A DNA stretch of 64,000 nt from Azonexus sp. Lineage in GTDB: Bacteria; Pseudomonadota; Gammaproteobacteria; Burkholderiales; Rhodocyclaceae. Both the position numbers and the translations under genes were made by a program. Positions within the stretch are counted from its first letter, which is position 1, and each line of letters starts with the position of its first letter. The DNA is taken from contig JAGOBB010000001.1 of NCBI GenBank assembly GCA_017983615.1, forward strand, positions 620,001 to 684,000, written 5' to 3'. Shown here in pieces: positions 1 to 64,000 of the stretch. The notes under the pieces were generated by a model. It worked only from the letters and a program-made list of their open reading frames with translations, did no database searches and was not told the DNA's origin.

Positions 1-1
1 G

Positions 2-1171
2 ATGCGCAAGTGTCATCTGAACACCTGTCCGGTTGGCGTTGCCACGCAGGACACGGAACTGCGCAAGCGCTTTACCGGCCAGCCGGAGCATGTCGTGAAC
101 TACTTCTTCTTCGTCGCCGAAGAGGTCCGCGAGCTCATGGCACAGCTCGGCATTCGCAAGTTCGACGATCTGGTCGGTCGCGCCGACCTGCTCGATACCC
201 GTGCCGGGATCGAACACTGGAAGGCCAAGGGGCTGGATTTCAGCAAGATCTTCTACCAGCCGAACGTTCCGGCCGATGTCTCGCGTCGCCACACCGAAGT
301 GCAGGATCACGGCCTGAACAAGGCGCTCGACCACAAGCTGATCGAGCAGGCCAAGCCGGCGCTTGAAAAGGGTCAGAAGGTCCAGATCGAGACCACGATC
401 ATCAACGTCAATCGTACCTGCGGCACCATGCTGTCGGGTGAAGTTGCCCGCCGCTACGGCCACGCCGGTTTGCCGGACGATACCATTCACGTCAAGCTGA
501 CCGGCACGGCTGGTCAGGCCTTCGGCGCCTTCCTGGCCAAGGGCGTGACGCTGGAACTGACCGGCGAAGGTAACGACTACGTCGGCAAGGGTTTGTCGGG
601 CGGACGTATCATCATCAAGCCGAGCCCGGATTTCCGGGGCGATACGCAACAGAACATCATCTGCGGCAATACCGTCATGTACGGCGCGACCGAGGGTGAG
701 TCGTTCTTCGCCGGCGTCGGTGGCGAGCGCTTCTGCGTTCGCAACTCCGGTGGTACGGCCGTTGTTGAAGGCGTGGGTGACCATGGTTGCGAATACATGA
801 CCGGCGGTACCGTGGTCGTGCTGGGTGATACGGGCCGCAACTTCGCGGCGGGCATGTCGGGCGGTATCGCCTACGTGCTGGACGAGGACGGCAGCTTCAA
901 GCAGCGCTGCAACCTGGCGCAGGTCGCGCTGGAGAAGGTGCTCCCGGCCAGCCGTCAGGCTGGCGGCGAGCCGCTGCACCTGGGTATCGCCGACGAAACC
1001 CAGCTCAAGGATCTGGTCACGCGTCACGCCGAATACGCCGGTAGCGCCACTGCCAGGAAGATTCTCGCCAATTGGGACGTTTATCGCGAGAAGTTCGTCA
1101 AAGTCTATCCGCACGAGTACAAGCGGGCGCTCACCGAGATGGCCGCTGCTGCACAGAAGGAGGCCGCATAA
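2..1171 (+). CDS. gltB: Glutamate synthase large subunit, C-terminal part (cut by window edge)
   Basis: This is the last 389 codons of the NADPH-dependent glutamate synthase alpha subunit, which makes glutamate from glutamine and 2-oxoglutarate. The visible part opens with [14 protein letters not shown], two of the cysteines of the 3Fe-4S cluster at the end of the FMN synthase domain. It then runs into the glycine-rich beta-helix domain ([19 protein letters not shown] and MSGGIAYV, about residues 255-295). The first methionine in the window is internal; the gene continues off the left edge. Its TAA overlaps the ATG of gltD by one base, so the two subunits are translationally coupled. Family assignment is firm. 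Confidence 0.96.
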
Positions 1172-2637
1172 TGGGCAAGCCGACTGGATTCATGGAGTTC
1201 GAGCGTCTCAACGAGGCCTACGACCCGGTCGAACAGCGACTGAAGCATTTCAAGGAGTTCGTGCATGCACTGAACGACGAGGATGCCAAGGTTCAGGGCG
1301 CACGTTGCATGGACTGCGGTATCCCGTTCTGCAACAACGGCTGCCCGGTCAACAACATCATTCCGGACTGGAACGATCTGGTTTACCGCGGCAACTGGAA
1401 GCAGGCGCTGGAAGTGCTGCATTCGACCAACAATTTCCCCGACTTCACCGGCCGCATCTGTCCGGCGCCCTGCGAAGCTGCCTGTACGCTGGGCATCAAC
1501 GCCGCACCGGTGGGCATCAAGTCGATTGAGCATTTCATCATCGACAAGGGCTGGGAGTCCGGCTGGGTTGTTCCGCAGCCGGCAAAGTCGAAGACCGGCA
1601 AGAAGGTTGCCGTGGTCGGTTCCGGCCCGGCCGGTCTGGCTGCTGCGCAGCAACTGGCCCGCGTTGGTCATGACGTGACCGTGTTCGAGAAGAGTGATCG
1701 CCTCGGCGGTTTGCTGGCTTACGGCATCCCCGACTTCAAGCTGGAAAAGACGGTGGTCGATCGCCGTATCGCCCAGATGGAAGCTGAGGGCGTTACCTTC
1801 AAGACCAAGGTCGTGGTTGGCGACAAGAACGTGCCGGCCGGCATCAACAACGATGCCAGCGAATTCGTTTCGGCCGACCAGCTGAAGAAGGATTTCGATG
1901 CCGTGATCCTTGCCGCCGGTTCCGAAGTGCCGCGCGATTTGCCGGTGCCGGGCCGCGAGCTGAAGGGCATCTACGCCGCGCTGGAATTCCTGATTCCGCA
2001 GAACAAGGAAGTCCAGCAGGGCAAGGCCAACCCGATCAACGTCAAGGGCAAGCACGTCATCGTCATCGGCGGCGGCGATACCGGCTCCGACTGCGTGGGT
2101 ACTTCCAACCGTCACGGTGCTGCCTCGGTGACCCAGTTCGAACTGATGCCGATGCCGCCAGAAGAGGAAAACAAGGCCCTGACATGGCCGTACTGGCCGT
2201 ACAAGTTGCGCACCTCTTCGTCCCACGATGAAGGCTGCAGCCGCGATTTCGCCGTCGCCACCAAGGGCTTCGTCGATGATGGCAAGGGCAATGTCAAGGC
2301 GCTGAAGGCCGTTCGCCTGGACTGGAAGGATGGCAAGATGAGTGAAGTCGACGGTTCGGAATTCGAACTGCCGTGCGACGCCGCCTTCCTCGCCATGGGC
2401 TTTACCAACCCGGTTGGCGGCCTGCTCGAGGCATTTGGCGTTGAAAAGGATGCGCGCCAGAATGCCAAGGCAACGACCGACGGCGAGGGCTGCTACAAGA
2501 CCAACGTCGACAAGGTCTACGCTGCCGGCGACGTTCGTCGTGGTCAGTCGCTGGTCGTCTGGGCAATTCGCGAGGGTCGTCAGGCCGCCCGCGAAGTTGA
2601 TGCCTTCCTGATGGGTTCGACGACGCTGCCGCGCTAA
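1171..2637 (+). CDS. gltD: Glutamate synthase small subunit
   Basis: A 488-residue beta subunit that passes electrons from NADPH to the large subunit through FAD and Fe-S clusters. The N-terminal cluster cysteines are visible as [13 protein letters not shown] (from about residue 46) and CPAPCEAAC. The FAD dinucleotide fold is [15 protein letters not shown] and the NADPH fold is [10 protein letters not shown] chose the ATG at 1171 because it overlaps the gltB stop (ATAATG), has AGAAGGAGG just upstream, and gives the MGKPTGF N-terminus typical of the family; a longer open frame from 1072 would overlap gltB extensively. A strong hairpin terminator follows. Confidence 0.97.
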
Positions 2638-2653
2638 ACCGAAAGCGATCCGG

Positions 2654-2693
2654 AAAAAGCCCCGTCGGCTGAACAGCCCGCGGGGCTTTTTGT
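2654..2693 (+). terminator. Rho-independent terminator after gltBD
   Basis: AAAAGCCCCG at 2655-2664 pairs with CGGGGCTTTT at 2681-2690, followed by more T. It lies 17 bases after the gltD stop and ends the gltBD transcript. Confidence 0.9.
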
Positions 2694-2700
2694 TGCCCGT

Positions 2701-2737
2701 TGATTTTGGCCAAAAAAACCGGCCGACCGTAGCATTT
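2701..2737 (+). repeat. T-tract/GACCGTAGCATT element, copy 1
   Basis: Core CGACCGTAGCATTT at 2724-2737, preceded by TGATTTTGGCC and an AT tract. In this copy the inner tract is A7 rather than T, flanked by GGCC on both sides. It lies between the gltD terminator and the next gene, in an intergenic spacer. Confidence 0.85.
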
Positions 2738-2815
2738 GGCTGCCAGGACCTGCGTTCAGCCTTCGACAGCCTGCACCAATCGTGTGAAAATGCAGAATGA
2801 TCACAAGGGGGACCT

Positions 2816-3547
2816 ATGGCGGCTGATCTACAACCTGCGCTGCAGGTGACGACTCCAAGCGGCGCGCTCGACGGGCACATGCTGCTCATCCTGGCCATCA
2901 TGGTTGTCGCTGGCATTCTCGGTGGCGTTGCCAACTATTTTCTGGCCGACCGGCACGGCGAACCCGCCCGCCGCGACTGGGTGAAATATCCGGTATTCGG
3001 CGTCGTGGCCGCCCTGACCGTGCCCCTGTTCCTCAACATGATTTCCAGCACCCTGCTCGAAGGGGCGCGGACCAAGCCGGTCGACTTCTACGTCTTTTCC
3101 GGCTTTTGCCTGATCTACGTGGTTGCCTCGCGGCGCCTGTTCGAGAACATGGTGCAACGCCTGATGGGGCAGATCGACCAGGTTCATCGTGACGTCGGGC
3201 ATCTGAAACAACAAAAGCGCGATGAACCGGCTGCCGCCGTCAAGGCCGAAATCGAGCCGATCAAGCTGGCGGAGCATGATCCGAAGGATGTCCTCTCCTA
3301 CAACGACGTCGAAATCCTCCGCGCGCTGGCCGAAGAAAGCTTCGTCTACGGCAATCTGGTGGCGATTTGCGAAAACACCGGGCTGGCCCGCGATTTCGTC
3401 AGCCAGCGCCTGACTGTCATGAAGGCGATGGGGGTTATCGAAACCCGCATCAACGACAAGAATGTCCTGCACTGGATCGTGTCGGCCCGCGGCAAGGCGG
3501 TCCTGAACGATATCCTCGGCGGCCAGGAGCAGAAGAAAATCGCATGA
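2816..3547 (+). CDS. Three-TM membrane protein with C-terminal winged-helix-like domain
   Basis: A 243-residue protein I cannot name with certainty. Residues about 20-42, 55-80 and 86-107 are hydrophobic and probably span the membrane. A charged linker follows, and residues about 165-235 look like a winged helix ([32 protein letters not shown]). The arrangement recalls three-TM proteins found beside prokaryotic YEATS-like proteins, but that link is only a resemblance. The start is supported by AAGGGGG eight bases upstream. Its stop is 44 bases before the chosen glmU start, so the two are probably co-transcribed. A membrane-tethered regulator is a reasonable inference, not shown. Confidence 0.75.
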
Positions 3548-3591
3548 ACCCCACCGGCTTAACTGCCGGACTCAATTTGAAGAAAAACGCC

Positions 3592-4950
3592 ATGAATATC
3601 GTCATTCTCGCTGCCGGCCAAGGCAAGCGCATGCATTCAAATCTTCCCAAGGTGCTGCATCCGATCGCCGGCAAACCCCTGGCCCAGCACGTGATCGATA
3701 CCGCGCGACAGCTGTCGCCGGAAAGGCTGATCGTCGTCTATGGCCATGGCGGTGAAATGGTTCGCTCGACGCTCGCGGCAGACGACCTTGCCTGGGCCGA
3801 GCAGGCCCAGCAGCTCGGCACCGGCCACGCGGTCGCCCAGGCCGTGCCGCAGCTAGGAAGTGCCGCGCAGACACTGGTCCTTTATGGCGACGTGCCGCTG
3901 ACCACCGTGGCCACGCTGAAGCGCCTGCTGCAGGCTGGCAAGGACGGGCTGTCGGTGCTGACGGTCGATCTTGCCAACCCGACCGGCTACGGCCGCATCG
4001 TCCGTAACGCCGCCGGCAACATGGTCAGCATCGTCGAGGAAAAGGATGCGACGCCCGAGCAGAAGGCCATCCGTGAGGTCAATACCGGGATCATGGCCAT
4101 TCCGACGGCCCGTCTGGCCGACTGGCTGGGCAAACTGAAGAACGACAATTCCCAGGGCGAGTACTACCTGACCGACATCGTCGCGCTGGCGGTGGCCGAA
4201 GGCCTGCCGGTGCGCACCGCGCAGCCCGAAGGCGAGTGGGAAGTGCTGGGCGTCAACAGCAAGGTCCAACTGGCCGAGCTGGAACGCCAGCACCAGCGTA
4301 ATCTGGCCGACCAGTTGCTGGTCGCCGGCGTGCGTCTGGCTGACCCGGCACGGATCGACATACGCGGTACGCTGACCCATGGGCGCGATGTGTCCATCGA
4401 TGTCGGCTGCGTCTTCGAGGGCAAGGTCGAGCTGGCCGATGCGGTCGAAGTGGGCCCTTACTGCGTGCTGAAGAACGTCAAGGTCGGCGCCGGGACGCGG
4501 ATCGCCGCCTTCTGCCATTTCGAAGATGCGGTGATCGGGCCGGACGGCGTGCTTGGCCCCTATGCCCGCCTGCGCCCGGGCAGCGAACTGGGCCCCGAGG
4601 TTCATATCGGCAACTTCGTCGAGGTCAAGAACAGCAAGATTGCCGCCCAGTCCAAGGCCAACCATCTAGCCTACATCGGCGACGCCGAGATCGGCCAGCG
4701 GGTGAACGTCGGCGCCGGCACGATCACCTGCAACTACGACGGCGCCAACAAGCACAAGACGATTATCGAGGACGACGTGTTCATCGGCTCCGATACACAA
4801 CTGGTCGCGCCGGTGACCGTCGGCCGCGGGGCGACGCTGGGCGCCGGGACGACGTTGACCAAGAACGCGCCGCCCGATGCGTTGACCGTATCGCGGGCCA
4901 GGCAACTGACGCTGCCGGGCTGGGCGCGTCCGCAGAAGGTGAAGAAATAA
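3592..4950 (+). CDS. glmU: Bifunctional N-acetylglucosamine-1-phosphate uridyltransferase / glucosamine-1-phosphate acetyltransferase
   Basis: A 452-residue cytoplasmic enzyme making UDP-GlcNAc for peptidoglycan and lipid A. The N-terminal nucleotidyltransferase shows [11 protein letters not shown] and [10 protein letters not shown], with YGDVPL as the metal-binding region. The C-terminal left-handed beta-helix carries the acetyltransferase ([22 protein letters not shown]). I chose the ATG at 3592 because [14 protein letters not shown] is the usual N-terminus; an in-frame ATG at 3544 that overlaps the upstream stop would add 16 residues and cannot be excluded. The stop overlaps the next gene's start. 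Confidence 0.96.
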
Positions 4951-5273
4951 TGGATTGGGGTTTCGTACTGTTCGCTGTCGTGTCGACGCTGTCACTGGCC
5001 GCCGGCGGCCTCTTGTTGCTGATTGGCTACATCGGCACCGTTCCCGCGGCCTTCAGTTTCGGCTGGAAGACGGGTTTGCCCGTGCTGCTGTTGCCGGTGA
5101 TCGGTCCGGTCTGGTTTGCCCTCAGCCATGGCCCGGAGTTTCGCCGGGCGGCGATTCAGTTGATTGCCGGGTTGGCGCTGGTGGCGCTGGCTGGTGGCCT
5201 GATCGCCGGGCTGGGGCCGCACTTTGCCGACAAGATGGTGGCCGAGATGATCGAGGCTGAAAAGAATCGTTGA
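4950..5273 (+). CDS. Small hydrophobic membrane protein
   Basis: A 107-residue protein whose ATG overlaps the glmU stop (TAATG), so it is translationally coupled. It has three hydrophobic stretches (about residues 5-32, 42-58 and 68-90) and a short charged C-terminus. No catalytic motif is visible and I do not recognise the family. Position suggests co-expression with glmU, but a role in envelope synthesis is only suggested by that. Confidence 0.7.
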   Translation: MDWGFVLFAVVSTLSLAAGGLLLLIGYIGTVPAAFSFGWKTGLPVLLLPVIGPVWFALSHGPEFRRAAIQLIAGLALVALAGGLIAGLGPHFADKMVAEMIEAEKNR

Positions 5274-5306
5274 TTCGCTGTTGTTTTATTGCTCAGGGAG
5301 AAGAAG

Positions 5307-7358
5307 ATGTCCAAGTACACCACAGAGGCACTCCGTTCCATTGCACTGGTTGGCCACGGTGCCGCCGGCAAGACCAGTCTGGCCGAGGCGCTGCTGTTCG
5401 CGACCGGCACCATTACTGCTAAAGGCAGTGTCGACAAGGGCAACACCGTTGCCGATTTCGACGCCCAGGAGAAGGAAGCCGGCCACTCCCTGACCTCGGC
5501 CGTGGTCAATTTCGGCTACGAAGACACCCATGTTCATCTGATCGACACACCGGGCTACCCGGATTTTTCCGGGCAGGCCATCGCCGCGCTGGCCGGTGTC
5601 GATACCGCGCTGGTCGTCATCAATGCCCAGACTGGCGTCGAACTGATGACCGAGCGCATGATGCGCTACGCCGCCGAGCGCAAGCTGTGCCGGATGATCG
5701 TGATCAACAAGATCGATGCCGACAACCTCGATCTGCCCGGCCTGGTCGCCGATATCCGCGAACGCTTCGGCAAACAGTGCATGCTGCTCGACCTGCCGGC
5801 ACATGGCGCGGCCGATGTCGTCGAAGTGCTCGAACACGATGCCGGCGACGCCGATTTTGAATCGGTGGCTGCCGCCCACCGCGCGCTAATCGACCAGATC
5901 GTCGAGGAGGACGAGGACCTGCTCGCCCAGTATCTCGAGGACGGCGCCGACCCGAGCGCTGCCGCGCTCCATGCGCCGTTCGAGAAGGCGCTGCGCGAGG
6001 GGCACCTGATTCCCATCCTGTTCACCTCGGCGAAGACCGGTGCCGGGATCAAGGAACTGCTGCACGTGCTGGCCTCGCTGGCACCGAACCCGGCCGAAGG
6101 CAATCCGCCGCCGTTCTACAAGGGCGAGCCTGGCGACAAGACAGAACCTTTCCACGCCGAGCCGGATACCGCCAAGCATGTGCTGGCCCACGTCTTCAAG
6201 GTCGTTGCCGACCCCTACATGGGCAAGATCGGTATCTTCCGCGTTCATCAGGGAACGGTCAGGAAGGACGCCCAGCTGTTCGTTGGCGACAGCAAACGGC
6301 CGTTCAAGGTCGCCCACCTCTACCAGTTGCAGGGCAAGGATACGGTCGAGGTCGACGAGCTGCTGCCGGGCGACATCGGCGCCATCGCCAAGGTCGATGA
6401 AATCGAGTTCGACGGCGTACTGCACGATTCGCACGACGAGGACCACATTCACCTCGTGCCGCTCGAGTTTCCCAAGCCGATGGCCGGGCTGGCTGTCGAA
6501 ACGAAGAAGAAGGGCGACGAGCAGCGTCTGTTCGACATCCTTGGCAAGCTGGCCATGGAAGATCCGACCTTCGTCGTCGAGCGTCATCCGACCAGCAACG
6601 AAACGGTCATCCGCGGCCTCGGCGAGATCCACCTGAAATCCAAGCTGGCCCGCATGGCCGGGCAGTACAAGCTGGAAGTCGATACCCAACCGCCGCGCAT
6701 TCCCTACTGCGAAACGATTACCGGCACGGCCGAGGCGCTGTATCGCCACAAGAAGCAGTCGGGCGGCGCCGGCCAGTTCGGCGAGGTGCATCTGCGCATC
6801 GAGCCGAAGGGGCGTGGCGAGGGCTTTGAATTCGTCGATGCGGTCAAGGGCGGGGTCATCCCCGGCGTCTTCATGGCAGCGGTCGAAAAGGGCGTACGCC
6901 AAGGGCTGGAAGGCGGCGTCGTCGCCGGCTATGCGGTCGACGACCTGAAGGTGACGGTGTTCGACGGCAAGACGCATGCGGTCGACGGCAAGGAAGTCGC
7001 CTTCACCATCGCCGGCCGCAAGGCAGTGATCGAGGCCATTCGCGGGGCGAAACCGATCGTCCTTGAGCCCATCGTCAATATCGAAATTGTGTTGCCGGAA
7101 ACGTCCATCGGCGACCTGACCGGCGATTTGTCCAGCCGGCGCGGCCAAATTACCGGTACCGACGGGCGCGGCCACGGCATGGCGGCGATTACTGGCGAAG
7201 TGCCGCTGGCCGAGCTGAACGACTACCAGTCGCGCCTGAAGTCGCTCACTGGGGGGCAGGGCAGCTACACCATCGAGTTTGCCCGCTACGCCGCGGTGCC
7301 GCCAAACGTGCAGCAACAGCTGGCCAGCAAGTTCCAGTTGCACGACGAAGACGAGTAA
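5307..7358 (+). CDS. EF-G-like translation factor GTPase (divergent EF-G paralogue)
   Basis: A 683-residue protein with the full EF-G domain order. The P-loop is GHGAAGKTSL, DTPGYPDF is the G3 motif and NKID is G4. Later domains are present (HVFKVVADPYMGKIG, GGAGQFGEVHLRIEPKG, GVIPGVF). Canonical EF-G has an RGITI motif in switch I; here the matching region reads QEKEAGHSLTSAV, so this is an EF-G-like paralogue rather than the str-operon fusA. The ATG at 5307 follows CAGGGAGAAG. It stands between the glmU cluster and a bidirectional terminator. EF-G2-type proteins differ in their roles, so the exact function here is open. Confidence 0.88.
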   Translation: MSKYTTEALRSIALVGHGAAGKTSLAEALLFATGTITAKGSVDKGNTVADFDAQEKEAGHSLTSAVVNFGYEDTHVHLIDTPGYPDFSGQAIAALAGVDTALVVINAQTGVELMTERMMRYAAERKLCRMIVINKIDADNLDLPGLVADIRERFGKQCMLLDLPAHGAADVVEVLEHDAGDADFESVAAAHRALIDQIVEEDEDLLAQYLEDGADPSAAALHAPFEKALREGHLIPILFTSAKTGAGIKELLHVLASLAPNPAEGNPPPFYKGEPGDKTEPFHAEPDTAKHVLAHVFKVVADPYMGKIGIFRVHQGTVRKDAQLFVGDSKRPFKVAHLYQLQGKDTVEVDELLPGDIGAIAKVDEIEFDGVLHDSHDEDHIHLVPLEFPKPMAGLAVETKKKGDEQRLFDILGKLAMEDPTFVVERHPTSNETVIRGLGEIHLKSKLARMAGQYKLEVDTQPPRIPYCETITGTAEALYRHKKQSGGAGQFGEVHLRIEPKGRGEGFEFVDAVKGGVIPGVFMAAVEKGVRQGLEGGVVAGYAVDDLKVTVFDGKTHAVDGKEVAFTIAGRKAVIEAIRGAKPIVLEPIVNIEIVLPETSIGDLTGDLSSRRGQITGTDGRGHGMAAITGEVPLAELNDYQSRLKSLTGGQGSYTIEFARYAAVPPNVQQQLASKFQLHDEDE

Positions 7359-7375
7359 ACCCCGACGAATCGACC

Positions 7376-7410
7376 AAATGCTACGGTCGATGGCAAAAAA
7401 GGGCCGAAAT
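7376..7410 (-). repeat. T-tract/GACCGTAGCATT element, copy 2
   Basis: Inverted copy: core AAATGCTACGGTCG at 7376-7389, then A6 at 7395-7400 and a second A-rich stretch. It lies 18 bases after the stop of the EF-G-like gene, and its A6 tract doubles as the T-tail of the minus-strand arm of the neighbouring terminator. Confidence 0.88.
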
Positions 7411-7428
7411 TGAAATTCGGCCCTTTTT
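7395..7428. terminator. Bidirectional terminator between convergent genes
   Basis: GGGCCGAA (7401-7408) pairs with TTCGGCCC (7416-7423), flanked by A6 on the left and T5 on the right. It can end both the EF-G-like gene on the plus strand and the sensor kinase on the minus strand. Confidence 0.85.
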
Positions 7429-7449
7429 CGTCGTTGGGCGGAACGGTGT

Positions 7450-10400
7450 TTAGTTCAGACCGAACGCGGCCTTGATGCCGTCGAGTACCCGGTTCAGTTC
7501 AGTTTCCAATGCTGCCAGGCGTTCTCCGGATTCTGGGCCGCCGGCCTTGACGGCTTGCTCCAGCAGTGCGGCAAGCTCGGCGACACCCTTGGCGCCAACC
7601 ATGCCGCCTGTGCCTTTCAGCGTATGTACCCGACGGATCGCCGCCTCCGTGTCGCCAGTCGCCAGCGATTCGCGGATGCGCCCGCCTTCGCCGACAAAGC
7701 GGGCATGGAAATCACGCAGGACCTTTTCGTACAAGGCCAGGCGATTTAGCATGCGACGCAGGCCGTCGGCGACGTCGATGCCGGGAATATCCGGGATCGA
7801 CGTTCCCGCCTCTGACGGCGCCGGAACCACCACCGGTTCATCGGTTGCCGGTTGCGAGGGGCGCCAGCGCTGGATGACGGCGATCAGTTGTGGTGGTTCG
7901 ATTGGCTTGGTCAGGAAATCGTTCATGCCGGCAGCCAGCGCCCGCTGCCGCTCTTCCTCGAAGGCGTGCGCGGTCAGCGCGATGATCGGAATATCGGCGC
8001 GTACCTGCCCGTTCCGGATGCGGCGTGTGGCCTGCAAGCCATCCATCTCCGGCATCTGGATGTCCATCAGGATCAAATCGATGTCACTGCCGTGTTTTGC
8101 GAGCAGCTCCAGTGCCAGCGCACCGTTGTCGGCTACCTCGACCGTGGCGCCCAGCGATTCGAGCAAATCGCGCATGATCAGTTGGTTGGTCGGCACGTCC
8201 TCGGCGACCAGAGCGCGGAGTCCGGCCAGTGGTGCTGCTTTTGCAGGCGTGGCTGGTGGCTTTGCCACCGTGCGGCGTTGAAGCTGGGTCAGTACTTCAT
8301 TGATGCGCGCCGCCGTCACCGGCTTTTCGACGATGTCGTCAAAATCATCCAGCGCATGGCGGAAGCGCGACGAATGGATGTTTTCAGCGGTCACCATGAT
8401 CAGTTTCGTCGCCTGATTCAGGCCGGAGCGGATATGGTGGGCCAGTGCCAGCCCATCCATGTCCGGCATGTTGAGATCGACCATGATGCAGTCGTAGGCA
8501 TCGCCAGCGGGTCCAGCCAGAGCAGCCAGGGCGGCCTCGCCGGAGTCGACGGTGCGGACGAGGCAGCCGTTCTTGAGGAGCAGACGCTGGAGGACGCTGC
8601 GGGCCAGATCGTTGTCGTCGACGACCAGTACGCGATAGCCGGCGAGGGCTGGTGATTCGGGCAGGCTGTCTTCGACGCCGAGAACGATGTGGAAGGCAAA
8701 GGTCGAACCGGCTTGAGGGCGGCTATCGACCCAGATATCGCCACCCATCAGCTCAATCAGGCGCTTGCAGATGACCAGACCGAGACCGGTACCGCCAAAT
8801 TTGCGGGTCACCGAACTGTCGCCCTGCGAAAAGGCCTGGAACAGATTGGCCAATTGCTCCGCGGACATGCCGATACCCGTATCCTGAATGCCGAATTCCA
8901 GCTCGACGCGGCCTTCTTCCGGTGGCTTGGCATTCACGAAGACGGTGATCGACCCGTCGGCGGTGAATTTTATGGCATTGCTGACCAGATTGATCAGTAC
9001 CTGCGACAGGCGCAGGGAGTCGCCGCGCAGCACCGGCGGGACATCGGGGGAAACCACGTATTCGAGGACCAGGTTCTTTTCCTGGACGCGGTTGCGGACC
9101 AGGTTGGAGAGGTTATCCAGAACGTCGTCGAGACGGAAAGGCGCATCTTCGATCTGCATCTGGCCGGCATCGATCTTCGAAAAGTCGAGCACGTCGTTAA
9201 CGACGGCCAGCAGCAGCTTGCCGGCGCCTTCGATGCGCCGGACGTATTCCAGGTCGCGCGGGTTGAGCTTGCTCTGTAGCAACAGATAGGCAAGACCGAT
9301 CACCGCGTTGAGTGGCGTGCGGATTTCATGGCTCATGTTGGCCAGGAATTCGGCCCGTGCACGCGACAGGGATTCGGCTTCCTGGCGGGCATCTTCGCGC
9401 ATCATCGACAGCGTGCGCTCGCGTTCCGATTCGAAAGCCAGGCGGGTCTGCATGCATTCCAGCCCCTGAACGAGCTTGCCGATTTCATCGTTGCCGCGGA
9501 CGTCGAGGTGGGCTTCGAAACTGCCGGCCGACATCTTGTGGAAAGTTGGCAAGACCTGGGTTCGCAGCGGGAGAATGATGAAATTCCGGACCAGGATCTG
9601 GATGATCACGAAAATCGCCGCTGCCATCGCCAGTCCGCCGGCCAGGACCAGCCACACGATACGGCTGGAAAGCGTCGTATATTCGCTCTCGGATGAGCCT
9701 CCGGCGATTACCCAGTGGGGATTATCGATGGTTTCGAAAATGACCAGCTTTTTCTGAGCGATGGTTTCGCCGGCCTCGATGTTCTGCCAGAAATAGGCAA
9801 TCTCGCCGGCTGGCCGGGATCCCATCTCGGCCACCATATTCTTGCCGTCCAGGTCGAGCGGCTCGATCTTCTGGTCCTCCTTGTACGGGTGCAGGATCAA
9901 CCGTCCGAACTCCGGTCCAGGCGTCGCGTTGACGATGTAGTAATAGCCGGAGACCCCGATTCTTGCCGGTCGCAGTTGCGCTTTCAGTCCGGCCAGCTTT
10001 TCGCCGAGGTCAATACCGATGACCGTGGCGCCGACTACGCGACCTTTCGCATCGACGATTGGCGTGTAATTGGTCATGTATTCATGGCCGAAAACCCGTG
10101 CCGGGCCGAGATAGTTTCGTCCGGCAAGTAGTTCGGGCAAGGCAGGATGATTGGCGGCGAGCAGGGTGCCGACGGCGGATCCGCCCTGCTCGTTGCGGGC
10201 CGTAGTCATCACGCGCTTAAAACCATCGGGCGTCCGGACGAAGATGGTGGCTGCGCCCCGCAGGTCGGTGAGAAAACTTTCAATCGGATTGACGTCTCCG
10301 GATCGGGAATGCCTGGCCAGCGCTTCGATTGAGGCCGGGGTGGCCTTATGCGGGCCACCCAATGCCTGGTCGATGCGCCGAGACAGCATATTGGCGTGAT

Positions 10401-11085
10401 CGATGGCATCGCTGCGGGCGGTTTCTATCGTCGAAGTGACCGCAGCACGCACCAGGCCGACATCGTGGCGGACCCGCTGACGCGTCTCGGCGCCGAGCGT
10501 ACGCGAGAGATTGTCAGCGAGCAGCCATGAAAAAGTGCCAAGAATGAGCAATGCAGCCAGTAACGAGGTGAGGATAAGCTTGATCTGGATGGACGCCTCG
10601 GCAAAGAGGTCGTGCAGTTTCGCCCAGGAACTGGTCGATGCGATGCTGCCGTGTCGAAACGCTTGGCCTGGCTGCTTGCCATCGAGCATTGCGGCATAGG
10701 TTTTCTTTGCTTCGGCGATCTGGGCATCGGTCGGCTTCCAGCGCATCGACATGTAGCCGCAAATTTCGCCATGCTCCCAGATCGGCGCGACGTGCGCCTC
10801 GACCCAGTAGGCGTCACCATTCTTGGTGCGATTCTGGATGATACCGATCCACGGACGCCCCGCTTGCAGGTCGGTCCACAGGTCGGCGAATACCTCGGCC
10901 GGCATGTCTGGATGGCGGAGCATGCTGTGTGGCTGGCCGATCAACTCCTCCCGCGAGAAGCCGCTGATCTCGATGAAATCGGTGTTTACGTCGACGATCC
11001 GGCCGTGCCGGTCCGAGCGGGAGATGATGACCTGACCATCTCGCAACTCGATTTCTCGGCCGGTTACGGTGCCGTTGTCGCGCAT
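7450..11085 (-). CDS. Hybrid sensor histidine kinase: PAS, Cache-type sensor, HAMP-like, HisKA, HATPase, two REC, HPt
   Basis: A 1211-residue membrane phosphorelay protein. An Aer-like PAS comes first (about 10-125; HGRIVDVNTDFIEISGFS). Then a TM segment near 170, a periplasmic Cache-like region (about 195-470), a second TM near 490 and a linker. The phospho-acceptor histidine is in SHEIRTPLNAVIGL, and the ATPase shows the glycine boxes (DTGIGM, GGTGLGL). Two receivers follow (MVDLNMPDMDG and LMDIQMPEMDG), then an HPt with HTLKGTGG. All relay steps are thus in one chain with no DNA-binding output, so the target is elsewhere. The Aer-type PAS suggests redox or energy sensing; this is inferred. 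Confidence 0.93.
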   Translation of the reverse strand: MRDNGTVTGREIELRDGQVIISRSDRHGRIVDVNTDFIEISGFSREELIGQPHSMLRHPDMPAEVFADLWTDLQAGRPWIGIIQNRTKNGDAYWVEAHVAPIWEHGEICGYMSMRWKPTDAQIAEAKKTYAAMLDGKQPGQAFRHGSIASTSSWAKLHDLFAEASIQIKLILTSLLAALLILGTFSWLLADNLSRTLGAETRQRVRHDVGLVRAAVTSTIETARSDAIDHANMLSRRIDQALGGPHKATPASIEALARHSRSGDVNPIESFLTDLRGAATIFVRTPDGFKRVMTTARNEQGGSAVGTLLAANHPALPELLAGRNYLGPARVFGHEYMTNYTPIVDAKGRVVGATVIGIDLGEKLAGLKAQLRPARIGVSGYYYIVNATPGPEFGRLILHPYKEDQKIEPLDLDGKNMVAEMGSRPAGEIAYFWQNIEAGETIAQKKLVIFETIDNPHWVIAGGSSESEYTTLSSRIVWLVLAGGLAMAAAIFVIIQILVRNFIILPLRTQVLPTFHKMSAGSFEAHLDVRGNDEIGKLVQGLECMQTRLAFESERERTLSMMREDARQEAESLSRARAEFLANMSHEIRTPLNAVIGLAYLLLQSKLNPRDLEYVRRIEGAGKLLLAVVNDVLDFSKIDAGQMQIEDAPFRLDDVLDNLSNLVRNRVQEKNLVLEYVVSPDVPPVLRGDSLRLSQVLINLVSNAIKFTADGSITVFVNAKPPEEGRVELEFGIQDTGIGMSAEQLANLFQAFSQGDSSVTRKFGGTGLGLVICKRLIELMGGDIWVDSRPQAGSTFAFHIVLGVEDSLPESPALAGYRVLVVDDNDLARSVLQRLLLKNGCLVRTVDSGEAALAALAGPAGDAYDCIMVDLNMPDMDGLALAHHIRSGLNQATKLIMVTAENIHSSRFRHALDDFDDIVEKPVTAARINEVLTQLQRRTVAKPPATPAKAAPLAGLRALVAEDVPTNQLIMRDLLESLGATVEVADNGALALELLAKHGSDIDLILMDIQMPEMDGLQATRRIRNGQVRADIPIIALTAHAFEEERQRALAAGMNDFLTKPIEPPQLIAVIQRWRPSQPATDEPVVVPAPSEAGTSIPDIPGIDVADGLRRMLNRLALYEKVLRDFHARFVGEGGRIRESLATGDTEAAIRRVHTLKGTGGMVGAKGVAELAALLEQAVKAGGPESGERLAALETELNRVLDGIKAAFGLN

Positions 11086-11104
11086 GTCCTTGGCGTCCAG
11101 GATG

Positions 11105-11134
11105 GTCGGCCAGCTATTTGCCCGGCTGGCCGAC
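11105..11134. other. Perfect 10-bp inverted repeat in the leader of the hybrid kinase gene
   Basis: GTCGGCCAGC (11105-11114) and GCTGGCCGAC (11125-11134) form a perfect stem with a 10-base loop, 20 bases upstream of the kinase start codon. There is no T-run on the minus strand side, so it is more likely an operator or a leader hairpin than a terminator. The rest of 11086-11319 shows only a possible promoter. Confidence 0.5.
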
Positions 11135-11224
11135 TACGTTGTTTGCGGGGAGGGCTCCTGCCACATCCCGTCGAGTGTCTCTACATTGCCTCCTGCCGGT
11201 CACTTGCGGGCTTCGGAAACTGAG

Positions 11225-11260
11225 ATAGTATAAATATAACAACAGTACGAAAAATGTCAA
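11225..11260 (-). promoter_or_regulatory. Possible promoter for the hybrid kinase gene
   Basis: On the minus strand TTGACA (complement of 11255-11260) is followed by an AT-rich stretch ending in TATACT-like bases. The best -10 spacing is not ideal, so this is tentative. It would give a 5' leader of about 140 nt. Confidence 0.3.
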
Positions 11261-11319
11261 TAGGCTGGCGAAGAGTACCGGTGCGCAGCGGCTTTCTTTC
11301 GATGGCAGCCAGCGTTGGA

Positions 11320-12336
11320 TTATTGCTGACTGCTGGCATCGACCTTGGCAATCTCGGCCGGCTCGAATAGCGAACGGATGACGACACGGCGAATTTCCGG
11401 TTGATCCGGCACGGCATACATCACGTCGGTCATCATTTCCTCGAAAATGCCGCGCAGGCTGCGCGCGCCAGCCTTGTACTCGATGGCCAGTTCGGCCATC
11501 TGGCGAAAGACCGTCGGCTCGACCACCAGGTCGACGCCATCGGCAGCCAACATTGCCTTGAACTGCCGGTAGATGGCGTTCTTCGGCTCGGTCAGGATGC
11601 GCACCAGCATTTCCTGCGTCAGGTCATGCAGCCGGGTGACGATGGGCAGGCGGCCGGCGAATTCCGGGATCAGGCCGAATTCCAGCAGGTCGGTCGGTTT
11701 GACCCGGGCGTTCAGGCGTTCAAGGATTTTCTGGTCATCGCCGGCGGTGGTCGAAATGAAGCCGAAGGTGTGCGTCTTGGTCAGGATGTGGTCGAGCCCG
11801 ACGAAGGCGCCGCCGCAGATGAACAGGACGTGCGTGGTGTCGATCAGCCGGCCGTCCTTGAGCTTGACCGGGGCGCCCTCCATGATCTTGAGCAGGGCGT
11901 GCTGGACGCTTTCGCCGGAGGTGGCGCGGGTCTGGCCGCCTGCTGCCTTTAGCTTGTCGACCTCGTCGACGAAGACGATGCCGCGCTGGGCACGGGCGAG
12001 GTCGCCGTTGGCCCGGTCGACCAGGCGGTGCAGGATGGCCTCGATTTCGTCACCGACATATTGCGTCTGGGCCAGCGAGGTGGCATCGGCGGTCACGAAG
12101 GGCAGGTCGAGGATGCGGGCCAGGGTCTCGCAGAGCAGGGTCTTGCCGGTGCCGGTCGGGCCGATCAGCAGGATGTTGCTTTTGGTCAGTTCCACGGCAT
12201 CGACCGTAGCATTTGCCGCCATGCGTCGGAAATGGCCGTAGATGGCGACGGCCAGCGTGCGCTTGGCGTCTTCCTGGCCGATCACGTGCTCGGAAAGCTG
12301 ACGGACGATTTCGCTGGGTTTGAGTTGGGCTGGCAT
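11320..12336 (-). CDS. ClpX-like AAA+ unfoldase lacking the zinc-binding domain
   Basis: A 338-residue AAA+ protein clearly related to ClpX (GPTGTGKTLL Walker A, FVDEVDK Walker B, FGLIPEFAGRLP). Compared with ClpX it has no N-terminal four-cysteine zinc domain. The pore motif GYVG reads QYVG. The RKH loop is missing: the region is GAPVKLKDGRLIDTTHVLFICGG. The ClpP-binding IGF tripeptide corresponds to FGF in THTFGFIST. I chose the start at MPAQLKPSEIV (12336); a longer frame to 12426 would run into gpmI. It is divergent from gpmI. A copy of the recurrent element lies in the coding sequence (ANATVDAV). It is probably a ClpX paralogue with different substrates; partner unknown. Confidence 0.87.
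   Translation of the reverse strand: MPAQLKPSEIVRQLSEHVIGQEDAKRTLAVAIYGHFRRMAANATVDAVELTKSNILLIGPTGTGKTLLCETLARILDLPFVTADATSLAQTQYVGDEIEAILHRLVDRANGDLARAQRGIVFVDEVDKLKAAGGQTRATSGESVQHALLKIMEGAPVKLKDGRLIDTTHVLFICGGAFVGLDHILTKTHTFGFISTTAGDDQKILERLNARVKPTDLLEFGLIPEFAGRLPIVTRLHDLTQEMLVRILTEPKNAIYRQFKAMLAADGVDLVVEPTVFRQMAELAIEYKAGARSLRGIFEEMMTDVMYAVPDQPEIRRVVIRSLFEPAEIAKVDASSQQ
12180..12214 (+). repeat. T-tract/GACCGTAGCATT element, copy 3 (inside coding sequence)
   Basis: Core CGACCGTAGCATTT at 12201-12214 with TTTT near 12180 but no clear inner T-tract. It lies within the ClpX-like gene, read in reverse as ANATVDAV, at a stretch of ClpX proteins that is variable in length and sequence. Confidence 0.65.
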
Positions 12337-12406
12337 CGGGGTATCCGTGGGTTTTATGAGGCGTGAAAGGTAAAATACTGCTTTTCCCCCGCCGCCGGAA
12401 CCCATC

Positions 12407-14047
<1,641 letters not shown>

Positions 14048-14064
14048 GCTGATTTTCTTCCAGA

Positions 14065-14102
14065 AAAACGGGCGCCATGCCGTGAGGCCGGCGCCCGTTT
14101 TG
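14065..14102 (+). terminator. Terminator after gpmI
   Basis: AAACGGGCGCC (ending 14076) pairs with GGCGCCCGTTT (14090-14100) and runs into TTTT. It also faces the convergent minus-strand gene. The recurrent element begins directly in its T-tail. Confidence 0.88.
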
Positions 14103-14130
14103 CCTGTTTTTTGGCATCGACCGTAGCATT
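14098..14130 (+). repeat. T-tract/GACCGTAGCATT element, copy 4
   Basis: TTTT at 14098-14101 (shared with the terminator tail), T6 at 14107-14112, then core CGACCGTAGCATT at 14118-14130. TGCC and GGCA flank the inner T-tract and could pair. It sits between convergent genes. Confidence 0.85.
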
Positions 14131-14150
14131 CGGCGGTCTGTTGCAAAAAA

Positions 14151-14510
14151 CTACTTCGCGTTTCGCTCGCGCACGATGGGTGGCACGAACTTGACCGAGA
14201 AGCGCCAGCCGTCGGCAGTGGCCTTGAGGATCAGCGATTTCGAATTGGCGCCTTCCTCGAAAGCGGGCTCGTCGCCGACCAGTTCGATGGCGCCGATACC
14301 CTTGATCACGCAGGCGCCGGGCAGGGTCACGAAGGCCGACTCGGCGGCGACCAGCACGAACTGCCCTTCCTTCGATTCGGAGCACGACAGCCCTTTCGGT
14401 ACCGTCGCGGGGTTTTGCTTCCAGGTTGCGCGCAGGCTATCGAGCGCTTTGGCCAGATCGTCGGTGATCCTGACGGCCAGCGTCACTTCGCGGGATTTTT
14501 CGTGGCTCAT
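14151..14510 (-). CDS. Conserved small protein of unknown function
   Basis: A 119-residue soluble-looking protein starting MSHEKSREVTLAV. I see two cysteines (SCSE, GACVIKG), no signal peptide and no TM segment. The start at 14510 is preferred over 14561 because the longer version overlaps the upstream gene and lacks a ribosome site. It is convergent with gpmI and follows another small unknown gene on the same strand, with which it may be co-transcribed. No function can be read from the sequence. Confidence 0.65.
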   Translation of the reverse strand: MSHEKSREVTLAVRITDDLAKALDSLRATWKQNPATVPKGLSCSESKEGQFVLVAAESAFVTLPGACVIKGIGAIELVGDEPAFEEGANSKSLILKATADGWRFSVKFVPPIVRERNAK

Positions 14511-14538
14511 GGCGCGGACTTTCGTTGGTTCGTCAGGT

Positions 14539-14961
14539 TCATGCCCAGAACAGCCAGTCATCGATGGCCAGCATCAGCAGGATCGGCAGGTAGGGAAAAG
14601 CGACGGTCGGCCGGCAGGCGCTGAGCGCGTAGCTGGCGATCAGGGCAGCGCCACCGGGCCGGCTGGCCGCCCATTCAGTATGGAACTGCATCGGCGCGTC
14701 AGGTACTTGCACCCCTTTGAGTAGTGATTCAATGCGTAGTAAGCGCTCACCCAGGCGGGATTGATAGGTCTTGAAAATGCCTTCCAGTCCCCAGCCGAGC
14801 AGCACTGCGAAGCCGACCCAAAGCAGTGGTTGGCCGAGCGCCAGCCCGCCCAGACACAGTGCCAGGCTGGCCAGTTTGATCAGCAGCGCATTTCTCTCAT
14901 GCTGCTCGTAGTGGTTCTGAAGGGTTTGCCATTCCAGGCCCAGTAAGCTGCTGCCGTCCAT
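14539..14961 (-). CDS. Small membrane protein of unknown function
   Basis: A 140-residue protein, MDGSSLLGLEWQTL at the start, with a predicted cytoplasmic helix, two adjacent hydrophobic segments (about residues 26-60) and a C-terminal hydrophobic stretch (about 108-138). The start at 14961 has GAGGA eight bases upstream; a longer frame to 15075 lacks one. It ends 28 bases before the next minus-strand gene. Not recognised. Confidence 0.65.
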   Translation of the reverse strand: MDGSSLLGLEWQTLQNHYEQHERNALLIKLASLALCLGGLALGQPLLWVGFAVLLGWGLEGIFKTYQSRLGERLLRIESLLKGVQVPDAPMQFHTEWAASRPGGAALIASYALSACRPTVAFPYLPILLMLAIDDWLFWA

Positions 14962-15175
14962 CCGTGAAGTCCTCGCTAAGCCGCCAAGGGGCGATGCCGC
15001 AAGGATAGCCGCTGGCGATTCGGTCGGGGCGATTGATTGCGGTTTCTCAGCGACATGTCGAATTATTGGCGGCATGCTTCGGCTTTTTCGAAATGTAACT
15101 GCCGCCGGGCAGGGTGGTTCATTCGCTGCGAGGCTTCTAGAATGGCGGCCTGATCATTTGCCCGGCGCCATTCCC

Positions 15176-15934
15176 ATGTTCGAATTCCTGCTCTCCCCCG
15201 AAATCTGGATTGCTTTCTTCACGCTGACCGCGCTGGAGCTGGTGCTTGGCATCGACAACATCATTTTCATCAGCATCCTGGTCGACAAGCTGCCGAAGGA
15301 GAAACAGGAACTGGCCCGGCGTATTGGCCTGTTCCTCGCCATGTTCATGCGCATTGCGCTGCTGCTGGTGCTGTCGTGGATCGTCGGCCTGACCGAGCCG
15401 GTGCTGACGCTGTTCGGCCTCGGCATTTCCGGGCGCGACATCATCCTGATCGCCGGCGGCCTGTTCCTGATCTGGAAGAGCACCGGCGAAGTGCACCAGC
15501 TGCTCGAAGGCGAGGAGGGCAGCGAATCGGCCAAGGTGGCATCAAGCTTTGCCGGCGTTATCGCCCAGATCATCGTCATCGACCTGGTCTTCTCGCTGGA
15601 TTCGATCATCACCGCGGTCGGCATGGTCAGCGAAGTCGGCGTGATGATCGCCGCCGTCGTCGCCTCGGTCGGCCTGATGATGCTGTTCGCCCGCTCCATC
15701 GGTGAGTTTGTCTCGAATCACCCGACAATCAAGATGCTGGCGCTGTCCTTCCTGGTCGTCGTCGGTGTCGTGCTGATCGCCGATGGCTTCGGCCATCACG
15801 TGCCGAAGGGCTACATCTACTTCGCGATGGCCTTCTCGGTCGGCGTCGAGATGCTCAACATCCGGATGCGCAAGAAGGCGGACAAGCCGGTCGACCTGCG
15901 CGAACCTTACGCCCGCGAATTTGGCGCCGACTGA
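15176..15934 (+). CDS. TerC family integral membrane protein
   Basis: A 252-residue protein with about seven TM segments. The two acidic signatures of the family are present: LGIDNIIFISILVDKLP near residue 23 and DLVFSLDSIITAVGM near residue 138. TerC-type proteins are linked to tellurite resistance and to metal (Mn) export or insertion at the membrane; which applies here is not shown. The ATG at 15176 was chosen because it precedes the first TM segment directly; the upstream in-frame extension is not conserved-looking. A perfect hairpin terminator follows. Confidence 0.9.
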   Translation: MFEFLLSPEIWIAFFTLTALELVLGIDNIIFISILVDKLPKEKQELARRIGLFLAMFMRIALLLVLSWIVGLTEPVLTLFGLGISGRDIILIAGGLFLIWKSTGEVHQLLEGEEGSESAKVASSFAGVIAQIIVIDLVFSLDSIITAVGMVSEVGVMIAAVVASVGLMMLFARSIGEFVSNHPTIKMLALSFLVVVGVVLIADGFGHHVPKGYIYFAMAFSVGVEMLNIRMRKKADKPVDLREPYAREFGAD

Positions 15935-15953
15935 GCGAGCGCCCGCTGCAACG

Positions 15954-15979
15954 AAAACGCCCCGGAAACGGGGCGTTTT
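15954..15979 (+). terminator. Terminator after the TerC gene
   Basis: AAAACGCCCCG and CGGGGCGTTTT form a perfect 11-bp stem with a GAAA tetraloop. It can also serve the convergent rhlE gene. Confidence 0.93.
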
Positions 15980-16003
15980 GCATGGTGCCGCCGGCTTTGG
16001 CGC

Positions 16004-17389
<1,386 letters not shown>

Positions 17390-17438
17390 GGGCAGTCCGG
17401 TGGGGGAAGACCCGGCATTTTACCCCGCGCCGAGCAGC

Positions 17439-18527
17439 TCAGCGGCGGACCAGCAGAAGCCCGCACTCTAGGTGGTGGGTGTAGGGGAACTGGTCGAAAA
17501 CGGCGGCAGCGGCAATCCGGTGCGTGTCATGCAGCGCTGTGGCGTTGTCGAACAGGGTGTCCTGATTGCAGGAAATATAGAGGATGCGGTCGAAGCTACG
17601 GGCGAGTTCCAGTGTCGTGGCGTCCAGCCCGCTGCGCGGCGGGTCGACGAACAGGGTGCCGTGGCGGAAGGCGTCGAGGTCGATGTCCTTCAGGCGCTGG
17701 AAGGTTTCGCGGCCGGCCAGCGCAGCGCTGAATTCCTCGCTCGACATACGGACCAGCGCGACGTTTTCGATGCCGTTGGCGGAGAGGCCGTACTGCGCGG
17801 CATGGACTGATGATTTGCTGACTTCAGTGGCCAGCACGTGCTCGAACAGCGGTGCCAGGGCGAAGGTGAAATTGCCGTTGCCGCAGTACAGCTCGACCAG
17901 GTTGCCGCCGAAACCGGTCGCTTGCGCACAGGCCCAGGCCAGCATCTGGCGGTTCACGCCGGCGTTGGGCTGGGTGAAGCTGCCTTCGGTCTGCTGGTAA
18001 CGGAGGCGACGGCCGTCCAGCTCGAATTCCTCGAGCAGCCAGTCGCGGTCGAGGACGATCTTCTGGCCCTTGCTGCGCCCGATCAGGCGGATGCCGAGTT
18101 CGTCTGCCAACTGGCGGGCGGCGGCTTCCCATTCCTCGGAGAGGCGGCGGTGGTAGATCAGGGTGACCAGCATTTCGCCGCTCAGAGTGGCCAGGAAATC
18201 GATCTGGAACAGGCTGCGGCGCAGCGTTTCGCTGACGCGCAGGCGGTCGCGCAGGCGCGGCATCAGGGCGCAGATCGCTTCGGCAGCCGGTGGAAAAGTG
18301 TCCAGGGTGATCGGCTGCTTCGGGTTTTCCGGGTCGAACATCGCGTAGTCGAGCGCGTCGCCCTGGTGCCAGATGCGGAATTCGGCGCGCATCCGGTAAT
18401 GCAGCGGTGCCGAGGCATGGACGGCGACGTCACCGGCCCCGAGTGGCGCGAAGCGTGCCGCGAAGGCGGCGACCTTGGCGCCAAGCTGGTCAGGGTAGTG
18501 CGCTGGGTCGAAGGCGGGAAGAGGCAT
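17439..18527 (-). CDS. trmA: tRNA (uracil-5-)-methyltransferase
   Basis: A 362-residue enzyme forming m5U54 (ribothymidine) in the T-loop of tRNA with S-adenosylmethionine. The SAM site is VELYCGNGNFTFAL, followed by DPPRSGLD. The catalytic cysteine is in YISCNQDTL and the general-base glutamate in HHLECG near the C-terminus. There is no N-terminal TRAM or Fe-S cysteine cluster, which favours TrmA over RlmD-type enzymes. The start matches the MPLPxFDPxHY family N-terminus. It lies 49 bases upstream of rhlE on the same strand, so the two RNA-acting genes may be one transcript. Confidence 0.95.
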   Translation of the reverse strand: MPLPAFDPAHYPDQLGAKVAAFAARFAPLGAGDVAVHASAPLHYRMRAEFRIWHQGDALDYAMFDPENPKQPITLDTFPPAAEAICALMPRLRDRLRVSETLRRSLFQIDFLATLSGEMLVTLIYHRRLSEEWEAAARQLADELGIRLIGRSKGQKIVLDRDWLLEEFELDGRRLRYQQTEGSFTQPNAGVNRQMLAWACAQATGFGGNLVELYCGNGNFTFALAPLFEHVLATEVSKSSVHAAQYGLSANGIENVALVRMSSEEFSAALAGRETFQRLKDIDLDAFRHGTLFVDPPRSGLDATTLELARSFDRILYISCNQDTLFDNATALHDTHRIAAAAVFDQFPYTHHLECGLLLVRR

Positions 18528-18653
18528 GGCGGGGCAGGATCGATTCGTGGCTGTGGCGCTGGGCGTTGGCCGGTGGCGGAGGGCGAAATATACGCCGGTC
18601 TGCCGGCCACGGCGAGGGGCGGCAAACGGTTTCCTGCGGACGGGTTTGACAAG

Positions 18654-18689
18654 GTAGAATCGTCAAAAAATGTAGAACCGCCAAAAACA
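18654..18689 (+). repeat. Tandem 18-bp direct repeat upstream of the second hybrid kinase
   Basis: Two adjacent 18-base units, GTAGAATCGTCAAAAAAT and GTAGAACCGCCAAAAACA, differ at four positions. They lie between a TTGACA (18646-18651) and the start codon, so they may bind a regulator or be part of the promoter. Confidence 0.55.
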
Positions 18690-18709
18690 ACGCCTGGAGA
18701 CCTTCCGCC

Positions 18710-21502
18710 TTGCGACTGATCGTCGACGAGAACTCCGTTCCGCGCATTCACCTGATCGGTACGCTGGTCATCGTCCTGTTGTTGACGCTCGGGCTGGGGG
18801 CGTTCTTCTCCTGGCAGCACGTGCAGGAGGGGCGCGCTGCGCTGGCCCGCATCGAGCAGGCGACGGCGCAGCAGATGCGCGGCCGCCTGCAGGTCGAAAT
18901 GGATAGCACGCTCGGCTTCATCGATTTCGCGCGCCAGCGCACCGAGGCGCGATTGCGCCATGCGCTGGTCGAGCACGTCGACAGCGCCTTCCAGATCGCC
19001 GAGGCCATCCACCGGCAGGAATCGCCGCGCCGCCCGGCCGCCGAGGTCAAGCGAATGATCGTCGAAGCCCTGCGCCCCGTCCGTTTCTTCGGAGGGGGGG
19101 GCTATTACTTCATTGGTCAAATGGATGGGCGTTTCGTGCTGCATCCGGTCGCAACGTATTTCGAAGGGCGGGACATCAGCGACCTCGAGGACGACACCGG
19201 CAGTCGCTTTGTAAGGCGGATGATCGTCGCGGCGGGCAATGGGGGCCACGACGGGTTCACCCGCTATCGGTGGTACACGCCCGGCGATAGCAAGCAGATG
19301 TCCGACAAGCTCTCCTATGTCCGCCGTTTTGCGCCGTACGATTGGTTCATCGGCAGTGGCGACTATTTGTTCAAATGGGAGCAGATGCAGCAGCGGGAGG
19401 CGCTCGATTACCTGCGTTCCCTGCGCTTCGGCGGCACCGGGGCTTTTGCCGTGCTCGACCGTGAGGGGCGCCTGCTGTCGTGGCCGGAACAGCCGACGCT
19501 CGACGGAACGCGCGTTGCCGATCTGCCGGCCGAGGCGCGCCAGATGTTCGAACGGGTCCAGGCCCTGGCAGCGGAGGGGGGTGGATTCCAGAGCGATGAG
19601 CGGCTCAATCCCTCCTCCGGAGACCGTGTCCGGAAGACGGCGCTGGTGGCCAAGGTTGCCCCGTGGGACTGGATACTGGTCGCTGCCGTCGACGACAGTG
19701 AAATGAATCTCGCGGTCAGCAACGAACTGGCTCGCGCCCACGACGGTGAAATCTCCGGCATGGGCAAGTTGATCGTTCCGACGATTGCGGCACTGGCCTT
19801 TGGGCTGCTCGCGTCCCTGCTTTTTTCTCGCTGGTCGAACCGCCTGTTTGTTGCCTACCACCGGCAGAGCGAGGCGCAACGCAATGCCTTGCGGGCCAGC
19901 GAGGACAAGCTGGCGACCATCCTTGATAGCGTCGAGGCCTATATTTTCATCAAGGGTGCCGACTATACCTACCAGTACGCCAACCGACGGGTTTGTGAAT
20001 TGTTCGGAAAGCCGCCGGAAGAGATCATTGGCCAGGACGATGCGGCCTTCTTCGCAGCGCCAACCGCCGAAATGATTCGCCGCAATGACCGGCAGGTCAT
20101 CGAGGAGGGGCGGCGAATCGTTGAAGAAGAAGTGACGACATCGGCCGATGGCCGGATGACCTGTGCTTTTCTGGCGGCCAAGATTCCGCTCCGCGACCAG
20201 AATGGTCACATCTACGCGCTATGTGGCATTTCGACCGACATCACGCAGCGCAAGCAGCAGGAGGCGGAACTGGAAAGCTATCGGGCGCACCTTGAGACGC
20301 TGGTCATGTCACGAACCGCGGAACTGGCCGAGGCCAAGGAGGCCGCCGAAGCGGCAAGCCGCGCCAAGAGTTCCTTCCTGGCCAACATGAGCCACGAAAT
20401 CCGGACGCCGATGAATGCCATTCTAGGGCTGACCCATCTGCTTCAGAAGGCCGATCTCGGCGACGTGGAACGCCAGCGGCTCGGCAAGATCGACGATTCG
20501 GCCCATCACCTGCTCAGCGTCATCAATGACATTCTGGATATTTCGAAGATCGAGGCCGGGCGAGTGGTGCTGGAGGATCATCTGTTTGCCCCGCAGGAGG
20601 TAGTGCGGAACGTTCTGGACATGCTTGAGGAGCGGGCGGCGGACAAGGGCTTGCGTCTGGCCGCTGCCCTGGCGCCTGAGGTGCCTGCCTTCCTGCGCGG
20701 CGATTCGGTACGCCTGGAGCAAACCTTGCTCAACTTCGTCGGCAATGCGATCAAGTTTTCGGGACAGGGCGAAATCGCAATCCGGGTGGGCGTCGTGGCT
20801 GACGAGGGCAGTAGGGTGCTGCTCCGGATCGAAGTCGAGGATCAGGGCATCGGCATGACGCCCGAACAGCAGGGGCGTCTGTTCGAAGCTTTCACGCAGG
20901 CCGACGGCTCGACGACGCGCAAGTACGGCGGCAGTGGCCTGGGGCTGGCGATCAATCGCCATCTGGCCCGGATGATGGGCGGCGATGTCGGCGTTGACAG
21001 CACCCCAGGCGTCGGCAGCCGCTTCTGGATCACCGCCTGGCTGGCCCGGGCCGAGCCGCCGGCGCCGGCGGTCGATGCGGAGGAAGGGCGGCCGCTCGAG
21101 CAGGTTATTGCCGAACGCCACGGCGGCCGGCAGGTTCTGTTGGTCGAGGACGAGCCGATCAATCAGGAAGTGGCCGGCGCCCTGCTCGAAATGGCCGGCT
21201 TGTGCGTCGAGATTGCCAACAACGGCGCTGAGGCGGTCGAGCGCCTGCGCAGCGAGGGCATCGATCTGGTGCTGATGGACATCCAGATGCCGGTTATGGG
21301 CGGCATCGAGGCGGCACAGCGGATTCGTACCCTGGCCGGCCGCGCGGCGCTGCCGGTCATCGCCATGACCGCCAACGCCTTCGAGGAAGACCGCCAGGCC
21401 TGCTTCGCGGCTGGCATGAACGACCATATCGGCAAGCCGGTCGATCCGCAGGTGCTCTACGCCACCTTGTTGCGCTGGCTGGATTCTTCCGCAGCAAACT
21501 GA
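18710..21502 (+). CDS. Hybrid sensor histidine kinase: double Cache, PAS, HisKA, HATPase, REC
   Basis: A 930-residue membrane kinase. TM1 is near 15-37. The periplasmic region has two Cache-like modules ([19 protein letters not shown] near 125 and a second near 225-330). TM2 is near 350, a PAS at about 400-510, the histidine in [14 protein letters not shown], the ATPase with GGSGLGL, and a C-terminal receiver ([11 protein letters not shown]). It starts with TTG at 18710, with GGAG 11 bases upstream; I see no better in-frame start before TM1. The TGA stop lies inside a copy of the recurrent element. Cache domains of this type often sense small organic acids; the ligand here is unknown. Confidence 0.9.
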
Positions 21503-21536
21503 TTTTTGCCCTTTTTTGAGGCCGACCGTAGCATTT
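21500..21536 (+). repeat. T-tract/GACCGTAGCATT element, copy 6 (supplies a stop codon)
   Basis: TGATTTTT starts with the TGA stop of the sensor kinase, followed by GCCC, T6, GAGGC and core CGACCGTAGCATTT at 21523-21536. Confidence 0.9.
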
Positions 21537-21613
21537 CGGTCACGGCCTTTCTCGCCGCCCGGAATTGTCGCAGAATGCTATTTTCATCGGCATGAGACGA
21601 GTCGGAGGCAGCC

Positions 21614-22942
21614 ATGGATTTCCACGACCAACTGACGCTGAGCCTGCAGCGCAATCGCATCACCCGTCGCCAGATGCTCTGGCTGCTCGGCGCTAGCGCG
21701 TTGTCCGGCTGCGCCAGCTCGCCGGTCGGCGGCGGCTCGATCCTGGTTGGCATGAGCGAGGAAGAAGAAAAGAAGGTCGACAGGGAAGTCGCGCCGCAGC
21801 AGTTCTCGCAGGATCTCGGCGCCGTGCAGGATGGTGAGGTTAACCGTTACCTCGGCGAAGTCGGCCAGCGCCTCGATGCCAAGGTGCACCGGCCGCAGAT
21901 GCCCTATTCCTACCGCGTGCTCAACGCCAATTACGTCAACGCCTACACCTTCCCCGGCGGGGCGATGGGCGTAACGCGCGGCATCCTGGTCGAACTCGAC
22001 AACGAGGCCGAACTGGCCGCCCTGCTCGGCCACGAACTGGGTCATGTCAATGCCCGCCATACCGCCCAGCGCCAGGGCCAGGCGATGGTCGCCCAGGTCG
22101 CGATCGGCGGTGCCGGCGTCATCGGCTCGGCGTTCGGCCTCGGCGGCCTGGCCGATATCGGCAGCCAGCTCGGCGCCAGCGTGCTGCTCTCCAGCTACTC
22201 CCGCGACAACGAACGCGAGGCCGACGCGCTCGGTCAGGAATACATGGTCCGCGCAGGCTATCCGGCCAGCGGCATGGTTGGCCTGCAGCAACTGCTGGTC
22301 GATCAGGAAAAGGCCTCGCCGGGCATGGTGCAGACCATGTTCTCGACCCATCCGATGAGCCGCGAACGGCGCGACACGGCTCGCCAGCTGGCCGAAAGCA
22401 AGTACGCGGCAAGCAATGGCCGCGACCCGGGGCGCGAGCGCTTCATGGACAACACCGCCGCGCTACGCCGCATCAAGCCGACCATCGAGGCCTGCCAGAA
22501 GGGTGAAGTGGCGTTGGCCGGCAAGGAATACGCCAAGGCCGAAGAACGTTTCCGCTCGGCGCTCAAGGCTACTCCGCGCGACTACGCGGCCAACCTGCTG
22601 ATGGCCAAGTGCCTGGCGGTGCAGGACAAGGGGGCGCAGGCGCTGGAATACGCCCGGACGGCGACGACGATCTATCCGCAGGAAGCACAGGCCCACAAGC
22701 TGGTCGGTGTGCTTCACCTGGCCCAGGGCGAGCCGGCGGCGGCCTACGAGCAGCTTGGCCAGTACGACCGCCTGCTGCCTGGCGATGCCGGCGTCACCTT
22801 CCTCAAGGGGCTTTCGCTCGAAGGCATGGGCCGGCGCCCGGAAGCAGCCAGCCACTACCAGACCTATCTGAAGCGGTCGCAGAAGGGCAAGGCGGCCGAG
22901 CACGCCTACAGCCGTCTGCAGGCCTGGGGTTACCTGAAGTAA
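21614..22942 (+). CDS. M48 family metalloprotease lipoprotein with TPR repeats (BepA-like)
   Basis: A 442-residue protein. The N-terminus has a twin-arginine-like signal (ITRRQMLWLL) followed by the lipobox LSGC, so it is probably a Tat-exported lipoprotein. The zinc protease site is HELGHVNARH, with the third ligand in READALGQEYM. The C-terminal 150 residues are TPR-like helices (about 300-435). BepA-type proteases degrade or help assemble outer-membrane proteins such as LptD; a quality-control role here is inferred from domain order. It starts 78 bases after copy 6 of the element and ends just before copy 7. Confidence 0.92.
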   Translation: MDFHDQLTLSLQRNRITRRQMLWLLGASALSGCASSPVGGGSILVGMSEEEEKKVDREVAPQQFSQDLGAVQDGEVNRYLGEVGQRLDAKVHRPQMPYSYRVLNANYVNAYTFPGGAMGVTRGILVELDNEAELAALLGHELGHVNARHTAQRQGQAMVAQVAIGGAGVIGSAFGLGGLADIGSQLGASVLLSSYSRDNEREADALGQEYMVRAGYPASGMVGLQQLLVDQEKASPGMVQTMFSTHPMSRERRDTARQLAESKYAASNGRDPGRERFMDNTAALRRIKPTIEACQKGEVALAGKEYAKAEERFRSALKATPRDYAANLLMAKCLAVQDKGAQALEYARTATTIYPQEAQAHKLVGVLHLAQGEPAAAYEQLGQYDRLLPGDAGVTFLKGLSLEGMGRRPEAASHYQTYLKRSQKGKAAEHAYSRLQAWGYLK

Positions 22943-22945
22943 TTC

Positions 22946-22983
22946 TGGTTTTGGCCATTTTTTGGCGGCGACCGTAGCATTTT
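22946..22983 (+). repeat. T-tract/GACCGTAGCATT element, copy 7
   Basis: TGGTTTT, GGCCA, T6, GGCGG and core CGACCGTAGCATTT at 22969-22982. It begins four bases after the stop of the M48 protease gene. GCCA and TGGC flank the inner T-tract. Confidence 0.9.
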
Positions 22984-23051
22984 TGGGTCGGGGCTTGCCG
23001 GAAGCCCCCGGGTGACCGAAGATAAGCGGATTCACCGACCTGTGACCGATC

Positions 23052-23552
23052 ATGCGAATCCTCCTCCTTGCGATGGCCTGCCTGAGCTTTTCGGCCCAGG
23101 CTGTCGAACCCGCCCTGCGTCCTTCCGCACAACTGCTGTTCAAACAGCCGGAATTGCTCCGCCCCGGTAGTTGCGTCCGCTACGAAGAAGGTGGCGCCGG
23201 CTGGGTGGCGACCGATCCGGTCTATTACCTGAAGGGCGAAGTACTCGCCAGCGAAGTGCAGACGCGCCATCTCGGCAAGTGCCCGCTCGTGCCCGGCAAG
23301 AATATCGAGCAATACACGCGCGAGGAATTCAACCGCCACGCCCGGGCCTTCCCCTGCGTCAGCGAGACGGCGGCCGAGCGCGACGAACAGATCGGCATCG
23401 TCCGCCTGCGCGTTACCGACTGGGAGTCGCCGCATGCCATCCGGGCCGCCAATGCCGGCCGCCTCTACCGCGGCATGTTCATTGACCGCAAGCTGGAAAA
23501 GGGCATGGAAATCGAACTCGAAGCCGACCTGCTCGCCGTCTGCGAACGCTGA
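23052..23552 (+). CDS. Secreted protein of unknown function
   Basis: A 166-residue protein with a clear signal peptide (MRILLLAMACLSFSAQA, cut before VEP). The mature part has three or four cysteines (GSCVRYEE, GKCPLVP, PCVSE, VCER) that could form disulfides in the periplasm. No known motif is visible. It follows the M48 protease by 109 bases. I do not recognise it. Confidence 0.75.
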   Translation: MRILLLAMACLSFSAQAVEPALRPSAQLLFKQPELLRPGSCVRYEEGGAGWVATDPVYYLKGEVLASEVQTRHLGKCPLVPGKNIEQYTREEFNRHARAFPCVSETAAERDEQIGIVRLRVTDWESPHAIRAANAGRLYRGMFIDRKLEKGMEIELEADLLAVCER

Positions 23553-23665
23553 CCGGAGGCGGGCGACGCATTCGCTACCCGAAATTCGCCGACTACGGCG
23601 ATGCCGAAGCTTTTCGCCAGGGGCTGGAACGTCAGCGCAAGCAGTATGAAGACGTTCGCGATTGA
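23550..23665 (+). other. Possible short coding remnant or leaderless small ORF
   Basis: An open stretch in another frame, RRIRYPKFADYGDAEAF then a charged helix ending KQYEDVRD and TGA at 23663-23665, has coding-like composition. It has no ATG, GTG or TTG; the only candidate is an ATT at 23570 spaced after GGAGG. It may be a small protein, or a remnant of a longer C-terminus. Weakly supported. Confidence 0.25.
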
Positions 23666-23729
23666 CGGCTTTCTCCCACTGTGGATTCCCACAATTGGGC
23701 TCGTTCGACCAGGCTCCTAGAATGGGGCC

Positions 23730-24635
23730 ATGAACACAGCCCTGCTGCTGCTCCCCGATTTCGCACTGATCCTGCTCGGCACGGCCATCCGGCGCTGGAT
23801 GCATCTGGGCGACCATTTCTGGAGCGGTGTCGAGAAACTGGTTTATTTCATCCTCTTTCCGGCCCTGCTGATCAACGCCATCGTCAAGACCCGGCTCGAT
23901 CTCGGCGCCGCGCTGCCGCTGCTCGCCACGGCCTTCGCTGCGATGGCCGGCGGCATGCTGCTCGGCATCGTTCCGCGCTGGTTCAGCCGGCTGCCGGCGC
24001 TGACTTACGCTTCGATGTTCCAGTGCGCCTACCGTTTCAACTCCTACATCGCGCTGGCCGTCGCCGGCATGCTGTTCGGCGCGCCGGGCATTGCGACGAT
24101 GGGGCTGATCGTCGGCGCCGCCGTGCCGCTGGCCAATCTGGTTTCAGTCTGGGTGCTGGCCCGTCATGGCGAAGTCGGCCTGTGGCGCGAGGTGGCGCGC
24201 AATCCGCTGATCTGGGGGACGGCCACCGGCTTCCTGCTCAATCTCGCCGGCTTCGTGCCACCGGCGCCGCTGCAGGCCTTTCTTGGCCGGCTGGCCGATG
24301 CCTCCATTGCCCTCGGCCTGATTACCGTTGGTGCTGCGTTGCGGCTGGAAAGCACGCCCGGCGTGCGCGGCTTCTCGGTCTGGCTGGTGGCGGTAAAACT
24401 GCTCGCCCTCCCGCTGGTGGCGATCGTGGTCGGGTCGCAGCTCGGCCTGACTGGCCTCAACTATCAGGTCGTCGTGCTCTTCGCAGCGCTGCCGACGGCT
24501 TCGTCGGCCTACATCCTGGCCATGCGCATGGGCGGTGATGGCCGCAGTGTCGCCTGGCTGATTTCGGCGACCACGCTGGGGTCGATGCTCACGCTGCCGC
24601 TGTGGGCAGCGTGGCTGGCCTATGAGAGCCTGTGA
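23730..24635 (+). CDS. AEC family transporter (auxin-efflux-carrier type)
   Basis: A 301-residue inner-membrane protein with roughly eight to ten hydrophobic segments arranged as two similar halves. KLVYFILFPALLINAI near residue 37 matches the N-terminal family signature of AEC carriers, which move organic acids or related anions. No substrate can be assigned. The gene lies between the secreted unknown and a convergent phaM; its last codons overlap the left arm of a long palindrome. Confidence 0.88.
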   Translation: MNTALLLLPDFALILLGTAIRRWMHLGDHFWSGVEKLVYFILFPALLINAIVKTRLDLGAALPLLATAFAAMAGGMLLGIVPRWFSRLPALTYASMFQCAYRFNSYIALAVAGMLFGAPGIATMGLIVGAAVPLANLVSVWVLARHGEVGLWREVARNPLIWGTATGFLLNLAGFVPPAPLQAFLGRLADASIALGLITVGAALRLESTPGVRGFSVWLVAVKLLALPLVAIVVGSQLGLTGLNYQVVVLFAALPTASSAYILAMRMGGDGRSVAWLISATTLGSMLTLPLWAAWLAYESL

Positions 24636-24784
24636 AATTCTTGTTCACACCCGCTCATCGCGCCCAGGCGAACCCGCTCGGCGTTGCAAATGCTCGCCAT
24701 AGTTGGGCTATGGCTGTGCTTTGCACCTTGATCGTGCACGCCTGAACACGTTGCTCGGGCGCGCCCAAAAAATTCACAGGCTCT
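24625..24784. repeat. Long imperfect palindrome between convergent genes
   Basis: Outer arms AGAGCCTGTGAAATT (24625-24639) and AATTCACAGGCTCT (24771-24784) are inverted with one extra A. Inner arms include CAGGCG (24665-24670) with CGCCTG (24739-24744), and the centre is a hairpin GCCATAG-TTGGG-CTATGGC (24696-24714) within GCAAA/TTTGC arms. The whole 160 bp can fold into one branched structure and covers the stop of the AEC gene. Confidence 0.8.
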
Positions 24785-24786
24785 GA

Positions 24787-25257
24787 CTACTTCTTGGCGG
24801 CCGGTCGCTTGGCTTTCGGCTTGGTGGCTGCCGTTTCCTCACCAGCTGCTTGGGCCACCGCTTCGACGTTGTGCTGCATCTGTTCGCGCATCTGCTGCAT
24901 CATCTGCCACGGCCACATCGCGGCTTCTGACAAGGCGGGATTGGCGGCCGGATCGGCGACCGGCGGTGCCTCGGGGGCGGCTTCCGGGGTCATCGACTTG
25001 GCGGCATCCTTGGCCATCTGACCCATCGCCTGCACGGCGCCAACCGTGGTGCGCTGCATCTCCAGTCCCTGGATGGTCATCTGCAGCATCGAGAGGTTCA
25101 TGCGCAGCCAGCCTTCGACCGCCTTCATGTCCTTGATGCGTTTGTCGAGTTCTTCCACATCGAATGTCGGTGCCACCATGCCGGGGAGGGAAAAACCCAT
25201 GTTGCCCCACATGCTGCGCATGAAATTCAGCGGATCGTGTACTTGTTCGTCGGCCAT
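24787..25257 (-). CDS. phaM: PhaM-type polyhydroxyalkanoate granule protein
   Basis: A 156-residue protein matching PhaM, which in Ralstonia/Cupriavidus binds PHA synthase and nucleoid DNA and so positions storage granules. The N-terminal region shows LNFMRSMWG and VAPTFDVEELDKRIKDMKAVEGWL. The C-terminus is Ala/Lys-rich (KPKAKRPAAKK), the DNA-binding type of tail. It is divergent from the LuxR-type regulator and convergent with the AEC gene. This implies that the organism makes PHA granules. Confidence 0.85.
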   Translation of the reverse strand: MADEQVHDPLNFMRSMWGNMGFSLPGMVAPTFDVEELDKRIKDMKAVEGWLRMNLSMLQMTIQGLEMQRTTVGAVQAMGQMAKDAAKSMTPEAAPEAPPVADPAANPALSEAAMWPWQMMQQMREQMQHNVEAVAQAAGEETAATKPKAKRPAAKK

Positions 25258-25345
25258 GTCGTCTTCCTCCGGTTGTATCGCATCATCTTAAACCAACTCG
25301 TAATGCAAAATGCTAAATTAGCGACCTGTCCGATGAGGGGTGCTT

Positions 25346-26011
25346 ATGCTGAAGTTGCTGGTTGTTGAAGATCACGCACTGGTTCGCGAAGGTCTGGTGC
25401 GGTTGCTGGGGCAGGTCGAAGCGGGCGTCGAAGTCCGCGAGAGTGCCGATTTCGAGTCGGCGCTGACCGTGCTCGACAACGAAGGTGAGTTCGATCTGGT
25501 GCTGCTCGATCTGGCCTTGCCGGGTATCGACGGCTTTGCCGGGCTGGATATCCTGCGCAAGCGCTATCCGTCGATGCCGGTTGCGGTTGTCTCCGCCTTT
25601 GACGACGGGCCGACGATGAAACGTGTCATGCACCTGGGCGCTTCCGGCTTCATCCCCAAGGCATTTTCCGGCGAGGCGCTACTCTTGGCCGTGCGCGAGG
25701 TGCTGGCCGGCAACATATTCCAGCCCGGCAGTCAGGCTGGGGCGCGGCTCGACGATGCGACACCGGTGCCGCCGGTATCCCGGGCCGGAGTACGTCCCGA
25801 CGAGATCGGCCTGACCGATCGCCAGGCACAGGTGCTGGCCTTGATGGTACGCGGCCTGTCGAATCGCGACATCGCCGAGCAGCTCGGGCTGTCCGAAGGC
25901 ACGGTTAAGATCCACGCAACGGCAGTGTTCAAGACGCTGGGCGTTAACAGCAGGACCCAGGCGCTGGTAGCCGTCGCCCGTTACGGGGTGGACTTCGAAA
26001 GCGTTTTTTGA
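25346..26011 (+). CDS. NarL/FixJ family response regulator
   Basis: A 221-residue regulator. The receiver has the acidic pair in VVEDHALVREG, the phospho-acceptor in LLDLALPGIDG and the lysine in GFIPKAF. The C-terminal LuxR-type helix-turn-helix is LTDRQAQVLALMVRGLSNRDIAEQLGLSE (given here as positions about 150-178). The ATG at 25346 has GAGGGG at the right distance; a GTG two codons upstream does not. Its 3' end overlaps the convergent sensor kinase gene by 31 bases, and the kinase is the obvious candidate partner. Confidence 0.92.
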   Translation: MLKLLVVEDHALVREGLVRLLGQVEAGVEVRESADFESALTVLDNEGEFDLVLLDLALPGIDGFAGLDILRKRYPSMPVAVVSAFDDGPTMKRVMHLGASGFIPKAFSGEALLLAVREVLAGNIFQPGSQAGARLDDATPVPPVSRAGVRPDEIGLTDRQAQVLALMVRGLSNRDIAEQLGLSEGTVKIHATAVFKTLGVNSRTQALVAVARYGVDFESVF

Positions 26012-28074
26012 AGCTGGTTGATCAGCGCCCGTAGCTTGGCCGGGCGAACCGGTGCCGGCAGGGCGTGTGCACCGGCTGGCAGCTTCCGGTCGGGGTCACG
26101 CACGAGTACGATCAGCGGGGTGCCGGGCGCCAGTTCGGCACTGACCGAGGCGGCCAATTCCGCATCGGTGATCAGCAGCGCATGGTCGGGCGGACGCTCG
26201 GCTTCGGCGCCATCTTCGCCGGTGACGACGTAGTTCCAGTCGCTGACCAGCTTGATGCAGGCCAGCAGATCTTCCGAGGTGCCGATGCAGTGCACCCTGC
26301 CGGCCGGTGGGGTTTCATGGCTGGCTGTCGCGTTTTGGGCGACCGGTTGACAACCGGTGACGCGCAACGAAAAGCCGGTTCCCACGCCCAATTGCGAACG
26401 TAGCGCGAGTTGAATGTCCAGTGCCCGAGCCAGGCGGTCAACGATCGACAGCCCCAGTCCCAGGCCCTTGGTTTGTTCGCGTGCGGTATTCCCGACTTGG
26501 TAAAACTCGGCGAAGATGGCCGCCTGATGTTCCGCCGCTATGCCGATACCGTTGTCCCTGACTTCGACGGCAACGTCCTTGCCGCGAGCTCGGGTAGCGA
26601 CCAGAACAGTTCCGCCGGATGGCGTGTAGCGCAGCGCGTTGGATACCAGGTTGGCGATGATCCGTTCGAGCATGACCGGGTCGGTTTCGACCCAGCGCGA
26701 CGTGGGGCGAAAGCGCAGCCGAATCTTGCGGTCGGCCGCGGCACGGCGGAATGACGCGGCCAGTCGATCCAGCATGGGTTGCAGCGGACAAGGCCGGATA
26801 TCTGGCTTGATGCCGGCGACGTCGAGGCGGGAAATGTCGAGCAGCGAATCGAGGAGTTCGCCAAGGACCGTGGTCGAGGTGGCTATCTGCTCGGCCAGGC
26901 GGGGCAATTCCTGGGACTTGCCATCGCGGACCTGGCGCTGCAGGTCGGTGGCAAACAACGACAGGGCATGCAGCGGCTGGCGCAAATCGTGGCTGGCGGC
27001 GGCGAGAAAACGGCTTTTGGCCTTGTTGGCCCGTTCGGCAGTGTCCTTTTGGCCGGCCAGTTCGAGCGTCGCAGCATGGATACGCTCTTCGAGGTGCTCG
27101 TGGCTGGCGGCAAGTTCGCTGGTCATGGTCGCCATTTCGCGCACCTGGCGCCGCACCAGCCAGGCGCCGACGAGCAGGACGAAGGTGACCAGCAGACCGA
27201 GTGTGCCCAGTTCGAACATCCGACTGCGCCAACTGGCGAGTAGCGTGGATTCGGGAATGGCGGTCAGGATGCGCAGATCACTGAAGCCGGGTATCGGCGA
27301 CACCGAAATGAGCAGGCCGTTGCCGCTGGCCAACCCGGCCTCGGGCATCTTGCCCTGCAACCGGCCATCGAATAGCGCCGTCGCCGCAACCGCACCGATG
27401 ATCGGCGACTGCCGGCTGAGATCGCTCGGTCGGCAGGAAGCAACGATCTCCCCCTTGGCGTTGGCAAGGACGGCTTCGAAATCGTCGGAGAGGCGGTTGG
27501 ACCAGCAGAAATCCTGAAGATAGTCAGGTTCGATGGCCGCAAAGACGGCGCCGGCAAATGAGCTGCCGTTGCCTGTTATGCGCCGGGCAATGGCATAGGT
27601 GTAGCGGCCGGAATTGCGCCCGATGTAGGGGCCAAAGGTGGCCGCGTCGGCGCCGCCTTCCAGGGCGAGGAAATAGGGCCGGTCACGGACGTTGATCTTG
27701 GGGGCCGGGAAATAGGTCGAGATGAAACGCTGGTTGCCAAGTCGGTCGAAGATGATCAGGTCGCGCAGTTGTGGCATCGCCCGCGAATGGCGCTGGGCAA
27801 TGTACTGCCAGCCACGCGATTCATCCCATTTGTCCCAGTCGCGCTGGTTCTGGCTGAGATCGGTCGAGGTTTCGCGCAGCAGTACGTCGAGCGCTTCGAA
27901 GGTGCGCGCCGTGTGTTCCGCCATCATGATACCGAAGTGCTGCAGGCGTCGCTCGCCGGCTTCCAGGTCGCGGTGCCGGGCGAGAGCAAGATCGACGAGA
28001 AAGACCAGCAGTATGGTCAGCGTACCGGCCAGGGCGACGATCAGTGCGAGGGTTTCGGGCTTTTTCTTCGGCAT
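25981..28074 (-). CDS. Membrane sensor histidine kinase with degenerate C-terminal receiver
   Basis: A 697-residue kinase. TM1 lies at about 10-33, a periplasmic double-Cache region at about 45-280, and TM2 at about 283-305. The histidine is in SHDLRQPLHALSLF (the HDLRQP type seen in NarL-linked hybrid kinases), and the ATPase ends in KGLGLGLSIVDRL. The final 100 residues resemble a receiver but lack the acidic pair at the start; only LLITDAEL could hold the acceptor aspartate. The receiver is therefore probably degenerate. The gene overlaps the tail of the convergent response regulator. Confidence 0.88.
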   Translation of the reverse strand: MPKKKPETLALIVALAGTLTILLVFLVDLALARHRDLEAGERRLQHFGIMMAEHTARTFEALDVLLRETSTDLSQNQRDWDKWDESRGWQYIAQRHSRAMPQLRDLIIFDRLGNQRFISTYFPAPKINVRDRPYFLALEGGADAATFGPYIGRNSGRYTYAIARRITGNGSSFAGAVFAAIEPDYLQDFCWSNRLSDDFEAVLANAKGEIVASCRPSDLSRQSPIIGAVAATALFDGRLQGKMPEAGLASGNGLLISVSPIPGFSDLRILTAIPESTLLASWRSRMFELGTLGLLVTFVLLVGAWLVRRQVREMATMTSELAASHEHLEERIHAATLELAGQKDTAERANKAKSRFLAAASHDLRQPLHALSLFATDLQRQVRDGKSQELPRLAEQIATSTTVLGELLDSLLDISRLDVAGIKPDIRPCPLQPMLDRLAASFRRAAADRKIRLRFRPTSRWVETDPVMLERIIANLVSNALRYTPSGGTVLVATRARGKDVAVEVRDNGIGIAAEHQAAIFAEFYQVGNTAREQTKGLGLGLSIVDRLARALDIQLALRSQLGVGTGFSLRVTGCQPVAQNATASHETPPAGRVHCIGTSEDLLACIKLVSDWNYVVTGEDGAEAERPPDHALLITDAELAASVSAELAPGTPLIVLVRDPDRKLPAGAHALPAPVRPAKLRALINQLQKTLSKSTP

Positions 28075-28080
28075 TCCTGC

Positions 28081-28830
28081 TCAGAGCTGGTAGCAGTAGA
28101 GCGGGCGCGGTGGTGTGCAATCGACTTCGATCACCTGATCGGGCGCGCGGCCGGGCACGGGGAAGCTGTTGCTGACGAAGAGGCTGCCCGGTTTCATTTC
28201 GGCGCTGACCTTCTCCCAGAGGCGAGCCATCGGCGCCGGAGAAAGGAAGGCATAGACGACGTCGTAGTCGCTTAGATGGGCCTGCCAGAGATCGTCCCAG
28301 CGCCAGCGGATGTTGGGGCGCCCGCGGCTGAGCAGAAAGCCGGCCAACCAGGTCAGCGGTGCATTTTCGTAGCCGGTGAAATGACTGTCCGGCAACTGGT
28401 CGGCCAGCGGCACCGTGGTGCTGCCGACACCGGCGCCGAGATCAAGGAAATGGGTTGGGCCGCGCCCGGCCAGCAAGGTGGCGAGAGCGACAACCGTTTG
28501 CTTGTTCGACAGGTAGAGCGGCACCTGTCCGGTGAGAGCGCCGCGATAGACCAGCAGCAACAGGATGGCGGCGAGCAGGAACCAGCCGGGATCGATGGCC
28601 AGGGTGTGGGTGAACCAGACCAGCGGCATGAAGGCGGCGTGAATGATGCGCCACCACCAGGGCTGGCGCGACAGGATGGCGAAGAGCAGGGCGGCGGCGC
28701 CGATGGCCAGGCTGGTTTCCCGCCAGGGCATGGATTCGGCCTGGAAGCCATAGTAGGGCCAGGCGATCGACAGGACGAGAATGACAGCGGCGCCTTGCAG
28801 GGCGAGCTGACGGATCGGGGGTGTAGACAT
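28081..28830 (-). CDS. Membrane-anchored class I SAM-dependent methyltransferase
   Basis: A 249-residue protein. The first 100 residues hold about three hydrophobic segments (AAVILVLSIAWPYYGF, SLAIGAAALLFAIL, GWFLLAAILLLLVY). The second half is a Rossmann methyltransferase with motif I FLDLGAGVGSTTVPLA near residue 128 and YENAPL as motif II. The substrate is unknown. Its stop lies seven bases from the downstream sensor kinase start, so the two are likely co-transcribed. It may act on a membrane or envelope substrate, by inference from the anchor. Confidence 0.82.
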   Translation of the reverse strand: MSTPPIRQLALQGAAVILVLSIAWPYYGFQAESMPWRETSLAIGAAALLFAILSRQPWWWRIIHAAFMPLVWFTHTLAIDPGWFLLAAILLLLVYRGALTGQVPLYLSNKQTVVALATLLAGRGPTHFLDLGAGVGSTTVPLADQLPDSHFTGYENAPLTWLAGFLLSRGRPNIRWRWDDLWQAHLSDYDVVYAFLSPAPMARLWEKVSAEMKPGSLFVSNSFPVPGRAPDQVIEVDCTPPRPLYCYQL

Positions 28831-28873
28831 CCCGCGATTCTATGTCATCGACGCCATTCCTGCCCTTTCGGGA

Positions 28874-30175
28874 CTAGGGGAGGAAGCGGGTGGCCTGGTC
28901 GAGGTCGCTGTGGGTGTGGCCTTCGTAGAGCGCAGTGACGAACTTGCGCCAGACGAGGTCGGGCTCGCCGATGCGGAAGCCGCAGTAATGCTCGTCGTTG
29001 ACGTCGGTTTCCTGGACGGCCTGCACGGTCAGTCGGGAGACTTCGTTGAGGCCAAGCTGAACGGTGGCGTTAAGCCACACATCGGCGGGGATCTGGCGGG
29101 CGATCCGGGCCCTGAAGCCATAGCGGGAGACTTCGTTGACCTCAATGGTGATGTTTTTTTCGCCTTCGGCTGCCGCATTGCTGAGGCTGGCCGGGCATTT
29201 GACCGAAAAGCGGCGATGCTGGCGAATCTGTCGCGCCACGCCCTGGTCGGGCAGCGCGGGCAGTATCTTTTGGTATTCCGGCAGGTCGTAAATCAGGTGG
29301 AGCAGGGCCTTCTTGCGATCGCTCAGTTCGGCGAAGACGTTTGTTTTCTTGTTGAAGAAATAGTCGATCAGGTCGGGTGTCAGTACCGGATCGTTGGTCG
29401 TGAAGAAGCGACGGTGCGGAATCTGGATATTGGCGAGCTTGGTTTCGATGAAGTAATGGTGCAGGTTACGGTGCTGTGCCTTGCCGGCGTAGGCCCGACG
29501 CATCGTTTCGGGGGCGTATTTGAGATCCAGCGTCGCACCGACAGCCGGCGCGCCGTTCACGAAATCGTAGTTCTCGACGACATTCGCCGTCAGCCGCTTG
29601 AAGAAGAGCAGCGACTCGTACATCTCGATATGGCGCGGATTGACCGCGATGACGAGGTGGCGAGTGTCGAAGAAGGTCGTGCAGTACTCGTACATGAACT
29701 TCATTAGCGGGAACAGGATGGTCCCGCCGGTCCGCCGGAAGCGCGGATGCACGGCCAGGGCCGATACCTCGGCGATATTGCCTTCCTTCTCGCGGACGCC
29801 GGTCAGGTCGAAAATGCGCTGCAACGGAAAACCGATGGCGCTTTCGCGGATCAGCGACAGGGTGCCGACCACCTGGTCGTCGAACTTGGCGCACAGGGTC
29901 GTTGTTGTCGGCAGGGCGTGATAGATCGTGACGCGCATGCCGGAAGGGTCGGGGGTCATGAATCCGCTGCTGACATAGGCGTCGTGCAGCAGCTTGAAAC
30001 AGGCCTCCAGCTCCTCTTTCGTTTCGGCGATCTTCAGGACCAGGCGCTTGTTGGGATCCGGATCGCAATCGACCAGCGAGCGGTAGACGTTATGCCGACT
30101 TTGCTGCGGCAGCATCGAGAACAGCTTGCGAGCAGTTTGGTTAACGAGAAACCGCAACTTGGCGAGTGCCGGCAT
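28874..30175 (-). CDS. FeeM-like N-acyl amino acid synthase domain fused to a PilZ domain
   Basis: A 433-residue protein. Residues about 45-250 have the GNAT/FeeM-like acyltransferase fold (LVLKIAETKEELEACFKLLHDAYV, then EVSALAVHPRFRR), related to acyl-homoserine lactone synthases. Residues about 318-420 look like a PilZ domain: RQIRQHRRFSV carries the arginine motif and NEVSRYGFRAR the small-residue motif that binds cyclic di-GMP. The fusion suggests that acylation is controlled by c-di-GMP; this is inferred. No lipid carrier gene is adjacent. It is divergent from the livJ-type gene. Confidence 0.82.
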   Translation of the reverse strand: MPALAKLRFLVNQTARKLFSMLPQQSRHNVYRSLVDCDPDPNKRLVLKIAETKEELEACFKLLHDAYVSSGFMTPDPSGMRVTIYHALPTTTTLCAKFDDQVVGTLSLIRESAIGFPLQRIFDLTGVREKEGNIAEVSALAVHPRFRRTGGTILFPLMKFMYEYCTTFFDTRHLVIAVNPRHIEMYESLLFFKRLTANVVENYDFVNGAPAVGATLDLKYAPETMRRAYAGKAQHRNLHHYFIETKLANIQIPHRRFFTTNDPVLTPDLIDYFFNKKTNVFAELSDRKKALLHLIYDLPEYQKILPALPDQGVARQIRQHRRFSVKCPASLSNAAAEGEKNITIEVNEVSRYGFRARIARQIPADVWLNATVQLGLNEVSRLTVQAVQETDVNDEHYCGFRIGEPDLVWRKFVTALYEGHTHSDLDQATRFLP

Positions 30176-30223
30176 CAGGCGTACTCAATGAAATATCTAT
30201 TCTTTGATCATAACACCTAATTA

Positions 30224-30252
30224 TTGACACGCAATCGGTGCCTCCGGACAAT
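30224..30252 (+). promoter_or_regulatory. Sigma70-type promoter of the liv operon
   Basis: TTGACA at 30224-30229 and GACAAT at 30247-30252 are exactly 17 bp apart, 42 bases upstream of the livJ-type start codon. Confidence 0.65.
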
Positions 30253-30293
30253 CGGGCAGTTGCTTTTTCCTTCAGAGTCCAGGAGAAATACCG

Positions 30294-31697
30294 ATGCAAG
30301 CCAAGCTTTCCGCAATTGCCCTTACCGTAGCCACCGCCTTTGCCCTTTCCGGATGTGGCCAGAAGGAAGAGCCCAAGGCGGCTGCTCCTGCCGCGCCGGC
30401 TGCCAAGCCCGAAGTGGTCGTCAAGCTCGGCCATGTCGCACCGATGACCGGCCCACAGGCCCACCTCGGCAAGGACAATGAGAACGGCGCCGTGCTGGCC
30501 GTTGAGGAACTCAACGCCCGCGGCATGGAAATCGGTGGCGCCAAGGTTAAATTTGAACTGATCAACGAGGACGACGCGGCCGATCCGAAGCAGGGCGCCA
30601 TCGTTGCCCAGAAGCTGGTCGATGCCAAGGTTAACGGCGTTATCGGCCACCTCAATTCAGGGACCACCATCCCGGCCTCCAAGCTCTACGCCGATGCCGG
30701 CATCCCGCAGATTTCCGGTTCGGCGACTAATCCGAAATACACGCAGCAGGGCTTCAAGACGGCCTTCCGCGTCATGGCCAACGACGTTCAGCAGGGCAAG
30801 ATCCTCGGCGAATTCGCCGTCAAGCAGGGCGTCAAGACGGTCGCCATCGTCGATGACCGCACCGCCTACGGCCAGGGCCTGGCCGACGAGTTCCGCAAGG
30901 CCGCCGAAGCAAGCGGCCTGAAGGTGGTCGCCACCGAATACACCACCGACAAGGCGACCGACTTCAAGGCCATCCTGACCAAGATCAAGTCGACCAAGGC
31001 CGAGTTGGTCTTCTACGGCGGCATGGATGCCCAGGGTGGGCCGATGGCCAAGCAGATGAAGGAACTCGGCATCAAGGCCAAGTTCCTCGGCGGCGATGGC
31101 GTGTGTACGCCGGAATTCATGAAACTGGGCGGCGAAGCGACCGAAGGCAATTTCTGTTCGCTGCCGGGCATGCCGCTGGAAAAGCTGGCCAAGGGGCCGG
31201 AATTCAAGGACAAGTTCACCAAGAAATTCAACGCCGAGATCCAGCTCTACGCGCCGTATGTCTATGATGCCGTGATGGTCATGGCCGATTCGATGAAGCG
31301 CGCCGACTCGGTCGATCCGGCCAAGTTCCTGGCGGAAGTCGGCAAGACCAACTACGACGGCGTCACCGCGCAGATTCAGTTCGACGAACTGGGCGACCTC
31401 AAGGGCGGCGCCATCTCGATCTACCAGTACAAGGGCGGCAAGCTTGAATACGTTGAGACCCTCGGCGGTGCACCGATCGAGACGGCCAAGGCTGAAGTCA
31501 AGGAAGCTGTGGCCGAAGTGAAGGATGCTGCCAAGGCCGTGGCCGGCGCGGCGACGGCGGTCGGCAAGGAAGCCGTTGGCGAGGTCAAGGAAGCGGCCAA
31601 GGCTGCCACCGAAGCCGGCAAGGACGCCGTCAAGGCTGGTGCCGAGGCCGTCAAGAATGCGGCCGACGCCACCAAGGCAGCAGTCGAGAAGAAGTGA
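30294..31697 (+). CDS. Branched-chain amino acid ABC transporter substrate-binding lipoprotein with helical tail
   Basis: A 467-residue periplasmic binding protein of the LivJ type. The signal ends in the lipobox LSGC, so the mature protein is lipid-anchored. The binding domain spans about 40-395 (LGHVAPMTGPQAHLGKDNENG, NSGTTIPAS, AYGQGLADEF). The last 70 residues are unlike the family: a low-complexity Ala/Lys/Glu/Val helix with repeating KEAV, KDAAKA and KAGAEAVKNAAD-like units. This tail resembles LEA-type or phasin-like amphipathic helices. It sits first in a liv operon, separated from livH by a hairpin. Confidence 0.92.
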   Translation: MQAKLSAIALTVATAFALSGCGQKEEPKAAAPAAPAAKPEVVVKLGHVAPMTGPQAHLGKDNENGAVLAVEELNARGMEIGGAKVKFELINEDDAADPKQGAIVAQKLVDAKVNGVIGHLNSGTTIPASKLYADAGIPQISGSATNPKYTQQGFKTAFRVMANDVQQGKILGEFAVKQGVKTVAIVDDRTAYGQGLADEFRKAAEASGLKVVATEYTTDKATDFKAILTKIKSTKAELVFYGGMDAQGGPMAKQMKELGIKAKFLGGDGVCTPEFMKLGGEATEGNFCSLPGMPLEKLAKGPEFKDKFTKKFNAEIQLYAPYVYDAVMVMADSMKRADSVDPAKFLAEVGKTNYDGVTAQIQFDELGDLKGGAISIYQYKGGKLEYVETLGGAPIETAKAEVKEAVAEVKDAAKAVAGAATAVGKEAVGEVKEAAKAATEAGKDAVKAGAEAVKNAADATKAAVEKK

Positions 31698-31717
31698 TCA
31701 GCTGATCCGCTGAACCG

Positions 31718-31743
31718 AAACGGCACCGCAAGGTGCCGTTTCC
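31718..31743 (+). terminator. Hairpin between the binding-protein gene and livH
   Basis: AAACGGCACC-GCAA-GGTGCCGTTT, a perfect 10-bp stem with short T-tail. It probably causes partial termination, giving more binding protein than membrane components, a common arrangement in such operons. Confidence 0.8.
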
Positions 31744-31768
31744 TTATGCTGTCAAAGAAAAAGACTAA

Positions 31769-32692
31769 ATGGATATTTTCCTCCAGCAGATCGTCAATGG
31801 CCTGGTCCAGGGCAGCATCTACGCGCTGGTCGCGCTGGGCTACACGATGGTCTACGGGATCATGGGCCTGATCAATTTCGCCCATGGCGAGGTGGTGATG
31901 ATCGGCACGCTGGTCACCATCACTGTGGCCGGCACGCTGATCAAGGCCGGCATGCCGGTGGCGCTGGCCGGGCTGGCCGGGCTGACTGCAGCGGTGCTGG
32001 TCTGCATGGCGCTGGGCTGGGCGCTGGAGCGGGTGGCTTACCGCCCCTTGCGCAATGCGCCGCGCCTGACGCCGTTGATCACGGCGATCGGCATGTCCAT
32101 CGTCTTGCAGAATCTGGCGATGATGATCTGGGGACGCAACTACCTGACCTTTCCATCCTTGCTGCCCAAGGTGAATTTCGAACTGGCCGGCGCCCATTTC
32201 ACGGCTATCCAGATCATCATCGTGCTGGTTTCGGCGGCGACCATGGGTGGACTGCTGCTGCTGGTCTATCGGACCAAGCTGGGCATGGCGATGCGGGCGA
32301 CGGCGCAGAATCCGGCCGTGGCCAGCCTGATGGGGGTCAACATCAACCGCGTCATCGCCGCCGCCTTCGTGATCGGCTCGGCGCTCGGCGCGCTGGCCGG
32401 GGTAATGGTGGGTACTTACTACGAGATCGCTCATTATCAGATGGGCTTCATGCTCGGGCTGAAGGCTTTCACCGCGGCGGTATTGGGCGGCATCGGCAAC
32501 CTCGCCGGCGCCATGCTCGGTGGCGTGCTGCTTGGCCTGATCGAGGCGCTCGGCGCCGGCTACATCGGCGACCTGACCGGCGGCTTTCTGGGCAGTCACT
32601 ATCAGGACATCTTCGCTTTCGTCGTGCTGATTGGCGTGCTGATGTTCAAACCGAGCGGTTTATTCGGCGAGAAGACCGGAGACCGGGCATGA
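31769..32692 (+). CDS. livH: Branched-chain amino acid ABC transporter permease LivH
   Basis: A 307-residue inner-membrane permease with about eight TM segments. The family signature is seen in GLVQGSIYALVALGYTMVYG and INFAHGE near the N-terminus, and the cytoplasmic coupling loop in GIGNLAGAMLGG. It forms the channel with LivM. Its stop overlaps the livM start by four bases (ATGA), indicating coupling. Substrate class is taken from the family; liv-type systems may also carry other amino acids or amides. Confidence 0.93.
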   Translation: MDIFLQQIVNGLVQGSIYALVALGYTMVYGIMGLINFAHGEVVMIGTLVTITVAGTLIKAGMPVALAGLAGLTAAVLVCMALGWALERVAYRPLRNAPRLTPLITAIGMSIVLQNLAMMIWGRNYLTFPSLLPKVNFELAGAHFTAIQIIIVLVSAATMGGLLLLVYRTKLGMAMRATAQNPAVASLMGVNINRVIAAAFVIGSALGALAGVMVGTYYEIAHYQMGFMLGLKAFTAAVLGGIGNLAGAMLGGVLLGLIEALGAGYIGDLTGGFLGSHYQDIFAFVVLIGVLMFKPSGLFGEKTGDRA

Positions 32693-33750
32693 AAAACGGC
32701 CAATTTTTCCGCTCGACCGTAGGCATTGGCCTTTTGGCGGTTGTCCTGGTCGCGCTGCCCTTCGTCGCCGCGCTCGGCGGTCAGGCCTGGGTGCGCATCC
32801 TCGACTTCGCCATCCTCTATGTTTTCCTGGCCCTCGGCCTGAACATCGTCGTCGGCCTGGCTGGTCTGCTCGACCTCGGCTACATCGCCTTCTATGCTGT
32901 CGGCGCCTACACCTGGGCCTTGCTGGCGAGTCCTCACTTCGGCCTGCACTGGCCGATCTGGGCGATCCTGCCCGTCGGCGCCGGGCTGGCCTGTCTGGCC
33001 GGCGTCCTGCTCGGCTCGCCGACGCTGAAGCTGCGCGGCGACTACCTGGCCATCGTGACGCTCGGTTTCGGCGAGATCGTCCGCATCTTCCTGAACAACC
33101 TGAATGCGCCAATCAATGTAACCAACGGGCCGCAGGGCATCACGCTGATCGATCCGGTCAGTTTCGGCGCGTTCAAGTTCTCGGGGACAACACAGATTTT
33201 CGGTTTCGCGCTGAGTGGGCCGCAGAAATACTATTTTCTGCTCGTCGCGCTGGCCATCCTGGTCATCGTCATCAACGTCCGCCTGCAGCATTCGCGGATC
33301 GGCCGTGCCTGGCAGGCGATCCGCGAGGACGAGATCGCCGCCAAGGCGGTCGGCATCAACACCCGCAACCTGAAGCTGCTCGCCTTTGCGATGGGCGCCA
33401 GTTTCGGCGGCGTCGCCGGCGGCATTTTCTCCGCCATGCAGGGCTTCGTCTCGCCGGAAAGCTTCTCGCTGATCGAATCGATCATGATCCTCGCCATGGT
33501 CGTTCTGGGCGGCATGGGCCACATCCCCGGTGTCATCCTTGGCGCCGTGCTGCTGACGGTGCTGCCGGAAGTCCTGCGCTATGGCGTCGGGCCGTTGCAG
33601 ATGGCGCTGTTCGGCAAGATGCTGGTCGATCCGGAAAGCTTGCGCATGCTCGTTTTCGGCTTGGCGCTGGTCCTCGTCATGCGCTTCAAGCCAGCCGGCT
33701 TGTGGCCGTCGCCGGAGCGCCAAAGGGAACTGGCAGAGGCCAAGCCATGA
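32689..33750 (+). CDS. livM: Branched-chain amino acid ABC transporter permease LivM
   Basis: A 353-residue permease, with YVFLALGLNIVVGLAGLLDLGY near residue 45 and GGMGHIPGVILGA as the coupling loop. The first 13 codons (MKNGQFFRSTVGI) are written by a degenerate copy of the recurrent element. This closely parallels the start of the czcB-like gene (MKNAIFLGLTVAF). Start and stop both overlap the neighbours by four bases. Confidence 0.93.
   Translation: MKNGQFFRSTVGIGLLAVVLVALPFVAALGGQAWVRILDFAILYVFLALGLNIVVGLAGLLDLGYIAFYAVGAYTWALLASPHFGLHWPIWAILPVGAGLACLAGVLLGSPTLKLRGDYLAIVTLGFGEIVRIFLNNLNAPINVTNGPQGITLIDPVSFGAFKFSGTTQIFGFALSGPQKYYFLLVALAILVIVINVRLQHSRIGRAWQAIREDEIAAKAVGINTRNLKLLAFAMGASFGGVAGGIFSAMQGFVSPESFSLIESIMILAMVVLGGMGHIPGVILGAVLLTVLPEVLRYGVGPLQMALFGKMLVDPESLRMLVFGLALVLVMRFKPAGLWPSPERQRELAEAKP
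32692..32727 (+). repeat. T-tract/GACCGTAGCATT element, degenerate copy (start of livM)
   Basis: AAAAACGGCCAATTTTTCC then CTCGACCGTAGGCATT. The core has one extra G (GTAGGCATT) but the spacing of AT tracts is kept. It encodes the first residues of LivM. Confidence 0.6.
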
Positions 33751-34520
33751 GCGCGAATCTGCCACCCCCGCTGCTCGAAGCGAAGGGCGTCGCCAAGCAT
33801 TTTGGCGGCGTCAAGGCGCTGCAGGATGTCTCGCTGAGCATCCGGCGCGGCGAGATCTACGGCCTGATCGGCCCGAACGGCGCCGGCAAGACGACCTTCT
33901 TCAACTGCATGACCGGCCTCTACGTGCCGGATGGCGGCGGTTTCAGCTTCGCCGGCACGCCGCTGGTTGCCGATGCGCCGCATCAGGCGGCCGAGCGCGG
34001 AATCGCCCGGACTTTCCAGAACATCCGCCTGTTCGGCAACATGACGGCACTGGAAAATGTGATGGTTGGCCGCCATGTGCGGACCAAGGCCGGCGTGATC
34101 GGCGCCATGTTCCACAACGCTGCCACCCGCGCCGAGGAGGCGGCGATCCGCCAGCGCGCCATCGACCTGCTGCATTACGTGCGGATCGAGGAACGGGCTG
34201 ATGATCTGGCCAAGAATCTGTCCTACGGCGACCAGCGCCGGCTGGAAATCGCCCGTGCCCTGGCCACCGAACCCCAACTGCTCTGCCTGGACGAGCCGGC
34301 GGCCGGCATGAACGCCACCGAAACCGCCGAACTGCGCGAACTGATCGACGGCATCCGTCGAGACGGGACGACCGTGCTGCTGATCGAACACGACGTCAAG
34401 CTGGTCATGGGCCTGTGCGACCGGGTGGCGGTGCTCGATTACGGCGCGCTGGTCATCGAGGATGTACCGGCCGTCGTGCAGAAGGATCAACGTGTCATCG
34501 AGGCTTACCTAGGTGCTTGA
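33747..34520 (+). CDS. livG: Branched-chain amino acid ABC transporter ATPase LivG
   Basis: A 257-residue ABC ATPase. Walker A is GPNGAGKTTFFN, the signature is LSYGDQRRLEIARAL, and Walker B is LLCLDEPAAGMN. The AAGMNxTE segment is typical of LivG. The ATG at 33747 overlaps the livM stop; the open frame continues upstream but without a plausible start. It pairs with LivF on the cytoplasmic face of LivHM. Confidence 0.95.
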   Translation: MSANLPPPLLEAKGVAKHFGGVKALQDVSLSIRRGEIYGLIGPNGAGKTTFFNCMTGLYVPDGGGFSFAGTPLVADAPHQAAERGIARTFQNIRLFGNMTALENVMVGRHVRTKAGVIGAMFHNAATRAEEAAIRQRAIDLLHYVRIEERADDLAKNLSYGDQRRLEIARALATEPQLLCLDEPAAGMNATETAELRELIDGIRRDGTTVLLIEHDVKLVMGLCDRVAVLDYGALVIEDVPAVVQKDQRVIEAYLGA

Positions 34521-35217
34521 AGTTACCGGACTCCACGTCGCCTACGGCGGCATCCAGGCGGTGCGCAGCATCACCTTTCACGTCAACGAAGGCGAGACGG
34601 TGGCGCTGATCGGCGCCAACGGTGCCGGCAAGACCAGCACGCTGAAGGCCGTGTCGCGCGTACTCGATGCGGTCGGCGGCGACGTGCATTTCTGCGGCGA
34701 AGATATCACCCGCCTGGCGCCGCACGACATCATCCGCAAGGGCATCGCCCTGGTGCCTGAAGGGCGGGGTGTCTTTCCCCGCCTGACCGTGCTGGAAAAC
34801 CTGCACATGGGCGCCTTCATCCGGAATGCTACGGTCGAGGTCGAAAAAGACCTGAAAATGGTTTTCGATTACTTCCCCCGTCTGAAGGAACGCGAGGGCC
34901 AGCTGGCCGGCACCCTGTCCGGCGGCGAACAGCAGATGCTGGCCATCGGCCGCGCCCTGATGAGCCGGCCGAAGATGCTGTTGCTCGATGAGCCCTCGAT
35001 GGGCCTGGCGCCGATCATGGTGCAGAAAATCTTCGAAGTCGTCCGCGCCGTCGCGGCCAACGGCATGACCATCCTGCTGATCGAGCAGAACGCCCGGCTG
35101 GCGCTGCAATGCAGCCAGCGTGGCTACGTCATGGAAAGCGGCGAGATCACGCTGCACGGCGAATCGGCCCAATTGCTCGACGATCCCAAGGTGCGCGCCG
35201 CTTATCTCGGCGAGTAG
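34513..35217 (+). CDS. livF: Branched-chain amino acid ABC transporter ATPase LivF
   Basis: A 234-residue ABC ATPase: Walker A GANGAGKTSTLK, signature LSGGEQQMLAIGRAL, Walker B LLLDEPSMGLAP, with VPEGRGVFPRLTV typical of LivF. It starts with GTG at 34513 and overlaps the end of livG by eight bases. A full copy of the recurrent element lies inside the gene, giving the segment RNATVEVEKDLK in a place where LivF proteins vary. It ends the liv operon. Confidence 0.95.
   Translation: MLEVTGLHVAYGGIQAVRSITFHVNEGETVALIGANGAGKTSTLKAVSRVLDAVGGDVHFCGEDITRLAPHDIIRKGIALVPEGRGVFPRLTVLENLHMGAFIRNATVEVEKDLKMVFDYFPRLKEREGQLAGTLSGGEQQMLAIGRALMSRPKMLLLDEPSMGLAPIMVQKIFEVVRAVAANGMTILLIEQNARLALQCSQRGYVMESGEITLHGESAQLLDDPKVRAAYLGE
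34825..34859 (-). repeat. T-tract/GACCGTAGCATT element, copy in livF coding sequence
   Basis: Inverted: core AATGCTACGGTCG at 34825-34837, then A5 and A4 at one-turn spacing. AGGTC and GACCT flank the inner tract and can pair perfectly, although the bases differ from other copies. Confidence 0.85.
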
Positions 35218-35301
35218 CCGGGCCGCGATCAACGTCATTCCCCGGTCGTGGGAGGGCACGCCTGTGGGATAATCCGCACCCCTTCGCAACACGTAGCAGG
35301 C

Positions 35302-36063
35302 ATGGCAAAAGATTCACCGATTCAGTTCAAGGGCACCACGCTCAAGATCATCCAGACGCAACTTCGCACCACCGACCACGCCACGCTGCATCAGGCCCTC
35401 ACCGAAATGACCGGGAACAGCCCGGACTTCTTCGAGAACGAGGTGGCCGTCCTCGATTTTAGTCAAGCCCAGTCGCTGCCTGAGACGGCCGATTGGCCGG
35501 GAATCGTCGATTTGCTCCGCCAGTCCGGGCTGCACGCCGTAGCCGCCTGTGGTTTGCCTCCCGAGCTGGCCGCCTCGGCCTCTGCGGCAGGGTTGCCCAC
35601 GGTCGGTGCCGATGCGCTCGGTCGCCAGCGAGCAAAAATTGACGAGCCGCCCAAGGCGCCGCCGGTCGTCGCCCCCGAGCCGCCTGCACCGCCGCCCGTC
35701 GCAGTGCCGGAGCCGGCCCCGGCGCCGCGGACCATCATCCTCGACAAGCCGCTGCGCTCCGGCCAGCGTTTCTACGCCCAGGGCTGTGACCTCATCGTCA
35801 CCGCCATGGTCAGCGCCGGCGCGGAAGTGATCGCCGACGGCCACATCCATGTCTATGCCCCGCTGCGTGGCCGCGCCCTGGCCGGGGCCAGCGGCGACAA
35901 GGCGGCGCGCATCTTCACCACCAGCCTGGAAGCCGAACTACTGTCCATCGCCGGCCTCTACCGGACCTTTGAAGCCGGCGTGCCAGCCGAACTGCTGCGC
36001 CAGCCGGCCACCGTCAGCCTCGTCGATGATGGCCTGAGCATCCTGCCGCTGGCGCTGCGCTAA
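35302..36063 (+). CDS. minC: Septum site-determining protein MinC
   Basis: A 253-residue inhibitor of FtsZ assembly. The N-terminal domain ([17 protein letters not shown]) is followed by a Pro-rich linker (about residues 115-145, [17 protein letters not shown]) and the C-terminal beta-helix that binds MinD ([39 protein letters not shown]). The ATG at 35302 gives the usual start; an upstream extension is not family-like. A GATAAT box at 35268-35273 could be its promoter. First gene of minCDE. Confidence 0.95.
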
Positions 36064-36098
36064 ACCTCATTCCTATAACCTCCCAACGAGAAATCCCC

Positions 36099-36914
36099 AT
36101 GACCAGAATCGTCGTCGTAACTTCCGGCAAAGGCGGGGTCGGCAAGACCACCACCAGCGCCAGCTTTTCCACCGGCCTCGCGATGCGCGGCTTCAAGACG
36201 GCCGTCATCGACTTCGACGTCGGCCTGCGCAACCTCGATCTGATCATGGGCTGCGAACGCCGCGTCGTCTATGACCTGATCAACGTCATCAACGGCGAAG
36301 CGACGCTGACCCAGGCACTGATCAAGGACAAGCACACCGACAACCTCTACGTGCTGCCCGCCTCGCAGACGCGCGACAAGGATGCCTTGTCCGAAGAAGG
36401 CGTCGAGAAGGTGATCAAGGAACTGGAACATCAAGGCTTCGACTACATCGTCTGCGACTCACCGGCCGGTATCGAATCCGGTGCCGTGATGGCGCTGACC
36501 TTCGCCGACGAGGCGCTGGTCGTCACCAATCCGGAAGTCTCCTCGGTGCGCGACTCCGACCGCATCCTCGGCATCCTGCAGGCCAAGTCGCGCCGCGCCA
36601 TCGAAGGCCGCGAGCCGGTCAAGGAACACCTCTTGATCACCCGCTACAACCCGACCCGCGTTGAAGCCGGCGAAATGCTGTCGTACAAGGACATCCAGGA
36701 AATCCTGCGGGTGCCGATCATCGGCGTCATCCCGGAAGCCGAAGAGGTGCTGCACGCCTCCAACCAGGGGGCGCCGGTCATCCACCAGAAGGATACCGAA
36801 GCTGCGGAAGCCTACCACGACGTGATCGGCCGTTTCCTCGGCGAGGACAAGCCGCTGCGCTTCGTCGACTACGTCAAGCCGGGCCTGCTGAAGCGCCTGT
36901 TCGGAGGCAAGTGA
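36099..36914 (+). CDS. minD: Septum site-determining ATPase MinD
   Basis: A 271-residue membrane-associated ATPase of the ParA/MinD family. The deviant Walker A is GKGGVGKTT at residue 10 and the switch residues are in [14 protein letters not shown]. The C-terminal amphipathic helix that binds the membrane is [12 protein letters not shown]. It recruits MinC and oscillates with MinE. Start and spacing (35 bases after minC) are clear. Confidence 0.97.
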
Positions 36915-36915
36915 C

Positions 36916-37173
36916 ATGTCCTGGCTCCAGAAACTCTTCGGCAACCAGCCGAAAACCGCCCAGATGGCCAAGGAACGCCTGCAACTGATCATCGCCCACG
37001 AGCGCGACGGCGGCGGCAGCAGCGCCAACTTCCTGCCCGACCTGCAGCGCGAATTGATCGCCGTGATCTCCAAGTACGTCAAGGTCAATCCCGACGACAT
37101 CCGCGTTTCGCTGGAAAAGCAGGATCGCTACGAGGTGCTCGAAGTCAATATCGTGCTGCCCGAGAAGGGCTGA
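36916..37173 (+). CDS. minE: Cell division topological specificity factor MinE
   Basis: An 85-residue MinE. The N-terminal membrane/anti-MinCD part is [23 protein letters not shown] (residues 1-23), followed by the dimerisation domain ([22 protein letters not shown]). It starts two bases after minD, so it is in the same transcript. A strong terminator follows 48 bases later. Confidence 0.97.
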
Positions 37174-37221
37174 GGCATCAAATAGTCTGATTTCGTTTGC
37201 TGAGATGCATCAAACGATTTG

Positions 37222-37256
37222 CAATGCCGGCAGGTGACAATGCCGGCATTGTCTTT
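37222..37256 (+). terminator. Terminator of the minCDE operon
   Basis: CAATGCCGGCA (37222-37232) and TGCCGGCATTG (37241-37251) form a perfect 11-bp stem with an 8-base loop, followed by TCTTTT. Confidence 0.9.
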
Positions 37257-37272
37257 TCCGGATTCTGCCGCC

Positions 37273-37905
37273 ATGCGCCTATGCTATTCCCTGTCTGCTC
37301 TGCTCGCCGTTCTGTTCGCCACCGGGCTTCATGCCGAAGAGGCCAAGCCGGTCAATAACACGCCAAAGCTCGCCTACGGTCTGATGATGAAGCAGGGCGA
37401 CCGGGTGCTGTTCGCGCCCTGCCGCGACCGCAGCTATGCCAATTTCGACGATGTTTCGGCGGATCAGGCGGTAACCCGGGTGTTGGACGAAATGGGACTG
37501 AGCGCCGGCAAGCGGCTCTACGTCGAACTGCTCGGCGTGCTTGAAAACGGCACCTTGCGGGCTTCGGCCTACAACATGGTGCGCGTCGAGGGGCGTTGCC
37601 AGATGCCGGGCGGCAAGGAAGAGTCGTGGCGGGCGGCCGGCAACGATCCGGCCTGGGCGCTGGCGGCGGGTGGCGAGCACGTTCAGTTGCTGCGCTATGG
37701 CAAGCCGGCAGTCGCGCTGCCTTACGCCGAGTTCAAGGCCGAAGGCAATGTCCGCCGTTACGATGGGGCGAAGGACAGCAACAAGCTGGTCGTGCGTTTC
37801 GAAAAGGCCCAGTGCCGTGACACGGAGGCCAACGCGATTTTTGCCTGGTCAGCGATGGTCGATCTCAACGGCCAGACGCTGAAGGGCTGCGCCTGGCAGC
37901 GCTGA
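37273..37905 (+). CDS. Secreted protein related to COG3650-type envelope proteins
   Basis: A 210-residue protein with signal peptide MRLCYSLSALLAVLFATGLHA. The mature part has GNDPAWALAAGGEHVQLLRYG and the ending LNGQTLKGCAWQR, with paired cysteines (CRDTEANAIFAWSAMVDLNG). This resembles the C-terminal domain of COG3650 proteins, which have a GNEPFW and GCA pattern. I chose the ATG at 37273 because the longer frame would place the minCDE terminator inside the gene. Function unknown. Confidence 0.75.
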   Translation: MRLCYSLSALLAVLFATGLHAEEAKPVNNTPKLAYGLMMKQGDRVLFAPCRDRSYANFDDVSADQAVTRVLDEMGLSAGKRLYVELLGVLENGTLRASAYNMVRVEGRCQMPGGKEESWRAAGNDPAWALAAGGEHVQLLRYGKPAVALPYAEFKAEGNVRRYDGAKDSNKLVVRFEKAQCRDTEANAIFAWSAMVDLNGQTLKGCAWQR

Positions 37906-37922
37906 CCGGGCGCGTTTCTCTC

Positions 37923-37959
37923 AAATGCTACGGTCGGCCCAAAAAATGGGCAAAAATCA
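37923..37959 (-). repeat. T-tract/GACCGTAGCATT element, copy 8 (supplies a stop codon)
   Basis: Inverted: core AAATGCTACGGTCG at 37923-37936, A6, then ATGGGCAAAAATCA. Read on the minus strand it begins with the TGA stop of the ferredoxin-reductase gene, exactly as copy 6 begins with a kinase stop. GCCCA and TGGGC flank the inner tract. Confidence 0.9.
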
Positions 37960-38970
37960 GTTGGTCGAAAAGGTGAAAGCGTCGGAGAAGAACTCCTCTT
38001 CCGGCAGGCCTTGCGCCATGAAGTCGCGCTTGGCAACGTCGATCATCACCGGCGCGCCGCAGGCATAGACCTGATAGCCGGCGAGGTCCGGGAAGTCGGC
38101 CAGCACGGCCTGGTGCACGAAGCCGGTGCGGCCGGCCCAGGCGTCGTCGGCGGCCGGTTCGGAGAGCACCGGAACGTAGGTGATATTTGCGTGCGCCGCC
38201 GCCCATTGTTCCGGCAGTGCGTTCTGGTACAGGTCAACGCGCGCCTTGGCGCCCCAGTAGATGAAGATCGGCCGCTGGCATTCCTCGGCGATGGCGTGCT
38301 CGACGATCGCCTTGATCGGCGCGAAGCCGGTGCCGCCAGCGAGCAGGATCATCGGCTTCTTCGAGTCCTCGCGCAGGTAGAAAGTGCCGTGCGGGCCGTT
38401 GAAGCGCAGGATGTCGCGAACCTTCATGCTCGAAAACACCTGATCGGTGAACAGACCGCCAGGCACATGGCGAATGTGCAGCTGGAGAAGGGCGTCGTCG
38501 TGCGGCGCGTTGGCCAGCGAGAAGCTGCGCTTCTTGCCGTCCTTGAGCAGGATGTCGATGTACTGGCCGGCCCAGAACTGCAGGCGCTCGCTGGCCGGCA
38601 GTCGGAGGTGCATCTCGATGACGTCGGGGGCCAGTTTTTCCAGCTTCTCGATGCGCGAGGGCAGGGTCTTGACCGGGATGTCGCTGGCCGAAGTCATCTG
38701 CTTGCATTCGATGACCAGATCGGAACGGGCGGTGGCGCAGCAATAGAGGGTCAGGCCAGCGGCCTTTTCGTCATCCTTCAGCGCGTGGGGTTGCGCCTTG
38801 CCATGATCGACCGTGCCGTCGACGACCTTGCCCTTGCAGGCCCCGCAGGCGCCGTCCTTGCAGCCGTAGGGCAGCGTCAGGCCGTGGCGCAGCGCGGCGT
38901 CGAGCAGGGTTTCGTCTGCCTCGGCGGCAAACTGCTTGCCGCTCGGCTGAACGGTGATCTGGTAGCTCAT
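37957..38970 (-). CDS. 2Fe-2S ferredoxin/FAD/NAD(P)H oxidoreductase (CDP-deoxyglucoseen reductase-like)
   Basis: A 337-residue electron-transfer flavoprotein. An N-terminal plant-type ferredoxin domain holds the cluster motif CKDGACGACKGKV with a further cysteine in LYCCATA. The FAD domain has KRSFSLANAP, and the NAD(P) domain LLAGGTGFAPIKAI and YACGAPVMI. The start at 38970 (MSYQITVQP) is preceded by AAGGGGAA. The architecture matches AscD/VanB/phenol hydroxylase reductases; with no oxygenase or sugar gene beside it the partner is unknown. Its stop lies in the recurrent element. Confidence 0.9.
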   Translation of the reverse strand: MSYQITVQPSGKQFAAEADETLLDAALRHGLTLPYGCKDGACGACKGKVVDGTVDHGKAQPHALKDDEKAAGLTLYCCATARSDLVIECKQMTSASDIPVKTLPSRIEKLEKLAPDVIEMHLRLPASERLQFWAGQYIDILLKDGKKRSFSLANAPHDDALLQLHIRHVPGGLFTDQVFSSMKVRDILRFNGPHGTFYLREDSKKPMILLAGGTGFAPIKAIVEHAIAEECQRPIFIYWGAKARVDLYQNALPEQWAAAHANITYVPVLSEPAADDAWAGRTGFVHQAVLADFPDLAGYQVYACGAPVMIDVAKRDFMAQGLPEEEFFSDAFTFSTN

Positions 38971-39003
38971 AAATTCCCCTTGGTCGTCGGCTACAATGCC
39001 GGC

Positions 39004-39894
39004 GTGCAAAAAATCCTGATTGTCGGCAGCGGGGACGTTGCCCGCCGCATCCTCTCCCGCCTTGCCCATCGCGCCCGCGTCTACGCACTGTTGCGCGATG
39101 CTGCCAAGGCAGCCGAGTGGCGTGCTGCCGGCGCCAGGCCGGTGCTGGCCGATCTCGACGACCGACGCAGCCTGCAGCGCATCGCCGGCCTGGCCGACGT
39201 CGTGCTGCACCTGGCGCCACCGCCCGGCGAAGGGCGCTGCGACACGCGAACCCGCAACCTGCTGGCGGCGCTGGGCAAGGCGAAAAGTTTACCACGGCGG
39301 CTCATTTACGTAAGCACGACAGGGGTTTACGGCGACTGCGGCGGCGCACAGGTCGACGAAACCCGTCGCCTGAATCCGGAAAGCGCCCGCGCCGGCCGCC
39401 GGGTCGATGCCGAGCGCTGCCTGCGCGCCTGGGGTGGTCGGCACGGGGTGCCCGTTGCCATCCTGCGCGCGCCGGGAATCTACGCAGCCGACCGTCTGCC
39501 GGTCGATCGGCTGCAAAAAGGCCTGCCGGCCTTGGTCGAGGCTGACGACGTGTTCACCAACCACATCCATGCCGACGACCTCGCCGCCGCTTGCCTTGCC
39601 GCCCTGCGCCATGGCGGCGCCAACCGCGTCTACAATGTCGTCGACGATTCCGACCTGAAAATGGCCGCCTATTTCGACCGCGTTGCCGACGCCTTCGCGC
39701 TGCCCCGGTCGCCGCGCATTTCGCGGGACGAAGCGGTGAAAACCCTGTCGCCGGTCCAGTGGTCCTTCATGCGCGAATCCCGGCGTATTGGCAACTGGCG
39801 CCTGAAAACCGAACTCAAACTCAGCCTCGCCTACCCGACGGTAGATGCCGGGATCGCTGAAGCAGTATCAAGGAGAAACGCATGCTCGTCGTGA
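39004..39894 (+). CDS. NAD(P)-binding SDR/epimerase-like protein
   Basis: A 296-residue protein with an N-terminal Rossmann fold (ILIVGSGDVARRI; GSGDVA loop) and an extended-SDR core: YVSTTGVYGDCGG includes the Ser/Thr and Tyr region, and RAPGIYAADRLP follows. The active-site YxxxK is not clearly kept (ARAGRRVDAERC), so catalysis is doubtful. I chose the GTG at 39004 since it opens the Rossmann strand directly; an in-frame TTG at 38980 is the alternative. It overlaps the next gene's start by 13 bases. YeeZ-like proteins are the nearest resemblance. Confidence 0.8.
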   Translation: MQKILIVGSGDVARRILSRLAHRARVYALLRDAAKAAEWRAAGARPVLADLDDRRSLQRIAGLADVVLHLAPPPGEGRCDTRTRNLLAALGKAKSLPRRLIYVSTTGVYGDCGGAQVDETRRLNPESARAGRRVDAERCLRAWGGRHGVPVAILRAPGIYAADRLPVDRLQKGLPALVEADDVFTNHIHADDLAAACLAALRHGGANRVYNVVDDSDLKMAAYFDRVADAFALPRSPRISRDEAVKTLSPVQWSFMRESRRIGNWRLKTELKLSLAYPTVDAGIAEAVSRRNACSS

Positions 39895-40298
39895 AAACGC
39901 TGCATATCTGGATGGTTATTTCCTGGTTTGCTGGCCTGTTCTACCTGCCGCGGATCTTCGTCAACCTGGCCATGGTGCCGGATGACAGCATCGCCGAGCG
40001 CGACCGCCTGCTGCTGATGGCTGGCAAGCTCTACAAGTTCATGACCCCGCTCGGCGTGCTGGCCATCGTTCTCGGCCTGTGGCTGTGGCTGGGTTACGGC
40101 TTCTCCGGCGGCTGGCTGCATGCCAAAACCACCCTGGTCGGCGTGCTGGCCGGCTATCACTGGTATTGCGGCCGCCTGCTCGGCCAGTTCCGGACCGGCA
40201 GCAATACCAAATCGCACGTCTGGTTCCGCTTCTTCAACGAAGTGCCGGTGCTGGTCCTGCTGATCGTCCTTTTCCTCGTCGTCCTCAAGCCTTTCTGA
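39882..40298 (+). CDS. CopD/HemJ-like membrane protein
   Basis: A 138-residue protein with about four TM segments. The N-terminus KTLHIWMVISWFAGLFYLPRIFV closely matches HemJ-type protoporphyrinogen oxidases, including the conserved histidine; HAKTTLVGVLAGYHWYCGRL also fits. The usual second histidine after FV (FVYH) is FVNL here, so activity is uncertain. It overlaps the preceding SDR gene and lies one base before the methyltransferase gene. Co-transcription is likely. Confidence 0.8.
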   Translation: MLVVKTLHIWMVISWFAGLFYLPRIFVNLAMVPDDSIAERDRLLLMAGKLYKFMTPLGVLAIVLGLWLWLGYGFSGGWLHAKTTLVGVLAGYHWYCGRLLGQFRTGSNTKSHVWFRFFNEVPVLVLLIVLFLVVLKPF

Positions 40299-40299
40299 C

Positions 40300-41442
40300 A
40301 TGAACAAATATTTCGCAATCTGCCCGCGCGGGCTGGAAGAACTGCTGCTCGAAGAGTTGCGCGCCGTCGGCGGCGAAGACCTTCAGGCGATCCATGGCGG
40401 CGTCTTTTTCTCCGGCGAGTGGCCGGTCTGCTATCGGGCCAACCTTGAATCACGGATAGCCACCCGCATCCTCTGGCACATCGTCAAGGGTCCCTACGCC
40501 AAGGAAGAGGACATTTACCGCCTCGCCGTGCGCCAGTTGTGGCCGAATCACTTTTCGGTCAGCCGGACGATGCGCGTCGTGACAACGGCGATCAAGTGCC
40601 CGCTGAAATCCCTCGATTTCGTTACGTTGCGCGTCAAGGATGCCGTCTGCGACCGTTTCCGTGAAGATCTCGGCGAGCGGCCGAACATCGAGACGCGGCA
40701 CCCGGATGTCAGCGTTCACGTCTTCCTGACCGAAAACGAATGCACGCTGTACCTCGACACCTCTGGCCAGCCGCTGTGGCAACGTGGCTTCCGCAAGGCT
40801 AGTGTCGATGCGCCACTGAAGGAAAACCTCGCCGCCGGTATCCTGAAGATGACCGGCTGGCAGCCGGGCACGCCGCTGATCGACCCGATGTGCGGCAGCG
40901 GTACCTTCCTGCTCGAAGCAGTGCAGATGGCGCTCGACCGGGCGCCGGGACTGGATCGCGGTTTTGCCTTCGAACTGCTGAAGAGCTTTGCGGCCATGGA
41001 GTGGGCAAACATCCGTGCCGCCGCCGAAGCCCGTGTCAAGCCGGCCGAGCCGCTCGACATCCGCGGCTACGATATTGACGACAAGGCTGTGCGCGCTACC
41101 CGCCGCAATCTGCAGGAGGCCGGTTTCGGCAACGTCGTGACGGTCGACCATGGCGATCTGCTCGAAACCCAACCGCTGACCGACCACGGCATCATGGTCA
41201 CCAATCCGCCCTACGGCGAGCGCATCGGCGAGCAGGACGAACTGGCCGCCCTCTACCCGCAACTCGGGTCGGCGCTGAAAAAGCACTGGGCCGGCTGGAA
41301 CTGTTTCTTCTTCACCGCCGACCTGCGCCTGCCCAAACTGGTCGGCCTGAAACCGAGCCGCAAGACGCCGCTGTTCAATGGCCCGCTGGAATGCCGGCTG
41401 TTCGAAATTCGCATGGTCGCCGGCAGCAATCGCAAGGGGTGA
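40300..41442 (+). CDS. THUMP-domain class I SAM-dependent RNA methyltransferase (RlmL-N-like)
   Basis: A 380-residue enzyme. The N-terminal THUMP region covers about 1-160 (FAICPRGLEELLLEEL at the start). The Rossmann methyltransferase has DPMCGSGTFLLEAV near residue 195 and the catalytic motif TNPPYGER near 305, the pattern of N2-guanine methyltransferases. The C-terminal RlmK half of the gamma-proteobacterial fusion is absent. Probable substrate is 23S rRNA; tRNA is possible. Starts with ATG one base after the previous stop. Confidence 0.9.
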   Translation: MNKYFAICPRGLEELLLEELRAVGGEDLQAIHGGVFFSGEWPVCYRANLESRIATRILWHIVKGPYAKEEDIYRLAVRQLWPNHFSVSRTMRVVTTAIKCPLKSLDFVTLRVKDAVCDRFREDLGERPNIETRHPDVSVHVFLTENECTLYLDTSGQPLWQRGFRKASVDAPLKENLAAGILKMTGWQPGTPLIDPMCGSGTFLLEAVQMALDRAPGLDRGFAFELLKSFAAMEWANIRAAAEARVKPAEPLDIRGYDIDDKAVRATRRNLQEAGFGNVVTVDHGDLLETQPLTDHGIMVTNPPYGERIGEQDELAALYPQLGSALKKHWAGWNCFFFTADLRLPKLVGLKPSRKTPLFNGPLECRLFEIRMVAGSNRKG

Positions 41443-41537
41443 TTGCCGCCGCGAAACGGCCGTGGGATCATGATCGCTGTCGAATGATCGTTCGTTTAAA
41501 AAGCTTGTGCTCTGCTTCGTAATTGGCGGATCAGAAT

Positions 41538-41640
41538 GAAAGTGATGGATTTGGCCCGCTGGCTAGGCGCGAACCGCAGCGATAGCCTGTGCTATCGCGA
41601 GGATGAGCTACAACGCCAGCGGGGCAAAGACACGCTTTCA
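41538..41640. repeat. Long palindrome upstream of the CoA-transferase gene
   Basis: Arms TGAAAG...GGCCCGCTGGC (41538-41564) and GCCAGCGGGGC...CTTTCA (41615-41640) are inverted, with a central perfect hairpin GCGATAG-CCTGTG-CTATCGC (41579-41598). The 103 bp can fold as one cruciform or RNA structure. It occupies most of the 244-base gap 41443-41686. Confidence 0.8.
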
Positions 41641-41686
41641 TGTTCCGTTAATTGCGAAGCAGGGCACTAACTCAGGGAGAGTCGTG

Positions 41687-42982
41687 GTGTCCGTTCAGGC
41701 CTTGTATCTGCAAAAACGCATGTCTGCCGCGGATGCCATCCGCGTCGTCCGCAACGGTGAAACCGTCGTCGTGCCGACCGGCGTCGGCGAGCCGCCCAGC
41801 CTGCTCGCTGCACTCGGCGAGGCGCGCCGCGATTTTCGCGACGTCACCGTGGCGCAGTTGCTGCCGGTCCGCAAATACGGCTATTTCGACGTCGAAACCG
41901 CCGAGCATGTTCGGCACACCGCCTATTTCTTCAGCGGCACTTCGCGCCCCGGCGGGCTGGAAGGCTGGATCGACTACCTGCCGGCTTATTTTGCCGAATT
42001 GCCGACGCTGATCAAGCGCGACCTGATTCCGGCCGATGTCGTCTTCAGCATTGCCTCGCCGATGGACGAGCACGGCTATTTTTCGCTGGCACTGGCCGCC
42101 GACTACACGATGGCGGCCGTCGACAAGGCGCGCGCCATCGTTCTCGAAATCAATCCCAACGTGCCCTTCGCCAACGGTGACTGTCACGTGCATATCTCGC
42201 AGGTGACGGCGCTGACCGAAAGCGACGATCCCATCCTCGAAGTCGGCCTGCCAAAGATCGGTCCAGTCCAGGAGGCGATCGGCAAGTACGTCGCCGACAT
42301 GATCCCCGACGGCGCGACGCTGCAGATCGGCTACGGCGGCATCCCCGACGCGGTGGTCATGCAGCTGACCGACAAGCGCGACCTCGGCATCCACACCGAA
42401 ATGGTCGGCGACGGCATCATGACCCTGGTCGAGGCCGGCGTCATCACCAATCGCCAGAAGAACTACCACCACGGCAAGATGCTGGCCACCTTCGCCCTTG
42501 GCTCGAAGAAGCTCTACCAGTTCATGCACCGCAATCCGGCGCTCGAAATGCACCCGGTCGACTTCACCAACGATCCCTACCTGGCCGGCCAGAACGACAA
42601 CCTGCACGCCATCAATGCAACCATGCAGGTCGATTTTCTCGGCCAGTGCGGCTCGGAAAGCCTCGGCTTCGCGCCGTACTCAGGCACCGGCGGCCAGGCC
42701 GACTTCGTCCGCGCCGCCAATCGCTCGAATGGCGGAAAATCCTTCATCGTCCTGCCGTCAACGGCCAAGGACGACACCATCTCGCGCATCGTGCCGACGC
42801 TTTCGGCCGGCACGCACGTGACGACGAGCAAGAACGACGTCAATTACGTGGTCACCGAGTTCGGTGTCGCCCAGTTGCGTGGCAAGACGGCCAAGCAGCG
42901 CTGCCTGGCGCTGATCGGTATCGCCCACCCCAATTTCCGCGCAGAGTTGAAGGACGCCGCCCGCCGCATGAAGCTGCTCTGA
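41687..42982 (+). CDS. Acetyl-CoA hydrolase/CoA-transferase family protein
   Basis: A 431-residue enzyme of the acetyl-CoA hydrolase / 4-hydroxybutyrate CoA-transferase family. Visible signatures are PTGVGEPP near the N-terminus, the catalytic-loop region QIGYGGIPDAVV, and EFGVAQLRGKTAKQR at the C-terminus. The frame stays open to an ATG at 41603, but that lies in a palindrome. I prefer GTG at 41687, with GGGAGAG upstream; GTG at 41684 is equally possible. It may use propionyl-, acetyl- or succinyl-CoA; the substrate cannot be read from sequence. Confidence 0.88.
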   Translation: MSVQALYLQKRMSAADAIRVVRNGETVVVPTGVGEPPSLLAALGEARRDFRDVTVAQLLPVRKYGYFDVETAEHVRHTAYFFSGTSRPGGLEGWIDYLPAYFAELPTLIKRDLIPADVVFSIASPMDEHGYFSLALAADYTMAAVDKARAIVLEINPNVPFANGDCHVHISQVTALTESDDPILEVGLPKIGPVQEAIGKYVADMIPDGATLQIGYGGIPDAVVMQLTDKRDLGIHTEMVGDGIMTLVEAGVITNRQKNYHHGKMLATFALGSKKLYQFMHRNPALEMHPVDFTNDPYLAGQNDNLHAINATMQVDFLGQCGSESLGFAPYSGTGGQADFVRAANRSNGGKSFIVLPSTAKDDTISRIVPTLSAGTHVTTSKNDVNYVVTEFGVAQLRGKTAKQRCLALIGIAHPNFRAELKDAARRMKLL

Positions 42983-43072
42983 CTCGCGCTTACAAACTGT
43001 AGCAATTTAGTTGGGCCGGTTTGCCGATAATTCGCTATCTTGAAATCGAGCAATTGCAGATCGGGTGTAACG

Positions 43073-43405
43073 ATGAAAGCGCAAAGATTCCTGACCATGC
43101 TGCTGGCCCTGATGCTGGCCGGCACTGGTGCGGCCTGGGCGCACGGTGTGCGCGGCCACGTCGGCGTCTATCTGGGTCCCGTCTGGGGGCCGGGCTGGTG
43201 GTATCCGCCGCCGTATTACTACCCGCCGCAGGTGGTCGTCCTGCCGCCATCGCAACCGCCGGTGTATATCGAGCAGCAACAGGAGGCACCCGCCGCCGAG
43301 GGGCAGGCTTACTGGTATTTCTGCAAGAGCGCGAAGGGTTATTACCCTTACGTCAAGGAATGCCCTGAGGGCTGGCAGAAGGTTATGCCGCAACCGGAGA
43401 AGTGA
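43073..43405 (+). CDS. Small exported Tyr/Pro-rich protein
   Basis: A 110-residue protein with signal peptide MKAQRFLTMLLALMLAGTGAAWA. The mature part is Gly/Trp/Tyr/Pro-rich (PGWWYPPPYYYPPQ) and ends with YWYFCKSAKGYYPYV then CPEGWQKV, a two-cysteine motif common in small proteobacterial envelope proteins. Its stop overlaps the region of the next gene start. Function unknown; the pairing with a glycine-zipper lipoprotein suggests the envelope. Confidence 0.8.
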   Translation: MKAQRFLTMLLALMLAGTGAAWAHGVRGHVGVYLGPVWGPGWWYPPPYYYPPQVVVLPPSQPPVYIEQQQEAPAAEGQAYWYFCKSAKGYYPYVKECPEGWQKVMPQPEK

Positions 43406-43407
43406 AA

Positions 43408-43941
43408 ATGACACACAGAATGGCCTTTGCACGGCGCGGTGCGCTGGTGGCTGGTGCCGTATTGCTGGGCGCCTGTACGGTGTTGCCGACCGGCCCGAGT
43501 GTGCTGACGCTGCCGGGAACCGGCCAGAGCATTGAGCGTTTCCGCGAGGATGACCAGTACTGCCGACAATACGCCCATGTCCAGATCGGTGGCAAGACGG
43601 CTGGCGATGCGGCGAAGGAATCCGCGGTGACCAGTGCCGCCGTCGGTACGGTCGTTGGCGCCGTGGCCGGAGCCGCCATCGGCGGTGGCGGACGCGGTGC
43701 AGCGACCGGTGCCGGCGTCGGTCTGCTGATGGGTAGCGCAGTGGGTTCGGATGCCGCGCGGGCCTCCGGTGTCGGCACGCAACGCCAGTACGACAATGCC
43801 TACATTCAGTGTATGTACAGCAAGGGGCACCGGGTGCCAGTGCCGGCTGGCATGGCTTATCCCAAGCCTGTGCGTTCGGGCGAGGCGGATATTCCACCAC
43901 CTCCGCCGGGAGCGCCCCCCCCGCCGCCGCCGACCAGGTAG
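43408..43941 (+). CDS. Glycine-zipper family lipoprotein
   Basis: A 177-residue protein with lipobox LGAC after a hydrophobic segment (RGALVAGAVL). The middle has a glycine zipper (GTVVGAVAGAAIGGGGRGAATGAGVG, given as residues about 78-103), a motif that packs in membranes. The C-terminus is PPPPPGAPPPPPP. I chose ATG 43408 rather than GTG 43402 for better spacing from GGAGA. It follows the Tyr/Pro-rich gene by two bases and the two form one transcript ended by a strong hairpin. Confidence 0.82.
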   Translation: MTHRMAFARRGALVAGAVLLGACTVLPTGPSVLTLPGTGQSIERFREDDQYCRQYAHVQIGGKTAGDAAKESAVTSAAVGTVVGAVAGAAIGGGGRGAATGAGVGLLMGSAVGSDAARASGVGTQRQYDNAYIQCMYSKGHRVPVPAGMAYPKPVRSGEADIPPPPPGAPPPPPPTR

Positions 43942-43950
43942 CGGTGGCAA

Positions 43951-43988
43951 TGAAAATGCCCGGCAGGTCGCCGGGCATTTTCATTTTT
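43951..43988. terminator. Bidirectional terminator between the lipoprotein gene and lipA
   Basis: TGAAAATGCCCGG and CCGGGCATTTTCA form a perfect 13-bp stem with a 7-base loop, then TTTTT. The T-run is also the first tract of the recurrent element. Confidence 0.92.
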
Positions 43989-44018
43989 GGCCGTTTTTTG
44001 GGGCCGACCGTAGCATTT
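43981..44018 (+). repeat. T-tract/GACCGTAGCATT element, copy 9
   Basis: TCATTTTT, GGCCG, T6, GGGGC and core CGACCGTAGCATTT at 44005-44018, between convergent genes and directly after the terminator stem. Confidence 0.9.
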
Positions 44019-44038
44019 GCCGGCGGCGGCCCAACTTC

Positions 44039-45004
44039 TCAGGACACACCGGCGCTGTGCGCCTGCTGGTCGGCCCAGTAGCTGGAGCGCACCATCGGGG
44101 CGCAGGCGGCACCGGAGAAGCCCATTTTGAGCGCTTCCGTTTCGAACATCTTGAAGGTGTCGGGATGGACGTAGCGGCTGACCGGCAGGTGATGACCCGA
44201 GGGGGCGAGGTACTGGCCGATGGTCAGCATCTCGACGTCGTTGGCGCGCAAGTCGCGCATCACGTCGAGGATTTCCTCGTCGGTTTCGCCGAGGCCGACC
44301 ATCAGGCCGGACTTGGTCTTGACCTGCGGATAGCGCGCCTTGAACTGCTTCATCAGGGCCAGCGAATGGGCGTAATCGGCGCCGGGGCGGGCCTGCTTGT
44401 AGAGGCGGGGCACCGTTTCCATGTTGTGGTTGAGCACGTCGGGCAGCGACTGGCCAAGGATGTCGATGGCGATGTCCATGCGGCCGCGGAAGTCGGGGAC
44501 CAGGGTTTCGATGGTGGTCTTCGGCGAAGCTTCGCGCACGGCGCGGACGACATCGACGAAGTGCTGGGCGCCGCCGTCGCGCAGGTCGTCGCGGTCGACG
44601 CTGGTGATCACCACGTACTGCAGCTTCAGCGAGGAGACCGAATCGGCCAGCTCGGCCGGTTCGTTCGGGTTGGGCGGTAGCGGTTGGCCGTGGCCGACGT
44701 CGCAGAACGGGCAGCGGCGGGTGCAGATGTCGCCGAGGATCATGAAGGTCGCCGTGCCGCGGCCGAAGCATTCACCGATGTTGGGGCAGGCGGCTTCCTC
44801 GCAGACGGTGTGCAGCTTCTTTTCGCGCAGCATGGTCTTGATTTCGCCGAAGCGCCCGGCGCTGTTGCCGGCTTTGACGCGAATCCACTCGGGTTTGCGC
44901 AGCGGGGTGTCGACCGGGACGATCTTGATCGGGATGCGGGCGGTTTTCAGCTCGCCTTTCTGTTTGACGCCTTTTTGCTTCGCGCTGCCGTTGTTGTCAG
45001 CCAT
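44039..45004 (-). CDS. lipA: Lipoyl synthase
   Basis: A 321-residue radical-SAM enzyme that inserts two sulfurs into octanoyl groups on lipoate-dependent enzymes. The auxiliary 4Fe-4S motif is [12 protein letters not shown] and the radical-SAM motif CTRRCPFC. The C-terminal RSSY serine is present ([11 protein letters not shown]). It overlaps the upstream lipB by eight bases and works on LipB's product. Confidence 0.97.
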
Positions 45005-45614
45005 GTTGTTGGTCCAGTTGCTGTAGCAAGTGTTGAGAGAGTTGCTCGCCCGCCTCGTGAGCGGTGAGCGGAAGGTTCAGGTCTTTGGTCTGGATGACCT
45101 TCAAACCAGCATAGCCGCAGGGATTGATTGCGGCAAAGGGGGAAAGATCCATATCGACATTAAGCGACACGCCGTGGTAGGAGCAGCCGTTGCGGATGCG
45201 CAGGCCAAGTGCGGCGATCTTGGCCTCGCCGACATAGACGCCGGGGGCGCCGTCACGGCGCTCGGCGGTCACGCCATAGGCGGCCAGCAGGTCGATGACG
45301 GCTTGTTCGATGGCCGTGACCAGTTCGCGCACCTTGATCTTCAGCCGGGGCAGGTCGAGCAGCAGGTAGATCACTACCTGGCCGGGGCCGTGGTAGGTGA
45401 CCTGGCCGCCACGGTCGATCTTGACGATAGGAATGCCGACATCCTTGAGGATGTGCTCCGGCTTGCCGGCCTGGCCGAGCGTATAGACCGGCGGGTGTTC
45501 GACGATCCAGATTTCGTCAGGTGTTTCGGCCGTACGGGTGGCCGTGAAATCCTGCATGGCCTGGAAGGTCGGGGCATAGTCGACCCGGCCGAGCCGTTTG
45601 ACGACAGGCGTCAC
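44997..45614 (-). CDS. lipB: Octanoyltransferase
   Basis: A 205-residue enzyme transferring octanoate from acyl-ACP to lipoyl domains. The conserved lysine is in [19 protein letters not shown] (the AKIA motif) and [11 protein letters not shown] is the family signature; the catalytic cysteine is in INPCGYAGL. It starts with GTG at 45614 overlapping the ybeD stop, and ends overlapping lipA, so ybeD-lipB-lipA is one coupled unit. Confidence 0.96.
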
Positions 45615-45880
45615 AGCACCACTTTGATCATCGGGTGGCCACTGAGATCGGTGTACAGCGCGTCGAGTTGCGGCTTGGAACGGGCGATCACGGTGCAGGT
45701 CAGGCTCAGGTAGTTGCCGCCGGAGCTGGCACGCATTTCCATGGTGGCGCCGTCGAAGTCCGGGGCGTGCATGGTGACGATTTCAAGGACGACCTGCGCC
45801 AGGCTGTCGTCAGCCTTGCCCATGATCTTGAGCGGGAATTCGCAGGGGAATTCGAGGAGGGTGTCCTTGTACGAAGCCAT
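45611..45880 (-). CDS. ybeD: YbeD-like DUF493 protein
   Basis: An 89-residue ACT-like protein ([42 protein letters not shown]). Next to lipB in many proteobacteria, where it is thought to have an allosteric or regulatory role in lipoate metabolism. One base separates it from dat. Assignment rests on sequence pattern and context. Confidence 0.9.
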
Positions 45881-45881
45881 T

Positions 45882-46757
45882 TCAGCCTTTGCGCATTACG
45901 GTGTTCTTGAAATCCTGGTACCACTGCCACATCTGCTGGCCGAGCGGGCCGGGCTTTCCGGTGCCGACTGGCTGGCCGTCGAGGGTGGTAATGGCCAGGA
46001 TTTCCTTGGTCGATGAGGTCATCCAGACCTCGTCGGCGCTGCGAAGTTCAGATTCTTCGATTTCGGCGATTTTCAGGGGCTGACCGTAGCATTCGGCCAG
46101 TTCGAGGATCACGTCGTAGGTGATGCCCGGCAGCATCAACTGGGTCTTGGGCGGGGCGAGCAGCACGCCATCGTTGATCACGAAAATGTTCGAGGCGGCG
46201 CCTTCCTTCATCAGGCCGTCGCGGATCAGGATCGCTTCGGCACAGCCTTGCTCGACGGCCTGCTGGCGGGCCAGCACGTTGGCGAGCAGGGAAATGACCT
46301 TGAGGTCGCAGCGCGCCCAGCGCAGGTCGGGCACGGTGATCGCCGAAACCCCCTTGGCCCGGACATCAGGCGGTGTGGTGACCAGCGGCGAGGCGAAGGC
46401 AAAGGCGGTCGGCGGTACGCTGGCCGGCGGGAAGGCGTGATCGCGTTTGTCGTCTGCGCCGCGGGTGACCTGCAGGTAGATCGACTGGTCGTCCCAGGGC
46501 GCGGCCTCGATCAGCTTCAGGACGACGGCTTTCCAGCCTTCAAGCGGCAGCGGGTTGGCCAGCTTGATGCCGGCCAGCGTCGCCTGCAGTCGCTTCAGGT
46601 GCTCATCGAGCCGGAAAGCGCGGCGCGAGTAAACCGGGATGACCTCATAGACGCCGTCACCGTACAGAAAACCGCGGTCGAGCGGCGAAATGCCCGCTTC
46701 GGCCAGCGGCAGGAAGCGGCCATTCAGATAGACGGGATCGGCGACGTAGGGAGTCAC
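45882..46757 (-). CDS. dat: D-amino-acid aminotransferase (class IV PLP enzyme)
   Basis: A 291-residue PLP enzyme that interconverts D-alanine and D-glutamate for peptidoglycan. The start (VYLNGRFLPLAEAGISPLDRGFLYGDGVYEV, residues 8-38) and the catalytic lysine in LKVISLLANVLARQ fit the family; SADEVWMTSSTKEI is the C-terminal signature. A branched-chain aminotransferase role is the alternative. The neighbouring dacA supports the cell-wall role. A copy of the recurrent element underlies ECYGQPLKIAEI. Confidence 0.9.
   Translation of the reverse strand: MTPYVADPVYLNGRFLPLAEAGISPLDRGFLYGDGVYEVIPVYSRRAFRLDEHLKRLQATLAGIKLANPLPLEGWKAVVLKLIEAAPWDDQSIYLQVTRGADDKRDHAFPPASVPPTAFAFASPLVTTPPDVRAKGVSAITVPDLRWARCDLKVISLLANVLARQQAVEQGCAEAILIRDGLMKEGAASNIFVINDGVLLAPPKTQLMLPGITYDVILELAECYGQPLKIAEIEESELRSADEVWMTSSTKEILAITTLDGQPVGTGKPGPLGQQMWQWYQDFKNTVMRKG
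46060..46093 (+). repeat. T-tract/GACCGTAGCATT element, copy inside dat
   Basis: ATTTCGGCGATTTTCAGGGGC then core TGACCGTAGCATT at 46081-46093. Tracts are shorter than elsewhere and no pairing arms are clear. The encoded ECYGQP is compatible with normal family sequence, so this could partly be chance. Confidence 0.55.
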
Positions 46758-46775
46758 GGGCTTAGGCGAGCGAGG

Positions 46776-47915
46776 TCAGGCAAACCACAGGCGAATAGTG
46801 TCGAAGATGCGGACGAAGATATTGCCGAGTTCGACCTTTTCAAGAGCGATGACCGGATATTCGCCGTAGGCCTGGCCATCGATGCTGACCTTCAAGGCGC
46901 CGAGCTTCTGCCCAGCCTCGATTGGGGCGATCAGGCGCGGTTCGGCGACGAAGTCGCTCTTGACCTTGTCGGCGTAACCCTTGGGCACGGCAATCGACAG
47001 ATCGGTGGTAAAGCCCGCCTTGACTTCGCTCTGCGTACCCTTCCAGACGCGCAACGTGGCCACCGGCTGATCCTTGGTGAACAGCGAGACGGCATCGTAG
47101 GAGATGTAGCCCCAGTTGAGCAGTTTCTGCGATTCGCTGGCCCGGGCGCTGTCGGAGACGGTGCCGAGCACCACCGAGAGCAGGCGGCGCTTGTCGCGCA
47201 GGGCCGAGGAAATCAGGCAGTAGCCGGCCGCTTCGGTGTGGCCGGTCTTGACGCCATCGACGGTGGGGTCGATGAAGAGGAGGCGGTTGCGGTTGGGCTG
47301 GGTGATGTTGTTGTAGGTGTATTCCTTCATCGAGTAATACTTTTTATATTCCTCGGGGAAGTCGCGGATCAGCGCCGAAGCGAGCAGCGAAAGGTCGCGC
47401 GCCGTGGTGTAGTGCTGTGGATCGGGCAGGCCGGTCGAGTTCATGAAATGGCTGTTCTTCATGCCCAGGCGCTGCGCCTCACGGTTCATCATCTGCGCGA
47501 AGTTTTCCTCGCTGCCGGCGATGGCTTCGGCCAGCGTGACGCAGGCGTCGTTACCGGACTGGACGATCATGCCCTTGATCAGGTCTTCGGTCGGCACTTG
47601 CGTGTCGACCCGGATGAACATCTTGGAGCCGCCGGTGCGCCAGGCCTTTTCGGAAACGGGCAGGGGCTGGGCGAGGGCGATGGTCTTGTTGCGGATGGCC
47701 GCGAAGGTCAGGTAGGCCGTCATCAGCTTGGTCAGCGAGGCCGGTTCGAGGCGTTCATCCGGCTTCTCGGTGGTCAGCACCTGGTTGGAGCCCATTTCCA
47801 GCAGCAGCCAGGACTTGGCGGCTAGCGAGGGCGGAATGGGAATTTGCTGGGCCATGGCCTGGGCGGTGGCGGCCAGGCTCAGGAGCACGAAGGCGGTTTT
47901 GCGAAACAGCGACAT
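46776..47915 (-). CDS. dacA: D-alanyl-D-alanine carboxypeptidase (PBP5/6 type)
   Basis: A 379-residue periplasmic enzyme with signal peptide MSLFRKTAFVLLSLAATAQAMA. The active-site motifs are SLTK (nucleophile serine), SGN and KTG (VDGVKTGHTEAAGY). The C-terminal amphipathic helix NIFVRIFDTIRLWFA should anchor it to the inner membrane. The start at 47915 precedes the signal peptide. It lies 18 bases upstream of dat on the same strand. Confidence 0.95.
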   Translation of the reverse strand: MSLFRKTAFVLLSLAATAQAMAQQIPIPPSLAAKSWLLLEMGSNQVLTTEKPDERLEPASLTKLMTAYLTFAAIRNKTIALAQPLPVSEKAWRTGGSKMFIRVDTQVPTEDLIKGMIVQSGNDACVTLAEAIAGSEENFAQMMNREAQRLGMKNSHFMNSTGLPDPQHYTTARDLSLLASALIRDFPEEYKKYYSMKEYTYNNITQPNRNRLLFIDPTVDGVKTGHTEAAGYCLISSALRDKRRLLSVVLGTVSDSARASESQKLLNWGYISYDAVSLFTKDQPVATLRVWKGTQSEVKAGFTTDLSIAVPKGYADKVKSDFVAEPRLIAPIEAGQKLGALKVSIDGQAYGEYPVIALEKVELGNIFVRIFDTIRLWFA

Positions 47916-47950
47916 GTAATTTGATCTTTGTGTTGCGTTGGGGGCAGCCA

Positions 47951-48859
47951 TTATACCCTCGGCTCTGGGGCGCCCAGCGGCGCTGCGGCGCAGAGCGCCT
48001 CGACGGCCGGGTGGCGGATGCGCCGTTCGCTGGAAATGGCGTAGATCTGTTCGCTGACGCCGGCCATGGCGCCGAGCGGCTGCGCGTCGAGCTGGGCGGC
48101 GACCTGCTCGGCGAGGGCGAGCGGGGCGGGGAAAATGCCCAGGCCACCGCGCCCGAAGGTGGTCAGCAGCGCACTATCCTCGAACTCGCCGACGATTTTC
48201 GGGCGGACGCCGGTCTGCTCCAGCCAGCGGTCGATGCGGCCGCGCAGTGCATTGTGGCGGGTCGGCAGCAACATCGGCGCGCCTTCCAGGCAGGCCGGGA
48301 ACTCGCCGCGGTGAAGTTCGACCAAAGCCTTGGTGGCAAATAATCCGGTGGCAAATTCGCCGAGCCGGGTGCTGAACACTTTCAGGTTGCCGCCGCTCGG
48401 CGCGGCGCGGTCGGTCAGCACGACGTCGAGGCGGTGCAGAGCGAGTTCGGCGAGCAGGGTTTCGAACTCGCCTTCGTCGCAGATCAGACGGACATCGGCC
48501 GGCATGCTGGTCACTGTCGATAGCAGGCGGTAAGCCAGCAGCTTGGGAATGCCGTCTGAAATTCCGGCGCGCAAGCGGAGTGCGGACTCACTGTCGCTGT
48601 GCTGGACGGCATCGAGCAAGGCGTCGCCCAACTGGAAAATCTGGTCGGCGTAACCCAGGGCGATACGCCCGGCTTCGCTGAGGACGAGGCCGCGCCCCTG
48701 GGCGTTGAACAGCGCCTTGCCCATCTGCCTTTCGAGCAGGGAAAGCTGGCCGCTGATCGTTTGCACAGCGACGCCGAGGCGCTCGGCCGCCCGTGTGATG
48801 CTGCCTTCCTGGGCGACAACCCAGAAGTAGTGGAGGTGTTTGTAGTTGAGTGGGGTCAT
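47951..48859 (-). CDS. nhaR: LysR family transcriptional regulator, NhaR-like
   Basis: A 302-residue regulator. The helix-turn-helix is at residues 5-60 ([25 protein letters not shown] in several parts), which closely parallels NhaR, an activator linked to Na+ stress. I chose the ATG at 48859 by homology; a TTG at 48892 with GGAGCAAAA upstream would add 11 residues and is a real alternative. It is divergent from htpX, which it may regulate. No nhaA gene is present here. Confidence 0.85.
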
Positions 48860-48870
48860 TGGTTCGGCAG

Positions 48871-48909
48871 AAAAAATCGAAGAGTTATTCAATTTTGCTC
48901 CGATTTTTT
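48871..48909. promoter_or_regulatory. Inverted repeat in the nhaR-htpX intergenic region
   Basis: AAAAAATCG (48871-48879) and CGATTTTTT (48901-48909) form a perfect 9-bp inverted repeat with 21 bases between. A second small palindrome GTTGCAAC lies at about 48915-48922. These could be operators for NhaR or an htpX regulator. Confidence 0.5.
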
Positions 48910-48961
48910 GTTTTGTTGCAACGCAATATCATCGCGCTGTTTCTCATTAGAGGAGTTCAAC

Positions 48962-49840
48962 ATGAAACGTATTGTCCTTTTCCTGGCGACCAACCTGGCG
49001 GTGATGCTGGTCCTCAGCGTCGCGACGAGCCTGCTCGGCGTCAATAAATTCCTGACTGCCAACGGCCTGAATGTCGGCATGTTGTTCGTCTTTGCCGCAG
49101 TCATTGGCTTCGGCGGCGCCTTCATTTCGCTGCTGATGTCGAAGACCATGGCCAAGTGGAGTACTGGCGCCCAGGTCATCGTGTCACCGAGTTCGTCGAC
49201 CGAAGTCTGGCTCGTCGATACCGTGGCCAAGCTGGCCCAGCGCGCCAACCTGCCAATGCCTGAAGTGGCGATTTACGACGGTGAGCCGAATGCCTTCGCC
49301 ACCGGTGCTACGAAGAACAGTTCGCTGGTCGCGGTGTCGACCGGGCTGATGCAAAGCATGACCCGCGAGGAAGCCGAAGCCGTGCTGGCCCACGAAGTGG
49401 CCCACATCGCCAACGGTGACATGGTGACGCTGACGCTGATTCAGGGCGTCGTCAATACCTTCGTCGTTTTCCTGTCGCGCATCGTCGGTTACGTGGTCGA
49501 TGGCTTCCTGCGCCGCGGTGACAGCGAAAATACTGGCCCGGGCATCGGCTACATGGTGACCAGCATGATCTGCGAAGTCGTCTTCGGCCTGCTCGCCAGC
49601 ATCATCGTTGCCTGGTTCTCGCGTCAGCGCGAATTCCGCGCCGATGCCGGCGCCGCCGGCCTGATGGGCTCGCCGGTGCCGATGCAGAATGCCCTGCGCC
49701 GCCTCGGCAACCTGCACACTGAACCCCTGCCGCAGAACATGGCTGCTTCCGGCATTGCCGGCGGCATGGGTGGCTTCATGTCGCTGTTTGCGACCCATCC
49801 GCCGCTGGAAGAGCGGATTGCGGCTCTGGGAGGGCGCTGA
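48962..49840 (+). CDS. htpX: Membrane zinc protease HtpX
   Basis: A 292-residue inner-membrane M48 protease that removes misfolded membrane proteins. Two N-terminal TM segments come first, then the zinc site [10 protein letters not shown], two more TM segments near 160 and 195, and the third ligand in [14 protein letters not shown]. The ATG at 48962 follows GAGGAG. It is divergent from nhaR. Confidence 0.96.
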
Positions 49841-49873
49841 GCCTTCCTGGCGGATGGCACGCGGATTGCTGAG

Positions 49874-51115
49874 ATGAAATTTATGATGCGATGCACAAAA
49901 ACACTCTTGTACTGCCTGGGAATGAGCGCGACGCTGGTCGTCGCGCAGCCCGAATACGATCTCGCGAAGCTGGAGAGTTTGGCGCTGGAATCCAGCCGTG
50001 CCGTGCTGGCCGCGCGTGAACAGGTATCGGCGGCACGTTATGCGGTGGAGAGTGCCGGGGCCTTTCCCAATCCCGAGCTGGAATATCTGGGCGGGACGCT
50101 GCGTTCGCGCGGGCCGGGCGGCAACCCCGGCAATGCGCGCAGCGTCACGCTGACCCAGCCACTCGACCTGCCCTGGCGGCGCTCGGCGCGGATTGCCGCG
50201 GCAGAAGCCGGATTGCTGGCCAGCGGTGCGCAGGTTCGTGGTTTCGAGGCCGACACGCTGGCCCGGCTGAGGCTGCATTTTTTTGACGTCTTGCGCCGTG
50301 AGGCGGAGTTAAAGAATGCCCGCGAAGACATGGCCCTTATGGAGAGTGTGCGCTCACGTATCGCGCTTCGCGTGGAGACCGGTGAAGCGCCGCGTTTTGA
50401 ATTGATCAAGGCCGAAGCGGAAACGCTCAATGCGCAGAAGTCGGCGCAGGCAGCTGGGTTTCGTGTCGAGCAGGCGCGTTCGTTGCTGCGCCAGAGCGTC
50501 GGCGGTGGCTTGCCGGCGGATTTTTCGCTGCGCGGCCAGCTGAGCGATGTGCCGGACCTGCCGCCATTGGAAGGCTTGCGTCGGCAGTTGCAGGAAACCA
50601 GTCCCGATTTGGCGCGCGTGCGTGCCGAAATGGTGCGCGCCCAGCACCAGCTCGATCTCGAGCGCCGGCAGCGCTGGCCGAGTCTGGCCCTGAAGGCGAG
50701 CATGGACGAGGACCCGGATACGCGCACCTCGAAGCTCGGCCTGGTCGTTTCGGTGCCGCTCTGGGACCGACGTAGCGGACCGGTCGGTGAGGCCGCGGCC
50801 CAGTTGGCACGAGCGCGTTACGAACTGGAGGCCCAGGAGTTTTCGCTGGCCCAGCAACTGGAAGTGGCTGTCCAGCAATACGAGATTGCCGAGGCGCAGG
50901 TGACGGCATTGCAATCCGGCATCGTCCGTCAGTCCGAAGCTGCCCTGAAAGTGGCCGAGGCTGCCTACCGTTTCGGCGAGCGAGGGTTTCTGGAAGTGCT
51001 CGATGCCCAGCGTGTTTTCCGCGCGGCGCGGGCCGAACTGATTACTGGTCGCTACGAGCTGGCGGCGGCCTGGGTGGAAATTGAAAGACTGCGGGCGATC
51101 CCTGAAGGAAAATAA
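49874..51115 (+). CDS. TolC-family outer-membrane efflux protein (CzcC-like)
   Basis: A 413-residue outer-membrane channel. A signal peptide (TLLYCLGMSATLVVA) precedes two OEP repeats of long helices (about 25-205 and 220-410). SRAVLAAREQVSAARY and AQRVFRAARAELI are typical coiled-coil stretches. It forms the outer part of the RND pump with the next two genes. Two bases separate its stop from the adaptor start. Confidence 0.9.
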   Translation: MKFMMRCTKTLLYCLGMSATLVVAQPEYDLAKLESLALESSRAVLAAREQVSAARYAVESAGAFPNPELEYLGGTLRSRGPGGNPGNARSVTLTQPLDLPWRRSARIAAAEAGLLASGAQVRGFEADTLARLRLHFFDVLRREAELKNAREDMALMESVRSRIALRVETGEAPRFELIKAEAETLNAQKSAQAAGFRVEQARSLLRQSVGGGLPADFSLRGQLSDVPDLPPLEGLRRQLQETSPDLARVRAEMVRAQHQLDLERRQRWPSLALKASMDEDPDTRTSKLGLVVSVPLWDRRSGPVGEAAAQLARARYELEAQEFSLAQQLEVAVQQYEIAEAQVTALQSGIVRQSEAALKVAEAAYRFGERGFLEVLDAQRVFRAARAELITGRYELAAAWVEIERLRAIPEGK

Positions 51116-51117
51116 AA

Positions 51118-52257
51118 ATGAAAAATGCCATTTTTTTGGGGCTGACCGTAGCATTTCTGCTCGGCTGCAACCAGGAGAACACAAAATCGGCCGACCAGCG
51201 GGTGCAGGACCCATCGCTGGTGGCGCCGTCGAGCGAACTGCTGGCCCAGCTCAAGCTGGCCGAGGTCGGGCGTGCCGCCGTGGCGGAAACCCTGCGCGTC
51301 GCCGGGCGGATCGATTTCGACGAGCAGCGCCTGGCCCGCATCGGGGCGACGGTAACCGGCCGGGTGACGCAGATCGACGCCCTGCTTGGCCAGTCGGTCG
51401 GCAAGGGCGAGGTGCTGGCCCGGCTGAACAGCAGCGAGTTGTCCAGCCAGCAACTGGCCTATCTGAAGGCGCGCGCCCAGCTTGAATTGAATCGGCGGAA
51501 TGCCGAGCGGGCCAAGGCCCTGTTCGAGGCCGACGTGATCGGCGCGGCGGAATTGCAGCGTCGGGAAAGCGAATTCCAGATTTCAATGGCCGAAACGCGG
51601 GCCGCCTCCGACCAGTTGCAGCTGCTCGGCGTCAGCCCGGCCGCCATCGATCGTCTCGGCAAGCAGGGCGCGGTCGATTCAGTGACGCCGGTGATGGCGA
51701 CCATGAGTGGCGTCGTCGTCGAGCGCAAGCTGGCGCAGGGCCAGGTTGTCCAGCCGGCCGACGCATTGTTCGTCGTCGCCGACCTGTCGCGCCTGTGGGC
51801 CGTTGCCCAGGTGCCGGAGCAGCAGGTCAGCCAGGTCAAGGCCGGGCAGTCGGTCAGCATCGAAGTGCCGGCGCTGGGTAACGAGAAATTGATCGGCAAG
51901 CTGATCTTCGTCGGCCAGACCATCGACCCCGAAACGCGGACCGTGCTGGTTCGCACCGAGCTGGACAACCGCGACGGACGTCTCAAGCCGGCCATGCTCG
52001 CTTCGATGCTGATCGAAGCCAAGCCGGTCGAGCGTCTGGTCGTCCCGGCCAGTGCCGTGGTCCGTGAAAACGACGAGGATCATGTCTTTGTCGGGGAAGC
52101 CGACGGAACCTTCCGTCTGGTCAAGGTCAAGCTCGGGCCGGAGCAGGGCGGCGTGCGCGTGTTGCAGGCCGGCCTGAAGGGCGGCGAGAAGCTGGTCGTC
52201 GACGGGGCTTTTCACCTGAACAACGAGCGTAACCGCAAGGAAATGGAGGGATCGTGA
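51118..52257 (+). CDS. RND efflux periplasmic adaptor lipoprotein (CzcB-like)
   Basis: A 379-residue membrane-fusion protein. The signal ends at lipobox LLGC (MKNAIFLGLTVAFLLGC), which differs from CzcB proteins that have a TM anchor. The hairpin and lipoyl regions follow (ATVTGRVTQIDALLGQSVGKGEVLARLN; ATMSGVVVERKLAQGQVV), with a beta-barrel (LWAVAQVPEQQVSQVKAGQ). Nearly all of the signal peptide is written by a copy of the recurrent element. It overlaps the pump gene by four bases. Confidence 0.9.
   Translation: MKNAIFLGLTVAFLLGCNQENTKSADQRVQDPSLVAPSSELLAQLKLAEVGRAAVAETLRVAGRIDFDEQRLARIGATVTGRVTQIDALLGQSVGKGEVLARLNSSELSSQQLAYLKARAQLELNRRNAERAKALFEADVIGAAELQRRESEFQISMAETRAASDQLQLLGVSPAAIDRLGKQGAVDSVTPVMATMSGVVVERKLAQGQVVQPADALFVVADLSRLWAVAQVPEQQVSQVKAGQSVSIEVPALGNEKLIGKLIFVGQTIDPETRTVLVRTELDNRDGRLKPAMLASMLIEAKPVERLVVPASAVVRENDEDHVFVGEADGTFRLVKVKLGPEQGGVRVLQAGLKGGEKLVVDGAFHLNNERNRKEMEGS
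51119..51156 (+). repeat. T-tract/GACCGTAGCATT element, copy encoding a signal peptide
   Basis: AAAAATGCCA, T7, GGGGC and core TGACCGTAGCATTT at 51143-51156, starting at the second base of the start codon of the adaptor gene. The frame used gives NAIFLGLTVAF, a hydrophobic h-region. Confidence 0.9.
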
Positions 52258-55200
52258 TCGAGTCTCTCGTTCGTAGTGCGCTCAAGCAGCGCCTGATTGT
52301 CGCGGTAGTTGCCGCCGTCCTTTTCTTTTTTGGGCTCGATGCGGCGCGCAAGCTGTCGGTCGATGCCTTCCCCGACGTCACCAACGTCCAGGTCCAGATC
52401 GCCACCGAGGCGCCGGGCCGCTCGCCGGAGGAGGTCGAGCGCTTTGCCACCGTGCCCCTGGAGGTGGCGATGACCGGCCTGCCCGGCCTGGAGGAAATGC
52501 GTTCGCTGAACAAGTCGGGCCTGTCGCTGATCACGCTGGTCTTCAGCGACAAGACCGATGTCTATTTCGCCCGCCAGCTGGTCATGGAACGCCTGCTTGA
52601 AGTCGGCTCGCGGCTGCCGGCCGGCATCACGCCGGTGCTCGGGCCGGTGTCGACCGGCCTCGGCGAGGTCTATCAGTACACGCTGGAGCGCGCCGACGAC
52701 GGCGACCGGGCGCTCAGCGAAGAAGAACTGATGAAGCGGCGCATTGCCCAGGACTGGGTGGTTCGCCCCTTGTTGCGTTCGATTCCCGGCGTCGCCGAGA
52801 TCAATTCGCAGGGCGGCTACGCCAAGCAGTACCACGTGCTGGTCAATCCCGACAAGCTGCGCCATTTCGGCCTGAGCATCGCCGATGTCTATCAGGCAGT
52901 CGGCCGCAACAACGCCAACGCCGGTGGCGGCGTCTTGCCGCAGTACGCCGAGCAGTACCTGATCCGCGGCGTCGGTCTGGTCCGCGACCTGGAAGACCTG
53001 CGCGCCATCGTGCTCAAGGAGAAGGACGGCGTGCCGGTTTATGTCCGCGACGTGGCCGAGGTCGAGATCGGCCACGAGGTGCGCCAGGGGGCTGTGATCA
53101 AGAACGGGACCACGGAAGCGGTCGGCGGCGTGGTCATGATGATCGCCGGCGGCAACGCCAAGGAGGTGGTCAGCCGGATCAAGGAGCGGGTCGACCAGAT
53201 CAACGCCAAGGGTATGCTGCCCGACGGCCTGAAGATCGCCGCCTATTACGACCGCTCGGAGCTGGTCGATGCGGCGCTGTGGACGGTGACCAAGGTGCTG
53301 CTCGAAGGCGTCGTGCTGGTCGTTGTCGTGCTCTTCCTGTTCCTCGGCGACGTGCGTTCGTCGCTGATCGTCGTCGCGACGCTGGTCTTGACGCCCTTGC
53401 TGACCTTCACGGCGATGAACAAGCTGGGTATCTCGGCCAACCTGATGTCGCTCGGTGGCTTGGCCATCGCCATCGGCCTGATGGTCGATGGCTCGGTGGT
53501 GGTCGTCGAAAATGCCTTCCTGCAACTCGGGCGGAATGCCAACAAGGGCGAAAGCCCGCTGCGGGTGATCCTGCACGCGGTGGTCGAGGTGGCCACGCCG
53601 GTGATCTTCGGCGTCGGCATCATCATTCTCGTCTTCCTTCCGCTGATGACCCTGCAGGGCATGGAGGGCAAGATGTTCGCGCCGCTCGCCTACACCATCG
53701 CCATCGCGCTCGGCATTTCGCTGATCCTGTCGATGACGCTGACCCCGGTGATGTCGACCTACCTGCTCAAGCCGCCGGCCCACGACGGCGATCACGACAC
53801 CAAGCTGATCGCCGCCATGAAGCAGCGCTACCTGAAAATGCTGCACTTGGCCCTGGGCAACGAGAAAAAGACGGTGGTCGCCGCGGTCGGCGCGTTCGCG
53901 CTGACCGTCGCGGTGCTGCCCTTGCTCGGCACGGCCTTCATTCCGGAAATGAAAGAAGGCTCGGTGGTGCCCGGCATCAATCGCGTGCCGAATATCTCAC
54001 TCGAAGAGTCGGTCAAGATGGAAATGGAGGCCATGCGTCTGGTCATGCAGGTGCCCGGCGTCAAATCGGCTGTTTCCGGGGTTGGTCGCGGCGAATCGCC
54101 GGCCGACCCGCAGGGGCCGAATGAGTCGACGCCGATCGTCAGCCTGAAGCCGCGCAGCGAATGGCCGTCCGGCTGGACCCAGGACGACATCCAGGATGCC
54201 ATGCGCGACAAGTTGAAGGGCTTGCCGGGCGTGCAGGTGGTCATGGCCCAGCCGATTTCCGACCGCGTCGACGAGATGGTCACCGGCGTCCGCTCGGATA
54301 TCGCCGTCAAAGTCTTCGGCGACGATCTCGATCAGCTGAAAAAGATCGCCGGCCAGATCGGCAAGGTCGCCCAGGCCCTGCAGGGCGCGCAGGATCTGCG
54401 TATCGAGCGGATCAGCGGCCAGCAGTACCTGTCGATCGAGATCGACCGCCAGGCCATCGCCCGCCTCGGCCTCAACGTCGCGGACGTCAATGATGTGCTG
54501 GAGACGGCGATCGGCGGCAAGGTGGCGACCGAGATTTTCGAGGGCGAACGTCGCTTCCCTGGCGTGGTTCGCCTGCCCGAGCATTTCCGCAACAACGTCG
54601 AGGCGATTTCCAATGTGCTGATCACCTCGCCACGCGGTGCCCAGGTGCGGCTGACCGATGTCGCCAACATCCGGGTCATGGACGGCCCGGCCCAGATCTC
54701 GCGCGAACTCGGCAAGCGGCGGATCGTCGTCGGCGTCAACGTCAAGGACCGCGACCTCGGCAGCTTCGTCGCCGAACTGCAGCAGAAGGTCGATGCCCAG
54801 ATCAAGCTGCCGGAAGGCTATTACCTGGAGTGGGGCGGCCAGTTCCAGAACATGGAGCGGGCGCTCGGCCACCTGATGGTGATCATTCCGATCACCATCG
54901 CGGCGATCTTCTTCCTGCTCTTCCTGCTCTTCAACTCGCTGCGTTTCGCCACGCTGATCATCACCGTGCTGCCTTTCGCCTCGATCGGCGGCATCATCGG
55001 TCTGTTCGTCGCCGGCGAATATCTGTCGGTGCCGGCCTCGGTCGGATTCATCGCCCTGTGGGGCATCGCGGTGCTCAACGGCGTCGTGCTCGTTTCCTAT
55101 ATTCGCGGCTTGCGCGAAGAGGGGCGCAGCGTGCGCGAGGCCGTGGTCGAGGGGGCGACGCTGCGTTTCCGGCCGGTGATGATGACGGCGACCGTCGCCA

Positions 55201-55364
55201 TGCTCGGCCTGATCCCGTTCCTGTTCTCGAGCGGGCCGGGCTCGGAGGTGCAGCGGCCGCTGGCCATCGTGGTCATCGGCGGGTTGATCACGTCGACCTT
55301 GTTGACGCTGGTCGTATTGCCTACCATCTATCGCTGGTTTGATGAGGAAGAGGTCGAAGCATGA
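52254..55364 (+). CDS. Heavy-metal RND efflux pump, CzcA family
   Basis: A 1036-residue inner-membrane pump with 12 TM segments and two large periplasmic loops. The start is MIESLVRSALKQRLIV. The TM4 motif region reads GGLAIAIGLMVDGSVVVVEN, with the acidic residue needed for proton coupling, and the pump ends with GPGSEVQRPLA. The segment ESTPIVSLKPRSEW is family-typical. The metal (Co/Zn/Cd, Ni or Cu/Ag) cannot be set from the motif alone. GTG start overlaps the adaptor stop. Its stop overlaps the PII-like start. Confidence 0.93.
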   Translation: MIESLVRSALKQRLIVAVVAAVLFFFGLDAARKLSVDAFPDVTNVQVQIATEAPGRSPEEVERFATVPLEVAMTGLPGLEEMRSLNKSGLSLITLVFSDKTDVYFARQLVMERLLEVGSRLPAGITPVLGPVSTGLGEVYQYTLERADDGDRALSEEELMKRRIAQDWVVRPLLRSIPGVAEINSQGGYAKQYHVLVNPDKLRHFGLSIADVYQAVGRNNANAGGGVLPQYAEQYLIRGVGLVRDLEDLRAIVLKEKDGVPVYVRDVAEVEIGHEVRQGAVIKNGTTEAVGGVVMMIAGGNAKEVVSRIKERVDQINAKGMLPDGLKIAAYYDRSELVDAALWTVTKVLLEGVVLVVVVLFLFLGDVRSSLIVVATLVLTPLLTFTAMNKLGISANLMSLGGLAIAIGLMVDGSVVVVENAFLQLGRNANKGESPLRVILHAVVEVATPVIFGVGIIILVFLPLMTLQGMEGKMFAPLAYTIAIALGISLILSMTLTPVMSTYLLKPPAHDGDHDTKLIAAMKQRYLKMLHLALGNEKKTVVAAVGAFALTVAVLPLLGTAFIPEMKEGSVVPGINRVPNISLEESVKMEMEAMRLVMQVPGVKSAVSGVGRGESPADPQGPNESTPIVSLKPRSEWPSGWTQDDIQDAMRDKLKGLPGVQVVMAQPISDRVDEMVTGVRSDIAVKVFGDDLDQLKKIAGQIGKVAQALQGAQDLRIERISGQQYLSIEIDRQAIARLGLNVADVNDVLETAIGGKVATEIFEGERRFPGVVRLPEHFRNNVEAISNVLITSPRGAQVRLTDVANIRVMDGPAQISRELGKRRIVVGVNVKDRDLGSFVAELQQKVDAQIKLPEGYYLEWGGQFQNMERALGHLMVIIPITIAAIFFLLFLLFNSLRFATLIITVLPFASIGGIIGLFVAGEYLSVPASVGFIALWGIAVLNGVVLVSYIRGLREEGRSVREAVVEGATLRFRPVMMTATVAMLGLIPFLFSSGPGSEVQRPLAIVVIGGLITSTLLTLVVLPTIYRWFDEEEVEA

Positions 55365-55693
55365 AGGAAATCAAGGCAGTCATCCGCCCCAACAAGCTGG
55401 CCGCGCTGCGCGATGCGATGATCGCTTTGCCTGGCTTTCCGGGCATGACAGTGAGCAAGGTCGAGGGCTGCGGCGCGCCCTCGCGCCATTTGGCCAAGCA
55501 CACGATCAAGGAGGAGCTGACCGACTATTCGCCCAAGGTGCGCATCGAGATCGTTGCGCCGGACGACGTGGCGGAAAGTATTTTCCAGCGGATTACCGAG
55601 GTCGCGAAGACCGGGCACTACGGCGACGGGCTGGTCTGGATGACCGACGTCGAGAAGGCAACCTTCATTTTCAAGACGGTGGGTCCCGAGTGA
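55361..55693 (+). CDS. PII-like regulator of the metal efflux operon
   Basis: A 110-residue protein with the PII trimer fold (MKEIKAVIRPNKLAALRDAM; GDGLVWMTDVEKATFIFKT). It overlaps the pump gene by four bases. The T-loop lacks the uridylylated tyrosine of GlnB, and the middle has GCGAPSRHLAKHT instead. PII-like proteins beside CzcA/CusA-type pumps form a described subgroup. A role in sensing metals or nucleotides to control the pump is inferred. Confidence 0.85.
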   Translation: MKEIKAVIRPNKLAALRDAMIALPGFPGMTVSKVEGCGAPSRHLAKHTIKEELTDYSPKVRIEIVAPDDVAESIFQRITEVAKTGHYGDGLVWMTDVEKATFIFKTVGPE

Positions 55694-55813
55694 TGCAGCT
55701 TATGGATTGTTATTTTTGTCAGGTGAGGAGTATTTCACAGTAAATTGAGGCGGGTTTTCCTAGAATGGCCGTTAGTTTCTCAGCCCTGACGGGCGAAAGT
55801 TGTCTGGAATTTC

Positions 55814-56734
55814 ATGGAAAATCTGCTCTCTCCCGGACCGGGCGCCACCCTGATGTCGCCAGCCGAGCTTCACGAAGGTATCGCCAGCCTGTCGCGGGGT
55901 GCCTATTTCAGGGAGGCGCCCCTGAACATGATGCTTGGCATCCTGACCGAGTCGGCGGCACAGATGTCAGGTGTGGAGCGTGTCAGCATCTGGGCACTGA
56001 CCGACGATCAGCAGGAACTTCGTTGTCTCGAGCTCTATGAGCGAACGCCAGGCCGTCACAGCAAGGATGGACGCCTTTCCGCCAGCCGCTATCCCAACTA
56101 TTTCCGGGCGCTACGCAGCGGGAGTTGCATTGCTGCCGATGATGCCTCTGTGCATCCGGATACGGTCGAATTTGCCGGCGACTACCTGCCTCAGCACGGC
56201 ATCACCGCCATGCTTGACACACCTATCCATATTCGCGGTGAACTTCAGGGGGTGCTCTGTCTCGAACAGGTTGGTATGAGCCAGCCATGGACGGCGGCTC
56301 ACCAGATATTTGCGCAGGCGGTGGCCAATCTGGTCACGCTGGCCTTTGTGGAATACGAGGCCGAGGAGGCGCGGCGCCACGCACACGCTGCCAGTGAGCG
56401 CCTGCGCGCCGTGTTCAATGCTTCACGGGATGCATTGATTCTGGCGGATGGCGAGAGTGGCGAGATTCTAGACGTCAATCGGCAGGCGGAAATCCTTGTC
56501 GGGTGCGATCGCGCGGCATTGCTAGGGCGTGATCAGGGATCGCTTTATCCGCTGGAGCAGCGGCAACGAGCGGCCGGCGAATTCCGCCGCTTGCTGGAAG
56601 GGGTGTCACCTTGGGCTTTGGTGACCGAGGTACAGCACAGCGAGGGGCGGCGAGTGCCGGTGGAAATCTCTGCCGAAGTGGCCGATCTCAGCGACGGTCA
56701 TCGCCTGGCGCTAAGCATTTTTCGGCCTTTTTAG
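55814..56734 (+). CDS. GAF-PAS sensory protein without output domain
   Basis: A 306-residue protein. A GAF domain occupies about 30-185 (VERVSIWALTDDQQELRCLELYER; GITAMLDTPIHIRGELQGVLCLEQVG). A PAS follows at about 195-300 (LRAVFNASRDALILADGESGEILDVNRQAE). The protein stops at LSIFRPF, where PAS domains normally continue into FRDIT-like coupling and an output domain. The stop codon is inside the recurrent element, so the gene looks truncated by it, or it is a stand-alone sensor. ATG at 55814. Confidence 0.8.
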   Translation: MENLLSPGPGATLMSPAELHEGIASLSRGAYFREAPLNMMLGILTESAAQMSGVERVSIWALTDDQQELRCLELYERTPGRHSKDGRLSASRYPNYFRALRSGSCIAADDASVHPDTVEFAGDYLPQHGITAMLDTPIHIRGELQGVLCLEQVGMSQPWTAAHQIFAQAVANLVTLAFVEYEAEEARRHAHAASERLRAVFNASRDALILADGESGEILDVNRQAEILVGCDRAALLGRDQGSLYPLEQRQRAAGEFRRLLEGVSPWALVTEVQHSEGRRVPVEISAEVADLSDGHRLALSIFRPF

Positions 56735-56752
56735 GTATCGACCGTAGCAATT
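56716..56752 (+). repeat. T-tract/GACCGTAGCATT element, copy at two convergent stop codons
   Basis: CATTTTTCGGCC, T5, AGGTAT, core CGACCGTAGCAATT at 56739-56752 (one base differs). It contains both the TAG of the GAF-PAS gene (56732-56734) and the TAA of the minus-strand gene (complement of 56731-56733). Confidence 0.88.
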
Positions 56753-57483
56753 GCCTCGGCAAGCGCACGGAACAGCCCTTCAAGTTCACGTCGGCAGCCG
56801 GTGGCGTCCAGATCGGAGGCGTTTCGGGTGACGCAGTCGGCAATTTGTCGGGCGAGGTGCATGACGCCCCATATCTCCAGCAATTCCGCCTGCTGCGCCA
56901 ATTTGATCGACTCCGTCGTCAACGCGTAGGCATCGGGCGGCAGTGCGGCTAGCGCGTCGTGCATCAGATCGATCTGCTCACGGGCTTCGCTGACGAACAA
57001 GTGGTCAAGCACCGCGGAGCGTTCGGTGTTGTCTTTCGCGCTGGCCGTCGCTTCAAGACGCCCGGCAAAATGGCGGGCGCGCTCGCCGAAGGCCTCGTGC
57101 TCCAGCCCCGCCGGCTCGCTCAGGCATTCGATGGCGCCCGTCAGGGCGGCAGTCAGGCGTGCAGAGGGAGCGGCTTCCTCAAGACGGTCGGCGGCGCTGG
57201 CCAGCGCTTCCCCTAGACGCAGGCAATCGCTGTCAGCGCTTTCGACGGCGATTGCGTAGATGCTGAAAATGGCCGGCCGAACATCGTCGGCTTTCCCGCC
57301 GTGACGCGCTGACCAGACCTGAGCCAATTGCTTCCCCGCTGCGATCCAGCGTTCGTTGAGCTTGGAATCGAAGCGCAGCGCCTTGGGCTTGGTGACCCAG
57401 GGCAGGATGGCGGCAGTCGCCTCCAGTGTCGGCGCCAGTGCCGCCCGGGTTTCTTCGAGATCGTCTTCGGGGATGTCGGCCAT
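56731..57483 (-). CDS. Alpha-helical protein of unknown function
   Basis: A 250-residue protein rich in Ala, Leu and Glu, probably all helical and soluble. I see no motif; the pattern of long amphipathic helices faintly recalls HPt-like or scaffold proteins. The last five residues (IATVDT) come from the recurrent element, and its stop overlaps the convergent GAF-PAS stop. I chose the start at 57483 (MADIPEDDLEE); a TTG at 57513 would overlap the upstream gene. Confidence 0.65.
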   Translation of the reverse strand: MADIPEDDLEETRAALAPTLEATAAILPWVTKPKALRFDSKLNERWIAAGKQLAQVWSARHGGKADDVRPAIFSIYAIAVESADSDCLRLGEALASAADRLEEAAPSARLTAALTGAIECLSEPAGLEHEAFGERARHFAGRLEATASAKDNTERSAVLDHLFVSEAREQIDLMHDALAALPPDAYALTTESIKLAQQAELLEIWGVMHLARQIADCVTRNASDLDATGCRRELEGLFRALAEAIATVDT

Positions 57484-57490
57484 GGGCAGA

Positions 57491-57967
57491 TTACTGGGTA
57501 GCCATCCTGGCAAACGCGGCGACGACTTCAGGCGGCGCCTGGACCAATTCGATCAACACCCCTTCACCGCCGATCGGGAATTCCTCATTGCCCTTGGGGT
57601 GCAGAAAGGTAATGTCGAATCCGGCGGCGCCCTTGCGGATGCCGCCTGGGGCGAAACGAACACCGCTGGCAGACAACCATTCAACCGCCTTGGGTAGGTC
57701 GTCGATCCACAGCCCGACGTGATTGAGCGGCGTGGCATGGACGGCCGGCTTTTTCTCCGGATCGAGCGGCTGCATAAGGTCGACCTCGACCTTGAACGGC
57801 CCGCTGCCCATGGCGCAGATGTCCTCGTCGACGTTCTCGCGTTCAGAAACGAAGGTGCTGCTGACTTCCAGGCCGAACATATCGACCCACAAAGTGCGCA
57901 GCTTGGCCTTGGAGGGGCCGCCAATGGCGATTTGCTGGATGCCGAGAACCTTGAACGGACGTGTCAT
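57491..57967 (-). CDS. VOC-superfamily (glyoxalase-like) protein
   Basis: A 158-residue protein with paired beta-alpha-beta-beta-beta modules. One metal-site histidine is in [10 protein letters not shown] and the glutamate in VLIELVQAP; the first expected histidine is a Gln in IQQIAIGG, so metal binding may differ. Related enzymes include lactoylglutathione lyase and methylmalonyl-CoA epimerase. It lies 40 bases downstream of lgt on the same strand. No substrate can be assigned. Confidence 0.8.
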
Positions 57968-58007
57968 GACTGGATTCCTGTCGTTGAGTGAAAGACGTAA
58001 TCCATAA

Positions 58008-58799
58008 TTATAGAGATTTCTTCCGGTAGGCAAACACCAGTAGACCGACCCCGATCAGGATCATTGGCAGGGACAGCCACTGCCCCATGCTGATCGTGTA
58101 GGACTGGCCGAATATCCCGGCATCCGGCTCGCGGAAGAACTCGGTGATGAAACGGAAGGCACCGTAACCGATCAGAAAAACGCCGGAAGCAGCGCCGCGT
58201 GGCCTCGCTCGTACGGTGAACAGCCAAAGGATGGCGAACAGCAGTAGCCCCTCCAGGCCGACGTGGTACAGCTGCGACGGGTGGCGTGGCTGCATGTCGC
58301 CTGACTGTGGAAAAGCCATCGCCCACGGCAGGCTGGCCTCGGCCACGCGACCCCACAGTTCGCCGTTAATGAAGTTGCCGATGCGTCCGGCGGCCAGGCC
58401 GAGCGGCACCAGCGGGGCGATGAAGTCGGTGACGTCCCACCAGTTCAGGCGATATTTGTGCGACCACAGGCCCATGGCGACCAGTACGCCGAGGAAGCCG
58501 CCATGGAAACTCATGCCGCCCTTCCAGACGGCGAAGATTTCCAGCGGGTTGGCCAGGAAATAGCTCGGTTCGTAGAACAGTACCTGCCCCAGTCGCCCGC
58601 CAAGGATTACACCCAGCATGCCGTAGAACAGGAGGTCGTCGAGTTGCTCGACCGTCAGGAATCCGGGACGTTGCTTGATGCGGTAGCGGCCGAGCAAAAT
58701 GAATTGAACGAAAGCCACCAGATACATCAAACCATACCAGCGTACGGAGAGCGGGCCGACGGAAAAGGCGACAGGGTCGAACTGTGGGTGAAGAAGCAT
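58008..58799 (-). CDS. lgt: Prolipoprotein diacylglyceryl transferase
   Basis: A 263-residue inner-membrane enzyme that adds diacylglycerol to lipobox cysteines. The HGGFLGV motif and the strictly conserved [13 protein letters not shown] are present, and about seven TM segments. It is needed for the lipoproteins encoded here (M48 protease, liv binding protein, glycine-zipper protein, adaptor). It is divergent from ilvD. Confidence 0.97.
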
Positions 58800-58888
58800 C
58801 GAAGGCGCGGAGTGGGCTAGAATTAGCCGATTATAGATCGCGCCTTTTGCAACAGGATTTCGGCGCCCGGATTCAGACGGAGATTTCC

Positions 58889-60745
58889 ATGCCTCAATAT
58901 CGTTCCCATACCTCCACCCACGGTCGCAACATGGCCGGTGCCCGCTCGCTGTGGCGTGCCACAGGCATGAAGGATGGCGATTTCGGCAAGCCGATCATTG
59001 CGGTGGTCAATAGCTTCACGCAGTTCGTACCGGGCCACGTTCACCTCAAGGACTTGGGGCAGTTGGTTGCCCGCGAGATCGAGGCGGCCGGCGGAGTCGC
59101 CAAGGAGTTCAATACCATTGCCATCGACGACGGCATCGCCATGGGCCACAGTGGCATGCTCTATTCGCTGCCCAGTCGCGACCTGATTGCCGATTCGGTC
59201 GAATACATGGTCAACGCGCATTGCGCCGATGCCATGGTCTGCATCTCCAACTGCGACAAGATCACCCCGGGCATGCTGATGGCTGCCATGCGCCTGAATA
59301 TTCCGGTGATCTTCGTTTCCGGCGGCCCGATGGAAGCCGGCAAGGTCAAAATCCAGGGCCAGATCGTTCACCTCGACCTCGTCGATGCCATGGTCAAGGC
59401 CGCCGACGCCGCCGTTTCACAGAGCGATCTCGACGAGATCGAACGTTCAGCCTGTCCGACCTGCGGTTCCTGTTCCGGCATGTTCACTGCCAACTCGATG
59501 AATTGCCTGACCGAAGCGCTGGGCCTCAGCTTGCCCGGCAACGGAACGGTTGTCGCTACCCACGCCGATCGCAAACAGTTATTCCTGCGTGCCGGACGCC
59601 AAATCGTTGAGCTTTGCAAGCGCTACTACGAGCAGGACGATGCCTCGGTGCTTCCGCGCGCCATCGCTACCAAGGCCGCCTTCGAAAATGCCATGACCCT
59701 CGACGTGGCGATGGGCGGCTCGACCAATACGGTGCTTCATATCCTGGCGACCGCGCAGGAAGCCGGCGTCGATTTCACAATGGCCGACATCGACCGCATT
59801 TCGCGCTCGGTGCCTTGCCTGTGCAAGGTGGCGCCGATGACTGACAAATACCATATCGAAGACGTCCATCGCGCCGGTGGCATCATGGGCATCCTCGGTG
59901 AACTCGACCGGGCCGGCCTGCTCCATCGCGACGTACCGAGCGTCGCGGCCAGAACCCTGGGTGAGGCAATCGATCGCTGGGATATCGTGCGTGAGCACGA
60001 CGTCAAAGTGCACGAGTTCTTCAAGGCAGCCCCGGGTGGCGTGCCGACACAAACTGCATTCTCCCAGGATCGGCGCTTCAACGAGCTTGATCTCGATCGT
60101 ACTAACGGCTGTATCCGCAACAAGGCCAACGCCTATTCACAGGATGGTGGCTTGGCGGTGCTCTACGGAAACATTGCGGTCGACGGCTGCATTGTCAAGA
60201 CTGCGGGTGTCGATGAGTCAATCTGGAAATTTACCGGGCGGGCTCGCGTCTTCGAAAGCCAGGATGCTGCGGTCGATGGCATTTTAGCGGGCAAAATCGT
60301 CGCTGGTGACGTGGTTGTCATCCGCTATGAAGGTCCGAAAGGCGGTCCCGGCATGCAGGAAATGCTCTACCCGACCTCCTATCTGAAGTCGATGGGCCTG
60401 GGCAAGCAATGCGCCCTGCTCACCGATGGACGTTTCTCCGGTGGCACTTCCGGTCTTTCCATCGGACACGCCTCGCCTGAGGCAGCTGATGGTGGCGCCA
60501 TTGGCCTTGTGGAAGAAGGCGATACCATCGAGATCGACATTCCGAATCGTCGCATCCAGCTGGCTGTGTCTGATGAAGAGTTGACCAAGCGTCGGGCTGC
60601 GATGGATGCCAGAGGAGAATCCGCGTGGAAGCCGGTTGATCGCCAGCGCATCATCTCGGCTGCGCTGCAGGCTTACGCCCTGATGGCGACCTCCGCCGAC
60701 AAGGGGGCGGTACGCGACGTCAGCCAGATTCAACGTCGCAAGTGA
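58889..60745 (+). CDS. ilvD: Dihydroxy-acid dehydratase
   Basis: A 618-residue Fe-S enzyme of isoleucine, valine and pantothenate synthesis. Cluster and metal motifs are [12 protein letters not shown] and [30 protein letters not shown] marks the C-terminal domain. The ATG at 58889 follows GACGGAGA; the frame is open upstream without a good start. The divergent gap to lgt is 89 bases. Confidence 0.97.
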
Positions 60746-60950
60746 TCCGTGTAAATTGATTCCGGTGTGGACTGTTCTTGTCGGTTCAAGGATCTGCGAG
60801 TTTGCTGTCAACGTATGGTTTGTTTCGTGCGTTAATAGCGCGTGGATGCAAAAGACCGAATAGGCCGTCTTCCCCGTTTGCAAGGGATGGAAAAGGGTTT
60901 TATCATCCTCGGCTGATGTACCTACCAACCCGCAAAAACGGAGCTAGAAA

Positions 60951-61259
60951 ATGAAAGCTGTTTATGTTGCCATGATGGCTGCTGCAGGTATCGTGATGGC
61001 CGGTCAGGCCCAGGCTGACGAAGCGCTGGCCAAGGCCAAGAACTGCATGTCCTGCCACGCCATCGACAAGAAGCTGGTCGGTCCGGCCTATAAGGAAGTT
61101 GCTGCCAAGTACAAGGGCGATGCCAAGGCCCCGGCAATGCTGGCTGCCAAGGTCAAGGCTGGTGGCAAGGGTACGTGGGGCCAGATCCCGATGCCCCCGA
61201 ACAACGTCACCGAAGACGAAGCCAAGAAGCTGGTTGCCTGGGTTCTCTCCCAGAAGTAA
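60951..61259 (+). CDS. Small periplasmic cytochrome c (c552/c551-like)
   Basis: A 102-residue protein with signal peptide MKAVYVAMMAAAGIVMAGQAQA and a single haem site CMSCH. The distal Met ligand is in IPMPPNNV. It is the size of cytochrome c551/c552, an electron carrier to oxidases or nitrite reductases. The ACGGAG upstream is a good ribosome site. The gap 60746-60950 presumably holds its promoter. Confidence 0.93.
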   Translation: MKAVYVAMMAAAGIVMAGQAQADEALAKAKNCMSCHAIDKKLVGPAYKEVAAKYKGDAKAPAMLAAKVKAGGKGTWGQIPMPPNNVTEDEAKKLVAWVLSQK

Positions 61260-61277
61260 TTTGCTTTGAAGCGCTCG

Positions 61278-61306
61278 AAAGCCGGCTATATGCCGGCTTT
61301 TCTGTT
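61278..61306 (+). terminator. Terminator after cytochrome c gene
   Basis: AAAGCCGGC-TATAT-GCCGGCTTT stem followed by TCTGTTTTT. Confidence 0.9.
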
Positions 61307-61314
61307 TTTAGGTG

Positions 61315-61343
61315 TTGACAGTGCTTGTTGTCGTCCGGATAAT
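61315..61343 (+). promoter_or_regulatory. Promoter of the tRNA-tuf operon
   Basis: A near-consensus sigma70 promoter: TTGACA (61315-61320), 17-bp spacer, GATAAT (61338-61343). The expected start point is about seven bases before tRNA-Tyr. Confidence 0.85.
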
Positions 61344-61356
61344 CTCGGGTTCTTCC

Positions 61357-61441
<85 letters not shown>

Positions 61442-61483
61442 GATTGAATGCTGTAGCGGCCAGTGCTGCGGGCGTAGGGTTTT

Positions 61484-61557
61484 GCGGGTGTAGCTCAATG
61501 GTAGAGCTGAAGCCTTCCAAGCTTAAGACGAGGGTTCGATTCCCTTCACCCGCTCCA
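61484..61557 (+). tRNA. tRNA-Gly (TCC)
   Basis: Acceptor GCGGGTG pairs with CACCCGC, anticodon TCC at 61516-61518 in loop CTTCCAA, T-arm GGGTTCGATTCCC, encoded CCA. Confidence 0.97.
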
Positions 61558-61588
61558 CGAACACGGTACGGCTGGAGTTTTAAGGTAG

Positions 61589-61663
<75 letters not shown>

Positions 61664-61715
61664 CCGATTAGCTTGGATTCTGGATTTTTATTTATTTGAT
61701 TATTGAGGAACTGGA

Positions 61716-62906
<1,191 letters not shown>

Positions 62907-62928
62907 GTAGTAGCTTTGTGTATTCAGG

Positions 62929-62953
62929 GCGCTTCGGGAGACCGAGGCGCTTT
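62929..62953 (+). terminator. Weak hairpin between tuf and tRNA-Trp
   Basis: GCGCTTCGG and CCGAGGCGC pair with one wobble and a GAGA loop, followed by only TTT. Probably a partial terminator or processing signal. Confidence 0.5.
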
Positions 62954-62967
62954 GATGTTTCTGCAGC

Positions 62968-63043
62968 AGGGGTGTAGCTCAATTGGTAGAGCGCCGGTTT
63001 CCAAAACCGAAGGTCGGGGGTTCGATTCCCTCCGCCCCTGCCA
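62968..63043 (+). tRNA. tRNA-Trp (CCA)
   Basis: Acceptor AGGGGTG pairs with CGCCCCT. The anticodon loop TTCCAAA gives CCA, the T-arm is GGGGGTTCGATTCCC, and CCA is encoded. The 27-43 pair at the top of the anticodon stem is C/A, a mismatch. Its place before secE is standard. Confidence 0.97.
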
Positions 63044-63067
63044 CTCTCTATAAAGATCGCGAACGTC

Positions 63068-63421
63068 ATGGCTGACAAGATCAAGTTTGCGCTGGCGCTG
63101 GTTATTCTGGCTGCTGGCGTGGCTGGCTTCTACCTGCTCTCCGAGCAGGCAATGATTTTGCGCGTCCTGGCGGTTCTCGTTGGGTTGGCGCTGGCAATTG
63201 CTGTAGCTTGGAAAACCGAGCCGGGTCAGCGTTTTTTCACGTTTGCCAACGAGGCGGTAGTCGAGGCCAAGAAGGTCGTGTGGCCGAGCCGCAAGGAAAC
63301 CATGCAGACTACCGGGGCGGTATTCGCCTTTGTCGTGGTCATGGCGGTCTTTCTGTATCTGACAGACAAGAGCCTCGAATGGGTTCTCTACGACCTGGTG
63401 CTGGGCTGGAAGAAATCATGA
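63068..63421 (+). CDS. secE: Preprotein translocase subunit SecE
   Basis: A 117-residue SecE with three TM segments, the longer form usual in beta/gamma-proteobacteria. The conserved cytoplasmic motif is [16 protein letters not shown]. Its stop overlaps the nusG start (ATGA). Confidence 0.96.
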
Positions 63422-63951
63422 GCAAACGCTGGTACGTCGTACATGCCTACTCCGGCTTTGAAAAGAGTGTAATGCGCGCCATCCAGGAGCGCATTACCCG
63501 CTTGGGCATGGAGGAAAAATTTGGCCGGATTCTCGTTCCGGTTGAAGAGGTCGTCGAAATGAAGGGTGGTCAGAAGGCCATCTCGGAGCGTAAGTTCTTC
63601 CCGGGCTACGTCCTGTGCGAAATGGAAATGGATGACGATTCCTGGCACTTGGTGAAGAACACGCCGAAAGTTACTGGCTTTGTCGGCGGAACCGCCACCA
63701 AGCCGACACCGATTTCTGAAAAGGAAGTCGAGAAGATCATGCAGCAGATGCAGGAAGGTGTTGAGAAACCCCGTCCGAAGGTGCTGTTCGAGGTTGGCGA
63801 AGTGGTCCGTGTCAAGGAGGGGCCGTTTACCGACTTCCATGGTTCGGTCGAGGATGTCAATTACGAAAAGAATCGCCTGCGCGTGTCGGTGACCATCTTT
63901 GGTCGCGCTACGCCGGTCGAACTGGAGTTCGGTCAGGTCGAGAAGGCCTGA
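63418..63951 (+). CDS. nusG: Transcription termination/antitermination factor NusG
   Basis: A 177-residue NusG. The NGN domain begins [19 protein letters not shown], with [22 protein letters not shown], and the C-terminal KOW motif is [19 protein letters not shown]. The open frame extends upstream into secE but the ATG at 63418 gives the known N-terminus. The bases after it lead toward the expected rplK. Confidence 0.97.
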
Positions 63952-64000
63952 TCTAGGTTTCAGGGTTCGCCGAAAGCCCGGATTTCGGCAAAGAGGAGCG

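What the first reader, a model, noticed from the sequence alone, without database searches (positions are those of the whole stretch)
2701..56752. A ~37-bp element with core YGACCGTAGCATTT recurs 14 times
Sites: 2701, 7376, 12180, 14098, 16034, 21500, 22946, 32692 (degenerate), 34825, 37923, 43981, 46060, 51119, 56716. Typical layout is T4-5, about 5 nt, T5-7, 5-7 nt, then the core. Eleven of 14 run in the plus direction. A 13-14 base core repeated this often in 64 kb cannot be chance. I do not recognise it as a described family.
Basis: seen in the sequence. Interest (0 to 1): 0.92.

Follow-up and report, generated by a model that had tools for sequence, protein, structure and literature searches.

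The report
A new bacterial DNA-uptake address tag
A short DNA tag repeated hundreds of times in this bacterium and, in altered spellings, in many of its closest relatives looks like a self-recognition label for taking up DNA, a device reported so far in only two bacterial families.

Summary
The core occurs 13 times with at most one mismatch, plus one degenerate copy. The genome holds 386 copies of YGACCGTAGCATTY against 0 for the reversed control, balanced between strands. The site is a GACCG core preceded by A/T tracts about one and two helical turns upstream.

Relatives in the same genus carry other spellings (GTYGACCGCA, GTYGACCGTG, GTYGACCGCG, TTGACCGTAGCA and more) with the same tracts. 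At orthologous positions, relatives that use GTYGACCGCA hold GACCGCA in 10 of 17 comparisons; relatives without the motif hold any GACCG in 1 of 15. 43 of 76 genomes of the genus are enriched, 33 are not. The 285 genomes of other genera in the family show no comparable enrichment. One 48.5-kb foreign insert lacks it.

This is the signature of a DNA uptake sequence like Neisseriaceae DUS or Pasteurellaceae USS, in a lineage where my searches found none described. The layout resembles USS, but the core is neither DUS nor USS. Uptake was not measured and the receptor is not identified. Confidence 0.83.

The parts
2703..2737 (+). tract + core, intergenic, just after a terminator-like hairpin; second tract is A7
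   Evidence: at the orthologous place GACCGTAGCA in G029, GACCGTG in G069, another GACCG in G073, none in G030, G032, G048, G066
7376..7410 (-). tract + core, between convergent genes; tract shared with a terminator-like hairpin
   Evidence: conserved in G029 and G075, absent in G018, G048, G066
12180..12214 (+). core inside a clpX-like gene on the minus strand; weak tracts
   Evidence: NCBIfam ClpX; 11 relatives compared, none has the same core here, G039 has a GACCGTGC reading
14097..14131 (+). tract + core, between convergent genes, after a terminator-like hairpin
   Evidence: not kept intact in G029
16037..16071 (+). tract + core near the 3' end of a RhlE-like helicase gene on the minus strand
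   Evidence: conserved in G029
21502..21536 (+). tract + core, intergenic
   Evidence: conserved in G029; G008 has TCGACCGCA there; not intact in G075
22948..22982 (+). tract + core, intergenic
   Evidence: conserved in G029 and G075
32692..32727 (+). degenerate copy (one extra base in the core) at the start of the ORF at 32689
   Evidence: seen in sequence
34824..34858 (-). tract + core inside a LivF-like ABC ATPase gene, opposite strand
   Evidence: conserved in G029, absent in G065
37923..37957 (-). tract + core, between convergent genes
   Evidence: no relative compared
43984..44018 (+). tract + core, between convergent genes by my gene calls, after a terminator-like hairpin
   Evidence: conserved in G029 and G075
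46060..46094 (+). core with short tracts inside a D-amino-acid-transaminase-like gene on the minus strand
   Evidence: no relative compared
51122..51156 (+). tract + core within the signal-peptide-like start (MKNAIFLGLTVAFLLGC) of an RND efflux adaptor gene
   Evidence: no relative compared
56718..56752 (+). tract + core with one mismatch, at the 3' end of a minus-strand ORF (no NCBIfam match at 1e-10)
   Evidence: no relative compared

Best explanation
The repeat is a DNA uptake sequence. It is a species- or clade-specific tag read on incoming double-stranded DNA by a surface receptor, most likely a type IV minor pilin, so that the cell mostly imports DNA of its own kind for natural transformation. 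SHOWN here: genome-wide enrichment on both strands without orientation bias; a core plus A/T tracts spaced by about a helical turn; clade-specific spellings with an invariant GACCG; spellings exchanged in place at orthologous positions; absence from the one foreign insert examined; comEC, dprA and minor pilin genes present. INFERRED: that the tag is bound by a pilin, that it raises uptake, and that the copies accumulate by preferential import of tagged alleles.
For: Own genome: 196 + 190 copies of YGACCGTAGCATTY, control 0. Top 12-mer of 464 kb: GACCGTAGCATT 75 against 0.06 expected. Logo of 83 sites: A/T at -22..-18 and -12..-7 before GACCG. The same tracts precede the other spellings and are missing at 80 GTYGACCG sites of nine non-enriched genomes. 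Dialects; for example GTYGACCGCA 1630 in G051 (control 22), 1297 in G008 (38), 1269 in G010 (28). Orthologous places (113 G000 sites queried, 50 with at least one comparison): 10 of 17 GACCGCA, 1 GACCGTAGCA and 6 neither in CA-dialect genomes (G008, G030, G032, G043; 16 distinct sites), with GACCG in 11 of 776 control windows; 6 of 9 GACCGTG, 1 other GACCG and 2 neither in G039, G069, G073, but from only 4 distinct sites (control 2 of 396); 1 of 15 in non-enriched genomes (control 8 of 653); 0 of 1 in G065. Strands in the 43 enriched genomes: 12233 and 12313. Location in 464 kb: 46 of 83 in genes, 35 intergenic, 2 partial, with 87-90% of the DNA coding; 17 of 37 non-genic sites between convergent genes. 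Spacing more even than random (CV 0.73 for 70 sites in 400 kb, null 0.98 with sd 0.11). Foreign DNA: 0 GTYGACCGCA in a 48.5-kb Tn7-like insert of G061 against 13 in 68 kb elsewhere. Machinery in G000: uninterrupted comEC, dprA, FimT-like and ComP_DUS-like pilins. Dialects follow clades on a 19-genome tree.
Against: No uptake or binding was measured. No gene was found whose presence follows the motif: the ComP_DUS pilin, FimT-like pilin, dprA and HHH_3 families occur in enriched and non-enriched genomes alike. Broken comEC is not significantly linked to loss of the motif (9 split: 3 enriched, 6 not; 49 intact: 29 and 20; p = 0.27; with 7 partial ones p = 0.16). A short ComEA was not confirmed in G000. 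Density (451 GACCGTAGCATT in 2.92 Mb, about 1 per 6.5 kb) is below the counts printed for Neisseria and Haemophilus. The foreign-DNA test is one element of lower G+C. In the G065 dialect some copies overlap as palindromes (ACGGTCGACCGT 8 against 0.04), which the G000 consensus does not show.
Confidence: 0.83

Rival explanations
1. A chromosome-organising or repair signal (Chi-, KOPS-, matS- or parS-like, or the site of an unknown nucleoid protein) read by a cytoplasmic protein.
For: Hundreds of short sites along the chromosome; A/T tracts suit a bending protein.
Against: No orientation bias seen: 196/190, runs z = 1.33, strand agrees with local GC skew in 45 and disagrees in 38 of 83 (464 kb, no complete genome tested). 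33 of 76 genomes of the genus do without it. Changes of spelling between sister clades are unusual for housekeeping signals (general knowledge).
Confidence: 0.07
2. A small mobile or self-replicating repeat (REP/BIME- or MITE-like) that spread by insertion.
For: Repeated, enriched between genes and often beside terminator-like hairpins.
Against: No shared sequence beyond about 37 bp and no terminal repeats seen. 46 of 83 copies lie inside genes. At orthologous places relatives show the other spelling in the same place, in several cases ungapped, not an empty site.
Confidence: 0.02
3. A transcription signal: promoter with an upstream A/T element, or part of terminators.
For: Several sites follow hairpins, and convergent intergenic spaces are over-represented (17 of 37).
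Against: Same and opposite gene strand equally often (23 and 23), and 46 of 83 lie inside genes; convergent gaps are the wrong place for promoters. A terminator role may be secondary, as reported for DUS/USS (PMC12616744, introduction).
Confidence: 0.03
4. A fossil: an uptake sequence that is no longer read in this species.
For: Non-enriched genomes are scattered on the tree, so the system is lost or gained often; comEC is split in 9 genomes of the genus.
Against: In G000 the core is still the sharpest word of the sampled DNA and comEC and dprA are uninterrupted.
Confidence: 0.05

Closest known systems
Pasteurellaceae uptake signal sequence (USS; Haemophilus type AAGTGCGGT, Actinobacillus pleuropneumoniae type ACAAGCGGT)
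   Same: Core plus two A/T tracts on one side at helical spacing; hundreds of copies on both strands, in genes and between them; dialects with a fixed inner core. The reverse complement of the GTYGACCGCA dialect (TGCGGTCRAC) even holds GCGG, with the tracts on the same (3') side. USS facts from PMC12616744 (introduction read) and PMC7811141 (passages).
   Different: The dialect of this genome reads AATGCTACGGTC on that strand and has no GCGG; invariant here is CGGTC. The two USS words are not enriched in the DNA sampled from ten motif-bearing genomes. The organism is a betaproteobacterium. Tract positions were not matched base by base to USS. No shared ancestry shown.
Neisseriaceae DNA uptake sequence (DUS; dialects with invariant CTG)
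   Same: Clade-specific dialects with an invariant inner core, many copies, betaproteobacterial host (PMC3630211, abstract and section on dialects). Uneven distribution in mobile elements is used there to find them (PMC7371117, abstract only).
   Different: No CTG core; GCCGTCTGAA not enriched; DUS is continuous without A/T tracts (PMC12616744); lower density here. That this family is not Neisseriaceae is my inference.
REP/BIME repeats
   Same: Short, many copies, enriched between genes.
   Different: Consensus not palindromic, 46 of 83 inside genes, dialects swapped in place.

Membership tests
DNA uptake sequences (functional class) | Strong genome-wide enrichment of one short word, both strands | tested here: met
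DNA uptake sequences (functional class) | Dialects between relatives with an invariant inner core | tested here: met
   dialects follow clades
DNA uptake sequences (functional class) | Depleted in foreign elements | tested here: inconclusive
   met in the one element examined: 0 against about 8-9 expected; element has lower G+C
DNA uptake sequences (functional class) | Host has the competence machinery | tested here: met
   comEC, dprA, minor pilins in G000; a short ComEA was not confirmed in G000, pilus motor and secretin genes not searched
DNA uptake sequences (functional class) | Motif raises DNA uptake or transformation | not testable with these tools
   needs an assay
DNA uptake sequences (functional class) | Specific surface receptor | tested here: inconclusive
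   candidates only; none follows the presence of the motif
Pasteurellaceae USS | 9-nt core with inner GCGG (AAGTGCGGT or ACAAGCGGT) | tested here: not met
   G000 dialect holds TACGGTC; neither 9-mer is enriched in G000 or nine other motif-bearing genomes, 0-2 copies each
Pasteurellaceae USS | Two A/T tracts downstream of the core at helical spacing | tested here: met
   tracts centred near -20 and -9.5, read 3' of CGGTC on the other strand; exact spacing not compared with USS
Neisseriaceae DUS | 10-12-mer with invariant CTG | tested here: not met
   no CTG in the core; GCCGTCTGAA 0-2 copies in each of ten samples
KOPS/Chi-type oriented motifs | Strand bias along the replichore | tested here: not met
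   (464 kb of one genome against local GC skew; no complete genome tested)
REP/BIME repeats | Palindromic and extragenic | tested here: not met
   46 of 83 in genes; G000 consensus not palindromic; some overlapping palindromic copies in G065
Rfam RNA families | Match above gathering score | tested here: not met
   only four tRNAs in the window

The most novel reading that the evidence does not exclude
A third self-DNA uptake system, confined in the searched family to one genus, with at least six dialects and repeated loss, whose recognition logic (CGGT core plus A/T tracts at one and two helical turns on the same side) matches that of Haemophilus USS closely enough that both may be read by related minor-pilin receptors, by transfer or by strong convergence.
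Probability: 0.25. Interest if true: 0.95.

Novelty: new variant of a known kind. Interest (0 to 1): 0.86.

Why it matters
[quoted passage not shown] A third lineage, with many dialects in one genus and close relatives that lack the tag, would give natural replicates for open questions: how such tags arise, how tag and receptor change together, and whether they act as species barriers. The motif may also help to flag foreign DNA in these genomes. It makes the receptor question testable, since close relatives differ in dialect or lack the tag.

Tried and rejected
Receptor by presence/absence: ComP_DUS (PF16732) matches 134 of 149 genomes, enriched or not; a FimT-like query matches 73 of 76 and varies strongly in identity (90% in same-dialect G029, 65% in G011, 62% in G065, 22-52% for the best listed hits elsewhere). 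Neither separates the classes. Link between broken comEC and loss of the motif: not significant. Strand excess of the window: local. Phage origin: 60 viral contigs each show CGACCGTAGCATTT once in the stretch held; the size of the collection is unknown to me, so no formal expectation. My guess from recall is Rhodocyclaceae, perhaps the Dechloromonas/Azonexus group; untested. Several 40-kb samples are too small to name a dialect (for example G024, which is enriched genome-wide). My stricter word count, which drops words with repeated flanks, does not list the G069 dialect word among its top six, although the plain count does; its fixed flank is the likely cause. G002, G011, G012 and G071 are enriched in the general pattern but their spelling was not determined. 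One search was a first version of the ortholog test; one search replaces it and breaks it down. The stretches of G029 and G075 were fetched because they hold the motif, so the 42 of 46 conservation is biased upward; the other groups' stretches were chosen by place or synteny. The dialect groups were set by me after the word counts, and G024 stood in its non-enriched list although enriched, but gave no comparison. The gene calls come from a simple script of mine, not a standard gene finder.
Full report
What was claimed and what is there. Thirteen match with at most one mismatch and the 14th (32692) is a degenerate copy; shuffles of the window give a mean of 0.53 matches at up to two mismatches. 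The genome in which the window lies (G000, 2.92 Mb, 34 contigs, 86% complete) holds 196 forward and 190 reverse copies of YGACCGTAGCATTY and none of the reversed control. In 464 kb of it, GACCGTAGCATT is the most over-represented 12-mer (75 against 0.06).

Anatomy. In 83 aligned GACCGTAGCA sites the consensus reads, before the core, an A/T tract at -22 to -18, GgCc, a second A/T tract at -12 to -7, then ggGcC and GACCGTAGCATTY; a weaker T-rich stretch lies at -27 to -25. The two main tracts are centred about 10.5 bp apart, one helical turn, and about one and two turns from the core.

Location. Of 83 sites, 46 lie in predicted genes, 35 between genes and 2 partly, although coding makes up 0.867 and 0.896 of the two regions. 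Non-genic sites favour gaps between convergent genes (17 of 37). Inside genes, 23 read with the gene and 23 against it, and 36 of 46 sit in one frame, reading mostly T-V-A or (N)-A-T-V. One window copy lies in the signal-peptide-like start of an RND adaptor. Spacing in 400 kb is more even than random (CV 0.73, null 0.98 with sd 0.11), strands alternate at random, and strand does not follow GC skew (45 against 38).

Dialects. GACCGTAGCATT is abundant in only three of the 76 genomes of the genus (G000 451, G075 372, G029 310), present at 12-53 copies in seven more and at 0-6 in the others; the 73 genomes of other genera searched have 0 or 1. Word counts in relatives turn up other words with the same GACCG: GTYGACCGTG in G065, GTYGACCGCG and GTYGACCGCA in G030 and G032, TTGACCGTAGCA in G069, GTYGACCGCA or its TCGACCGCAAC form in G008, G015, G041, G043 and G051, and GTYGACCGCT/CC in G039. 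Ten of the 27 relatives sampled showed no such word and an eleventh, G024, was unclear. Whole-genome counts of GTYGACCGCA are strongly uneven in the genus, from background to 1630 copies (G051, control 22); the 14 genomes of other genera in the family have 14-58 (controls 7-46; the largest ratio is G084, 58 against 7). The sampled dialects share the A/T tracts, and 80 GTYGACCG sites from nine non-enriched genomes do not.

Range. The dialect-independent pattern (five A/T, 16 any, YGACCG) is raised at least 2.5-fold over its reversed control in 43 of the 76 genomes of the genus and at most 1.7-fold in the other 33. In 285 genomes of other genera of the same family there is no comparable enrichment; a few low counts pass twofold (among them G345 67 against 25, G412 46 against 20, G312 30 against 13, G198 8 against 3), while enriched genomes have 135-997. 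So this motif belongs to one genus as far as searched; other genera could have unrelated words that this pattern cannot see. On a tree of 19 genomes the dialects follow clades and non-enriched genomes are scattered: G018/G066 next to G000/G029, G048, G035, G044/G047 (some deep branches have low support). Repeated loss is the simplest reading.

Same places, different spelling. 113 G000 sites were queried and 50 could be aligned to at least one relative. Genomes with the GTYGACCGCA dialect (G008, G030, G032, G043) hold GACCGCA at that very place in 10 of 17 comparisons, one more holds GACCGTAGCA and six hold neither, against GACCG in 11 of 776 control windows. G039, G069 and G073 hold GACCGTG in 6 of 9, another GACCG in 1 and neither in 2, but these come from only four G000 sites. 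Non-enriched genomes hold GACCG in 1 of 15, and the single case in G065 has none. Same-dialect G029 and G075 keep it in 42 of 46, but part of that DNA was fetched for holding the motif. Many sites are therefore older than the dialects and were respelled in place. That argues against insertion of a mobile repeat and for a reader that changed its preference.

Foreign DNA. A 48.5-kb insert in the comEC gene of G061 is a Tn7-like element (TnsA, a Mu-type transposase, TniB, TniQ/TnsD) carrying Wadjet genes. It holds no GTYGACCGCA, where 13 occur in 68 kb of the same genome elsewhere, and 1 of the general pattern against 15. Its G+C is 0.518, so part of the lack may be composition.

Machinery. G000 has an uninterrupted comEC frame, dprA and nine type IV pilin-like hits, eight over the family cut-off, among them a FimT-like protein next to a ComP_DUS-like pilin at a contig end. 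These are candidate receptors, no more: their families occur also in genomes without the motif. Broken comEC does not significantly follow loss of the motif.

Mechanism. The best reading is a DNA uptake sequence: a tag that a surface minor pilin binds on outside DNA, the A/T tracts helping the duplex to bend or open, as proposed for USS (PMC7811141, passages; PMC12616744, introduction). Tagged alleles are imported and recombined more often, so tags build up at tolerated places, often between convergent genes and in tolerant coding spots. Binding and uptake are inferred, not shown.

Comparison. By function it would stand beside DUS and USS. By letters it is neither: no CTG, in this genome no GCGG, and the DUS and USS words themselves are not enriched in ten motif-bearing genomes sampled. 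By layout it is closest to USS. The reverse complement of the GTYGACCGCA dialect, TGCGGTCRAC, contains the GCGG inner core of USS with tracts on the same side; six shared letters (TGCGGT) may be chance, and I claim no descent.

Literature. Searches of the held library: DNA uptake sequence with Rhodocyclaceae (0 papers), uptake sequences with natural transformation and Dechloromonas (0), uptake sequence with Rhodocyclales (0), four spellings of the core (13 papers, all unrelated by title), and two broader ones (listings read only). Most subscription papers and all bioRxiv preprints are missing from that library, and the family names searched rest on my guess of the taxon.

Organism. 

Change on checking. 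The odds of the best explanation are unchanged; the odds of the rivals were lowered slightly so that all sum to one.

Noticed in passing
comEC in G002, G005, G018, G029, G035, G036, G044, G057, G061: comEC is split within one contig in 9 of the 66 genomes of the genus searched, in eight by gaps of 2-49 kb that recur near profile positions 145 and 161-166 (G035 is split near 224 without a large gap). It looks like a recurrent insertion target. A paper that mentions comEC with Tn7-like elements (PMC11472951) was seen only in a listing.
   Followed up: partly
L336-L338 (G061:C22:223000-271500): The comEC insert of G061 is a Tn7-like transposon with TnsA, transposase, TniB, TniQ/TnsD and Wadjet JetA/JetD-type cargo beside an SMC-like protein: a mobile element that breaks a DNA-import gene and carries a defence system.
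   Followed up: partly
L062 (VBAQ01000065.1): A contig labelled Bacteroidetes bacterium BD_1 holds the pattern; probably a wrongly binned contig of a relative of G000.
   Followed up: no
window 51118-51168 and 32689-32727: Two copies lie at the very start of genes, where tract and core encode a hydrophobic signal-peptide-like stretch (for the first).
   Followed up: partly
G165 (another genus of the family), C6:35008-35034 and C6:52763-52789: Two sites look like true copies with both tracts although the genome is hardly enriched (46 against control 35); perhaps transfer or a remnant.
   Followed up: no
PF16732 hits: ComP_DUS scores range from about 35 to 96 bits across the order without an apparent relation to motif enrichment; G000 has only one, at 38 bits.
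   Followed up: no
window 31483-31659: Imperfect 66-bp direct repeats, by eye rich in Ala/Lys codons.
   Followed up: no
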